Shown here in pieces: positions 1 to 64,000 of a DNA stretch of 64,000 bases. How positions within the stretch are numbered: position 1 is the first letter of the stretch; each line of letters starts with the position of its first letter. The DNA is taken from positions 87,180 through 151,179 of the forward strand of contig NZ_JAMQJY010000005.1 in the NCBI RefSeq assembly GCF_023703085.1, read 5' to 3'. The translations under genes were made by a program, and so were the position numbers. The notes under the pieces were generated by a model that worked only from the letters and a program-made list of their open reading frames with translations, did no database searches and was not told the DNA's origin. The DNA comes from Alkalicoccobacillus plakortidis. Its GTDB lineage: Bacteria > Bacillota > Bacilli > Bacillales > Bacillaceae_D.

Positions 1-1720
<1,720 letters not shown>

Positions 1721-1749
1721 CTAACAACACTTACAAAGCAGAAAATGAA

Positions 1750-1785
1750 AGCAACAGGGAGAGTGTCTAACATCTCCCGGTTGCT
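1750..1785 (-). terminator. Strong hairpin between rpoB and rpoC
   Basis: The rpoB-rpoC gap holds an inverted repeat with arms AGCAAC-GGGAGA and TCTCCC-GTTGCT (one mismatch bulge, 10-nt loop) followed by TTCATTTTC. It sits 11 nt after the rpoB stop. The U-tract is weak, so it may be a partial terminator or an RNA processing or stability element rather than a full stop. Confidence 0.6.
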
Positions 1786-1796
1786 CATACTATTCT

Positions 1797-4700
1797 TTAC
1801 GCCTTAGCACTTGGCTCAAAGTTCAAATTCAGCTTATCGTTTCCTTGTTCTTCTTCATCATCAAGCTCTCTCATTTCAATCTCTTCTTCGTTGCTAGAGA
1901 GCATTTTCACGTCCATACCAAGTGATTGAAGCTCTTTAATCAGAACTTTAAAGGATTCAGGTACTCCTGGTTCAGGAACATTCTCACCTTTTACAATGGC
2001 TTCGTATGTTTTCACACGACCAACCACGTCATCTGATTTCACTGTCAGGATCTCCTGAAGTGTATAAGCAGCACCATATGCCTCAAGTGCCCAAACCTCC
2101 ATCTCACCAAAACGCTGTCCACCAAATTGAGCTTTACCACCCAATGGCTGTTGCGTAACAAGTGAATAAGGTCCAGTTGAACGAGCGTGCAACTTATCAT
2201 CAACCATGTGAGCAAGTTTGATCATGTACATAATACCTACAGAGATACGGTTATCAAACGGCTCACCTGTACGTCCATCATATAGCACTGTCTTACCATC
2301 ACGTGCCATGCCCGCTTCTTCAAGCGTACCCCAAACATCTTCCTCACGCGCTCCATCAAATACTGGAGATGCAACGTGGATACCAAGCTTACGAGCAGCC
2401 ATTCCTAAATGAAGCTCAAGCACTTGTCCGATGTTCATACGAGAAGGTACCCCTAGTGGGTTTAACATGATGTCAATTGGTGTGCCATCAGGTAGGTACG
2501 GCATATCTTCCTCTGGAAGGATACGCGAGATAACCCCTTTGTTTCCGTGACGACCGGCCATTTTATCCCCTTCATGAATCTTACGCTTTTGTACGATGTA
2601 AACACGTACTAGCTGATTCACACCAGGTGGTAATTCATCTCCATCTTCACGATTGAAGATCTTAACATCAAGCACAATACCGTCTCCACCATGAGGTGCA
2701 CGAAGTGATGTATCACGTACTTCACGTGCCTTCTCACCAAAGATTGCATGAAGTAGACGTTCCTCAGCTGTTAGTTCCGTTACTCCCTTAGGTGTAACCT
2801 TACCAACTAGAATATCACCGTCTTTAACTTCTGCACCGGTACGGATGATGCCGCGCTCATCCAGATTACGTAGTGCATCTTCACCAACGTTTGGAATATC
2901 ACGAGTGATTTCCTCTGGTCCAAGCTTTGTATCTCTAGCATCAGATTCATATTCTTCAATGTGAATCGATGTATACACATCATCTTTTACAAGGCGCTCA
3001 CTTAAAATGATCGCATCCTCATAGTTGTAACCTTCCCATGTCATGAAACCAACCATAACGTTACGGCCTAGAGCCATTTCGCCTTTTTCCATGGAAGGAC
3101 CATCGGCAAGGATTTCACGCTTATCAACAATGTCGCCCTCTGCAACAATAGGACGTTGATTGTAACTTGTTCCTTGGTTAGAACGAATGAACTTTTGAAG
3201 ACGGTATTTATCAAGGTCACCTTTTACATCCTGTCCGTCAACTTCTTCAATGCGACGAACCCAGATTTCCTTAGCCGTTACACGTTCAACTTCTCCACGG
3301 AACTTGGAAACAACCGCAGCTCCAGAGTCTCTTGCTGACACATGCTCCATACCTGTTCCAACAATCGGAGACTCAGGTACTAAAAGCGGAACAGCTTGAC
3401 GCTGCATGTTCGCACCCATTAGGGCACGGTTGGAGTCATCGTTTTCTAGGAACGGGATACATGAAGTCGCGGCAGAAACAACCTGCTTAGGCGATACATC
3501 CATATAATCTAAACGTTCACGAGCAACAACTGTATTTTCTCCACGGAAACGAGCAATAATATTGTCATCAACAAATGCGCCATCTTCTGTTAACTTTGCA
3601 TTCGCCTGTGCGACAACATAGTTATCCTCTTCATCCGCAGTTAGATAATCAATTTGTTTAGTAACCATACCTGTTTCAGGATCAACCCGACGGTATGGAG
3701 TCTCCATAAAGCCAAACTCATTCACCTTCGCATATGAAGATAAAGAGTTAATTAGACCAATGTTTGGTCCCTCTGGCGTTTCAATCGGACACATACGACC
3801 ATAGTGAGAGTAGTGAACGTCACGAACTTCAAATCCAGCCCGCTCCCTTGTTAAACCACCGGGTCCGAGTGCAGATAGTCTACGTTTATGTGTCAGCTCA
3901 GCTAGTGGATTTGTTTGATCCATAAACTGAGAAAGCTGAGAACTACCAAAGAACTCTTTAATTGATGCGATTACTGGACGAATGTTAATTAACGCCTGTG
4001 GAGTAATCATATTTGGATCTTGGATCGACATTCTCTCACGTACAACCCGCTCCATACGAGATAGACCAATACGGAACTGATTTTGTAAGAGCTCCCCTAC
4101 TGAACGTAGACGACGGTTTCCAAGGTGATCAATATCATCTGTATCGCCAACACCGTGTAAAAGGTTAAAGAAATAGCTGATAGCTGAAATGATATCTGAT
4201 GGTGCGATATGCTTCACATCACGCTCTACCATTCCGTTACCAATAACATCTATTACTTGTTCACCTTCGCGATCACTCGGCGCATAGATTTTTACAGACT
4301 GGATATTAATCTCCTCGTCCTCAATAACGCCACCAGACGTGTACACTTTCTTGAAACCAACATTATTCTCTAAGTAAGGAATAATACGGTCAAGTGTACG
4401 ACGATCAAGTACTGTACCCTCTTCAGCTAAAATTTCTCCTGTTTCTGGGTCTACTAACGTTTCAGCAATGCGTTGGTTAAAGAGACGATTTTTTATATGA
4501 AGCTTTTTATTCATCTTGTAGCGTCCAACATTCGCTAGGTCATAACGCTTCGGATCAAAGAAACGAGAATCAAGTAGACTCTTCGCATTTTCAACCGTTG
4601 GCGGCTCACCAGGGCGTAAACGCTCATAGATTTCTAGTAATGCTTTTTCTGTGCTGTCTGTGTTGTCTTTCTCAAGAGAATTACGAAGATACTCGTTCTC

Positions 4701-5336
4701 TCCAAGAAGATCGACCATCTCTTGATCCGAACCGAATCCAAGAGCACGCAAAAGAACCGTCACTGGTATTTTTCTTGTGCGGTCTATCCGGACGTAAACA
4801 ATATCCTTTGCATCCGTTTCAAGCTCAAGCCACGCTCCACGGTTCGGGATGACAGTAGCAGTAAACCCTTTTTTTCCGTTTTTGTCTGTTTTTTGACTGT
4901 AATATACGCTTGGGGAACGAACCAGTTGCGAAACAATTACTCGCTCTGCTCCATTAATGACAAACGTACCGGTATCTGTCATAAGAGGGAAGTCGCCCAT
5001 AAACACTTCCTGCTCTTTAACTTCACCTGTTTCTTTGTTAATCAAACGAACCTTCACACGCAAAGGAGCAGCAAACGTTACATCACGTTCTTTTGACTCC
5101 TCTACAGGATATTTCGGTTCTCCCAGGCTGTAGTCAATAAATTCCAAAACCAAGTTACCTGTGAAATCTTGGATTGGTGAAATGTCCTGGAACATCTCAC
5201 GTAGTCCTACATCAAGAAACCATTGGTAGGAAGCTGTCTGAATTTCAATCAAGTTAGGAAGTTCCAATACCTCATTGATTCTCGCGTAGCTTCTACGCTG
5301 GCGGTGACGTCCATACTGAATTAGTTGTCCTGCCAA
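1797..5336 (-). CDS. rpoB: RNA polymerase beta subunit
   Basis: Full-length beta subunit (1179 residues). I place the start at the TTG at 5336 ([15 protein letters not shown]), because AAGGGGTG lies about 8 nt upstream and the B. subtilis protein starts MTGQLVQYG; the in-frame GTG at 5345 would overlap the ribosome binding site. The rifampicin pocket ([14 protein letters not shown] then [13 protein letters not shown], residues about 468-493) carries the usual drug-sensitive residues Q470, D473, H483, R486 and S488. The C-terminal clamp segment ends in an acidic tail (ELDDEEEQ). The frame is intact, unlike many neighbours. Confidence 0.98.
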
Positions 5337-5470
5337 CTGATTCACCCCTTAAATCTCGCGTTATAGTATCTAAAAAAGGCAAACAAAAATCTTACTAAAA
5401 GATGATTGAATGACCATTGTTCAAAAAAACTGACCTCACTTTACAATCATGCCACAATCAGAGCAAACTG

Positions 5471-5479
5471 ATTATAGCA
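5471..5479 (-). promoter_or_regulatory. Extended -10 promoter candidate upstream of rpoB
   Basis: On the minus strand the sequence TGCTATAAT gives a perfect -10 (5471-5476) with the TGn extension; no good -35 is seen. It lies about 130 nt before rpoB in the ybxB-rpoB gap, where B. subtilis also has an rpoBC promoter. The rest of the gap is AT-rich with nothing else recognisable. Confidence 0.5.
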
Positions 5480-5594
5480 GTATAACCAAATTTATCTAGT
5501 CGTATTCCTTATAAAATAGCGATTTTACCGACTTCAACTAGAAAAATAGGCAATTGTACGCATTAAATGATAATACCACAAGGTAAATAATGAG

Positions 5595-6197
5595 TCAATT
5601 TTTTCTTGCTCGAATAATAAAATATCCTTTGTTTTTTTCCACAATCTCTACTTCATCAAAGAGTTGACCAAGTTTTTCAAGCGTTGAAGGTGCTCCTTGT
5701 TTCTTTTGAATCACTACCCAAAGCTCTCCACCCGTTTGTAAATGGGCATATGCTTGTTCATAAATTAAAAAAACTAACGCCTTACCAGCGCGTATTGGTG
5801 GATTGGTTACAATACCGGCATATTCATTATGCGGTACATGTTCAAACCCATCACTCTCATAAACCACGGCATTTTCCACTCGGTTTTGTCTTGCATTTAA
5901 TCTCGCTAATGTGCATGCCCGCTCATTGACATCAATTAAATGCACCACTCGTTCGGGGTCAACTCTTGCAAGAGTTAATCCAATTGGCCCATATCCACAG
6001 CCAACATCAAGTAGATCCCCCTCTATTTCAGGGAATTGAAAATGCTCGATCAGCGTCCTGCTCCCAAAATCTACTTCATGCTTCGAGAAAACTCCCCTAT
6101 CTGAAGTCAGACGCATTGTGTAACCACGTAAATCGGCAGTCCACGTCTTTTGCTCGCTTTGTGTACTTGGTTTGTTTGAATAATAGTGTTCAGACAT
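5595..6197 (-). CDS. ybxB: Class I SAM-dependent methyltransferase, YbxB/RsmC-like
   Basis: A 200-residue protein starting MSEHYYSNKPS, very like B. subtilis YbxB. The ATG at 6197 is chosen over an upstream in-frame start because GGAGGG sits at 6204-6209 and the family starts there. Motif I for S-adenosylmethionine is LLDVGCGYGPIGL, and the RsmC-type catalytic motif NPPIRAGK follows, as in enzymes that methylate guanine N2 in rRNA. The substrate here is not proven. It lies between rplL and rpoB, as in other Bacillus, just downstream of the rplL terminator, so it is probably transcribed by read-through. Confidence 0.88.
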   Translation of the reverse strand: MSEHYYSNKPSTQSEQKTWTADLRGYTMRLTSDRGVFSKHEVDFGSRTLIEHFQFPEIEGDLLDVGCGYGPIGLTLARVDPERVVHLIDVNERACTLARLNARQNRVENAVVYESDGFEHVPHNEYAGIVTNPPIRAGKALVFLIYEQAYAHLQTGGELWVVIQKKQGAPSTLEKLGQLFDEVEIVEKNKGYFIIRARKN

Positions 6198-6228
6198 CGT
6201 AACCCTCCATCCTGTTTTACCTATGGAC

Positions 6229-6259
6229 AAAAAAAGACTCGCTATGGCGCGAGCCTTTT
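6229..6259 (-). terminator. Intrinsic terminator after rplL
   Basis: GGCTCGC and GCGAGTC arms with a 6-nt loop, followed by seven T on the minus strand, 14 nt after the rplL stop. Confidence 0.85.
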
Positions 6260-6272
6260 CTTATTCAACTAA

Positions 6273-6642
6273 TTACTTAACTTCAACAGAAGCTCCTGCT
6301 TCTTCAAGCTTAGCTTTAACTTCGTTAGCTTCGTCTTGAGAAACGCCTTCTTTGATTGAAGCTGGAGCACCATCAACAAGTGCTTTCGCTTCTTTAAGAC
6401 CAAGACCAGTTACTTCACGAACTGCTTTGATTACGTTGATTTTAGAACCACCAGCAGATTCAAGAATTACGTCAAATTCAGTTTGCTCAGCAGCAGCTTC
6501 GCCAAGCGCCAGCACCTGCAGCAGCTACAGGAGCAGCAGCAGTAACACCGAATTCTTCTTCAATAGCTTTTACTAGATCGTTAAGTTCAAGAACTGTCAT
6601 TTCTTTGATTGCACCAATGATTTCTTCATGCGTTTTAGTCAT
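6273..6642 (-). CDS. rplL: Ribosomal protein L7/L12, frameshifted in this sequence
   Basis: The stalk protein of the 50S subunit, which recruits translation GTPases. The frame opens at the ATG at 6642 ([20 protein letters not shown] at 6651-6655) and runs through the N-terminal dimerisation domain into the Ala/Gly hinge. There GCTGG reads GCTTGG (6502-6507, CCAAGC on the plus strand). Removing the extra base joins it to [16 protein letters not shown] and the complete C-terminal domain ([13 protein letters not shown]), giving 122 residues, the normal length. As the gene is essential, the frameshift is most likely a sequence error. It is cotranscribed after rplJ. Confidence 0.95.
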
Positions 6643-6710
6643 TTGTAAATCCTCCTTGTTTTATAGGTGATTTTTCACCTTTGTTTGTTATTAGTTAGCA
6701 GGCAACTCTA

Positions 6711-7211
6711 TTAAGCGCCTTGCTCTTCCTTTTGTTCTGCAACTGCTTTAGTAACAAGTGCAAAGTTACGAACTGGTGCTTGAAGCACACTAAGAAGCAT
6801 AGAAAGAAGTCCATCACGAGATGGAAGCTCAGCCAACGCCTTGATTTGCTCAAGAGAAGCAACCTGACCTTCAATTACACCAGCTTTGATTTCTAACGCT
6901 TCATGTTTCTTAGCGAATTCGTTAAGAATCTTAGCAGGAGCAATAACGTCTTCTTTACTGAATGCGATCGCAGTAGGACCTACAAGCTGCTCATCAAGAG
7001 CAGTAAGTTCAGTCTCAGCCGTAGCACGACGAGTCATTGAGTTCTTGTATACTTTGAATTCAACACCAGCATCACGCAACTGTTTACGAAGTTCCGTTAC
7101 TTCAGAAACGGAAAGTCCACGATAATCAACAACAACTGTTGACTGGCTTTCACGAAGCTTAGTAGCGATATCAGAAACAACCTGTTTCTTAGCATCAATT
7201 ACTTTACTCAT
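6711..7211 (-). CDS. rplJ: Ribosomal protein L10
   Basis: 166 residues starting [16 protein letters not shown]. The ATG at 7211 is preceded by GGAGGTG at 7217-7223, which rules out the longer in-frame start. The protein forms the base of the ribosomal stalk, with the N-terminal rRNA-binding domain ([16 protein letters not shown]) and a C-terminal helix for L7/L12 dimers. It is preceded by the L10 leader RNA and followed by rplL; in this family the L10-L12 complex represses its own operon through that leader. Confidence 0.97.
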
Positions 7212-7254
7212 ACATACACCTCCTGTTAGTCTTTTACGTTTATACCGCACATAA

Positions 7255-7368
7255 GCATATAAAAAGCCCTCATGCAGACATGAGGGCGTATGGATTCTAA
7301 TGAAAAGAATCTATCGCTTACCTCGGCAGGATATTAAGCTAATAAGCCCCTGCTGTCTACGGTATAAT
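7255..7368 (-). ncRNA. L10 leader (autoregulatory mRNA leader) with terminator hairpin
   Basis: Between the rplJ promoter and the rplJ start the minus strand reads GACAGCAGGGGC, then CCTGCCGAGGTAAGCG, then a hairpin GCCCTCATG-TCTG-CATGAGGGC followed by TTTTTAT. The paired CAGCAGG and CCTGCCGAGGTAA elements match the conserved core of the Firmicutes L10 leader, where L10(L12)4 binding shifts folding towards termination. The role is from family knowledge; the elements are visible here. Confidence 0.85.
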
Positions 7369-7402
7369 CATTTTGTTTGTGCATTCATTGCGCACTTCAA
7401 GA

Positions 7403-7432
7403 AGTATACAGAATGAACACTCATGTTGTCAA
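7403..7432 (-). promoter_or_regulatory. Sigma-A promoter for rplJ-rplL
   Basis: TTGACA at 7427-7432 and TATACT at 7403-7408, 18 nt apart, immediately after the rplA stop and just upstream of the L10 leader. Confidence 0.85.
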
Positions 7433-7435
7433 CGT

Positions 7436-8131
7436 TTATTTAGAAAGAGATGAAACGTTCACGCGAATTCCAGGACCCATTGTAGATGCAATTGCTACGT
7501 TACGCATATACGTACCTTTAGCAGCACTAGGCTTAGCTTTTAGCAATGTATCAATGATTGTCTTGAAGTTCTCAACAAGTTTGTCATCCTCAAATGACAC
7601 CTTACCGATTGGCACGTGTACGTTACCGGATTTTTCAACACGGTACTCTACTTTACCAGCTTTGATTTCGTTAACAGCTTTTGTTACATCAAATGTAACA
7701 GTACCTGTTTTAGGGTTTGGCATTAGGCCTTTTGGTCCAAGTACACGACCAAGCTTACCAACTTGAGCCATCATGTCTGGAGTAGCTACGATTACATCAA
7801 AATCAAACCAACCTTGGTTGATTTTGTTGATGAAATCCTCTTCTCCAACATAGTCAGCACCAGCAGCTTCAGCTTCTTTAGCTTTATCACCTTTAGCAAA
7901 AACTAGAACGCGTTGTGTTTTACCTGTACCATTTGGAAGCACAACTGCTCCACGGATTTGTTGATCCGCTTTTTTCGGGTCTACACCCAAACGAACAGCA
8001 ACTTCAACAGACTCGTCAAATTTAGCTGTTGCTGTTTTCTTAACAAGTTCAATCGCTTCTGCTGGAGAATACGTAGTATCCTTATCAACCAGCTTTAGAG
8101 CTTCTTGATACTTTTTACCTTTTTTAGCCAT
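7436..8131 (-). CDS. rplA: Ribosomal protein L1
   Basis: 231 residues starting [16 protein letters not shown] at the ATG at 8131, with GAGGAGG about 10 nt upstream. Conserved L1 segments are visible, including [34 protein letters not shown] and the C-terminal IRVNVSSL. L1 forms the mobile L1 stalk near the ribosomal E site and in many bacteria represses its own mRNA. It follows rplK after a structured 118-nt gap. The frame is intact. Confidence 0.97.
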
Positions 8132-8177
8132 GATTCTTTTCCTCCTCAATTGTGGTTTTAACGGATAGTCCTCCCAC

Positions 8178-8235
8178 TACAGAAGGTTGCGCCCTGTCTA
8201 ACAGGTAAGAGGAATAACCCTCAATCGCAACCTCC
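8178..8235 (-). promoter_or_regulatory. Structured RNA element between rplK and rplA
   Basis: The rplK-rplA gap contains GGAGGTTGCG and CGCAACCTTC about 30 nt apart, forming a long-range stem closing a loop that itself holds small inverted repeats (ACCTGTTAGACAGG). It could be an L1 target or a processing site, but I cannot match it to a named family. Confidence 0.4.
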
Positions 8236-8249
8236 AGTAAACGGAACAA

Positions 8250-8675
8250 TTAATCTTCGATCGTAATTCCCATGCTACGAGCTGTTCCTTCAACCATACG
8301 CATAGCGGATTCAACATTCGCTGCGTTGAGATCTGGCATCTTAGTTTCAGCAATCTCGCGCACTTTATCACGCTTAACAGTTGCAACTTTATTTCGGTTC
8401 GGCTCTCCAGAACCAGACTCGATTCCAGCTGCTTTTTTAAGCAATACCGCTGCAGGCGGAGTTTTTGTGATGAACGTAAAAGAACGATCCTCAAAAACTG
8501 TAATCTCAACAGGAATGATAAGACCTGCTTGATCAGAAGTACGAGCGTTAAATTCTTTACAGAAACCCATAATATTCACACCTGCTTGACCCAATGCAGG
8601 ACCAACCGGTGGAGCTTGGATTCGCTTTCCAGCAGGGATTTGCAATTTAACCATTTTAATTACCTTTTTAGCCAC
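8250..8675 (-). CDS. rplK: Ribosomal protein L11, with two mutually compensating indels
   Basis: 141 residues from a GTG at 8675 (AAGGAGGT upstream), the normal length. The body matches Bacillus L11 almost residue for residue ([39 protein letters not shown]). Residues 17-21 read KRIQA where the family has KANPA. This comes from a missing A in GGAAA(A)GCG and an extra A in CCAGC (8614-8619), which cancel out. The altered segment is the conserved proline-rich loop near the GTPase centre and thiopeptide site. I judge it an error rather than real variation. L11 binds 23S rRNA helices 43/44. It heads the rplK-rplA pair. Confidence 0.96.
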
Positions 8676-8733
8676 GTGACACACCTCCTTAAGTCCGTGA
8701 TGTGGTTATCCGGATGATTTTCATCCTCCCACT

Positions 8734-8760
8734 CAAAAAACGGATGCATTCATGCACCCG
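8734..8760 (-). terminator. Terminator or attenuator in the rplK leader
   Basis: CGGGTGCA-TGAA-TGCATCCG followed by six T on the minus strand. It ends nusG transcripts, but it also lies downstream of the rplK promoter (8796-8824), so transcripts from that promoter must pass it to reach rplK. Confidence 0.75.
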
Positions 8761-8795
8761 ATGGCTCATGTTATCAAACCATATCAAACATGAAA

Positions 8796-8824
8796 ATTCT
8801 ATCACCTTCGCAGATAGATATCAA
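8796..8824 (-). promoter_or_regulatory. Sigma-A promoter for rplK-rplA
   Basis: TTGATA at 8819-8824 and TAGAAT at 8796-8801, exactly 17 nt apart, directly after the nusG stop. Confidence 0.8.
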
Positions 8825-8832
8825 GTCATTTT

Positions 8833-9366
8833 TTAAATCTTTTCTACTTGGTTATAATCAAGCTCAACCGGAGTCTCGCGTCCAAACATGTTCACATGAA
8901 CCTTAATCTTTTGTTTTTCCACTTGAATTTCTTCAATTGTTCCAACAAAATTCGCAAAGGGACCTTCTTTCACTTTCACAGATTCTTTGATATCAAAATC
9001 AATTTCTGCTCGTGGTTGTTCAACGCCCATCTGCTTAAGGATACTTTCAACCTCATCAGGAAGAAGAGCCGTTGGTTTAGAACCAACGCCAGAAGAACCG
9101 ACAAATCCAGTTACTCCAGGTGTATTACGAACAACATACCAAGAGTCATCTGTCATAATGATTTCTACCAACACGTAACCAGGAAATACTTTGCGGGTTA
9201 CGGTTTTTGTCTTACCATTTTTTACTTCTGTTTCTTCTTCAACAGGAACAAGCACTCGAAAGATCTTATCTGCCATATCCATAGATTCCACACGCTTTTC
9301 AAGATTTGCTTTAACCTTGTTTTCATAACCTGAATACGTATGAACTACATACCAATTTTTCTCCAT
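8833..9366 (-). CDS. nusG: Transcription elongation/termination factor NusG
   Basis: 177 residues starting MEKNWYVVHTYSGYENKVK. The N-terminal NGN domain (about residues 1-110, including FPGYVLVEI and TPGVTGFVG) binds the RNA polymerase clamp. The C-terminal KOW domain (about 125-175, VKVKEGPFANFVGTIEEI) contacts ribosome and Rho partners in the family. It is in the usual secE-nusG-rplK order. The frame is intact. Confidence 0.97.
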   Translation of the reverse strand: MEKNWYVVHTYSGYENKVKANLEKRVESMDMADKIFRVLVPVEEETEVKNGKTKTVTRKVFPGYVLVEIIMTDDSWYVVRNTPGVTGFVGSSGVGSKPTALLPDEVESILKQMGVEQPRAEIDFDIKESVKVKEGPFANFVGTIEEIQVEKQKIKVHVNMFGRETPVELDYNQVEKI

Positions 9367-9441
9367 TGTGGCTAGGACCAGCTAGTCCTATTCGCCTCCT
9401 TTCTAGTACTCATTTCATGCTCTAATAATACGACCGCACTC

Positions 9442-9621
9442 CTAGAGTAGGCGAACTAATTCCGAAATTCCCAAATCTACCACTGCAAAAAAGACAGTCA
9501 TAATCGCAACGGTTGCAAGAACCACTAGTGTGTAACGTGTGAGTTCTTTGCGCGTTGGCCAACTGACTCTTCTCATCTCTTGAGCAACACTTTGAAAGAA
9601 ATTACCTAATTTACCGGCCAA
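9442..9621 (-). CDS. secE: Preprotein translocase subunit SecE
   Basis: A 59-residue protein from a TTG start at 9621 with GGAGGTG at 9627-9633. The sequence begins MAGKLGNFFQSVAQEMRRV and continues SWPTRKELTRYT, the amphipathic segment typical of SecE, then one transmembrane helix (VVLATVAIMTVFFAVVDL, residues about 33-50). SecE clamps SecY in the protein-export channel. It lies between sigH and nusG as in other Bacillus, but without the usual rpmG (L33) gene upstream. Confidence 0.93.
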   Translation of the reverse strand: MAGKLGNFFQSVAQEMRRVSWPTRKELTRYTLVVLATVAIMTVFFAVVDLGISELVRLL

Positions 9622-9700
9622 GGGAACACCTCCAGCACCATATAATTATGGTCATGATCAAGTCTATCTAAACAGCCGCATTCCGAAGACAAGATTCCTC

Positions 9701-9740
9701 AAAATAAAAAAAGAACCGCTGCATTCATTCAAATGCGGTT
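9701..9740 (-). terminator. Intrinsic terminator between sigH and secE
   Basis: AACCGC and GCGGTT arms around an inner ATT/AAT pairing, followed by CTTTTTTTATTTTG on the minus strand. It lies about 80 nt before secE and downstream of the promoter at 9838-9866. Confidence 0.75.
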
Positions 9741-9837
9741 TAGTACAAAGACGCTATAAAAGTCGTTTCCTTATTCACAGAGATTAGTAACAGTCTATAT
9801 CAATAAAGAGAACAATTATAATTACACATGCTCTTTG

Positions 9838-9866
9838 ATACTAGCATGTCAAGAAATTTGTGTCAA
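9838..9866 (-). promoter_or_regulatory. Sigma-A promoter downstream of sigH
   Basis: TTGACA at 9861-9866 and TAGTAT at 9838-9843 with a 17-nt spacer. It would start a transcript that meets the terminator at 9701-9740 about 100 nt later; read-through would reach secE and nusG. No ribosomal protein gene is encoded in the interval. Confidence 0.8.
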
Positions 9867-9889
9867 TCTTTGGTTAATGATTTTCAAAG

Positions 9890-9924
9890 CAAAAACGGCA
9901 CATTGCTCCAAGCCTTGTACCGTT
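9890..9924 (-). terminator. Intrinsic terminator after sigH
   Basis: AACGGTACA and TGTGCCGTT arms (nine pairs, one G-U) followed by TTTGCTTT on the minus strand, 8 nt beyond the corrected sigH stop. Its position supports that corrected stop. Confidence 0.75.
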
Positions 9925-9931
9925 ATTGATT

Positions 9932-10598
9932 CTATAGCGTAACACCTTTTAATTCCACGTAACGCTCCAAGCTTACGTTTCACCCGTTGCAGCGCATTAT
10001 CGATTGATTTCACATGACGATTAAGATCAGACGAAATCTCTTGATAGGTTCTGCCATCTAGATAAAGCAGAAGGACTTGCTGTTCTAATTCACTGAGGAT
10101 TTCCCCCATTTTTAATTCAATATTTTCAAACTCTTCTTGATTGATGAGAAGCTCTTCTGGATCCGTCACTCGATTTCCACAAATGACATCAAGTAATGTG
10201 CGATCTGACTCCTCGTCATAAAGAGGTTTGTCTAGAGACACATAGGAGTTGAGGGGGATATGCTTTTGCCTGGTAGCCGTCTTAATAGCAGTAATAATCT
10301 GCCGTGTGATACACAACTCCGCGAACGCCTTAAAGGAGGATAGCTTGTCCCCATTAAAGTCTCGTACAGCCTTATACAGACCTATCATTCCCTCTTGAAC
10401 AATATCTTCATGATCAGCGCCAATCAAAAAATACGATCGTGACTTAGCACGAACAAAATTCTTATATTTGTTAATTAGATATTCAAGTGCCTGAGTATTT
10501 CCGAGTCTTACTTGTTCCACGAGAAAGCTATCATCAGCCTGTTCAAATCCGTTACCAGGCTTTGTAAAAGTTGGTTCAAGCTGAAGCTCTGCAGTCAC
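9932..10598 (-). CDS. sigH: RNA polymerase sigma-H factor, frameshifted near its C-terminus here
   Basis: Sigma factor of the transition state and sporulation onset. GTG start at 10598 with GAGGGGG upstream. Region 2 (YFLIGADHEDIVQEGMIGLY) and region 4.2 (TYQEISSDLNRHVKSIDNA) closely match B. subtilis SigH. As written the frame runs on to 9849 with a foreign tail. Changing GCTTGG to GCTGG at 9967-9972 restores KLERYVELKGVTL and a stop at 9932, giving 221 residues, the family length, just before a terminator. The extension is therefore an artefact of the GCTGG problem. Own promoter at 10644-10673. Confidence 0.94.
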
Positions 10599-10643
10599 AA
10601 TAATACCCCCTCGGCCAAGGCCACTAACTTAATGTTTAAACGT

Positions 10644-10673
10644 ATTATATAGCACAGTTTTCCAGGAGGTCAA
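10644..10673 (-). promoter_or_regulatory. Sigma-A-type promoter for sigH
   Basis: TTGACC at 10668-10673 and TATAAT at 10644-10649, 18 nt apart. It overlaps the end of rae1 by position of the -35 and lies 46 nt before the sigH GTG. Confidence 0.75.
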
Positions 10674-10677
10674 CCTC

Positions 10678-11190
10678 TCATCTCTCACCACGTCGCCATT
10701 TTTCAAAAATTTCAGTTAGCTCCTCACTAAGATAAGCATGTGTCGGTTTTTGTTGTTTCTTGGCAGTTTCGACCATTTTTGCAATTCCTTTTGTTGCCAT
10801 TTCTGTCTCTATCAAAAGTTCTCTGGCTGACTTTCTCAACGCACCGCTTCCGAAAATAACAGACTGCTCCGCAAAATCGGAAGTAGCTACGTGAATGGTT
10901 GTATCCACACGCTTTAATTCCCGCACTAATCGCTCAATACGTTCATCGGCTGTCTCTAATTTCCGTGTGTAAATGACTTCAACTCGATGATTTTTATAAG
11001 ACTTGCCTATACCTGAGACCATGTGTGCATCAAAAATAACGGTCACTTCGTCTCCTGAATATGCTTGGTACTCCGCCATCTTGCTAATTAAGAGATCTCT
11101 TGCCAGTTCCAGGTCTTGGTCCTTTAAATCTCGTAGCTTTGGCCATGCACCAATAATATTATAACCATCAACCAGCAGAATGGTTCTCAT
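10678..11190 (-). CDS. rae1: NYN-domain endoribonuclease Rae1 (YacP)
   Basis: 170 residues starting MRTILLVDGYNIIGAWPKL. The DGYN motif and the later VIFDAH and THIHVATSDFAEQ-type acidic positions mark the PIN/NYN nuclease fold. In B. subtilis this enzyme cleaves mRNA in the ribosomal A site. It starts 2 nt after the rlmB stop and is clearly part of the cysS-mrnC-rlmB-rae1 transcription unit. The frame is intact. Confidence 0.9.
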   Translation of the reverse strand: MRTILLVDGYNIIGAWPKLRDLKDQDLELARDLLISKMAEYQAYSGDEVTVIFDAHMVSGIGKSYKNHRVEVIYTRKLETADERIERLVRELKRVDTTIHVATSDFAEQSVIFGSGALRKSARELLIETEMATKGIAKMVETAKKQQKPTHAYLSEELTEIFEKWRRGER

Positions 11191-11192
11191 TG

Positions 11193-11942
11193 TTATCGAC
11201 TTCCTAAAGGAGTACGTTTGCGGTGCACCTCATACATAAGTAAACTTGCAGCAACAGATGCATTTAGTGAGGTAACCTTACCGACCATAGGAATATAGAC
11301 AAGAAAATCACACTTCTCTTTAACAAGACGGCTCATTCCTTTTCCTTCACTGCCTATAACAAGCCCTAGTGACATATCAAAGGATGCGCCACGATAATCT
11401 TCACTTGCAGAGGCATCTGTGCCTGCAAACCACACCCCGCGCTTCTTCAACTCGTCCATCGTACGTGCGATATTTGTAACCCTAACAACCGGTACGTATT
11501 CAATTGCCCCTGTAGACGCCTTAGCAACGGTCTGGGTCAGACCAACTGCACGTCGCTTCGGAATAATCACTCCGTGTGCACCTGATGCATCCGCAGTACG
11601 CAGGATCGAACCAAGGTTATGTGGATCTTCAATCTCATCTAGTACCAAGAAAAACGGTTCCTCATTTTTTGCTGCTGCACGCTCAAAGATATCATCAATC
11701 TCTGCATACTCATACGCTGCAACTGACGCCACAACGCCTTGATGATTCTCACTACCAAGTAACGACTCCAGCTTCTTTTTAGGTGCAGTCTGGACAAGTA
11801 TATTCTTTTCCTTCGCCACTTGAATAACCTTACTCATTGACCCTTTTTGTGAGCCCTCCGCAATCCAAATTTTATGAATCGCATGACCAGATCGGAGCGC
11901 TTCTAAAATGGGATTCTTCCCTGCAATAAACTCATCACTCAT
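11193..11942 (-). CDS. rlmB: 23S rRNA 2'-O-methyltransferase RlmB (SpoU family)
   Basis: 249 residues starting [16 protein letters not shown] at the ATG at 11942, with GGAGGGG upstream and an 8-nt overlap with mrnC. The N-terminal substrate-binding domain comes first. The SPOUT catalytic domain then shows motif 1 (EDPHNLGSILRTADASG), motif 2 (IGSEGKGMSRLV) and motif 3 (IPMVGKVTSLNASVAAS). The family methylates G2251 (E. coli numbering) in the peptidyl-transferase P loop. Confidence 0.93.
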   Translation of the reverse strand: MSDEFIAGKNPILEALRSGHAIHKIWIAEGSQKGSMSKVIQVAKEKNILVQTAPKKKLESLLGSENHQGVVASVAAYEYAEIDDIFERAAAKNEEPFFLVLDEIEDPHNLGSILRTADASGAHGVIIPKRRAVGLTQTVAKASTGAIEYVPVVRVTNIARTMDELKKRGVWFAGTDASASEDYRGASFDMSLGLVIGSEGKGMSRLVKEKCDFLVYIPMVGKVTSLNASVAASLLMYEVHRKRTPLGSR

Positions 11943-12378
11943 GATTTTGTGCCCCTCCTTCAGTTCCTTCTTGTTTATTCTCAAATTCGCCTAAAGCCAT
12001 TTGAATAATCTCATCTAACCGGTTTGATTCGTTTGAAACATATAAATACCCAAGTAAAGCCTCAAAGCCTGTGGAATAACGATAGGTCGTCACATTTGTA
12101 TTTTTTGGCACAGAACCGGACTTGGCATTACGTCCTCGCTTAATGACCATCATCTCCTGCTCTGTAAACACGCCATTCTCTTCCAAGCGATGCACCATCT
12201 CCGCCTGTGCCTTAGCTGACACATATTGTGTCGCCTCCACATGCAGTGCATGAGGTTTTACTTTGCCCTTCGCTAACAGGTAATACCGCACGTACATATC
12301 CAGTACCGCATCACCCATATAAGCAAGAGCCAAACCATTTAATTGCTTTAAATCCGTTGTTGGTTTAATAATTTTCAT
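11935..12378 (-). CDS. mrnC: Mini-ribonuclease III
   Basis: 147 residues starting [18 protein letters not shown]; the ATG overlaps the cysS stop by 4 nt (ATGA), showing translational coupling. Only the RNase III catalytic domain is present, without a double-stranded RNA-binding domain. Visible motifs are [14 protein letters not shown] and KRGRNAKSG, with the C-terminal [12 protein letters not shown]. In B. subtilis the enzyme matures the 3' and 5' ends of 23S rRNA. Confidence 0.93.
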
Positions 12379-13781
12379 GCGCGAGCTTCTCTCTTCCAAC
12401 GTACCCCCTGAGGCGTATCTTCAAGCAATATACCTTGAGCTTTTAGCTGATCTCGGATGTCATCTGCTTCTTGAAAATTCCGTTCGACCCGTGCTTGGTT
12501 ACGTTTTTCAATGAGTTGATCAACTTCTGCATCCAGTAGCTCTGTTTCCTGGTGAAGCTCAAGTCCAAGCACTGCTCCAAGCTCATCAAATAATGTGATA
12601 AATGCTTCTAAAACAGCCTTAGATGTTTGACGTTCACGACTGTAAATATTCGCTTCCTTTGCAGCATCAAATAATACGGAAATTCCGTTTGCGCTATTAA
12701 AATCATCATCCATTTCTGCAATAAAACGTGTGCGTAGCTCTGCAACTTTGTCTAACCAACCTGCCTGCTCTCCGAAGTCAGCCGAGTCGTTTAACCTATG
12801 CTTCATTGAGGCAAGAGCTGTTTTAATTCGTTCCAGACCATTTTTTGCTCCTTCAAGTAGTTCAGAGCTGAAATTAATTGGGCTGCGGTAATGAGCCGTC
12901 AGCATAAAGAAACGAACAACTTCTGGTGAATGCTGTCGAATAATATCATGAGCTAAAACAAAATTCCCGAGTGATTTTGACATCTTTTCATTATCAATAT
13001 TAATGAAGCCATTATGCATCCAATAGTTCGCCATTTGCTTATCTGTCAAGGCTTCCGACTGTGCAATCTCATTCTCGTGGTGTGGAAACGCAAGATCTCG
13101 TCCACCTGCATGAATATCTATGGTATCCCCTAAATATTTTTTTACCATAGCCGAACATTCAATATGCCAGCCTGGTCGACCATTACCCCAAGGGCTCTCC
13201 CATGAGATTTCACCTTCTTTAGCAGCCTTCCATAGAACAAAATCAAGTGGGTCTTCTTTTCGTTCATCTACTTCAATTCTTGATCCACTTTTTAAATCAT
13301 CAATTGATTGTGAGGAAAGCTTCCCATAATCTTTGAATTTTCTAGTTCGGAAATAAACATCTCCACCAGAGGCATATGCATAGCCTTTTTTCTCAAGCAC
13401 TTCAATAAACTCCACTATGTCTGGAATGGTCTCTGTCACTCTTGGGTGTTTATCAGCTGGTTTTACTCCTAGTGCACATGTATCTTGATGATAAGCTTCA
13501 ATAAAACGATTGGCTACATCAAACACATCTTCGCCTAATTCATTAGCTGCACGAATAATTTTGTCATCTACATCTGTAAAGTTAGAAACAAATAACACTT
13601 CATATCCGCGATACTCTAGGTATCTGCGCACCATATCATAGACAATTGGCGGACGGGCGTTTCCAATGTGAATATAATTGTAGACTGTTGGTCCACATAC
13701 ATACATCTTAACCTTACCTTGCTCAATCGGAACAAAGGGCTCTTTTTTCATGGTTAAGCTATTTAAAATCTGAATCGCCAT
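12375..13781 (-). CDS. cysS: Cysteinyl-tRNA synthetase
   Basis: 468 residues, full length and in frame. The class I signature HIGN is at residues 38-41 and KMSKS is in [13 protein letters not shown]. The zinc ligands typical of the family are present: C29 in MYVCGPT, the cysteine in WHIECSAM, and the histidine and glutamate of HHENEIAQ. It charges tRNA-Cys. It lies 48 nt after cysE and is probably controlled by the T-box upstream of cysE. Confidence 0.97.
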
Positions 13782-13829
13782 ACAATCTTCTCCCTTGGTT
13801 TTGTTGTTCTCTTAGCATAATCAGCTTAC

Positions 13830-14483
13830 CTATTTATCGTGACGTATTTTCTGATTGTAAAGCTCTTTTTTTAATTTAGCCAATTCGTCTTCTAATTGTT
13901 TAAATTTATCTGCAACTGGGTCAGGTAGAATATGATGATCTAGTTCATGGTCTACTTTACATCCATTCTTCACGACAATCCGGCCCGGTATTCCTACAAC
14001 CGTTGAATTAGGAGGTACTTCCTTCAACACAACAGAACCAGCGCCGATTCTTGAATACTCTCCAATTGTAAACGATCCAAGGACCTTTGCTCCACTTGAA
14101 ATCATGACCCCGTCGCGCACCGTTGGATGCCTTTTTCCTTTTTCCTTACCTGTTCCACCAAGTGTTACATTTTGATAGATCGTCACATTATCACCGATCT
14201 CACAGGTTTCACCAATCACAACACCCATACCATGATCTATAAATAAACGTTGTCCAATGACCGCTGCCGGGTGAATCTCGATGCCGGTAAAAAAGCGGCT
14301 AAATTGGGCAAGTAGCTTTGCTAGAAAATAGAGCTTCCATTTCCAAAATCCATGAGCCAATCGATGCGCCCAAATTGCATGAACACCTGAATACGTAAAA
14401 ATGACTTCCATTCGACTTCGTGCTGCTGGATCCTGACTGAACACAACATCCACATCATTGATTAACGTTTTAAAAATCCCCAT
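13830..14483 (-). CDS. cysE: Serine O-acetyltransferase
   Basis: 217 residues starting MGIFKTLINDVDVVFSQD at the ATG at 14483, with a GGGGGGAG ribosome binding site. It acetylates serine as the first step of cysteine synthesis. The left-handed beta-helix built of hexapeptide repeats is visible (IGETCEIGDNVTIYQNVTLG, then VLGSFTIGEYSRIGAGSVV), with the catalytic DHGMGVVIGE segment. Preceded by a T-box, and cysS follows, so cysteine supply and cysteine charging share one switch. Product feeds CysK at 44.9 kb. Confidence 0.95.
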   Translation of the reverse strand: MGIFKTLINDVDVVFSQDPAARSRMEVIFTYSGVHAIWAHRLAHGFWKWKLYFLAKLLAQFSRFFTGIEIHPAAVIGQRLFIDHGMGVVIGETCEIGDNVTIYQNVTLGGTGKEKGKRHPTVRDGVMISSGAKVLGSFTIGEYSRIGAGSVVLKEVPPNSTVVGIPGRIVVKNGCKVDHELDHHILPDPVADKFKQLEDELAKLKKELYNQKIRHDK

Positions 14484-14505
14484 ACCTACACTCCCCCCTT
14501 TCCTC

Positions 14506-14760
14506 AATAAAAAAAGCCTCTGTACATCTATGATGTACAGAGGCGCAGACAGCACGGTTCCACTCTGTTTTTTTGATAACAATTAACTGCTATCAAACTT
14601 TATGAGCGTGTAACGGCGCAATCCGCTTTTCCCTACTAAAGGTCGTCCTGGTTCAGAAAAAGTCTCATGGGTGCATGTTCAACCGATTCCGTTACGTCGC
14701 TCTCAGCAAATGCGACGTTCTCTGGGTACCGAATCTAAGGTTGCCCTTCCCAATCAACAA
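14506..14760 (-). promoter_or_regulatory. T-box riboswitch of the cysE-cysS operon
   Basis: The minus strand carries a stem I region with GAGAGCGACG, then a long leader, then the T-box bulge AGAGTGGAACCGTG (14553-14566), then a terminator hairpin GCCTCTGTACATC-ATA-GATGTACAGAGGC with seven T (about 14509-14544). ACATGCACC in stem I supplies a TGC codon followed by a purine, fitting a cysteine specifier, which agrees with the downstream genes. The specifier assignment is inference from context. Confidence 0.9.
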
Positions 14761-14778
14761 GATGTGTATATGCAATTA

Positions 14779-16245
14779 TTATCCGTTTAATGAAGCTGCT
14801 TGTGATAAACGAGCAGAAATCGTTGCTTTGCCCAATAATTCAATCGTATCAGGCAACTCAGGACCATGCGTTTGTCCAGTTGCAGCAACACGTATTGGCA
14901 TAAATAGTTTCTTACCTTTATGTCCTGTTGCTTTTTGTGTTGCTTTAATGGCAGCTTTAATTTGTGGAGCTGAAAAATCCTCTAAAGAATCCAACTCACT
15001 AACAAAGTGATTCAGAACCTCAGGCACTTGCTCTTCATTTAATACAGCCTTTGCTTCCTCATTATACTCAATTTCCTGCTTAAAGAACAGTTCTGTTAGC
15101 TCTACGATTTCAGCGCCATAATGAAGCTGTTCTTGATACATCCCAATGAGCTTACCTGCCCACTCTTTGCGCGTTTCGTCTAGATCCTCTTCAAGACGAC
15201 CAGCTTTAATTAAATGAGGTAAAGCTAGATCAATGACTTTTTCCAAAGGAGCGGCTTGAATGTATTGGTTATTCATCCATGCCAACTTATCTGTATCAAA
15301 TACAGCCGGAGCTTTTGAAACACGTTCTAAGCTGAACTGCTCAGATAATTCATCCAGTGTAAAAATCTCTTCTTCTCCTACTGGTGACCAACCGAGCAAC
15401 GCAAGGAAGTTCACAAGCGCTTCAGGTAGGTAACCAAGCTCTTGGTATTGTTCTACAAACTGAATGATGGATTCATCACGCTTACTCATTTTTTGACGGT
15501 CTGGATTTAAGATAAGCGAAGCATGGGCAAATCTAGGCTTTGTCCAACCGAATGCTTCAAATACCAACGCCTGACGTGGAGTATTAGATAGATGCTCTTC
15601 CGCACGAATTACATGCGAAATTTTCATCAAATAATCATCAATGACAACCGCAAAGTTGTACATAGGAACGCCGTCTGTACGAGAGATAACAAAGTCACCA
15701 ATGCCATCTGTTTCAAATGATACATCTCCACGGACCGAGTCTTCAATCTTCACAACTTGGCCTTGCGGAACACGGAAACGAACAACTGGCTTAAGCCCCT
15801 TATTTTCGTATGCCTGACGCTGTTCCGGTGTTAAGTCACGATCACGTCCACTATACTTAGGTGCCTCACCACGTGCTAATTGAGCAGCACGCTCCGCTTC
15901 AAGCTCTTCTGAGGTCATATAACAGTAGTACGCCTTTCCTTCATCAAGTAGCGTCTGAACGTATTCCTTGTAGATATCAACACGTTCCATACTGCTGTAA
16001 GGTCCGTATTCTCCACCAATGTCGATACTTTCATCCCAATCCATTCCTAGCCATTTTAAGCTGTCTAGTAACTTCTCTTTTGCCTGTTCTACATTACGAG
16101 CTTGGTCTGTATCCTCAATACGAAGGATGAATTTTCCTCCTTGATTACGTGCAAACAAATAATTAAATAATGCCGAACGTGCGCCTCCGATGTGAAGGTG
16201 ACCCGTTGGACTTGGCGCAAATCGTACTCGTACGTTGCTGCTCAT
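14779..16245 (-). CDS. gltX: Glutamyl-tRNA synthetase
   Basis: 488 residues starting [15 protein letters not shown] at the ATG at 16245 (GGATGGTG about 7 nt upstream; an in-frame TTG lies 6 nt earlier). The class I HIGH-type motif is HLHIGG at residues 16-21, and the KMSKS-type motif is KMSKRDES. In Bacillus, which lacks GlnRS, this non-discriminating enzyme also charges tRNA-Gln for later amidation. It lies between ispF and cysE as in B. subtilis. The frame is intact. Confidence 0.96.
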
Positions 16246-16335
16246 GTTCAAACACCATCCATTTCATTAATCTTCTATTAATCGTTATCTTCTGTAGTCG
16301 GCTTCTATTTTAACACCATTAGTGAAAACATTCAC

Positions 16336-16812
16336 CTATGCTTGTTCAATTAGAATAACAGCCTGTGCAGCGATTCCTTCACCACGACCGGTAAAGCCTA
16401 GTTTTTCCGTTGTTGTCGCTTTTACATTCACCTAAGTTGGATCTGCTTCTAAAAGCCGCGCAATTTGATTTCTCATATCTTCAATATGAGGCGCCATCTT
16501 GGGAAGTTGCGCCATAATAGTACAGTCTACATTTCCAAGCTTAAATCCACGCTCTTTGACTAATGACCATACATCTTGAAGCAACACTTTTGAATCTGCA
16601 TCCTTAAATTCCTCGCTAGTATCAGGGAAATGTTTTCCGATATCCCCTTCACCAATGGCCCCCAGAGCAGCGTCTGCAATTGTATGCAAAAGCACATCTG
16701 CATCAGAATGCCCTAGTAATCCTTTCTCATATGGAATTGTAATACCTCCAATGATTAAAGGACGCCCTTCAGTTAATTGGTGAACGTCAAACCCCTGTCC
16801 GATTCGAATCAT
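16336..16812 (-). CDS. ispF: 2-C-methyl-D-erythritol 2,4-cyclodiphosphate synthase with an in-frame amber codon
   Basis: MEP-pathway enzyme for isoprenoid precursors. The ATG at 16812 begins [13 protein letters not shown]. The metal ligands D9, H11 and H43 are present, with GHSDADV and [11 protein letters not shown]. At 16432-16434 a TAG replaces the CAG (glutamine) expected in [14 protein letters not shown]. Reading continues in the same frame through [16 protein letters not shown] to a second TAG at 16336, giving exactly the family length of 158. Unlike the other broken genes here this is a substitution, not an indel. It overlaps ispD by 26 nt. Confidence 0.9.
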
Positions 16813-17505
16813 GTTCCATTCTCCTTTTTCGTAAAATTGCCTCTGCCATTAGTAGATCCTCCGGTGTTGTGATTTTCACATTGCTATAATCACCCTCCAC
16901 CATAACGACCCGCGTATCCATCCATTCCATGATGCTTGCATCGTCTGTTGCTACAAACGCCTTCTCTTCCGCTTCTTTATGAGCGTCTAATAAGGAATCG
17001 CGCCAAAAAGCTTGCGGAGTTTGAACAGACCACAATTCAGTACGATCAATTGTTTCGGCAATTTGATGATCCACCACTCGTTTAACGGTGTCTTTCATCC
17101 TCACACCAACAATGGCCGCACCTTCTTCATTTGTGGTTTTGATAAGTTCATGGATAATCGATTTCCTAATAAACGGCCTGGCTCCATCATGTACTAACAC
17201 AATCTCATCAGGTCCTTCTAATTGCTTTAAGCCTTCATATACACTTTGCTTGGCGTTCTTCACCACCAACAGCAATCTTTTTGACCTTTTGGATGTTATA
17301 GTCACTGACAATCTCTTGCATGGCCTCTATTTCAGATTCATTCGCAACAAGAACAATTTGCTTGCATTGCTCGTCCTCTTCAAACACTTGTAATGTGTAC
17401 GCAATGAGTGGTATTTGATTTAATTCAATAAATTGCTTGTTCATTCCAACTTTCATTCGTTTACCCTGCCCAAGCAGCTGGGATCACAATACTGTACATC
17501 ATCAT
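16787..17505 (-). CDS. ispD: 2-C-methyl-D-erythritol 4-phosphate cytidylyltransferase, two frameshifts here
   Basis: Transfers CMP to methylerythritol phosphate, two steps before IspF. The start lies among three consecutive ATGs at 17497-17505, after GGAGAGGG. Two GCTGG sites read GCTTGG: at 17470-17475, inside the nucleotide-binding PAAGQGKRM, and at 17248-17253, between GGEERQ and SVYEGLKQL. Correcting both gives about 238 residues with [15 protein letters not shown] and WSVQTPQAF, all standard for IspD. It follows yacL and overlaps ispF. Confidence 0.92.
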
Positions 17506-17604
17506 GCCCTCTCCAATTCTCATACATGCATTCGTTTTATTTTAGCATGTCCATCCCAATGTTTACACACATTTAGCTGGATTAAACGATGAAATAGAAA
17601 AGAA

Positions 17605-17634
17605 AAAACGCCAGTGTCCCGGCGCTTTTTTTAT
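17605..17634 (-). terminator. Intrinsic terminator after yacL
   Basis: Short stem GCGCC/TGGCG-type with a 7-nt loop (GGGACAC), followed by six T on the minus strand, 12 nt after the yacL stop and before ispD. Confidence 0.7.
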
Positions 17635-17644
17635 AATGAACATG

Positions 17645-18736
17645 TTAGAGTGCTTTTTCATATACCTTTGGTTTCGCAAAAATCATTCGACCTGCACTTG
17701 TTTGAAGTACACTTGTCACAACAACATCAATTTGTTTACCGATAAACTCTCGACCGCCTTCTACAACGATCATCGTGCCATCATCTAAATACGCGACGCC
17801 TTGATGGTGTTCCTTGCCATCCTTAATCACCTGAACATTCATTTTCTCTCCAGGTAGGACTACTGGTTTGACGGCATTTGCTAAATCATTAATATTTAGT
17901 ACAGCTACGCCTTGCAGCTCACATACTTTGTTTAAGTTAAAATCATTTGTGACTACAACACCATCTGAGATCTTTGCGAGCTTCACAAGCTTACTGTCAA
18001 CCTCTTGAATGTCCTCAAAGTCACCGTCATAAATCTCAACATCAATTGGTAATTCTTTTTGAATTTTATTCAGAATATCCAGTCCACGTCTTCCACGATT
18101 TCGTTTAAGCGCGTCCGATGAATCCGCAATATGCTGAAGCTCCGCTAGAACAAATTCTGGTATAACTAACGTACCTTCAAGAAAACCAGTTTTACAAATA
18201 TCCGCAATCCGACCATCAATAATCACGCTAGTATCAAGGATCTTGAGCTTTTTATGTGATTCTGTTTGTTCATCAGCTTTCTTGTCTTTTCCTCCGCCAC
18301 GATTAACCAAAAACAGTTGTACAAGCTCGTCCCGTTTTTTAAAACCAATTTGGAAACCAAAATAACCAAGAATGATTGTCACAAAGATAGGTAAAATGTT
18401 TTGCACGCCTGGAATTTGCAGTTGCGCGATTTGACTACTAATTAAATATCCTATAACCAAACCCAAAATTAATCCAAGTGTTCCTGACATGATATCTGTT
18501 AACGAAGCTTTTAAAATTCGTTCCTCAAGAACTTTCATTACATTTACAATGTAACGTGCCAACCACATTGATACAATATACATAAGTAAAATCCCAATAG
18601 CCATACCAGTAAATTCATTCTGTATCCAGGCGGGAATACTATCATTAGTAAAAAGTTGGATAAGTTCAGGAATAAATAAGAAGCCTAGAGCCCCGCCAGC
18701 TACCATTAAAAATATTTTTACGATCCACGTCATCAT
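17645..18736 (-). CDS. yacL: Membrane-anchored PIN/TRAM-domain protein YacL
   Basis: 363 residues from the ATG at 18736 (AGGAGGTGG 6 nt upstream). Four transmembrane segments occupy about residues 4-150 ([56 protein letters not shown]). A cytoplasmic PIN-type nuclease domain follows ([12 protein letters not shown] then [12 protein letters not shown]), and a C-terminal TRAM domain ([20 protein letters not shown]). The acidic PIN residues are present, so nuclease activity is plausible, but the target is unknown. It sits between disA and ispD as in B. subtilis. Confidence 0.88.
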
Positions 18737-18863
18737 AACGGTCCACCTCCTTCTAGCTATTATAGACAAGATTTAGGAATCAAAACCTAGTAAACTGGAA
18801 TTTTACACAAGACATCCATAAAACAACATTTTTAAGACTTAAAAATATAACCGATTGTCACAA

Positions 18864-19936
18864 TTACAGATGACGATCAATAAAAAGTTGCTCCTGAATT
18901 CGGTTTAAGCCGTTCTTAATCATCTTCGCTCTTGCCTCTCCAATACCATCTACTTCATCCAATTTATCTGTATCTGCTAGCACGATATTGGACAAAAATT
19001 CATACTCGTTAATTAGATTTTCAATGATTTGTGATGGCAGCCTAGGAATACGATGCAGAATTCTGTATCCTCGTGGCGAAACCACAAACTCAGTGAGATT
19101 CACATTTTTTGGGTAGCCAAGTGCCTTTATAATGGCAGGTTCGTCTAATAAATCTTCCGTTTGTAGGTCGGTAAGATCCTTCAGAGTCTTTGATACATCT
19201 TGCTTACTGTCTTTCACATAATCCTTTAACAAAAAGGCAGCTTCCTTCTCTGTGTCTGAGACAAGCTCTTTTAATTGCATCGTAATCAAACGACCTTCGT
19301 CTCCAAGTTCATTGATGTAGTTCAGAATCTCTCGTTGATTCTGAGCACCATTTGTACTCTGTGTACAACTTGAGTAACTTCAGAAAGAGTGACGAGTTCC
19401 TCGAATTCCAGTGCCCCAAGGTTTGTAATGGATTGCTCCAAAACAGATTTGTACTTTTCAAGCGTTTGAATAGCTTGATTCGCTTTTGTTAAGATGACGC
19501 CGATATCCTTTAAGGAATAACGAAATTCTCCCTGATAAAGGGTAATAACATTTCGACGTTGTGAAATGGAGATGGTTAGCTGATTCGTCTGCTTTGCCAC
19601 ACGTTCAGCTGTGCGATGACGAATGCCTGTTTCATTTGAGCTAATGCCATTATTTGGAACTAGCTGAGTGTTGGCATAAAGGATCTTTTTGCCGTCATCA
19701 CTTAAAATAATAGCTCCATCCATTTTAGCTAGCTCATATAAATATGCCGGAGAAAATGGACAATTGATATGGAATCCTCCGTCTACAATTTGTTTCATAT
19801 CATCCGGATATCCTAGAACAATTAATCCACCTGTATTCGCGCGAAGTACATTATCAATCCCAGCCCGTAAAGGTGTTCCAGGTGCCACTAACTTTAATAG
19901 ATTTTGTATAAATTCATTTCTGTTTTGTTCATCCAT
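18864..19936 (-). CDS. disA: DNA integrity scanning diadenylate cyclase, frameshifted in this sequence
   Basis: Makes cyclic di-AMP and pauses at branched DNA. The N-terminal diadenylate cyclase domain shows DGA at residues 73-75 and RHRTAER at 106-112; the C-terminal helix-hairpin-helix ([18 protein letters not shown]) binds DNA. The frame breaks near 19333, where [14 protein letters not shown] is expected and one base is missing (AACCGAG-like reads AACGAG). Restoring it gives 357 residues, the family length. This indel is not at a GCTGG site. It starts 5 nt after radA. Confidence 0.92.
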
Positions 19937-19941
19937 TTTAA

Positions 19942-21315
19942 CTACCCCCCAAGAACAACTTCTATCGCCTTCTCCAAGGTTGGCACGCCTATGACTTCAA
20001 TGCCAGGCGGTACAGTCCATCCTCCAAGATTTTTTTCCGGAATAATAACACGTTTGAATCCTAGCTTAGCTGCTTCATTCACTCGTTGATCAATCCGTGA
20101 CACTCGGCGAATTTCACCTGTTAACCCAACCTCACCAATCGCCGCATCCATTGATTGTGTTGGTTTATCTTTAAAACTTGACGCGATACTTAACGCAATC
20201 GCTAAATCAATTGCCGGCTCATCTAGCTTCACTCCACCAGCAACCTTTAGATAGGCATCTTGATTTTGTAATAACAATCCTACACGTTTTTCAAGCACCG
20301 CCATCAATAAGGATACTCGGTTGTGATCCATACCCGTTGCCATACGCCTAGGGTTTCCATAACCAGCAGGAGATATAAGCGCCTGTAATTCTACTAACAC
20401 GGGTCTTGTGCCCTCCATCGAAGCTACAACAACCGACCCTGATGCCCCTTGTGATCGTTCTTCAAGGAAAATCTCTGAAGGATTTAACACTTCTTCTAAT
20501 CCTGCTTCCTTCATTTCAAAGATTCCCATTTCATTTGTTGACCCAAAACGGTTTTTCACAGCCCGTAAAATACGATAAGTATGATGACGTTCCCCTTCAA
20601 AATAGAGGACTGAGTCTACCATATGCTCAAGTAGCTTGGGTCCTGCAATTGAACCTTGTTTTGTTACATGTCCAACAATAAAAATAGCAATTCCTTTTGT
20701 CTTGGCAATTTTCATAAAAGCCGCAGTACACTCACGTACCTGTGCGACACTACCTGGTGCTGAGGTGATATCATCTTGATATACCGTTTGAATAGAATCA
20801 ATGATGACTAATGAAGGCTCCACTTCTTCAATAGCGTGCTGGATAAACTGTAGATCTGTCTCAGCAAGTACGTATAACTCTGGTGAAATCATACCTAATC
20901 GATCTGCCCGTAGCTTCGTTTGTTTAATCGATTCCTCACCGGATATATATAGCACCTTCTCGTTTTTCGCAGCAAGTTTAGCAGAAAGCTGAAGAAGCAG
21001 CGTTGATTTTCCTATACCTGGATCCCCACCAACTAAAACAAGAGAACCCGGTACAATCCCTCCACCAAGCACTCGATTTAACTCCTGAATGGTTGTATCA
21101 ATACGAGGCTCACGGTCTCCTACAACCTTGGAGAGCGGCTGAGGTTTAGTGGTAGTAGTTGAAGAGGTCACATAACTTCTGCTGGATTGTTTAGCAACTG
21201 CCTCCATCTCTTCCACCATCGTATTCCATTCCTGGCATCCAGGGCACTTACCCATCCATTTTGCCGATTCATACCCACAATCCTGGCATACAAACTTGGT
21301 CTTTTTCTTCGCCAT
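19942..21315 (-). CDS. radA: DNA repair protein RadA
   Basis: 457 residues, in frame. The N-terminal zinc finger has C10, C13, C24 and C27. The RecA-like ATPase has Walker [11 protein letters not shown] at 96-105, LVIIDSIQ as Walker B, and the KNRFG signature of RadA. The C-terminal Lon-like domain ends the protein. RadA is a hexameric branch-migration helicase in recombination. GGAGG precedes the ATG at 21315, and disA follows closely, a common pairing in Firmicutes. Confidence 0.96.
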
Positions 21316-21339
21316 TCATTTTCCTCCAAGACACTCCAA

Positions 21340-21378
21340 TTAAAAATAAAGACCAGGAGCCATTCAAACTCCCGGTCT
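21340..21378 (-). terminator. Terminator between clpC and radA
   Basis: GACCGGGAG and CTCCTGGTC arms (one G-U pair) with a 9-nt loop, then TTTATTTTTAATT on the minus strand. It closes the ctsR-mcsA-mcsB-clpC operon. Confidence 0.75.
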
Positions 21379-21414
21379 GTTGTTAAACAACTAAATCAAA
21401 CGCATCTTAAACCA

Positions 21415-23872
21415 TTACTTCGACGCTGCTGTCTCTTCTTTTGTATCAACAGTTTCTACAAATAACTCGTTATCCTTCACACCAATAACGGCTTTTTGTC
21501 CTTTGGAAATTGTGCCCTTTAATAGTTCCTCAGACAAACGATCCTCGACTTGCTTCTGCAATGCACGACGTAGTGGTCTTGCACCATATTCCGGATCATA
21601 ACCAAGGTCCGTAATTTTATCTTTAGCTTCCTCAGTCAATTCAAAATCAATTCCCTGCTCTTTTAAGCGGATTTTCAATTGATCAGCCATCAACGTAATA
21701 ATTTCTCGAATATGCTTCTTCTCTAATGCGTGGAAGACAATGATTTCATCAATTCTATTAATGAACTCAGGTCTAAAGCTGTTTTTCAGCTCGCCCATCA
21801 CACGGTCTTTCATGTCCTTGTATTCACGACCTTCAGTCTCAGTCGTAAAGCCAAGATATTTATTGCCTTTTAGAGCACTTGCTCCAACATTAGACGTCAT
21901 GATAACCGCTGTATTACGGAAATCAACCGTACGCCCTTTAGAGTCAGTTAAACGACCATCCTCAAGTACCTGTAACAAAATATTAAACACATCTGGATGT
22001 GCTTTCTCAATCTCATCTAACAGAATAACAGAGTAAGGCTTACGACGAATTTTCTCCGTTAATTGACCGCCTTCCTCATGTCCAACATACCCTGGAGGTG
22101 AACCGACTAAACGGCTTGTAGAATGTTTTTCCATATATTCCGACATATCAATTCGAATAACTGAATCTTCGTCTCCAAATAACGTCTCAGCAACAGCACG
22201 GGCAAGCTCTGTTTTACCGACACCCGTTGGTCCTAGAAAGATAAATGAACCAATAGGACGCTTCGGATCCTTTAGACCTGCTCTTGCGCGACGAACTGCT
22301 TTAGATATGGAGAGCACAGCTTCCTCTTGACCAACCACACGTTGATGAAGAATCTCTTCCATTTTTAATAAACGTTCTGTCTCTTCTTGAGCTAGCTTCG
22401 CGACAGGAATACCAGTCCAGCTAGCCACCACTTGAGCAATGTCTTCTACCATCACTTCTGTGTTTTCTTGACCCTGCTTCTTTTTCCACTTGTTTTTCAT
22501 TTCATCAAGCTGCTCACGCAAACGTTGTTCTGTATCGCGTAGTGACGCCGCCTTTTCAAACTCTTGACTTTGAACAGACGCGTCTTTTTCTTTACGAGTT
22601 TCCTCAAGTCGCTGCTCAAGCTCCTTCAAATCAGGTGGTGCCGTGTATGAACGCAGACGCACTTTAGATGCTGCCTCATCAATCAAATCAATTGCTTTGT
22701 CTGGTAAGAAACGATCCGGAATATAACGATCAGATAATTTAACCGATTCTTCAATCGCTGTATCCGTAATCGTGACACGGTGATGCGCTTCATAGCGATC
22801 ACGAAGCCCTTTTAAGATTAGAATTGATTCCTCAAGTGTAGGTTCGTTCACTTGAATTGGCTTGGAAACGACGCTCAAGCGCTGCATCCTTCTCGATGTA
22901 TTTACGATACTCATCTATGGTTGTGGCCCCGATGCACTGTAGCTCTCCACGAGCAAGCGATGGTTTTAAGATGTTCGAAGCATCAATGGCACCTTCTGCT
23001 CCACCAGCACCAATTAGAGTGTGAAGTTCGTCAATAAATAGAATGACATTTCCTGCTTGGCGAATCTCATCCATCACCTTTTTCAAACGATCCTCAAACT
23101 CACCACGGTACTTAGTTCCTGCTACAACTGTTCCCATATCAAGTGTCATCACACGTTTGTTGCGTAATGTCTCTGGCACTTCATTGGCAACAATAGAGAG
23201 GGCTAATCCCTCTGCAATAGCCGTTTTACCAACACCAGGCTCACCAATCAGAACCGGATTGTTCTTTGTACGTCTGCTAAGAACCTGAATCACTCGTTCA
23301 ATCTCTTTGCTACGTCCAATCACAGGATCCAATGACTCTTCACGAGCAATGGCCGTTAAATCACGAGCTAAGCTATCAAGTGTAGGCGTATTTGCATTAG
23401 AAACCGCACCACTCTGCTGTGAGGAGCTTCCTCCTTCATTGCTTCCTAACAATTGAAGAACTTGCTGACGCGCCTTATTTAAGCTTACGCCCAAGTTATT
23501 TAACACTCTCGCTGCCACACCTTCACCCTCACGAATTAATCCAAGAAGAATGTGCTCTGTGCCAACATATGAATGACCTAGCTTACGTGCTTCATCCATA
23601 GAAAGCTCGATAACCTTTTTCGCACGTGGTGTGTAATGCTTTGTTTTGGAACCTTCCTGACCTTTTCCAATCAAGGTCTCTACTTCTTTTTGCAGCTTCT
23701 CTGGTCCAAGTCCAAGCGCTTGTAATGCTTTAGCTGCAATGCCTTCGCCCTCACGGATCAGACCAAGTAGAATATGCTCGGTTCCTATATTGTTATGGCC
23801 TAAACGAATTGCTTCCTCTTGTGCTAGTGCCAATACCTTTTGAGCTCTCTCTGTAAATCGACCAAACATCAT
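21415..23872 (-). CDS. clpC: AAA+ unfoldase ClpC, one frameshift in this sequence
   Basis: Hsp100 unfoldase that feeds ClpP and works with the MecA and McsB adaptors. It starts [15 protein letters not shown] at 23872 with GGAGGTGG upstream. It shows the two Clp N repeats, D1 with Walker A GEPGVGKT, the middle UVR-like coiled region ([11 protein letters not shown]), D2 with Walker A GPTGVGKT, and the ClpP-loop region. The frame breaks at 22860-22865, where GCTGG reads GCTTGG inside [12 protein letters not shown]. Corrected length is 818. Last gene of the CtsR operon. Confidence 0.95.
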
Positions 23873-23901
23873 TTGTGGCCACCTCCATCATAATCAGTTC
23901 A

Positions 23902-24966
23902 CTAATCCTTAATTTGAAGCCTTTCACGAATCAAAGCGGCTCTACGCTCGTCTCGCTGTTCTGCTGTTAATACATCTCCTGCAAACTGCTGTAAGAATCC
24001 AACCTGAGTCAAAATCATCAGCTCATTAAGTATGTTCCCTGATAATCCCTCAATTAACCCTAAATCTATTCCTAGCCGAACATCTGATAGTCTTCGTGTT
24101 GCTTCCTTCGACTCAATAATGCGACTGTGAGACAAGATTCCATATGAACGATGAATCCGATCCTCGAGTTTTAATCGAGAGTTCTGCATAAGCACCTGTC
24201 TCGCATTTCGTTCTCTCTGAATCAGCTGTGTCACAACGCCATGAAGATCATCAACGATATCCTGCTCAGATTTCCCCAGTGTAATTTGATTAGAGATTTG
24301 AAAGAGGTTACCTAAAGCTTCGCTACCCTCGCCATAAATTCCTCTAACAACTAAACCTAATTGATTAATTGCCGGTAAAATTCGATTGATTTGCTGCGTC
24401 ATCGCAAGAGCTGGCAAATGCATCATCACTGAGGCACGCATTCCCGTCCCTACATTTGTTGGACAACTCGTTAAATAGCCACGCTTTTCATCATATGCAT
24501 ACGTAAGGTGTTCCTCAACCCAATCATCAACAGATTGTGCAATGTCCAGGCCATTCTCCAATTGTGAGCCTGTAAATAAACACTGAATACGCAGATGATC
24601 CTCTTCATTAATCATTATGCTTAGTGATTCGTCTTTATTTAACAGCACTGCCCCGTGTTTGGATTGTTCAGCTAAGTGTGGACTAATTAAGTGTTTTTCA
24701 ACTAACACTCGTTTTTCATTAGACTTTAACTCTTCCATGTACAAAGTATCTATCGAGCCAATTTGCTCATTTGGAGCATTTGTTAGTGCATCCACAGTAT
24801 AATCTGTCACTTCTTTTGACTGATTTAAAGAGGAGAGGATTGGAAAAGCATAATCCTTAAGGTTTCTAGCCAATCGAATTCTGCTACTTAGAACAATATC
24901 TAAATCTGTCCCTGTTTCCTTCATCCAAGGACTAATTGCATCTTTTATAAAACGCTCAAGTGTCAT
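23902..24966 (-). CDS. mcsB: Protein arginine kinase McsB
   Basis: 354 residues, in frame. It belongs to the phosphagen-kinase-like family and phosphorylates arginines in CtsR and in misfolded proteins to mark them for ClpCP. Visible signatures are [11 protein letters not shown], the nucleotide-site [15 protein letters not shown] and [18 protein letters not shown]. The gene follows mcsA directly (stop and start 1 nt apart) and precedes clpC, so activator, kinase and unfoldase are made together. Confidence 0.96.
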
Positions 24967-24967
24967 A

Positions 24968-25501
24968 TCACCCCTCCTCTTGCTCTTTATTTTTTTGCTC
25001 TAATGAACGAATATGATCTCGTACTTCAGCTGCTTTTTCAAACTCTTCACTTTCAATGTATTCTTTAATTTTCGATTTGAGTGCGTTGATTTCTTTTTGA
25101 CGTTTAATTCCTCCACCAATTCGTTTCGGAATTTTACCATGGTGCCTTACATTTCCGCTATGTACACGGCGCAGCACTGGGTCAAGCTTATCATCAAAGG
25201 TTTCATAACAAGTCGCACAGCCAAACCTTCCTATTTCAACAAATTGACTGTACGTCATCTGGCAACTTTCACACGTTCTTTCCTTAGGCGCCGATTTATG
25301 CTCGCTGCCCTGGATATCTGGATGCTCAAAATGCAACAATCCTGATAAAAGCTGATGAATCGAAAATGTATTAGATCCGGGAATATGTTCACCCTTCTCT
25401 TTTGCACACGTTTCGCAAAGATGTATCTCTGTTTTTTCACCATTAATAATCTTTGTAAAGTGTAGGGTAGCCTGCCGCTGTTGACACTCTTGGCACTTCA
25501 T
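24968..25501 (-). CDS. mcsA: McsA, zinc-finger activator of McsB
   Basis: 177 residues starting [16 protein letters not shown]. The zinc-binding pairs are C3/C6 and C29/C32, then CESC and CATC further on. A C-terminal UVR motif ([18 protein letters not shown]) resembles the linker of ClpC. McsA activates the McsB kinase and protects proteins against oxidative and metal stress. Second gene of the operon, with AGGTGAG upstream of the ATG. Confidence 0.94.
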
Positions 25502-25530
25502 TATATGCGCTCACCTCTTTTTCATCTAGC

Positions 25531-25992
25531 TTACTTATATTTAAGAGTATTAATCATTGCTTTTAAAACATTTGAACGAATTTGGTCTCGATAAGGTAGC
25601 TCTACTTTTAGTACAGAGCGATCAAGAACACTTACCATTAAATTCGCTTCTCTTTTTGTTACTGCCTTCTCTTCAAATAACCGCATCACAATCGTTTCAG
25701 CTGTCTGTTGATCAATGACTGGTCCAATAAGGTGGAGTAGATGATCATATAGGTCGACCTTCTCATGAGTCTCAACTTTTATAATTCGAATGTAACCTCC
25801 GCCACCACGTTTACTTTCAACAATATAACCTTTTTCCAAGGTAAAACGAGTACTAATAACATAATTTATTTGAGAGGGGACGCATTCAAATCTCTTCGCT
25901 AACTCACTTCTCTTTATCTCTAGTAGCTCATTACCACTTTTTAGTAAAGTACTTTTTAAGTACTGCTCAATAAAATCAGAGATATTTCGCAT
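25531..25992 (-). CDS. ctsR: Transcriptional repressor CtsR
   Basis: 153 residues starting MRNISDFIEQYLKSTL. The N-terminal winged helix (RSELAKRFECVPSQINYVISTRF) is followed by the wing RGGGGYIRI, whose conserved glycines act as a heat sensor in the family. The C-terminal dimer domain binds McsB. Its own operator overlaps the promoter just upstream, so the operon is self-repressed and heat-induced. Confidence 0.97.
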   Translation of the reverse strand: MRNISDFIEQYLKSTLLKSGNELLEIKRSELAKRFECVPSQINYVISTRFTLEKGYIVESKRGGGGYIRIIKVETHEKVDLYDHLLHLIGPVIDQQTAETIVMRLFEEKAVTKREANLMVSVLDRSVLKVELPYRDQIRSNVLKAMINTLKYK

Positions 25993-26064
25993 TTTGTTAC
26001 CCCCCTCTCTTCAGATGGATGATCTGATGAATGAATTGGTGCACGATCTAGTTCGCGATCTGAC

Positions 26065-26116
26065 TTTGACTATATTTGACTAACTTTATTATAATCATTT
26101 TGATTAAAAAGTTCAA
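26065..26116 (-). promoter_or_regulatory. Sigma-A promoter with CtsR operator
   Basis: TTGAAC at 26111-26116 and TATAAT at 26088-26093, 17 nt apart. Just downstream is the direct heptad repeat AGTCAAA-TAT-AGTCAAA (26065-26081), which fits the CtsR consensus of two GTCAAA heptads separated by 3 nt and would cover the start of transcription. Confidence 0.93.
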
Positions 26117-26129
26117 ATTCTGTGTCTTC

Positions 26130-26985
26130 TAGTCTCTCCAGGTTTGCATGATCTAGACTTTTTTTGGAGAAAGGATTTGGTGGAGGATTGGTTTTATGTG
26201 TTAGATCTTGGTGTGGGGAGGGGGAGCTTGGTTTTATGTGGTGGGTTCTTGCTAATATTCCCCTTCCTCTTGCTTATCCTCCAGTATCTCTTGGTGGTGC
26301 AGCTTGGTTCTTGGTGAATGGGTGCTTTTCGTTGGTTAAGGTTTTGTTGTTCTTGGTTTTGCCTTTGGTTTTCGGGTTAAGTGGTTTGTAGGGTTTATAT
26401 AATGGGGTAAACCTGAATAGGTTTATTCCTTTTGAAATGGTTTGAGTGTTGCGATGCGGCTTGTTCAGTAGTTGGAGAGTGCTCTTGCTTTTGGGCTTTC
26501 TCTCTTGGTGCGGAGGGCTCGGGCTTGGTACAGGAAGGTGGTTCTTGGTGTGAAGAGAAGTCTCTTGGTGGTATGAAAAAGGTTCTTGCTAACGTTGTTC
26601 TTTCTCTTGCTAGTGAAGGGAGGTTCTTGGTTACCTAGTTGTTTTTCTTAGTATAGGAGCTTGATGCTGGGTAAATGATGATTTGCTCTTGTATTATCTC
26701 TGGTTTCTCTTGGTAATGAAGCCTATTTCTTGGTGAATGGGTGCTCTTGCTTGGTTACGTTCGCCTGTTTCTTGGTATTGCCTTTGTTCCTTTCGTTTAC
26801 TGCTTCTAATCGGTCTAAGTCCGGATTGATTTCTTCCTTCCACTTCCAGCTTCAATCGATCTAAACCCGAATAGGTTTATTCCTTTCCATCTTTTCTTCT
26901 TGATTCTCCGCCCTTTTTTCTTACTATCCCTCTCCTCTTCTGGCTAAATCTCGATTCCTCTTGCTTCCTCAACTCCAATCCATAT
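26130..26985. repeat. Non-coding, low-complexity CTTGGT-rich region with dispersed repeats
   Basis: About 850 nt between the rRNA terminator and the ctsR promoter with no credible gene. The plus strand from 26200 to 26770 holds over a dozen copies of CTTGGT, many as TTCTTGGT or CTCTTGGT, and several CTCTTGCT variants. Longer direct repeats include TTCTTGGTGAATGGGTGCT (26308-26326 and 26727-26745) and TTGGTTTTATGTG (26188-26200 and 26228-26240). A palindromic element TAAACC-Y-GAATAGGTTTATTCC occurs at 26408-26429 and 26862-26883, with a degenerate copy near 26814-26837. After 26780 the plus strand becomes pyrimidine-rich. Composition is unlike neighbouring genes. Confidence 0.7.
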
Positions 26986-26989
26986 CCAC

Positions 26990-27038
26990 ACAAAAAACCC
27001 CTTCATCCAATGGGTTAACCATCAGATGAAGGGGTTCT
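26990..27038 (-). terminator. Terminator of the second rRNA operon
   Basis: AACCCCTTCATC and GATGAAGGGGTT arms with a loop containing a small GGTTAACC palindrome, followed by TTTTTTGTG on the minus strand, directly after the 5S gene. Confidence 0.88.
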
Positions 27039-27045
27039 TAAAGTG

Positions 27046-27161
27046 CCCGGCAACGTTCTACTCTCGCAGGGGGAAGCCCCCAACTACCATTGACGCAGAA
27101 GAGCTTAACGGCCGTGTTCGGCATGGGAACGGGTGTGACCTCTTCGCTATTGCTACCGGAC
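27046..27161 (-). rRNA. rrf: 5S ribosomal RNA, distal operon
   Basis: Minus strand begins TCCGGTAGCAATAGCG and contains the universal GAAGAGGTCACACCCGTTCC segment; about 116 nt. It is identical over its length to the copy at 33068-33183. Confidence 0.95.
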
Positions 27162-27272
27162 TTATAAGAGAAAAGATTCTCTCAAAACCAAATCGTGCCC
27201 ACAGGAGGAGGAATTCACCGAAGTGACTTCTTCTTCCTGTTTCTATGCTACTCACACTGTCTTTCACCATGT

Positions 27273-30205
<2,933 letters not shown>

Positions 30206-30445
30206 AATTTGATTTCAGGTCATCTGACGATGCCATTCATCAAGTATGGTGTATATAAAGACTCGCTCACATCTATAGAGATGATTGCGTTGTGTGTGTT
30301 TTGCATTGCACGATTTAGTTTTCAAAGAACCATTGCCCACAAAAAAAGTGGGTTCAGAATGAACGAAGTTCATTCAAAACCGAACAAAAGCCAAAGCGTA
30401 TTCACATCAGGCGAACCTGTGTGATCGACTAGAAGTATTACTCCC

Positions 30446-32000
<1,555 letters not shown>

Positions 32001-32174
32001 AAGTGGTGAGTTGATTGCTCAACTGCTGGCGTTGATGTCTCCATCAACTTTCCAATTGCGCAGTGTTACCTGCGACTTTTTTTGTTACTAATGAGATATC
32101 ATGTATCTCTTCGTACGCTTGGCTTTTGTTCAGTTTTCAAAGAACTTGTTTGTCGCTGTTTTGGCGACTTTTCT

Positions 32175-32203
32175 ATATTACCAAACCGATTAAAGTTTGT
32201 CAA
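32175..32203 (-). promoter_or_regulatory. rRNA promoter between the tRNA cluster and the distal 16S
   Basis: TTGACA at 32198-32203 and TAATAT at 32175-32180 with a 17-nt spacer, about 175 nt before the 16S gene. The second operon thus has its own promoter besides read-through from the first. Confidence 0.88.
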
Positions 32204-32224
32204 TATGTTTTTCAAAAAAATATT

Positions 32225-32299
32225 TGGTGGAGCCTAGCGGGATCGAACCGCTGACCTCCTGCGTGCAAGGCAGGCGCTCTCCAGCTGAGCTAAGGCCCC
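32225..32299 (-). tRNA. tRNA-Ala (UGC)
   Basis: Cloverleaf with anticodon TGC and encoded CCA. The D-loop reads GCTCAGCTGGAGAGC, one G shorter than the usual Bacillus sequence (CAGCTGGGAGAGC), so the gene is 75 rather than 76 nt. Confidence 0.93.
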
Positions 32300-32309
32300 A
32301 TTAAGAAGA

Positions 32310-32386
32310 TGGTCGGGAAGACAGGATTTGAACCTGCGACCCCTTGGTCCCAAACCAAGTGCTCTACCAAGCTGAGCTACTTCCCG
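32310..32386 (-). tRNA. tRNA-Pro (UGG)
   Basis: Acceptor CGGGAAG pairs with CTTCCCG, anticodon TGG, CCA encoded, 77 nt. Confidence 0.95.
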
Positions 32387-32391
32387 TAATA

Positions 32392-32468
32392 TGGCGCGCC
32401 CGAGAGGAGTCGAACCTCTAACCGCTTGATTCGTAGTCAAGTACTCTATCCAGTTGAGCTACGGGCGC
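32392..32468 (-). tRNA. tRNA-Arg (ACG)
   Basis: Acceptor GCGCCCG pairs with CGGGCGC, anticodon ACG (read as inosine after editing by family knowledge), CCA encoded, 77 nt. Confidence 0.95.
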
Positions 32469-32479
32469 ATATTTTATTA

Positions 32480-32570
32480 TGGTGCCGAGGGCCGGACTTG
32501 AACCGGCACGGTAATCACTTACCGCAGGATTTTAAGTCCTGTGTGTCTGCCCATTCCACCACCCCGGCAC
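32480..32570 (-). tRNA. tRNA-Leu (UAA)
   Basis: Class II tRNA with a long variable arm, anticodon TAA, CCA encoded, 91 nt. Confidence 0.94.
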
Positions 32571-32604
32571 GAGGTAAGGACAAGTTCACATTTAAAAAAC
32601 AATA

Positions 32605-32679
32605 TGGAGCGGAAGACGAGATTCGAACTCGCGACCCCCACCTTGGCAAGGTGATGTTCTACCACTGAACTACTTCCGC
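32605..32679 (-). tRNA. tRNA-Gly (GCC)
   Basis: Acceptor GCGGAAG pairs with CTTCCGC, anticodon GCC, CCA encoded, 75 nt. Confidence 0.95.
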
Positions 32680-32690
32680 AGTTAAATTGA

Positions 32691-32772
32691 TGCGGGTGAA
32701 GGGACTTGAACCCCCACGTCATAAGACACTAGATCCTAAATCTAGCGCGTCTGCCAATTCCGCCACACCCGC
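32691..32772 (-). tRNA. tRNA-Leu (UAG)
   Basis: Class II tRNA with a long variable arm and anticodon TAG. The 3' end continues TCA rather than CCA, so CCA must be added by enzyme. Confidence 0.93.
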
Positions 32773-32788
32773 ATATAAAATTAAGAAG

Positions 32789-32861
32789 TGAGCCATGAAG
32801 GATTCGAACCTTCGACCCTCTGATTAAAAGTCAGATGCTCTACCAACTGAGCTAATGGCTC
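32789..32861 (-). tRNA. tRNA-Lys (UUU)
   Basis: Acceptor GAGCCAT pairs with ATGGCTC, anticodon TTT; CCA not encoded. Confidence 0.95.
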
Positions 32862-32899
32862 ATAAAATGAGAATTACAATATTACCTGCAACTAAACAG

Positions 32900-32972
<73 letters not shown>

Positions 32973-32976
32973 TCTA

Positions 32977-33052
32977 TGGTGGAGGATGACGGGCTCGAAC
33001 CGCCGACCCTCTGCTTGTAAGGCAGATGCTCTCCAAGCTGAGCTAATCCTCC
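32977..33052 (-). tRNA. tRNA-Val (UAC)
   Basis: Acceptor GGAGGAT pairs with ATCCTCC, anticodon TAC, CCA encoded, 76 nt. The D-loop reads CAGCTTGGAGAGC where Bacillus usually has CAGCTGGGAGAGC. It is the first tRNA after the proximal 5S; the order Val-Thr-Lys-Leu-Gly-Leu-Arg-Pro-Ala equals B. subtilis trnJ. Confidence 0.94.
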
Positions 33053-33067
33053 AAGTAAATATGTAAG

Positions 33068-33183
33068 CCCGGCAACGTTCTACTCTCGCAGGGGGAAGCC
33101 CCCAACTACCATTGACGCAGAAGAGCTTAACGGCCGTGTTCGGCATGGGAACGGGTGTGACCTCTTCGCTATTGCTACCGGAC
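33068..33183 (-). rRNA. rrf: 5S ribosomal RNA, proximal operon
   Basis: Same 116-nt sequence as the distal 5S. It is followed after 15 nt by tRNA-Val without a terminator, so the tRNAs are cotranscribed. Confidence 0.95.
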
Positions 33184-33294
33184 TTATAAGAGAAAAGATT
33201 CTCTCAAAACCAAATCGTGCCCACAGGAGGAGGAATTCACCGAAGTGACTTCTTCTTCCTGTTTCTATGCTACTCACACTGTCTTTCACCATGT

Positions 33295-36226
<2,932 letters not shown>

Positions 36227-36466
36227 AATTTGATTTCAGGTCATCTGACGATGCCATTCATCAAGTATGGTGTATATAAAGACTCGCTCACATCTATAGA
36301 GATGATTGCGTTGTGTGTGTTTTGCATTGCACGATTTAGTTTTCAAAGAACCATTGCCCACAAAAAAAGTGGGTTCAGAATGAACGAAGTTCATTCAAAA
36401 CCGAACAAAAGCCAAAGCGTATTCACATCAGGCGAACCTGTGTGATCGACTAGAAGTATTACTCCC

Positions 36467-38021
<1,555 letters not shown>

Positions 38022-38195
38022 AAGTGGTGAGTTGATTGCTCAACTGCTGGCGTTGATGTCTCCATCAACTTTCCAATTGCACAGTGTTACCTGCGACTTT
38101 TTTATTACTAATGAGATATCATGTATCTCTTCGTACGCTTGGCTTTTGTTCAGTTTTCAAAGAACTTGTTTGTCGCTGTTCACTGCGACTTTTCT

Positions 38196-38298
38196 ATACT
38201 AACAAATCGAAATCAACTTGTCAATAACTAATTTTTTTCAACGCCGTTTCGTTCTTGGCGACAAGAAATAATATACCACCCTGGCGAAACGAATGCAA
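38196..38298 (-). promoter_or_regulatory. Tandem rRNA promoters P1 and P2
   Basis: P1: TTGCAT at 38293-38298 and TATATT at 38270-38275, 17-nt spacer. P2: TTGACA at 38219-38224 and TAGTAT at 38196-38201, 17-nt spacer. The leader to 16S contains AAGTTCTTTGAAAACTGAAC, like the boxA-type anti-termination element also present in the 16S-23S spacer. Confidence 0.9.
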
Positions 38299-38348
38299 TA
38301 ACTTTTTTAAAAAATATCATAAAAATATTTTAAAATGAAAATGAACGG

Positions 38349-38393
38349 GTTTCACCTAATCTATTTTGCATCGATTAAGTGAAACCAATCCTT
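38349..38393 (-). terminator. Hairpin terminator after lysS
   Basis: GGTTTCACTTAATC and GATTAGGTGAAACC arms (one mismatch) on the minus strand, then CGTTCATTTTCATTTT. It separates lysS from the rRNA promoters. Confidence 0.7.
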
Positions 38394-38404
38394 CTCTTTT
38401 GGTC

Positions 38405-39902
<1,498 letters not shown>

Positions 39903-40023
39903 ACCACATTCATCTCCTAGTCAACTACAGACTTATGTCATAAGCCTGTACACTTATATTCAATCTATAGAAATCTATAATTCACGAGTTTTAAACAGCT
40001 CAAAAAAGGATCTACAATTTAAT

Positions 40024-40224
40024 CTAAGGACGCAATTCCTCAATCGATATATCTAACACAGATGCAATGTGACTGACTAACTGCTCATCTGGACTCCTCG
40101 TATCACGTTCAATTTCGCCAAGAACCGAAACGGATACACCTATTGCTTTTGCAAAGGTCTCTTGCGTATATCCCTTCAGCTTGCGAAATGCACGAATACG
40201 CCTGCCCCAGTTTAAGGTTTCCAC
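40024..40224 (-). CDS. yazB: Small XRE-family DNA-binding protein YazB
   Basis: 66 residues, almost entirely a helix-turn-helix of the Cro/C1 type (GYTQETFAKAIGVSVSVLGEIERDTRSP). It overlaps the folK 3' end by 13 nt and has the same position in B. subtilis, at the end of the folate operon. Its target is unknown. Confidence 0.85.
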   Translation of the reverse strand: METLNWGRRIRAFRKLKGYTQETFAKAIGVSVSVLGEIERDTRSPDEQLVSHIASVLDISIEELRP

Positions 40225-40700
40225 ATTCGCACACCCTCTTTGTCGTTTAATTGCTCATAAACTTCTTTAATCGATAATCCTAATTCATCTATAAATAAAT
40301 CAGGCGCAATCTCTAAAAGTGGCACAATGACAAATGCACGTTGCCACATTCTTGGGTGAGGGATCATTAACCTCTCTACATTCATATTCTCTTGATCATA
40401 AAGAAGAATGTCAAGGTCTATTGTTCTTGGACCCCATTTTATATCCCGCTTTCTACCCAAAAGGGTCTCAATCGCCTGAGTTTCTGAAAGAAGGTCAAGA
40501 GGTCTAAGAGTTGTTTCTATACAAATAACAAGATTTAAAAAGGCAGGTTGGTCGACATAGCCTACTGGGTCAGTCTCATAAACGGATGAGATAGTAGACA
40601 CTTCAATTTCATCTATAGAACGTAGTTGCTTAATAGCTTCTTCTAAATAGCCATATCGACTCTCCATATTTGAGCCGAGCGAAATATATACCTTAGACAT
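40212..40700 (-). CDS. folK: 6-hydroxymethyl-7,8-dihydropterin pyrophosphokinase
   Basis: 162 residues starting MSKVYISLGSNMESR. The family signature KWGPRTIDLDILLYD contains the Mg-binding aspartates. It transfers pyrophosphate from ATP to hydroxymethyl-dihydropterin, the step before FolP. It overlaps folB by 8 nt. Confidence 0.95.
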   Translation of the reverse strand: MSKVYISLGSNMESRYGYLEEAIKQLRSIDEIEVSTISSVYETDPVGYVDQPAFLNLVICIETTLRPLDLLSETQAIETLLGRKRDIKWGPRTIDLDILLYDQENMNVERLMIPHPRMWQRAFVIVPLLEIAPDLFIDELGLSIKEVYEQLNDKEGVRMWKP

Positions 40701-41070
40701 TCTTCACCCGAGACCTGGTGATTTCAACCGAAACAGAATCGTAATGACCAGGGATAGGGGGATCCGGTTTAAGTAGCACAACCGTACATTGCTCGAGAAT
40801 TGGATACGCCAACAGTAATTCGGATGTGATAGACTCCGCTACTGCTTCCAGTAGTTTCTTCGGCTCGCCTTCTACAATCTTTTGCACTCGCGAAAAAACA
40901 TCTCCATAATCAATTGATTTTGTTAGATCATCTGTAGCAGCCGCTTCTGCCAAGTTAACCTCCAACGTTAAATCAACCTGAAACCGCTGACCAAGTTTTT
41001 GTTCCGCTTCAAACACGCCATGATATCCATAAAACTTCATTCTATTTAATCGTATTTTATCCATATCCAT
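40693..41070 (-). CDS. folB: Dihydroneopterin aldolase
   Basis: 125 residues starting MDMDKIRLNRMKFYGYHGV. Typical features are YGYHGVFEAEQKLGQRF, the SIDYGDVF segment and the catalytic lysine region LLKPDPPIPGH. It makes hydroxymethyl-dihydropterin for FolK. The ATG overlaps the folP stop by one base (TAATG). Confidence 0.94.
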   Translation of the reverse strand: MDMDKIRLNRMKFYGYHGVFEAEQKLGQRFQVDLTLEVNLAEAAATDDLTKSIDYGDVFSRVQKIVEGEPKKLLEAVAESITSELLLAYPILEQCTVVLLKPDPPIPGHYDSVSVEITRSRVKNV

Positions 41071-41885
41071 TACTGCCCCTTTCCAAGCAAGGCATCCATC
41101 ATTTTTGCCATCCGGCTCATTTCCTTTACATCATGTACCCGAATAATACCTGCACCCTTTGATATTCCTAAACAGTTTGCCGCGCCTGTTCCTTCTAATC
41201 GATCCTCTACTGGAAGATCTAGTGCTTTGGAAATGAACGATTTCCGAGAGACGCCCAGTAAAACCGGGTATCCCATTTGTGCAATTTCATCAAGCCTACG
41301 AATGACTTCCAAGTTTTGTTCATAGGACTTAACAAAACCTACACCTGGATCCAGAATGATTTGCTCATCCGTGACTCCTGCTTTTTTACAAAGTGAAATG
41401 CTTTCTCTCAAATCAGTCTTAACGTCCTCGATAAAATTGCCATAGTCACGATCAAGACGGTTGTGCATCAAAACGATCGTTGCTCCATTTTGTGCAGCAA
41501 CCTTGGCCATATTCACATCTGCCTTTGCACCCCATACGTCATTTATAATTGAAGCACCTGCTTGAAGCGCACGTTCAGCTACCTCAGCCTTATACGTATC
41601 AATAGATAGCGGAACATCCACTTCCTGTACCAATGCCTCGATGACAGGAATAACACGCTCAAGCTCCTCTTCTTTGCTTACCTTTTCCGCACCTGGTCTT
41701 GTTGATTCGCCACCAATGTCAATAATGTCTGCTCCAGCAGCGATCATCTCCCCTGCCCGTTTGACAGCTAGATCTATTTGATTGTAGCGCCCACCGTCAG
41801 AGAATGAGTCTGGTGTAATATTTAATATGCCCATAATTTGTGTTGCTTCCAATTGGGCAGAAAAATCAACTTGTGCTTCAGCCAT
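41070..41885 (-). CDS. folP: Dihydropteroate synthase
   Basis: 271 residues from the ATG at 41885, chosen because AGGAGTG lies about 8 nt upstream. Signatures are MGILNITPDSFSDGG, IIDIGGESTRPGA and GVSRKSFI. It joins PABA to the pterin and is the target of sulfonamides. It starts 13 nt after pabC, so PABA synthesis and use are coupled in one operon. Confidence 0.95.
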   Translation of the reverse strand: MAEAQVDFSAQLEATQIMGILNITPDSFSDGGRYNQIDLAVKRAGEMIAAGADIIDIGGESTRPGAEKVSKEEELERVIPVIEALVQEVDVPLSIDTYKAEVAERALQAGASIINDVWGAKADVNMAKVAAQNGATIVLMHNRLDRDYGNFIEDVKTDLRESISLCKKAGVTDEQIILDPGVGFVKSYEQNLEVIRRLDEIAQMGYPVLLGVSRKSFISKALDLPVEDRLEGTGAANCLGISKGAGIIRVHDVKEMSRMAKMMDALLGKGQ

Positions 41886-41898
41886 ACATATGACACTC

Positions 41899-42744
41899 CT
41901 ATTCAGCAATACTCCACCGCTGAGTCGTTTCAACTTCAAAGGATTCTTTGAGTCCTTTTAATAAATTACTTTCCTTAGCATAAGCTGTTCTGCCACAGCT
42001 TTCCACTCGAACAACTTCTTGAATAGAATTTGTTAAAAATACCTCATCTGCATCGAGTAGCTCAGATTGATCAAACAATCCCTCTATCAACGGAATTTGT
42101 TGATCCTTTAAGAGCGACATTATATACCTACGTGTCACTCCATCTAAAATGCCCGTTTCAAGAGCCGGCGTATATACTTTATGATCTTTTATCCAGAACA
42201 GATTGGAAACAACGCCTTCAGCAACCCAACCCTCTTTAGTAAGAAAAATCCCTTCTAACAAAGGTGATGATCCAAGCTCCCTTTTAGCAAGCACATTATT
42301 TAAGTAATGGTGTGATTTTAAGCGCTTGTCCCCTTCAGGTGTGTTCCTCCTGCGATTTAAGATCACAATTTCTTTATCCTGAACGCTACTAGGCAGTGGT
42401 TTGATCAAAACAGCAACTGTTGGGTCGGTGTATCTTCCTGTATATAAACCTAAACCCATTGCTCCAGCAGAGACATTCCATCTAACATAGGCATCTTTTA
42501 TTCCGTTACGTGTAAGAAGTTCAGTAAGGATGTCCATCGCATCGCTTCTAGTGATTGACCAGTCAATTCCAAGTTCCTCTAAGCCCTCAGCCATACGTTG
42601 AAAATGGTCATCCAGTAAAAAAGGATGACCGTTATATATGCGAAATGTTTCAAAAAGCCCTAAGCCATATAAATACCCATGATCCATGATCGATACTTTG
42701 GCTTCGGCCTCTTCAACATACTCTCCATTTAGGTAGATGAACAT
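41899..42744 (-). CDS. pabC: 4-amino-4-deoxychorismate lyase
   Basis: 281 residues of the fold IV PLP-enzyme family (also including branched-chain aminotransferases). It starts [18 protein letters not shown]. The PLP lysine lies in [16 protein letters not shown], and [12 protein letters not shown] and [13 protein letters not shown] are family segments. It releases pyruvate from aminodeoxychorismate to give PABA. It overlaps pabA by 16 nt. Confidence 0.93.
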
Positions 42745-43322
42745 GCTTGACTCCCAGAGTGAGCTTCTACAAAATTACGCAAAAGTTGTTTCCCATCTCC
42801 AGTCATTATCGATTCTGGATGAAACTGAACCCCTTCTACCGGTAGTTCCTTGTGGCGTATCGCCATAATTTCACCTTCATCTGTCTCTGCTGAGATGATA
42901 AAACAGTCAGGAAGCGTCTCTCTTTTTACAATTAATGAATGATAACGAGTTGCCGTCATTGGTGATGGCAATCCACTAAAAACGGATTTCCCATTATGTT
43001 TAATCTCAGACGTTTTTCCATGCATAAGTCGTTCAGCTCTTACAACATCACCACCGAACACCTGGGCAATAGACTGATGGCCCAGACACACACCAAATAT
43101 CGGGATGGTCCAAGCGAAGTGTCGGATAGACTCTAAACTAATCCCTGCCTCATTTGGACTGCACGGTCCTGGAGAAATCATTAAAATAGATGGGGCCATC
43201 TCTTCAATCTCTTCAATCGTAATCTGGTCATTCCGTCTAACCACAAGCTCTTGGCCCATTTCACCTAAATATTGAACCAAATTATACGTAAATGAATCAT
43301 AGTTATCAATCATCAGAATCAT
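42729..43322 (-). CDS. pabA: Glutamine amidotransferase subunit of aminodeoxychorismate/anthranilate synthase
   Basis: 197 residues starting [19 protein letters not shown]. Class I amidotransferase with the nucleophile C79 in FGVCLGHQ and the His-Glu pair in VQFHPES. In B. subtilis this subunit serves both PabB and TrpE, so it is also called TrpG. The ribosome binding site GAGGAGG overlaps the corrected pabB stop region. Confidence 0.94.
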
Positions 43323-43334
43323 ATTAATTCCTCC

Positions 43335-44787
43335 TCAGCTCATCTGTGTTACGTTTTTACACTCTTCTTCACTCAGCTCAAGCGCCCGCCAAAGAGCACG
43401 CGCCTTCTTAAACGATTCCTTATACTCATGGTGCGGATTTGAATCACTTACAATCCCGGCACCAAGCTTGCACATACGCATGCTCATCATAGCAGATCAT
43501 CGTTCGAATTGTAATGTTTAGCTCCATATCACCATGGAAACCAATCCAACCAATAGCACCTGTATAAATGCCTCTACGTACACGCTCTAGCTCTTCTATA
43601 ATTTCCATCGTGCGAATCTTTGGTGCACCAGTTATCGTTCCACCAGGAAAAACCGCCCGAATGACATCATAAACCGAGTGATCATCAGCAAGCTCTCCCA
43701 CTACATTTGAAACAAGATGCATCACATGAGAGTATCGCTCAATGACCATTAACTCATCTACCTCAACTGTGCCATAGCTTGAAACACGGCCGAGGTCATT
43801 GCGCTCAAGATCAACAAGCATCACATGCTCCGCTCGTTCTTTTTCGTTGACGAAGAGAGAATCAGCTAGTCTTTGATCTTCTTCTACCGTTGCACCACGT
43901 GAGCGTGTCCCAGCAATTGGTCTTGTACTTAGGCGATCACCTTGTTTTTTGACCAATAATTCAGGCGAAGCACTAACAAGCTGAAAATCAGGAGTTTGCA
44001 TATACCCCATATATGGCGAAGGATTAAGCTCTCTCAATTTTTCATAGACATGCATCGGTTCTACGGTTAATGGCTTTGACTCACGTAATGACAAGTTAAC
44101 TTGAAAAACATCTCCTTGTGCAATGTATGATTTAATCTTATTAACCGCATCAACAAATTCTTCTTCCGTCAAACTTGCGGTATTTGAACCGTCAGAAGTG
44201 TGTTCCTTTTGTTTCCATGTCGTTTGGGTCGGTGAACCTTGTCGCCAAATTGACTCAAACATCTCTAGTCGCAAAAGTAGTGCTTCTTCCTCTTCTGCAA
44301 ATCCATTTACACAAAGATGGATCATTTCTGTGTGATGATCATAAACAAAAACGTTCTCAAATAACATGAGATACACATCTGGCAAAGGAAGGTCATCCTT
44401 AGACTGAGATGGGATTCGTTCGATTTCCCTTACTACATCATAGCTAAAGTAACCAATTGCACCTCCACTAAAGGGAATATCAGCAACAGCTTGGGTTGGC
44501 TCTACTACAAAAGGCTCCATGGCTGACTCAATTCCTTTTAGCAATGGACCTTCCCAAACCTGTTTCTCCTCACCCATAGAAAGAGTTAACGTTTGATCGT
44601 GTCCTTCTAGCGTCGCAAATGGATCAAGACCCATAATGCTAAAGCGACCTCCACGCCCACTCTCTAGTAAAACATGCTGCTTTGAATGTGTAGCAAGTGC
44701 TTGGTAACGATTAAACCACTCATTCGCTTGAAGAGGAAATGATTTTGACCTTGTTATTCTTGATGTCCGTTTATTATGAATAAACAT
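43335..44787 (-). CDS. pabB: Aminodeoxychorismate synthase component I, frameshifted near its C-terminus
   Basis: Chorismate-using subunit. ATG at 44787 (GGGGGTG upstream). Family segments are GGAIGYFSYD, SASPELL, RPIAGTRSRG, ERAEHVMLVDLERNDLGRV and FPGGTITGAPK. As written it stops at 43444. Changing GCTTGG to GCTGG at 43462-43467 restores QAGAGIVSDSNP, the glycine-rich end of the active site, and the frame runs to 43335, giving 483 residues. The corrected stop is 12 nt before pabA. Confidence 0.94.
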
Positions 44788-44844
44788 CTCACACCCCCTA
44801 CTCACCGTCAGATATGGCTTCTATTTTACATGACATCGAAGCAT

Positions 44845-44884
44845 AAGAAAAGACAGTCCCAGATAATCCGGACTGCCTTTTTAT
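44845..44884 (-). terminator. Terminator after cysK
   Basis: GGCAGTCC and GGGACTGTC arms with a 9-nt loop, followed by TTTTCTTAT on the minus strand; the mirrored T run on the other strand could also serve plus-strand transcripts. Confidence 0.75.
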
Positions 44885-44892
44885 ACTAATGC

Positions 44893-45820
44893 TTATTCTT
44901 CTTCAAATTGATACAAAGCCGTACTTAGATATCTCTCACCGTTTGACGGAATAATCGCTACGACCTTTTTACCTGGTCCGAGCTTTTCTGCTACTTCAAG
45001 TGCCGCATATATAGCTGCACCGGAGGAGATTCCACCAAGAATACCTTCTTCTCTTGCTGCCTTACGTGCAAATTCAAAGGATTGCTCAGTTGTTACTTGA
45101 ATAACCTCATCGTAAACATCTTGATTTAAAATCTTTGGCACAAATCCTGGTCCAATCCCCTGGATCTTGTGAGGTCCTGGGCTACCACCAGAAAGGACCG
45201 GAGAATCCTTTGGCTCAACAGCAACAACCTTTAGATCAGGAAAATGTTCTTTTAAGAATCCACCAGCACCAGTAATCGTTCCACCCGTACCAATACCAGA
45301 AACAAAGGCATCCAGTTGACCATCTACCTGCTCTAGTAATTCTTTACCTGTTGTATTTCTATGGATAGCAGGATTCGCTTCATTTTCAAATTGCTGAGGC
45401 ATAAAGTATCCATGCTCATTTGCAAGTTCTGTTGCTTTACGGATCGCTCCACCCATACCTTCAGGACCCGGAGTTAGAACAACCTCAGCACCGTACGCAC
45501 GCAAAAGGTTACGACGCTCTAAACTCATCGTTTCAGGCATAACTAATATCGCTTTAAAGCCTTTAGCAGCAGCAACCATCGCTAGACCAATACCAGTGTT
45601 ACCACTAGTAGGTTCAACAAATGAGTCACCCGGTTTAATTTTCCCGGCTTCTTCAGCGGCTTCTAACATCGCTAAGCCAATTCGATCTTTTACACTACTA
45701 CCTGGATTGTAGTATTCCAGCTTTTAAATAGATATCAGCATGCTTATCACTTGTTAACCTATTTAATTTCACTAATGGCGTATTTCCAATTAAATCGAGT
45801 ACAGAATTTACAGCAGTCAT
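44893..45820 (-). CDS. cysK: Cysteine synthase A (O-acetylserine sulfhydrylase), frameshifted here
   Basis: Starts [19 protein letters not shown] at 45820 (GGAGG upstream). The frame breaks at 45717-45725, where AAAGCTGG reads AAAAGCTGG within [14 protein letters not shown]. Beyond it come the PLP lysine in [20 protein letters not shown] and [12 protein letters not shown]. Corrected length is 308. It makes cysteine from O-acetylserine and sulfide, and in the family its complex with CymR represses sulfur genes. Product of CysE (13.8 kb) is its substrate. Confidence 0.95.
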
Positions 45821-45866
45821 AATGCGCCTCCTTAATTCCTAGTAATTTTATTGGTTTTATAAGTCG

Positions 45867-45895
45867 ATGTTATCAGAACTTTCAACATAAGTCAA
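45867..45895 (-). promoter_or_regulatory. Sigma-A promoter of cysK
   Basis: TTGACT at 45890-45895 and TAACAT at 45867-45872, 17 nt apart. The leader holds ACCAATAAAATTACTAGGAATT just before the ribosome binding site; the AGGAATT end resembles CymR operators, but I cannot confirm that match. Confidence 0.7.
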
Positions 45896-45930
45896 TGAAT
45901 CTACTAATATAAAAAGAAGGATTTTACATT

Positions 45931-46812
45931 TTATTCAGCTGCTTGCTCTTTTAACTCTAATAGTTCATCACTTGAAAATTGATAGTCTTCATTACAGAAA
46001 TGACAAACCGTTTCTGCGCCACCATCTTCCTCAATCATCGCCTTAATTTCATCTTGACCCAAGCTAATAATCGCTTTACCAATTCTATCTTTTGAACATG
46101 TACATTTAAATTCAACAGGTGATGTTTCAAGAATTGATACCGTCTCTTCACCGAGAACGGAATAAAGAATTTCCTCAGGAGGCATTCCTAGTTCCACTAA
46201 TTTAGAAATTGGCGGAATGCTTGAAAGACGTTTCTCAATTTCAGAAATCACATCATCATCAGCGCCAGGCATTAATTGAATAATAAATCCTCCAGCCGCT
46301 TTAATGGTATTGTCTGGATTCACTAATACGCCAACACCAACTGCAGAAGGTGTTTGCTCCGAGTTTGCAAAATAATACGTGAAATCCTCACCAAGCTCAC
46401 CTGATACAATTGGAACACTTCCAGTAAAGGGCTCTTTCATCCCAAGGTCTTTGACAACTGATAATGCACCATCTGTACCGACTGCGCGCGCCACATCAAG
46501 TTTGCCGTTGTCATTTAAATCAAAATGAGTTTGTGGATTAGAGACGTACCCTCGCGTCTCTCCTTTTGCATTACTATCAGTAACGATAGCACCGATTGGA
46601 CCGCCACCTTCTACCTTAACAGTTAGCTTTTCTTCTCCTTTAAGCATCATACCCATCATCGCACTTGCCATCATCGTCCGACCAAGGGCCGCTGATGCTG
46701 TTGGCCAGGTCCCTTGTCTTCTTACAGCCTCATTCACCATATCTGTTGCCACAAGTGCATAGGCACGAACCTTTCCTTCAAAAGCTGTTGATTTTACTAA
46801 ATAATCCTTCAT
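45931..46812 (-). CDS. hslO: Redox-regulated chaperone Hsp33
   Basis: 293 residues. The C-terminal redox switch is visible as CTCSKDR followed by CHFC, the four zinc-binding cysteines that form disulfides under oxidative stress and turn on holdase activity. The N-terminal chaperone core includes [20 protein letters not shown]. It starts 15 nt after coaX, as in B. subtilis. Confidence 0.96.
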
Positions 46813-46827
46813 CTATCCCACTCCACT

Positions 46828-47598
46828 CTAGGTGTTTTTTTCGTAAATGGCTTTAAGCCCTTTTAATGTTAAAAATGGATCAACGACATCAATCATCGAG
46901 GTCTCTGGTGCAAGTAGTTCCGCAAGCCCACCGGTTGCCACAACAACAGGTTTTGTTGTTACTTTTGCTTCTTTATAGATACGCGAGATAATACCTTCCA
47001 CCTGACCGATGTACCCATAGAACGTACCCGCCTGCACGGCATGAATGGTGTTCCTGCCTAGAATATTCTTCGGCTTAGCAAGCTCAATTTTCGGAAGCTT
47101 AGATGCCCTCATATACAAAGCCTCTGCTGCAACAGCCATACCTGGCGCAATAGCTCCTCCTACATATTGTTCCTTATCATTAATATAACAATACGTAGTA
47201 GCTGTTCCAAAATCAACAATCACAACAGGAGAACCATAGTGAGTGAGCGCTCCAACTGCATTGGCAATTCGATCAGAGCCTACCTCACGAGGATTTTCAT
47301 ACAGAATGTTTAAACCCGTTTTAACACCTGGACCAATGACTAACGCCTTCTGACCAAGATACACTTTACACATTTGTTCTAGTGTATGCATGATAGGGGG
47401 CACAACGGACGACACACTGATTCCTTTTATATCAGAAAATGAAATGCCTTCATCCGCAAACATCGAGCGGATTAACACCGCATATTCATCTGACGTTTTC
47501 TGCCTGTCTGTCGCAATACGCCAAGAGCGTATGCATACATCCTCTTTATATACGCCAAGAACTATGGTTGAATTACCAACATCCATTACAAGAATCAA
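46828..47598 (-). CDS. coaX: Type III pantothenate kinase
   Basis: 256 residues starting [17 protein letters not shown]. The ASKHA-fold motifs are DVGNST (phosphate 1), [11 protein letters not shown] and [12 protein letters not shown] with the catalytic aspartate. It phosphorylates pantothenate, the first step of coenzyme A synthesis, and in this type needs a monovalent cation. The ribosome binding site lies in the short gap after the ftsH terminator. Confidence 0.95.
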
Positions 47599-47680
47599 TC
47601 CTAATCACCATCCCAGCTGACTCGTTTTTTATTATGATTGCAAAAAGGTATTTTGGCAAAGATCGTGCCTAGCATAAGAA

Positions 47681-47712
47681 AAAGAAGATACCCATACTGG
47701 GCACCTTCTCTC
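47681..47712 (-). terminator. Terminator after ftsH
   Basis: GAAGGTGCCC and GGGTATCTTC arms (two G-U pairs) around AGTAT, followed by TTTTTCTTAT on the minus strand. Confidence 0.78.
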
Positions 47713-47722
47713 TTTTTATGAA

Positions 47723-49714
47723 TTAACGTCGATCGTTATCTTGGCCCCCGCCTTCAGCTGGTGGTTCATTTTCACCTTGCTCAAGGTTTGTTGTTTCTTC
47801 ATACGGAGTACCTTCAGGACGCTCTTCTTGCTTGCCATTAATATTTACTTTCACATCAGAATCTTTTGGTTTATTCCCATGATGATTCTCTGGAAGCTTT
47901 CCTTCATTTACTAATGAAAGGATTTGTTCAGCATCCAATGTTTCAAGTTCAATTAATGATTCAGCCACGCGGTCTAGAGATTCTTTATTTTCAGTCAGGA
48001 TTTTCTTACAAATTTCATAAGCATCCTTAATGATTTTTTGAACTTCTAAATCAATCTCGTGTGCAATTGCATCACTGTAATTTTGCTCATTCTGAATATC
48101 ACGGCCAAGGAATACCTGACCTCCAGAGCTTTGTCCAAACTGCATTGGTCCTAACTTTTCGCTCATTCCATATTCAGTGACCATCTTACGAGCGATACCC
48201 GTTGCGCGTTGGAAATCATTATGAGCTCCGGTACTTACTTCACCGAACTGAATTTCCTCAGCTACACGGCCACCAAGCAATCCAACGATTTTATCGATAA
48301 GCTCAGGCTTTGTCATAAAGTAACGATCTTCTTTTGGAAGCATCATTGCATACCCACCGGCCATACCTCGTGGAACAATGGTTACCTTATGAACGATATC
48401 AGCACCCTCTAGCTTCACACCAACTACAGTGTGACCCGCTTCATGCCAAGCAACAATGTTTTTCTCTTTTGGAGAAATAATACGGCTTTTCTTAGCAGGA
48501 CCAGCAATAACTCGGTCAATGGCTTCTTCGACGTGAGTCATGCCTATTTTAGTCTCGTTATTCCTAGCTGCCACTAATGCAGCTTCATTTAGAAGGTTTT
48601 CTAGATCGGCACCTGAGAATCCAGGTGTTCTTGTTGCTATTACATCAAGCTTCACGTCATCCGATAAAGGTTTGTTCTCTGCATGAACTTGAAGAACATG
48701 TTCACGTCCCTTAACGTCAGGGCGATTCACTTGAATTTGACGGTCAAAACGTCCTGGACGAAGTAATGCTGGGTCAAGAACATCTGCACGGTTTGTTGCA
48801 GCAATAATGATGATTCCTTCATTAGAGCTAAACCCGTCCATCTCAACAAGCAATTGGTTTAACGTCTGCTCACGCTCATCGTGACCACCGCCAACTCCAA
48901 GCTCCACGCTGACGTCCAACTGCGTCGATTTCATCAATAAAAATAATACACGGTGCATTTTTCTTAGCATTCTCAAATAAATCTCGAACACGTGAAGCAC
49001 CGACCCCAACAAACATCTCCACAAAGTCAGAACCACTAATGGAGAAGAATGGTACGCCTGCTTCACCAGAAACAGCACGTGCTAGAAGGGTTTTACCTGT
49101 ACCTGGAGGTCCAACAAGGAGAACCCCTTTAGGAATACGGGCACCAATAGCCGAGAACTTGCGCGGATCCTTAAGGAATTCCACAACTTCAACAAGCTCA
49201 GCTTTTTCTTCATCTGCACCAAGCCACGTCCTTGAACTTAGCCTTTTTCTTGTCGTCGCTAACCAGTTTCGCTTTGCTCTTACCAAAGCTCATCATACGG
49301 TTTCCGCCACCCTGAGCTTGGCTCATAAGGAAGATAAACAAGATGATGATAATCACAAAGGGAATAAGGGAAGTAAAGATTGCCACCCAAGCTATTTGTT
49401 TCATCAGCTGGCTCAATCTCTAATTGACTTTGCGCTTGTGCTAGAAGCTCAGATGTTTGTTCGCTACGAAGTACATATGTTTCGAAAAACTCATCATCTT
49501 TAGCACCAACAAGCTGTCCACGAACAAGATAAACATCTCGTTCCGGTTTTATACTAAATGTTTCCACGTTGCCTTGATCTAGATTTTCGGTGAAATCATT
49601 GTAATTAAGTTCATCCACTGTACTTTGATCTGTATTAATAACACTAACAATACCAATTATCACCAAAAAGATAAGCAGATAAAAGATTGTATTTCTAAAT
49701 ACCCGGTATTTCAT
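47723..49714 (-). CDS. ftsH: Membrane AAA+ zinc protease FtsH, three frameshifts here
   Basis: Starts [17 protein letters not shown] at 49714. Two transmembrane helices (about residues 9-28 and 108-131) flank an extracellular loop. The AAA+ module has Walker A GPPGTGKT and Walker [13 protein letters not shown]; the protease has the zinc motif HEAGH. Three GCTGG sites read GCTTGG: 49387-49392, 49219-49224 and 48897-48902. Correcting each restores NSWVAIFTS, KDVAGADEEK and [12 protein letters not shown] in turn, giving 662 residues. Three identical errors in one gene strongly support a sequencing artefact. Confidence 0.95.
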
Positions 49715-49763
49715 TCTAGACCTCCTCCCACGTCCAACAAAGCTGCAATAATAGTATCATACT

Positions 49764-49776
49764 GGACTTTAAGTCC
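49764..49776. promoter_or_regulatory. Inverted repeat upstream of ftsH
   Basis: GGACTT-T-AAGTCC, a perfect 6-bp inverted repeat, lies 50 nt before ftsH between a possible -35 TTGTGG and -10 GATACT. Its placement would suit an operator, but no regulator is known to me for this motif. Confidence 0.35.
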
Positions 49777-49783
49777 ACAAATA

Positions 49784-50323
49784 TTACCCCTCATAAATCT
49801 CTGGTTTTAAGACACCGATATATGGGAGATTACGGTAACGCTCAGCATAATCAAGTCCAAAACCTACTACAAAGGCATCGGGAACTGTAAAACCAGACAT
49901 GTCAGGGACTAGGTCTACCTTACGTCCATCAGGCTTATCCAAAAGGGTAACAACCTTCACTGATTTTGCTTTTCTATAATGAAATAGCTCAATTAAGTAC
50001 TTAAGTGTAAGTCCACTGTCTATAATATCTTCGACAATTAAGACATCACGTCCTTCAACAGACGTATTTAAGTCTTTAATAATTTTTACTTCACCGGTTG
50101 ATACCATGGCATTTCCATAACTTGATACATCCATAAAGTCTAGTTCAAGATGTACATCAACATGTTTGATAAGCTCTGCCATAAAAGGTAATGCACCTTT
50201 TAACACACCTACAAAAAGCGGAAAGGCTTCTTTATATTGTTCCGAAATTTCGCTTCCTAATTCACGGGCTTTATTCTGGATTTCTTCTTCAGAAATCAAT
50301 ATCTCTTTCAATTCATCTTTCAT
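49784..50323 (-). CDS. hprT: Hypoxanthine-guanine phosphoribosyltransferase
   Basis: 179 residues from the ATG at 50323; an adjacent in-frame TTG at 50326 lies closer to the AGGAGGG and may be used. The PRPP-binding motif is [13 protein letters not shown], and [14 protein letters not shown] and [20 protein letters not shown] are family segments. It salvages hypoxanthine and guanine. With tilS it forms a conserved, coregulated pair upstream of ftsH. Confidence 0.94.
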
Positions 50324-50375
50324 CAAAGGCTTAAGACCCTCCTGTTTAATTCGGTTACTAAATGTGAGAAGACGT

Positions 50376-51782
50376 TCAGTATCTTAAAAACGTTAACTCG
50401 GCTATGTTACTTGAAGCATTTGTTACATTTGCTATACGAGATCTTTGTAAAAGCGGTACCCAAATGATTTGTTCATGTGCATCCGTAACAACAGGCCACT
50501 TGGACCTTAATGACTTCGGAACCTTTCGATCAATAAAAAGCCTGTTTAACTTTTTTGTACCTGTCATACCTATTGCGGCAATACGATCTCCAGGGATGGG
50601 GGTGCGAACAGTTAAAGGAAGCACTAGTCCATCCAAATCTAATTGGAATTTCGGCAGATCTTCTTGATTCATATCCTGCCCTAGTTTGGTTGCTGTTATT
50701 TCTCCCAATTGAAGACGTACACTGCCCGGAATATCAAGCCTAGTATGGATCTGTTCCTTATCACTTGGCTCGAATCGTGAAAAATGACAGTAGTTGTATT
50801 CTCGAATAGCCCTAAAATCACTTGCTAGTTCTAATGTTGCTGATGGATTTTCAGCGTGTAGCATTGTTATCGTTTGCTCAATATGTACAGACGTAATACG
50901 GGCAGACTCGTTGTAAAGATAATTTAATATTAGATGAATCACTCTCCTTTGTAAAGGGAGTGCCACTGAGAGAAACTGATCCCTTGAAATTGTAAGGAAT
51001 TGTTCACTTTTTTTAACCAACATTTGATTTAATGAATTCTCGGCGAGACTAAAAAGAAAGTCCTGATCTTCTGTCTGCCATTCATGATAACGTTGAATAT
51101 GCTTAAATAACATCGGATTTTCCTGTGTAACAAAAGGTAGGACTGACTCGCGAAATCGATTTCGCGTATACACTTGAGACGAATTGCTTGAATCCAACGC
51201 AAATGGTACGTTATTGGCTTCACAATAGTCCAAAATAATTGTTTTTGTCACACATAATAACGGTCTAATTAATGTTGCTTCTCCAAACGATCGTACGGCA
51301 TCCATACCTGGTTTTTGCAGAGCATTTGCACTACGAACCATTTTCATAAATACAGTCTCAATTTGGTCATCACCGTGGTGAGCAACAGCTAAATAGTCTC
51401 CTTGTATACTTTCTAAGATCTTATTTAGCTTTTGGTACCTCAGCTCTCTTGCCGCAACAGAAGACCCTATTCCGTTTTGTTTGGCATAGCTTTTCACATC
51501 AACTCGAGCGACCTGAATTGGAATTCCTTCTTTTTTACAAAAGTCCCTTACGAGTGCCTCGTCTTGATTTGACTCATCTCCTCGCAGCTGATGATTAATA
51601 TGTGCTGCTGTAACCTGAATCTGAGTGTGATGCCGTTCCCTCCAAAGGAAGTGTAGCAAAGCCATTGAATCAGGTCCACCCGAAACCGCAATCACCACAT
51701 GCTTACCATTTAGAGTCATGTTTGATTGCTTGATAAAAGAGCGGACGGTTGCTTCCACTTCAAAACGACTCCTTTTATGCAT
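50376..51782 (-). CDS. tilS: tRNA(Ile)-lysidine synthase
   Basis: 468 residues with the PP-loop SGGPDS at 34-39, followed by [20 protein letters not shown] and [11 protein letters not shown], all typical of the N-terminal ATPase domain. The C-terminal domain ([19 protein letters not shown]) binds tRNA. It converts the wobble C of the CAU anticodon tRNA-Ile to lysidine, so AUA is read as isoleucine. Frame intact. Confidence 0.95.
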
Positions 51783-51866
51783 ATTTCAGTTGTTATCTAT
51801 TATAGCGTGTTTTAGCGAAAACATGTCCTTTTCACAAAAAAGAAAAGGACCTAATCGTACTGGCCC

Positions 51867-52821
51867 CTACATTGTAAGAATGAATACGTATAAAAGACAA
51901 CCGATAAAAAGTAAGGTCCCACTTAAAACCAGTTCAACTTTGTAGGCAAAACGTCGTTTGTGTTTAGTTGATCGCTTACGCGCACTAGAGCCTACATCAC
52001 CATAAGTGATATCTTGTTGCATGCTTTGTGTCAATTCTTTTTTCATTGAAGAGGCACTCGAGTAATGACCCGTTATTGCTCGAACAAGGACTGTTTCATA
52101 AGGCTTTAACAGAGGATGGCCGTTAATAGCCGTTCTTAGTTGCTGTTTAGGATGCCCGTTTTTCTTATCAAACCGTTTAGGGTATGCACAATTCATCATA
52201 ATCATCGCCACTGAAAATAGATCATAAGAAGGTTCTGCCTTTCTTGAACCTAACGTCCAGTAGCCTCTATCATAAAACTCAGTGTACTCCTTTATGGATC
52301 TTCCGAGTAGTGTTGTCCCTCCTACATCAAGCAAGCGCACCCTTGAAGGCGGCCCTGTTACTAACAGATTATCTGGCTTTAGATCACCAAATGCCCAAGC
52401 CCTCTTTATGAAGGTTTTCTAGGTCACCAAGTAGCTGCAAAATTAGTAATCCTAGCCATTCGGGTCCCTTGCCTCTCATAAAAGGTATAAGTGCTTCTCC
52501 CTTCACATACTCCATCGCATAAAAGGGGTAAGTATGAGTTCCAAAAACGAGATCGTCCACATCAAGCAGTTTTGGCCCAAGTGCCACGCCTTGTTTTTTT
52601 GAGAACTGCCTTAAGACATTCACCTCAGTTGTAATCGCCATACTGTCTATTCCCACTTTGACAGCAACTAAACCATTGATTGATTGGACAAGATAAACTG
52701 CACCTGTCGCTCCTTCCCCAAGCAAACGAATAACGGTATATGATTTTTTGTGCCATTTCCCTTTTAATCTGGCACCTGAAGCAAGTTTAATCGGCGATTT
52801 CGTCGAATAACTGTTCCTCAT
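51867..52821 (-). CDS. yabT: Sporulation-linked Ser/Thr protein kinase YabT, one frameshift here
   Basis: Starts MRNSYSTKSPIKLASG at 52821 and overlaps the yabS 3' end. A Hanks-type kinase fold is visible: glycine loop GEGATGAVYL, lysine in VAVKVG, catalytic loop GDLKPDN and DVGG in place of DFG. The frame breaks at 52395-52400, where GCTGG reads GCTTGG just before GDLKPDN. Corrected length is 317. One C-terminal transmembrane helix (LVLSGTLLFIGCLLYVFIL) would anchor it. In B. subtilis the DNA-activated kinase phosphorylates RecA during sporulation. Confidence 0.9.
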
Positions 52822-53522
52822 GATTCAGCAAGCTCCTTTTCGAACCTTTTTGAGTAAAGATACGAACAGCTGCTTGAATAGCAGGACCAGTAGGCGTTGT
52901 TCCTCCAGGTGAGAGTTTTTGAAAAATACTTGTTAGGCTACTTAATTTTGGTGTCCATTCTAACAAGCGATCCACATCACGTCGTTTCCCGGGAAACGAA
53001 TAGAGTGCAAAACGATTTTCTCCTACTCTAGACGTTAAACTAATGGACAAGTCTGTTAATGCTTCCTGTACCATTGGTAGCTTATCCCTCATGCTTGCAC
53101 TTGTATCTACTAAAATTAATACCTCAAGCGAAATGGTTTCACCTAGATCATCAACAACCTCCATAACCTGCCCTCTTTTTTCAGGTGGTAGATCCTCTAA
53201 CTCTTGGTTCTTACCTAAAATATCCTGCAGCTCTTTATTTACCACACCATGTAGGGTTTGTGTCATTGCTTTTCTTGTAACCATTTGTACGGTTTTAGCC
53301 AACTGCTTCGCATAGACGATTTGACTGACACCGCCTCCAAGCAAGCGCAATAGCCTCAACCTCCTGAATGCCTTGTTCATTTAATGAGTCTCCGTCTACT
53401 ATTCCAATGACATTAAGGGTGATGCCTTGTTCCTTTCCGAGTGCCGCAATGGCAATTGGATCCTCTCCCTGATTTGAATGACCATCTGTGATCAAGAGTA
53501 TTTGTTTAAGTGTGCCTTTCAT
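52787..53522 (-). CDS. yabS: VWA-domain protein YabS, one frameshift here
   Basis: Starts MKGTLKQILLITDGHSN at 53522 (GGAGGG upstream). The frame breaks at 53337-53342, where GCTGG reads GCTTGG inside AIALAGGGVSQIV; corrected length is 244. A von Willebrand A-type metal site DTSAS occurs in the second half (VLILVDTSASMRDKL). Function is not established in detail; the gene is sporulation-associated and pairs with yabT in Bacillus. Confidence 0.85.
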
Positions 53523-53597
53523 CGACAATCCCTCCAAATTTGTGAATGGTAACATCCTTCACTTCTTGGAGAGAATCTATACTTCATGCCATACTCT

Positions 53598-56094
53598 TTA
53601 CGCACGTTTTTTTAGCGGTGGAGCTGGACGATAGAGCGGAATGGACGCCCACTTTGGTGTATTTCGCTTAATTTCGGCAACAATCACGGTCATATCGTCC
53701 TCAATCTGAATGCCTCGATCTGAACGGATCACTCGTTCTAGTATGATATCTGCCATCTCCTGTGGCTCGGCTACTTCTAATTCTGCAATCATTCGTTTCA
53801 TCCACAAATCCTTATTCTCTACATGCGTCGGCGAATCAAATATCCCATCACTCACCATGATTAAAATATCGCCAGCTTTTAATTGCTCACTTACAACATC
53901 TACATCAAAGTCCTGAAACATACCCATCGGTAGGTTGCTCGAGTCAATCTTTAAAACCTTATCCCCACGCTTAATGAAAGTCGGGATGGAACCTATTTTT
54001 AAGAACTTAGCTTTTGCTGTTTGCAGATCAATCATCGCTAAATCAAGCGTCGAGAAAATCTCATCTGTCGTGCGTAAAGAAAGCACCGAATTCACTGATT
54101 TAATGGCTACCATTTCCTCAATTCCAGATTCAAGAACCTTTTGCAGCAGCTGTAAGGTTTCTGTACTTTCTAGATGAGCCCGCTCTCCGTTCCCCATTCC
54201 ATCACTAATGGCAATCGCATATTGCCCGGAACCGAGTTCAAGAGTCGAATAACTGTCACCCGATATCCACGCTCCTCCTTTTGCCACATTTGCCACACCC
54301 GTTTCAACAACAAATTGCTTAGCAGATGCAAATGTCATATGACTGTGACCATTCGAGTAGAACTCGGTTTCTTCTTTTTGAAGCACTACCGTTTCATTTA
54401 GAAGGGAGGACAACATCGGTGCAATAATCTTCTCACCTATACCCTGTCCTTGATCAAACGGCACACTTAACTCAATTTCAGCTTGTCCCGGCTTCAGACT
54501 ATAAATATCCACATGACCGACCTCGAGACCTGCTCCTCTCAACATTTCCAACAACTCTTCTTCTTGCTGAAAGTGAGCTTCCTTCTCTTTTTGGATTTCT
54601 CTTGCAAAGTCGCCCATGACTTGGGATACACCTAACAATTGATCAGCAACTAACTTCCGGCTTTCTGATACCTGCTTCCTAAGCATTTGATTAACCTGAT
54701 AGTGGCTATGCTCCATTACAATGGCCTGAACAACCTTTTCTGGCCGGATACAATGTTTGTTCCACTCCATCTGAAGGATCTGATCTTTTATCTCACCATT
54801 TTTAGCCGTTTCCGTCATAATTTTATTCATACAATCATACGTTTTATTAAAGTTCTGCACCCAGCACCGCTCTTTTTTAAAGCAGGTCTGGCATGTTTTT
54901 TCCGTTACATTGCTCAGAAAATAATCAACCTCTTTTTCATCACGCTCTAGGTCTTCACGTGGAGCAGGCATTTGAAAGCTATTGGACAATGTCTGAAACA
55001 GTGTCGAGAATTGCTCTACTCTACCTGCAGTCACGTCACGGATCTTCCGTAGATACTGTTGTTGTTCCGTAGCATATTCAACCGTACCCGGTATGTAGCG
55101 AGCGATATTTTGAATAACACGATTAGGCGTTAAGAAAAATAGTAAAATGGCTGCCAAAGTCTCTAGTAAGGTAGCGGATATTCCAGGTCCACCTTCTCCA
55201 TACATACCTATTAGTAGCGTACCAACAAGTAGCCCAACAGCCACACCTACTTTTTTCCCCTCTTTAAGAAGTCCTCCTAATAAGCCTGAGAATGCTAATA
55301 GGCTCATTTGATACAAACTTGCGAGGCTAGCGAGACTTAAGATGAGGCCAGTTACCACTCCAACGGTTGAACCGATCGCTGCACCACCAACCAATCCAAA
55401 AATAAGCAATAGATATCTGGCGAGCACATGCTCCACTGTTACATCATTCCAAGCCCAAGCCCACCGTACCTGTCATAACCGAAGCCAACAAAATAATTAA
55501 GCAAATAATTTCTTCATTCTTTAAAGGTCTTTGCATTCGTTTTGCTGTTAAGAGAGGTACACTTTGTATAAAAATCATTGTTAAAATAAAACTCAGCCCA
55601 GATTCTACCGCGGCCATCATTAATGCGTAGCCTGAGATCGTTCCGGTACCGACAAAAACTAGACTAAGCCTTGATAGTAAACTCGCAGAGAAAACGAGGT
55701 ATGGAAGGGCTTCTTTCTGATTGGGAACAAATTTAGAAACTGCTTTTTGTAAGAGGATATAGGCAATGATGGCGACAATGACAAACCCAACTTGTCCATG
55801 ATAACTAAAGATAGCACCACCAAGTAATGAGAATGATGCAATCGCAGCCTTATCCCGTTTTAATAGATAGACAGCTGCTAAAAAGGGTAAGACAAAAGGT
55901 GTTAGTTCAGTTAAAATAACGGCTCGTCCAAGTAAAAAACCCATAATCGCAATTAGTAGACCCCACTGATAAAATGCTGTATCAAACCAGGAAATCGATT
56001 GTTGCTTAACTGACTCTGTGGTTCTTTGATAGATTTGGCCTGCTCGTGCAATCCACGCAGGTTCACTCCATAACTTAACAGCCTTTCTTAACAT
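53598..56094 (-). CDS. spoIIE: Stage II sporulation protein E (PP2C phosphatase), one frameshift here
   Basis: ATG at 56094 with AGGGTGG upstream. The N-terminal third has about ten membrane helices; the middle domain interacts with FtsZ; the C-terminal PP2C-like phosphatase (ISDGMGNGERAHLES, ILIMVSDGIFDSP) dephosphorylates SpoIIAA to release sigma-F in the forespore. The frame breaks in the membrane part near 55449-55460, where GCTGG reads GCTTGG in VGLGWND. Corrected length is 831, close to the B. subtilis 827. Confidence 0.94.
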
Positions 56095-56126
56095 AAGACC
56101 CACCACCCTATTAGATTCGTGGTCTC

Positions 56127-56193
56127 ATTATAAACAGGTTCCAGAGCAAGAATTTGTCATAATCACAGGGGAAGAAATCAGAATCGTTCGACT
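56127..56193 (-). promoter_or_regulatory. spoIIE promoter with long spacer and a Spo0A-like box
   Basis: TATAAT at 56127-56132 and an ATGACA/TGACAA -35 near 56154-56160 are separated by 21-22 nt, the unusually long spacing known for Spo0A-activated spoIIE promoters. A Spo0A-type box AGTCGAA lies at 56187-56193. Confidence 0.65.
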
Positions 56194-56490
56194 CATTTCA
56201 ACCAGAACTAAAACGATTACACACAGTTATTAGCAAACCGTGGCAATATGAGCGCATATAACCACCTATTTTAAGTGCGCCTGCGATAATTTGGCATAAG
56301 GTTTTATTTTTTCTAGTGTTTCATCATGAAAAACCGCTTCAGATAGCCAATTTCAAAGAAACGACAAAAAAGATGTTGGGGGACAGATGTGTACAAATAA
56401 TCTATAAAGAAGATCGCTGTAGTCCGTTCGTCGTCCAAATCAAAGAAGGAGATTCGGATCTTTGCGGGGTTTTCGGTGGTTCTCTTTCCT
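56194..56490. other. Non-coding stretch upstream of spoIIE
   Basis: About 300 nt between the spoIIE promoter and the 41-bp repeat. I see no gene, RNA or clear regulatory element in it. Confidence 0.5.
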
Positions 56491-56492
56491 CT

Positions 56493-56642
56493 CGCGGGTA
56501 TCGCTCTCTTCCCACGGGTATTTCTTCTGCTCTCACGGGTATCGATCTTCTCCCACGGGTATTCCTTCTACTCTTGCGGGTATCGCTCTCTTCCCACGGG
56601 TATTCCTTCTGCTCTCGCGGGTATCGCTCTTCTCCCACGCTT
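56493..56642. repeat. 41-bp tandem repeat with alternating 20/21-bp CGGGTAT spacing
   Basis: CGGGTAT begins at 56495, 56515, 56536, 56556, 56577, 56597 and 56618, i.e. steps of 20, 21, 20, 21, 20, 21, with a partial eighth unit near 56638. Two half-units alternate, one continuing CGCTCT(C)TTCCCA and one continuing TCCTTCTGCTCT. The block lies between tRNA-Met and spoIIE. It is translatable in several frames because the unit has few stops, but it carries no gene signals. Confidence 0.9.
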
Positions 56643-56712
56643 TTTATCACGCTGCTTCAATAGAACTTAACTATGTCCGAAGTGATCCCTCCCCCTCTTT
56701 TATTTTCGATAA

Positions 56713-56766
56713 ACAAAAAAAGCCGAATCATTATGTGAGTGAATCCACACAATGGTTCGGCTTTTC
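56713..56766 (-). terminator. Terminator after tRNA-Met, likely bidirectional
   Basis: AGCCGAA-CCATTGTGTG and CACATAATG-TTCGGCT arms with T runs on both strands, 46 nt after the tRNA. Confidence 0.82.
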
Positions 56767-56811
56767 TTATTGCTAGTACATTTCTGTGCTAGCCTCTTGT
56801 CTAATAATCAA

Positions 56812-56885
56812 TAGCGGCGGAGGGGATCGAACCCCCGACCTCACGGGTATGAACCGTACGCTCTAGCCAGCTGAGCTACACCGCC
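56812..56885 (-). tRNA. tRNA-Met (CAU)
   Basis: Acceptor GGCGGTG with CGCCGCT (two G-U pairs), anticodon CAT, and the sequence equals Bacillus elongator tRNA-Met of the trnSL locus. CCA is not encoded. The tRNA-Glu that accompanies it in B. subtilis is absent here. Confidence 0.95.
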
Positions 56886-56960
56886 TCAAAAGTCATTCTA
56901 AAATGACGACAAAACTAAATATACCTTCTTGCTCGGGACAAGTCAATTGTTTTTTGCACG

Positions 56961-56989
56961 AAAAAAAAGACAGATGCGAGATCTGCCTT
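56961..56989 (-). terminator. Terminator after yabR
   Basis: GGCAGAT-CTCGC-ATCTGTC followed by eight T on the minus strand. Confidence 0.85.
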
Positions 56990-57025
56990 TTATTTATTCA
57001 GTAAGGAGCGTATCAATACAGCAGT

Positions 57026-57496
57026 TTAGCCTCTTTTGGCACCGCGCCCTCCACGTTTGGATTCTGTTTGACGCTTAATTGTCGTTAATCGTTCCTCACT
57101 ATCTTTTAAAAAGCGACTAACCTTGTCTTCAAACGTAACAGTTTGCCTAACGCTTCCTCTTGGACTACGATTTCCACCTTGAGGACGACTATTGTTGAAT
57201 GGTCGGGACGGGCGTGAGGCAGCACTAGGACGTGAAGTCTGAGCTTGGCGCACTCCTGGACGGTCTTGAGCCTTTCTAATAGATAAGCCAATTTTTCCGT
57301 CTTTCTCAACGTTAACAACCTTAACTAGGACTTCTTCGCCAACCTTCAAAAACTCATTAATGTCTTTTACGTAGTTATCAGCAACCTCACTGATATGAAC
57401 AAGTCCTGTGGTTCCGCCCGGTAATTCTACAAATGCACCGAAATGTGTAATGCCTGTCACTTTGCCCTGCACCTTGCTGCCTGCTTCAATTGACAT
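57026..57496 (-). CDS. yabR: S1 RNA-binding domain protein YabR
   Basis: 156 residues. Residues 1-75 form one S1 domain (GSKVQGKVTGITHFGAFVEL, GLVHISEVAD, KIGLSIRKAQ), like the C-terminal domain of polynucleotide phosphorylase. An Arg/Ser/Pro-rich linker follows (RPSAASRPSRPFNNSRPQG), and a basic tail ends the protein (KRGGRGAKRG). It probably binds RNA or ribosomes. It follows divIC in the usual Bacillus order. Confidence 0.92.
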   Translation of the reverse strand: MSIEAGSKVQGKVTGITHFGAFVELPGGTTGLVHISEVADNYVKDINEFLKVGEEVLVKVVNVEKDGKIGLSIRKAQDRPGVRQAQTSRPSAASRPSRPFNNSRPQGGNRSPRGSVRQTVTFEDKVSRFLKDSEERLTTIKRQTESKRGGRGAKRG

Positions 57497-57572
57497 GAAA
57501 AGATAGATCCTCCTTAGATATCTGTAAAAAAATCACTTTGAATTATAGTATAACCGAAAGCAAAAAAAGGTG

Positions 57573-57950
57573 TCAATCTGATGATGATTCTGGTAATTTA
57601 TATAATGTTTCTCCAGGACGTGTCAAAAAGTAATCTCTCCTGAGTACTTCTCCAATATAATCAGGATTATTATAATTCTCAATTTCCTGCTCTAGCCTTT
57701 CCTGCTCTGCTATAAGCGCTTCTTGCTCTTCTTTTAGAGCTGCCTGCTCTTCCTTCTTTTCATTTATAGCTGAGGCCTGTGCAATTAATGTAGCCGAAAC
57801 AATGCCTATAATGATAAACCCTATAATTCCAAGGGTTGTAAGACGTCTCATTAATCCACGTTTTCTCTTATGCTGCAGTTGCTTCTCCTGCTCGCGCTGC
57901 TTAATATATGCGGAATCTAATTCCCTTATCGTAGGTTTCCTGTTGGCCAT
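57573..57950 (-). CDS. divIC: Cell-division protein DivIC
   Basis: 125 residues: a basic cytoplasmic N-terminus (QHKRKRGLMRRL), one transmembrane helix (about residues 37-57, TLGIIGFIIIGIVSATLIA), a coiled coil (KKEEQAALKEEQEALIAEQE) and the conserved YFLTRPGETLYKLP end. It joins FtsL and DivIB in the septal division complex. It starts 6 nt after yabQ. Confidence 0.94.
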   Translation of the reverse strand: MANRKPTIRELDSAYIKQREQEKQLQHKRKRGLMRRLTTLGIIGFIIIGIVSATLIAQASAINEKKEEQAALKEEQEALIAEQERLEQEIENYNNPDYIGEVLRRDYFLTRPGETLYKLPESSSD

Positions 57951-57956
57951 TCACAA

Positions 57957-58544
57957 TCACCTCGTGTCTTTCTTCTTCCATACAGAACGGCCAACCTCCT
58001 TTATTTTTATTAAAAAAGGTTTAACCCTCTGCCATTGCTTTGTTCCATTTATCCAACGTACAATTGGTCGAATCAACCACCATACCGGTTTCCATACAAA
58101 TGAAAATAAGACTAGACAAATCTTCCAAACGATCGTTAATACTATCATACAAAAGCTGCTTATAAGATACAATATCCATTTTATCGGCTTAATGAACATG
58201 TAATACAAGCTTTTTTTTATGAACCGAATAATTCCAACAACAAGGGCAATAAGCCTGTCCAATAGATAATTAAAAACCGATTGTAATAAAGCTCGATAAG
58301 TGGCATAACCACAAAGAAGTGCTGCAAATACGTAAAATCTAAGCTCACCCATATTTGATTGGTACAACACATAGAATATGAGCAATGCGTGAACACACCA
58401 AAATAAAAAATCTCGTATGGCAACAACCCAGCTGAATGAGCGCGGTTGGTAGGTAAGCTTCCCATATGTATCTAGAGAAGCTCCAAGACACGCGCCCATT
58501 GCTAGCATCGACAACATGGTCTGAAGCTGTATAGTCAAACTCAC
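57957..58544 (-). CDS. yabQ: Spore cortex biosynthesis protein YabQ
   Basis: 195 residues with several predicted membrane helices: LQTMLSMLAMGACLGASLD, FLFWCVHALLIFYVLYQ, FYVFAALLCGYATY and a hydrophobic pair at 120-150. YabQ-family proteins are made in the mother cell and are needed for the spore cortex. It overlaps yabP by 4 nt, so the two are translationally coupled. Confidence 0.92.
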   Translation of the reverse strand: MSLTIQLQTMLSMLAMGACLGASLDTYGKLTYQPRSFSWVVAIRDFLFWCVHALLIFYVLYQSNMGELRFYVFAALLCGYATYRALLQSVFNYLLDRLIALVVGIIRFIKKSLYYMFIKPIKWILYLISSFCMIVLTIVWKICLVLFSFVWKPVWWLIRPIVRWINGTKQWQRVKPFLIKIKEVGRSVWKKKDTR

Positions 58545-58849
58545 TTAAATAACTTCCCTAAGAACCCTTTTGATTTATCCTGATTATTTTGATCTAAATA
58601 AATCATATCATGGATTTTACCCTCTATAGATACAAATCCTTGCTCTACATTTAAGTTTTTCATATGCAGGTTTTGACCTCTTACAGAAAGGAAACCCATC
58701 GTTGTTTCCATCAAAAATTCTTCATTATCAAAGCTTTCTACTTGTTTAACACCAGTAATATCTAGCTGTTTTCGCCCTACTAGTGTCACATCATGATCTT
58801 TTGTAACGCTCTCTCTACCCATCGGTGTCCCGAATTCAAACTGGTCCAT
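58541..58849 (-). CDS. yabP: Sporulation protein YabP
   Basis: 102 residues from the ATG at 58849 (GGAGGGAG upstream). The core LDITGVKQVESFDNEEFLMET and VRGQNLHMKNLNVEQG closely matches B. subtilis YabP. In other Bacillus it is preceded by rqcP (yabO); here an unrelated hydrolase lies upstream, so this is the end of the conserved block. Confidence 0.92.
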   Translation of the reverse strand: MDQFEFGTPMGRESVTKDHDVTLVGRKQLDITGVKQVESFDNEEFLMETTMGFLSVRGQNLHMKNLNVEQGFVSIEGKIHDMIYLDQNNQDKSKGFLGKLFK

Positions 58850-58966
58850 TCCGCATCTCCCTCCAACAACTTTAGTACTTAACCATATGTTAAAAGGAGT
58901 GAGAATAGAACGAGCCTTATCCAGATAGAAAAGCTGCAGCTCATAGGCTAACAGCTTTTCATCCAT

Positions 58967-59773
58967 CTATCCTTTTAGAAACTTAACAATTTCATGGTTC
59001 ACTTTCTCTTTTTCTTCAAAAACTAAACCATGCCCACTATTCTCAAAAGGTACAACGGTTGATTCGGCAATTCCCTCGTTCATAAATGAGGTAAATTCAA
59101 ATGGACAAATCTCATCATGTTTACCATGAAGGATAAGTGTTGGTACATGTACACTCGCGAGGTCAACTCGTCCATCTTCGTCCCTTAACGCTTCTGCGGA
59201 ATGAATTGTTGCATGTGGTGTTGCTGTCAAACCTAGGTTTAAGAACCAATCATTAAATGCATCAGACATTTCTTGATGGAAGAACATTCCCCCAAAGTCT
59301 TTAAGCATTGCTTGTCGGTCCGCTTTCAGGTTTGAAATAATATCGTCTACTCCAGACTTTTCAAGGCCGTGTGGGTATTCATCTCGTTGTGTAAAGATTG
59401 GAGCCGCCGCACCTAAAAGAATGAGCTTACTAATTGGATTTTCTTTATACTTCGATAAATAACGAATCGCAATCGGACCACCCATAGAAAAACCTGCAAG
59501 TGCCGCATCTGTAAGCTCAAGCTTTGTCACCACTGCATGTATATCTGCTGCCATGGTGTCATAATCATATCCCGACCATGGTGCATCTGATTTACCATAA
59601 CCTCGTAAATCAATTCCAATAAAACGATATCCGTGTTTTGGAAGCTCTGTCTGCTGATACTCAAACATTTTATGACTTACAGGCCACCCATGGATAAAGA
59701 TAATTGGCGTCCCTTCACCTACATCCTCTACGTATACATTCACATTTGGTTCAACCTCTATATAATGTCCCAT
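58967..59773 (-). CDS. Alpha/beta hydrolase, chloroperoxidase/esterase-like
   Basis: 268 residues from the ATG at 59773 (AGGAGAGG upstream). The oxyanion motif HGWP is at 28-31, the nucleophile S96 in GFSMGG, an aspartate in ILHGKHDEICP, and H248 in NSGHGLVF. These make a complete Ser-Asp-His triad. Closest by appearance to cofactor-free haloperoxidases and aryl esterases, but the substrate is unknown. It has no secretion signal. It lies outside the B. subtilis-like gene order. Confidence 0.8.
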   Translation of the reverse strand: MGHYIEVEPNVNVYVEDVGEGTPIIFIHGWPVSHKMFEYQQTELPKHGYRFIGIDLRGYGKSDAPWSGYDYDTMAADIHAVVTKLELTDAALAGFSMGGPIAIRYLSKYKENPISKLILLGAAAPIFTQRDEYPHGLEKSGVDDIISNLKADRQAMLKDFGGMFFHQEMSDAFNDWFLNLGLTATPHATIHSAEALRDEDGRVDLASVHVPTLILHGKHDEICPFEFTSFMNEGIAESTVVPFENSGHGLVFEEKEKVNHEIVKFLKG

Positions 59774-59844
59774 TTTGATCCTCTCCTCTGAAAATTTCTT
59801 TATGTGCATATATGTTCCCCTTTATTAAGGCATTAAACATACAC

Positions 59845-59882
59845 AAAAAAGGCAGGAACCACCGAATCACGGTCCCCACCAC
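59845..59882 (-). terminator. Possible terminator after the L,D-transpeptidase gene
   Basis: GGGACCG...CGGT-GGTTCC imperfect hairpin followed by TGCCTTTTTTG on the minus strand, 10 nt after the stop codon. Confidence 0.5.
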
Positions 59883-59889
59883 CCTACGT

Positions 59890-60228
59890 TTAAGGCACGA
59901 TTGAAACAGGTGTTCCAATCGAAACGAGCTTTGATAACTCTAAAACATCTTCATTATACATTCTAATACACCCATGCGAGACAGACTGACCTATAGAGGA
60001 TGGATCATTGGTACCATGAATACCGTAATGAGGCTTAGATAAACCCATCCAAAACGCACCAAAAGGTCCTCCTGGATTCGGCTGCTTATTCACAATCGTA
60101 AACTGTCCAAAAGGAGTCATTGTAGCAAGTTTCCCTACAGCTACTGGGTATGTTTTGACCGCTTTCCCATCCTCATAAAGCGTCAGCTCATGTGTCGAAA
60201 GTTTTACCGTAATTGATTTGTTTGGCAT
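59890..60228 (-). CDS. YkuD-type L,D-transpeptidase
   Basis: 112 residues from the ATG at 60228 (GGAGGAATG upstream). The catalytic motif HGTND begins at H71, and SHGCIRM has H85 and nucleophile C87. It is short: just the catalytic domain, with no LysM domain or signal peptide, so it may be spore-associated or exported by other means. The family forms 3-3 peptidoglycan cross-links or attaches proteins. It overlaps the 3' end of the MFS gene only in upstream sequence, not in coding sequence of this start. Confidence 0.88.
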
Positions 60229-60268
60229 TAAACATTCCTCCGTCCTGTATTCTATGCAGGACTGCCAC

Positions 60269-61504
60269 CTAGGATGAATGCTCATTAATATAGGTACGGA
60301 CAGACTGATTCGGTCGAACAAGAACAAAGTACATCAATATAGCGCCAATCTCACAAAGTAAAATGATGATTGCCATTGGTAAGGCCGTATGACTTCCTGC
60401 AATGCCTACAAAAGGGGCTGCAGCTGCACCAACAATGTACTGCATCAGCCCAAGTAATGCTGCAGCACTTCCTGCACTTTTCTCTTGGTCAGCCATCGCA
60501 AGAGCAAAACAGGATGGACCAACAATTCCTACGCTTGAAACAGCTAAAAACAAACCAAGCATGACTAGAATTAATTGATTCGTAAATAGAACGGCAAGTA
60601 ATAAAATAAGTGCCCCACTTACTGCGATTAATAAGCCAACTGCCAAAAGACGTTTTTCTCCTACACGAGCGGCTAAGCGTCCCGTTGTTTGTGATGCAAT
60701 GATAAGACCTGCACCATTAAGTGCAAACAGAAACCCATAAGTCTGTGCGCTCACACTAAATACATTTTGCAAAACAAAGGATGATCCAGAAATATACGAG
60801 AACATGCCTGCTCCGACTAAACCTTGTGTGGCAGCATAGCCAATAAATAGTTTATTACGAATGAGTCCTTTAAACGTTTTAGTCAGATCCCGCATACCTC
60901 CCGCAGAGCGGTTTTCAGGAGCGAGCGTATCTGGAAGTCCCACTATTACAGATAGTAGTACCACAAGACCAATACCTGCAAGCACAACAAAAACACCCTG
61001 CCACGGCATCCACTGCAACAGTTGGCCACCAACAACAGGCGCCAATATTGGGGCTGCACCTGTTATTAACATCAGCATTGCAAAGAACTTTGTTAAATCA
61101 GGTCCTGAATAAAGATCGCGAATACTTGCTCTAGATAGGACAATCCCTGCAGCTCCTGCAAGTCCCTGAATAAACCTCAAAGCAATCAACATCCAAATCG
61201 AAGGCGATAAGGCGCAAAGTATCGAGGCAATTGAATAGGCAATGAGGGCGACAATTAACGGTCCCTTTCTTCCACGAACATCACTAATTGGTCCGACAAT
61301 AATTTGTCCTAGTGCGAGACCTAGCAAACAAGCTGTTAAGCTTAATTGTGTAAAGGAGGCACTTGTTCCGAAATCTTCTTCTATTTGCGGAAAGGCCGGT
61401 AAGTACATATCTATGGTTAAAGGACCAAACGCCGCTAAGCTCCCTAATATGAGCAGCGTCCTCAAAAAAGGTATGGATTGTTTATGAGTATGATTTTGAT
61501 TCAT
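60269..61504 (-). CDS. MFS drug-efflux transporter, Bcr/CflA family
   Basis: 411 residues with 12 predicted membrane helices. The family signature near helix 1 is [19 protein letters not shown], followed by the MFS loop motif [12 protein letters not shown] and [11 protein letters not shown]. Likely a proton-driven exporter of small toxic compounds; the substrate cannot be read from sequence. The ATG overlaps the stop of a small upstream ORF (ATGA), suggesting coupling. Confidence 0.9.
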
Positions 61505-61711
61505 GTTGTATCATCCTTTGCTATCAATACCTCTATTTTACCTTCTCTCATTTTTTCATCAAGAAATTTATAAATATGTGGTTTAGCTATTTTAAAAACC
61601 GGGTATTCATCATTCAAGCATACAACGAAGTACCCTCGCTCTCTAATGATATAATTCGCAATTCTGATGATTCGGTCGTATTCACGCTCTTAATCTATGA
61701 ATAATGCGCAT
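61501..61711 (-). pseudogene. Small unknown ORF coupled to the MFS gene, with a frameshift
   Basis: Reading up from the TGA at 61501-61503, an open frame encodes about 60 residues (YDRIIRIANYIIRERGYFVV, then LNDEYPVFKIAKPHIYKFLD and EKMREGKIEVLIAKDD). It ends in a 4-nt ATGA overlap with the MFS start. The frame has no start codon, but a well-placed ATG at 61711 (AGGTGG upstream) reads MRIIHRL and joins it if one A is removed near 61692. About 70 residues in total. No family recognised; mixed charged helices suggest a small cytoplasmic protein, possibly a regulator. Confidence 0.5.
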
Positions 61712-61878
61712 ATCTCCCACCTAAGACTCTTTCAAGCAAAATATTTGGCTTATATGCCACCTCAGAGCTTTTGTCATCCGATTTGGCTTTTGTTACGCTA
61801 ATAAAGTGCAAATCGTGAAAAATATAACATAGAAATAATATTTTTTACTTTATTACCAAAATAGAAGGGGTTGGTTTT

Positions 61879-62739
61879 TTGAAGTTGAAGATAGGTTACA
61901 TACTTACAGGGTTGATGTCTGTTGCTTTACTTGGTGCTTGTTCAAGTGTAGGTGGAGACACATTAGAGAAAGTTCAAGATGACGGAAGCGTCACAGTGGG
62001 TGTTGCAAATGAACGTCCTTATGGGTACGAAGAAAGTGATGGAGGCGTAACAGGTGCATCCGTTGAAGTAGCTCGGGCTATTTTTGCTGAATTAGGCGTT
62101 GATGAATTAGACGGTCAAGTGGTTGAATTTGATGCATTGATCAATGGGGTTAATTCACGCAATTTTGATATTGTCACAGCTGGAGTCTATGTGACGCCCG
62201 ATCGTTGCGAGAATGCTCTCTTCTCAGAGCCTGATTATCGCATTGGTGAAGGTCTTGCCGTAGCACCTGGTAATCCGCACGATATTAAAAGCTATCAAGA
62301 TCTAGCTGATAATCCAGATCTTACTGTTACCGTCATGTCAGGTGCAATAGAACTAGATTATCTTCGTGCTATGGGTGTAGATAATTCACAAATTGAACAA
62401 GTTTCTAGCATCACAGACAATATTTCAGCATTAACTTCAGGCCGCACAGATGCAATTACAATGACTGATCTTACATTGAGAACAGCGCTTGAAGATCAAG
62501 ACAATGATAATATCGAGATCGTTGAAGACTTTGAACAGCCTGTCATTGATGGAGAAGAAGTCTATGGATATGGTGCAGCTGTATTCCACCCTGAAGATGA
62601 AGAGTTTAGAGATGCTTATAATGAAAAATTAGAAGAATTAAAAGAGTCGGGAAGAATCTTAGAGATCATGGAGCCATTTGGTTTCACGGAGGATAATATG
62701 GTTACAGATATGACAACCGATGAACTTTGCGCAGGATAG
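61879..62739 (+). CDS. ehuB: Ectoine/hydroxyectoine ABC transporter substrate-binding lipoprotein
   Basis: 286 residues from a TTG at 61879 (AAGGGG upstream). Lipoprotein signal with lipobox LLGAC, so C21 is the lipid anchor. The mature part is a type 3 periplasmic binding fold (VGVANERPYGYEESDGGVTG, FDALINGVNSRNFDIV, GVYVTPDRC), matching the EhuB subfamily. It is very acidic, common in extracellular proteins of halophiles and alkaliphiles. Together with ehuC and ehuD it would import compatible solutes for osmoprotection. Assignment to ectoine rather than an amino acid is by family resemblance. Confidence 0.85.
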   Translation: MKLKIGYILTGLMSVALLGACSSVGGDTLEKVQDDGSVTVGVANERPYGYEESDGGVTGASVEVARAIFAELGVDELDGQVVEFDALINGVNSRNFDIVTAGVYVTPDRCENALFSEPDYRIGEGLAVAPGNPHDIKSYQDLADNPDLTVTVMSGAIELDYLRAMGVDNSQIEQVSSITDNISALTSGRTDAITMTDLTLRTALEDQDNDNIEIVEDFEQPVIDGEEVYGYGAAVFHPEDEEFRDAYNEKLEELKESGRILEIMEPFGFTEDNMVTDMTTDELCAG

Positions 62740-62769
62740 TAAAATAGAATCAAAACGTATGTAAAGAAA

Positions 62770-62832
62770 GGGATATCTCTACCGCTTAGAAGCTCCATGT
62801 GATTGAGTTTCTACGAGATATCCCTGTTTTTG
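62770..62832 (+). terminator. Long hairpin between ehuB and ehuC
   Basis: GGGATATCTC (62770-62779) and GAGATATCCC (62815-62824) form a perfect 10-bp stem, with an inner AGAAGCTC/GAGTTTCT pairing, then TGTTTTTG. It lies before the ehuC ribosome binding site, so it could reduce permease expression relative to the binding protein. Confidence 0.75.
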
Positions 62833-62862
62833 TTTAATTGAACCGTTAGGAGTGAACAAATT

Positions 62863-63519
62863 TTGAGCACAGCAGACATTGTACAGGTACTCATACGAGG
62901 ATTGCCAACGACTGTTTCACTTCTTTTAACGGCAACCGCTCTTGCTTTCACCATCGCCTTTATTGCTGGGATCTCAAGAGTATCAAAGTACAAATTTGTC
63001 CGAGTTGGGACAATGATCTATGTAGAGTTTTTTAGAGGTACCTCTTTGTTAATTCAGCTGTTTTGGCTGTTCTATGTATTACCGGAAGCCTTTGGTATTC
63101 GTTTAGATCCTTTCCTTGCAGGTGTTATTACATTAGGATTAAACTATGGAGCATACGGATCAGAGATTGTGAGAAGCTCTATCCTTTCTGTACCAAAAGG
63201 ACAATCAGAAGCTGGCATTGCCTTAAATATGACAAGCAGACAGCAAATGTTTCGTGTTATTCTTCCACAAGCATTTAGAACAATGATTCCAGGCTTAACA
63301 AACAACTCAATTGAGCTTTTGAAAGGAACATCTCTTGTTGCCTTAATAACGTTGCAGGACATGATGTATTGGGGCCAAAACTTACGTGGAGCCGATTATA
63401 GCATCGCTCTACCCGTTTTTTCCATCTTATTAGTGATGTATTTCCTTGTTGCCCTACCCCTTATTCTTCTCTCTAAATATTTCGAGAAGCGAGCATCGAA
63501 GGGAGTGGCTAGCACATGA
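62863..63519 (+). CDS. ehuC: Ectoine/hydroxyectoine ABC transporter permease
   Basis: 218 residues from a TTG at 62863 (AGGAGTG upstream), with about five membrane helices. The EAA loop that contacts the ATPase is visible (QSEAGIALNMTSRQQMFRVI, then LPQAFR), along with RGTSLLIQLFWLFYVLP, typical of the His/Glu/EhuC permease family. The stop overlaps the ehuD start by 4 nt (ATGA). Confidence 0.86.
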   Translation: MSTADIVQVLIRGLPTTVSLLLTATALAFTIAFIAGISRVSKYKFVRVGTMIYVEFFRGTSLLIQLFWLFYVLPEAFGIRLDPFLAGVITLGLNYGAYGSEIVRSSILSVPKGQSEAGIALNMTSRQQMFRVILPQAFRTMIPGLTNNSIELLKGTSLVALITLQDMMYWGQNLRGADYSIALPVFSILLVMYFLVALPLILLSKYFEKRASKGVAST

Positions 63520-64000
63520 TTGATTGGCAGGTAGTAGCAGACGCATTCCCAGTCATCTTTCGTGCCATGTTTGTTACACTCGGCATTACACTTGGAGCGT
63601 ATCTTGTTTCAGTAACGTTTGGCTTAGTGCTAACTTTGTTAGGTCGCTCATCCTTTAAACCACTAGCGTGGACAGTTTTTGGATTTGTACAATTTGTCCG
63701 AAGTACACCACCACTTGTTCAACTGTTTTTTGTGTATTATGCATGGCCACAAATTCCAGTTGTTGGTGTTTCCATGAGTGCTGTTACAGCAGGAATAGCG
63801 ACACTCGGCATTCACTATGCCACCTACTTATCAGAAATCTATCGATCAGGGATAAATTCTGTACCTAAAGGTCAATGGGAGGCAAGCCGCGCTCTTAACT
63901 TCGGCCGAACAAAAACATGGGTAAAAGTCATTTTACCTCAGGCCATCCCACCGGTTATCCCAATGATGGGCAATTATTTAATTGTTTTATTTAAAGAAAC
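63516..64000 (+). CDS. ehuD: Ectoine/hydroxyectoine ABC transporter permease, 5' part only
   Basis: 161 residues visible before the window ends, starting MIDWQVVADAFPVIFRAM at the ATG at 63516. Family segments are FVRSTPPLVQLFFVYYAWP and the EAA loop (GQWEASRALNFGRTKTW, then LPQAIPP). Second permease of the heterodimeric channel. The ATPase gene ehuA is expected just beyond the window. Confidence 0.86.
   Translation, partial: MIDWQVVADAFPVIFRAMFVTLGITLGAYLVSVTFGLVLTLLGRSSFKPLAWTVFGFVQFVRSTPPLVQLFFVYYAWPQIPVVGVSMSAVTAGIATLGIHYATYLSEIYRSGINSVPKGQWEASRALNFGRTKTWVKVILPQAIPPVIPMMGNYLIVLFKE

Follow-up and report, generated by a model that had tools for sequence, protein, structure and literature searches.

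The one-base insertions that break genes in the window, the whole stretch of 64,000 nucleotides of Alkalicoccobacillus plakortidis analysed here, are best explained as an artefact of the assembled consensus caused by modification of the pentamer GCTGG/CCAGC, a reading to which we give a probability of about 0.87. The pentamer would be chemically modified in the source DNA, and the nanopore signal over the modified word would be miscalled and the miscall retained by the consensus at roughly one site in six; it would take the form of a second T in GCTGG (a second A in CCAGC), of a lost G, or of an adjoining A/T run longer by one base, while some C-to-T changes are perhaps further miscalls. A base-calling or consensus bias at a modified base, and with it a methyltransferase that has GCTGG in its target, had already been proposed by the first-pass annotation, and this remains the best reading on the basis of the comparison with congeners, the genome-wide effect, a published identical motif and the presence of C5-methyltransferase genes. 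We infer that the sequence is of nanopore origin; the mark is most likely 5-methylcytosine (5mC), which the motif alone does not indicate because CCAGC is also the known N6-methyladenine (m6A) target of the enzyme ModD1.

The sixteen insertions listed in the first-pass annotation are all present in the alignment to congeners, each at most about 10 bases from where it had been placed. Six sites fall below 26 kb; each of these is covered by three or four congeners, and all covering congeners agree, while G003 is the sole congener aligned at the remaining ten. Fourteen of the sites read CCAAGC or GCTTGG and are one base longer than in the congeners. Six genes carry such an insertion as CCAAGC on the plus strand: rplL, encoding L7/L12 (6502..6507, one base more than in 4/4 congeners), sigH near its C-terminal end (9967..9972, one base more than in 3/3), ispD in its N-terminal region (17470..17475, differing from 3/3) and, by comparison with G003, pabB near the gene end (43462..43467), ftsH at three points (48897..48902, 49219..49224 and 49387..49392) and a VWA-domain gene, the yabS of the earlier annotation (53337..53342). 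To these are added the gene there named yabT (52395..52400, plus strand, versus G003), whose pieces gave no match in a Pfam search, 23S rRNA copy 1 (27485..27490, plus strand, in copy 1 only), and spoIIE, in which two overlapping CCAAGC occur (55449..55460, plus strand) and the alignment puts the extra base at 55459. The remaining three of the fourteen read GCTTGG on the plus strand and have their CCAAGC on the minus strand: rplK (8614..8619, one base more than in 4/4 congeners), a second site in ispD (17248..17253, differing from 3/3) and clpC, which is split by the insertion (22860..22865, differing from 3/3); insertions therefore occur on both strands. In the last two sites, in lysS (39672..39682, minus strand) and cysK (45715..45724, minus strand), it is the A/T run adjoining GCTGG/CCAGC, at 39677 and 45720 respectively, that is one base longer than in G003.

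Only insertions had been recorded; bases are also lost at this pentamer, which had been overlooked (rplK at 8629, 23S at 28329 and 34350, tRNA-Ala at 32283). In rplK one base is missing beside CCAGC (8625..8635, minus strand, versus 4/4 congeners), 13 nt from the insertion in the same gene, and the insertion and the loss together keep the reading frame open. In comparison with G003, both 23S copies lack the same base at GCTGG (28324..28333 in copy 1 and 34345..34354 in copy 2, both minus strand); the copies thus differ at one insertion, as had been claimed, and also share one loss that had escaped notice. The D-loop of tRNA-Ala has one base fewer at GCTGGG (32279..32288, minus strand; 75 nt versus 76 nt in G003), and that of tRNA-Val aligns as GCTTGG to GCTGGG of G003, at equal length (33033..33038, minus strand).

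The same preference is found genome-wide, the motif having now been counted over the assembly and the breaks in open reading frames over a portion of the coding sequence. A frameshift scan that covered 204 kb of coding sequence detected 63 internal events, namely 47 insertions and 16 deletions; CCAAGC/GCTTGG lies within 16 nt of 40 of the 47 insertions, where about 0.9 would be expected, and a further four fall at CCAGC/GCTGG. Six of the 16 deletions have CCAGC or TCAGC within 16 nt. The other ten are not flagged at the pentamer: five are located at runs of 6–7 A or T, two fit GCTGG read as GTTG, and three are unexplained. Nanopore errors often fall at homopolymer runs. Control genomes gave two frameshifts in 181 kb (G002), three in 184 kb (G003) and none in 58 kb (G001); none of their three insertions is at CCAAGC or CCAGC, and one deletion, in G003, has GCTGG nearby. 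Among the pentamer sites common to G002 and G003, 11 of 100 GCTGG carry an insertion in this genome, whereas nine control pentamers have indels at 0–3 of 44–167 conserved sites; in particular, CCTGG, ACTGG, GCTGC and GCTCG show no indels in 290 conserved sites, and two of the three indels of the GCAGG control are themselves GCTTGG. The claim that random error would not choose one pentamer is therefore borne out by both the control genomes and the control pentamers. The density of CCAAGC is 728 per Mb versus 507–544 in four congeners, an excess of about 855 copies. The effect is partial, as had been noted: in the covered coding sequence 46 sites carry an insertion and 227 CCAGC are unaltered. 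When the flanks of these two groups were compared, the base following CCAGC differed, with G/C enriched (p = 0.0017); a longer recognition site was considered, and with only one of ten flanking positions differing no firm extension was obtained. A C-to-T signal was also sought: GCTGG is read as GTTGG at 7/100 sites versus 2/112 and 4/118 for two control words, a signal that is weak and inconsistent between comparisons.

The search for a methyltransferase gene elsewhere in the assembly, suggested by the earlier annotation, was carried out with five Pfam families (PF00145, PF01555, PF02086, PF07669 and PF02384), of which only the C5-cytosine family, PF00145, gave clear genes. It has four matches here, one in G001 and none in G002–G004; the four consist of two genes in tandem at rlmH, with restriction genes alongside, one prophage orphan and one prophage fragment. 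Adenine or N4-cytosine methyltransferases were considered and set aside: the Pfam profile search found no match to PF01555 or PF02086 in this genome, both matches to PF07669 are below the cut-off, and the single match to PF02384 above it (39 bits) resembles one in each congener. PF01555, which we take to be the family of type III Mod enzymes, gave one match in G001 by the same search, and was likewise matched in 11 of the 14 control genomes.

The tandem pair, of 388 aa and 414 aa, is encoded in one orientation on contig C1, in a low-GC island beside rlmH. Near the pair are genes for an AAA protein and a DUF2357/PDDEXK_7 nuclease, a 232-aa gene and, upstream, an HNH nuclease gene; a broken remnant separates the pair from the restriction genes. 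The nuclease gene matches DUF2357 and PDDEXK_7 over the Pfam cut-off, while the AAA matches of the AAA protein are below it and its PADLOC match is PDC-M26A (5e-46); neither the AAA nor the PDDEXK_7 protein has a sequence match in the PDB. An SCC-like repeat at rlmH was discarded (best match 13/18; shuffles reach 14). The two methyltransferases are adjacent in eight relatives fetched as loci. Tentatively, and by analogy, the pair is the likeliest writer of the mark, at slightly less than even odds, and would place 5mC on both strands of GCTGG/CCAGC, one enzyme marking each strand of the asymmetric pentamer as in LlaJI. Only two of the nine relatives carrying the pair have a congener without it for comparison, and in those two the CCAAGC densities (340 versus 323 and 530 versus 486 per Mb) show no comparable excess, a result uninformative on specificity if they were sequenced otherwise.

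The same densities, close to those of congeners without the pair, bear on the possibility that the insertions are real mutations, due for example to a motif-specific mutator, or programmed frameshifts. The insertions do stand in the consensus; however, the genes affected include essential ones, two tRNAs and the 23S rRNA in both copies, which makes real mutations implausible, one insertion is present in a single 23S copy, and cytosine deamination yields substitutions rather than indels. On the congener comparison real mutation appears very unlikely, and together with programmed frameshifting it was rejected on the 23S copies and the relatives' CCAAGC densities. A purely sequence-driven base-calling bias at GCTGG, requiring no DNA modification, is in keeping with the roughly five in six GCTGG sites that are unaltered, and the assembled sequence is the sole data; it is nonetheless improbable, given the absence of indels at the conserved sites of the four similar words listed above and the fall from 5670 to 16, upon amplification, of the nanopore errors at the same motif in Listeria, whose mechanism is described as unclear in the available part of that report (PMC10687267). 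Quite improbable too is that the mark is m6A in CCAGC, deposited by a Mod-like type III enzyme on the model of ModD1 of Neisseria meningitidis, which methylates CC(m6A)GC according to the portion of the source consulted (PMC13248616): the base inserted in CCAGC is indeed A, and a Mod gene could be missing from an assembly that is 96.9% complete, but PF01555 is unmatched here while being found in most of the control genomes.

The alternative that keeps both the artefact and the C5-methyltransferase assigns the mark to the prophage orphan, which would modify only the GCTGG strand; we consider this unlikely, although serious as a rival. The orphan (353 aa, PF00145, G000:C1:16836-17897) is an open gene within a phage module, flanked by a ParB-like gene and the gene of a terminase small subunit, and a relative, 59% identical, is named from Listeria grayi. 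Its position is in the packaging module, however, which in a lysogen is usually not expressed, and with a single enzyme the CCAGC strand would carry no mark and should give clean reads. The excerpted account of M.BatI, a characterised prophage orphan, cuts both ways: it methylates the first C of GCDGC, which has four of five letters in common with GCTGG, and no 5mC from it was detected in its native host (PMC8936443). Likewise, for the Listeria strain that showed the GCTGG errors, the text available reports no restriction-modification system (PMC10687267), and its writer was thus probably not a tandem pair of this sort. The LlaJI-like pair is retained as the first candidate.

About 850 false insertions are estimated in this assembly, many of them gene-breaking, and they lower its apparent completeness (96.9 versus 99 in four congeners); annotation, the counting of pseudogenes and phylogenetic analysis would all be misled by them. 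At the same time the errors report on a modified motif and narrow the search for its enzyme to a few candidates. If the pair were the writer, a cytosine-methylating restriction-modification system for GCTGG/CCAGC would be at hand, and the same pentamer may be targeted by related pairs in which the nucleases have been exchanged (PLD, HNH, or AAA and PDDEXK_7).

A literature search for GCTGG/CCAGC methylation returned the Listeria and ModD1 papers; in the parts of this literature available, the pentamer is known only as a Listeria modification of unexplained mechanism and as the m6A target of ModD1, and a mention of GCTGG in the accessible text of PMC5487053 turned out to belong to a table that ranks cleavage sites. 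In Listeria ST1081 strain R20-0026, as far as the available text goes, nanopore errors are centred on the identical pentamer, GCTGG (CCAGC), and occur in the consensus genome-wide (Chiou et al. 2023, PMC10687267); there mismatches dominated, indels were not the source and amplification removed the errors, whereas the present measurements concern indels and candidate enzymes are put forward. ModD1 (M.Nme579I), a type III enzyme, methylates the same pentamer but, in the portion of its description consulted, on adenine and on one strand (PMC13248616). M.BatI, like the orphan a prophage C5-methyltransferase, acts on a pentamer markable on one strand only, but its site is GCDGC rather than GCTGG, and the likeness is drawn from its partial description (PMC8936443). 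Lactococcus lactis plasmid p275D (NZ_CP016702.1) encodes tandem 5mC methyltransferases 66% and 57% identical to those of the pair, adjacent and in the same order, but the restriction gene there lies on the opposite strand and encodes a nuclease with a PLD domain; the target site of that pair was not found in the portions of the literature consulted. LlaJI, in the part of its description available (PMC1459862), has two tandem 5mC methyltransferases acting on the asymmetric site GACGC/GCGTC, with an McrB-like NTPase (R1) and a PD-(D/E)XK nuclease (R2). The island at rlmH differs from it, the two being likened by description, in the extra 232-aa gene, the upstream HNH gene and the broken remnant, and shares with it tandem methyltransferases in one orientation followed by a gene for a PD-(D/E)XK nuclease; the AAA gene would be the counterpart of the NTPase gene, and the asymmetric pentamer is predicted from the error motif.

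The genome under study comprises 4.37 Mb in 9 contigs, of which the window forms the end of contig C5 (87180–151179); its RpoB is 98–99% identical to that of four congeners (G001–G004), with which the window aligns collinearly at 76–97% identity. For one protein encoded in the window, the best named match is from Alkalicoccobacillus murimartini (86%), the other matches reaching about 60% at most, and Alkalicoccobacillus is therefore the probable genus. All sixteen insertions listed in the first-pass annotation, in fourteen of which GCTGG/CCAGC becomes GCTTGG/CCAAGC, are one-base differences from the congeners in these alignments (16/16). Three or four congeners concur at each of the six that precede position 26 kb, and the other ten were aligned to G003 only. 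Pieces of the broken ORFs are recognized by Pfam as L7/L12, L11, a sigma-70 factor, IspD, a Clp-type ATPase, a chorismate-binding enzyme, a PALP enzyme, FtsH, a VWA protein, SpoIIE, and a class II tRNA synthetase; no Pfam match was obtained for the pieces called yabT or for the short upstream piece of lysS.

The insertions are indeed present, but base losses at the same pentamer had been overlooked: they are found in rplK (8629), in both 23S copies (28329 and 34350), and in a tRNA-Ala (32283), while a tRNA-Val has GCTTGG in place of GCTGGG at unchanged length. Compared with G003, 3/3 gaps of the 23S copies are located at GCTGG. The GCTGG sites of the 16S genes, previously described as intact, are free of indels (0/7), but one is substituted in both copies; the single 16S gap lies away from GCTGG. 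A possible GCTTGG insertion with an offsetting deletion close by (57246/57256) is seen at 57243–57258 against G003 only. At 19334, a one-base deletion relative to three congeners is accompanied by neither GCTGG nor a long homopolymer.

Congener ORFs of at least 90 aa were aligned, tolerating frameshifts, to C5 (151 kb) and to C1:1–200000, about 8% of the genome, excluding genes less than 60% aligned or less than 55% identical, overlapping lower-scoring ORFs, and events within 6 residues of an end. The scan yielded 88 event clusters (65 insertions and 23 deletions), 63 of which, in 204 kb of coding sequence, lie at least 60 nt inside gene ends (47 insertions and 16 deletions). CCAAGC occurs within 16 nt of 40 of these 47 insertions, where about 0.9 would be expected, and CCAGC near 4 more. 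The identical scan of the congeners gave 2 events in 181 kb (G002), 3 in 184 kb (G003), and 0 in 58 kb (G001), with CCAAGC or CCAGC at 0/3 insertions; one control deletion in G003 has GCTGG close by. CCAGC or TCAGC is near 6 of the 16 deletions. For 5 of the remaining 10, a homopolymer of 6–7 A or T lies no more than 16 nt away, as is common in nanopore reads. The deletions at C5 50989 and 61559 fit a GCTGG read as GTTG, by C-to-T change and a lost G, and three, including window 19334, fit neither pattern.

Where both G002 and G003 have GCTGG, an insertion is present at 11 of 100 sites; the control pentamer GCAGG shows indels at 3/80, two being GCTTGG, and eight other control pentamers at 0/112, 0/68, 0/66, 1/167, 0/44, 1/108, 1/118, and 2/128. 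The covered coding sequence contains 46 insertion sites and 227 unaltered CCAGC. Genome-wide, CCAAGC occurs 3178 times (728 per Mb vs. 507–544 in congeners, on rounded genome sizes; excess about 855).

A methyltransferase gene had been predicted elsewhere in the genome, and a profile search for PF00145 (C5-cytosine methyltransferases) finds four matches, with one in G001 and none in G002–G004. PF01555 and PF02086 have no match in this genome, PF02384 has one of 39 bits (cut-off 20.4), with 34–40 bits in each congener too, and PF07669 has two, both under cut-off. G001 carries its own adjacent PF01555 and PF00145 genes (G001:C23:465252–466991). Of the four PF00145 genes, two sit side by side on the minus strand of locus L182 (C1:2583001–2603000), at 11500–12666 (388 aa) and 10245–11489 (414 aa), in a defence island (4875–14107) at the 3' end of rlmH with 31% GC vs. 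43% in both flanks and no terminal repeat above shuffle level. The order is rlmH, HNH_2, the pair, 1.35 kb with a remnant, a 232-aa gene without Pfam match, an AAA gene (PADLOC PDC-M26A), and DUF2357/PDDEXK_7; the broken remnant (8893–10244) resembles an insertion-sequence helper ATPase. The third gene (353 aa) is a prophage orphan adjoining the terminase small subunit gene. The fourth, at L183:9514–10264, is a 224-aa piece among phage-like neighbours (profile 1–169 of 324) and appears broken, with an overlapping ORF in another frame lacking a PF00145 match.

The tandem pair is the favoured candidate for writing the presumed mark, with a probability of about 0.47; since GCTGG/CCAGC is asymmetric with a cytosine on both strands, a pair of strand-specific 5mC enzymes would fit, and an active restriction system requires constant methylation. 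The main rival is the prophage orphan, because M.BatI, as reported in PMC8936443, is an enzyme of this kind whose target pentamer is near-identical; this assignment is rather unlikely. A Mod-like m6A enzyme is far less probable still: m6A at CCAGC is the product described for ModD1 of Neisseria meningitidis (PMC13248616), but PF01555 is unmatched here.

Among relatives of the tandem pair, the 414-aa enzyme is found in 12 of 397 genomes of the order, this one included (E up to 1e-60), and the 388-aa enzyme in 9/9 further carriers searched (of 11, leaving out two with 39% identity) and in neither of 2 control congeners. The two are adjacent in 8 of 9 carriers, and L201 has them fused into a single ORF; the remaining carrier, G219, is a 480-contig assembly in which they lie on separate contigs. 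The relative's pair in L198 is likewise near rlmH. The neighbours include a PLD nuclease in L197, L199, L201, and L203 (RE_NgoFVII by Pfam in L199, the sole PLD locus scanned) and an HNH nuclease in L202; in L198 the sole candidate of this sort is a weak PLD-like ORF next to another methyltransferase, and L204 has no PLD, HNH, or AAA/PDDEXK_7 set. In L200 the 232-aa, AAA, and PDDEXK_7 set immediately follows the pair, which suggests that the studied genome formerly had the order pair, 232-aa, AAA, PDDEXK_7. Since the nucleases beside the pair differ (PLD, HNH, or AAA with PDDEXK_7), the gene content suggests that the restriction half may have been exchanged among relatives (L184, L197, and L199–L203).

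Among plasmids, the closest relatives are encoded in tandem by L. lactis p275D. LlaJI (GACGC), as presented in PMC1459862, is a model for a strand-specific 5mC pair on an asymmetric pentamer, and CglI (GCCGC) is described as another enzyme with such a target. The phenomenon and the motif are already in print, in PMC10687267: among twelve Listeria monocytogenes strains sequenced with R9.4, all modified loci of R20-0026 were centred on GCTGG, and its mismatches fell from 5670 to 16 upon amplification, by a mechanism that the authors call unclear. The main error reported there was not indels, in contrast to the genome under study, which looks like a second case after R20-0026 with another error type.
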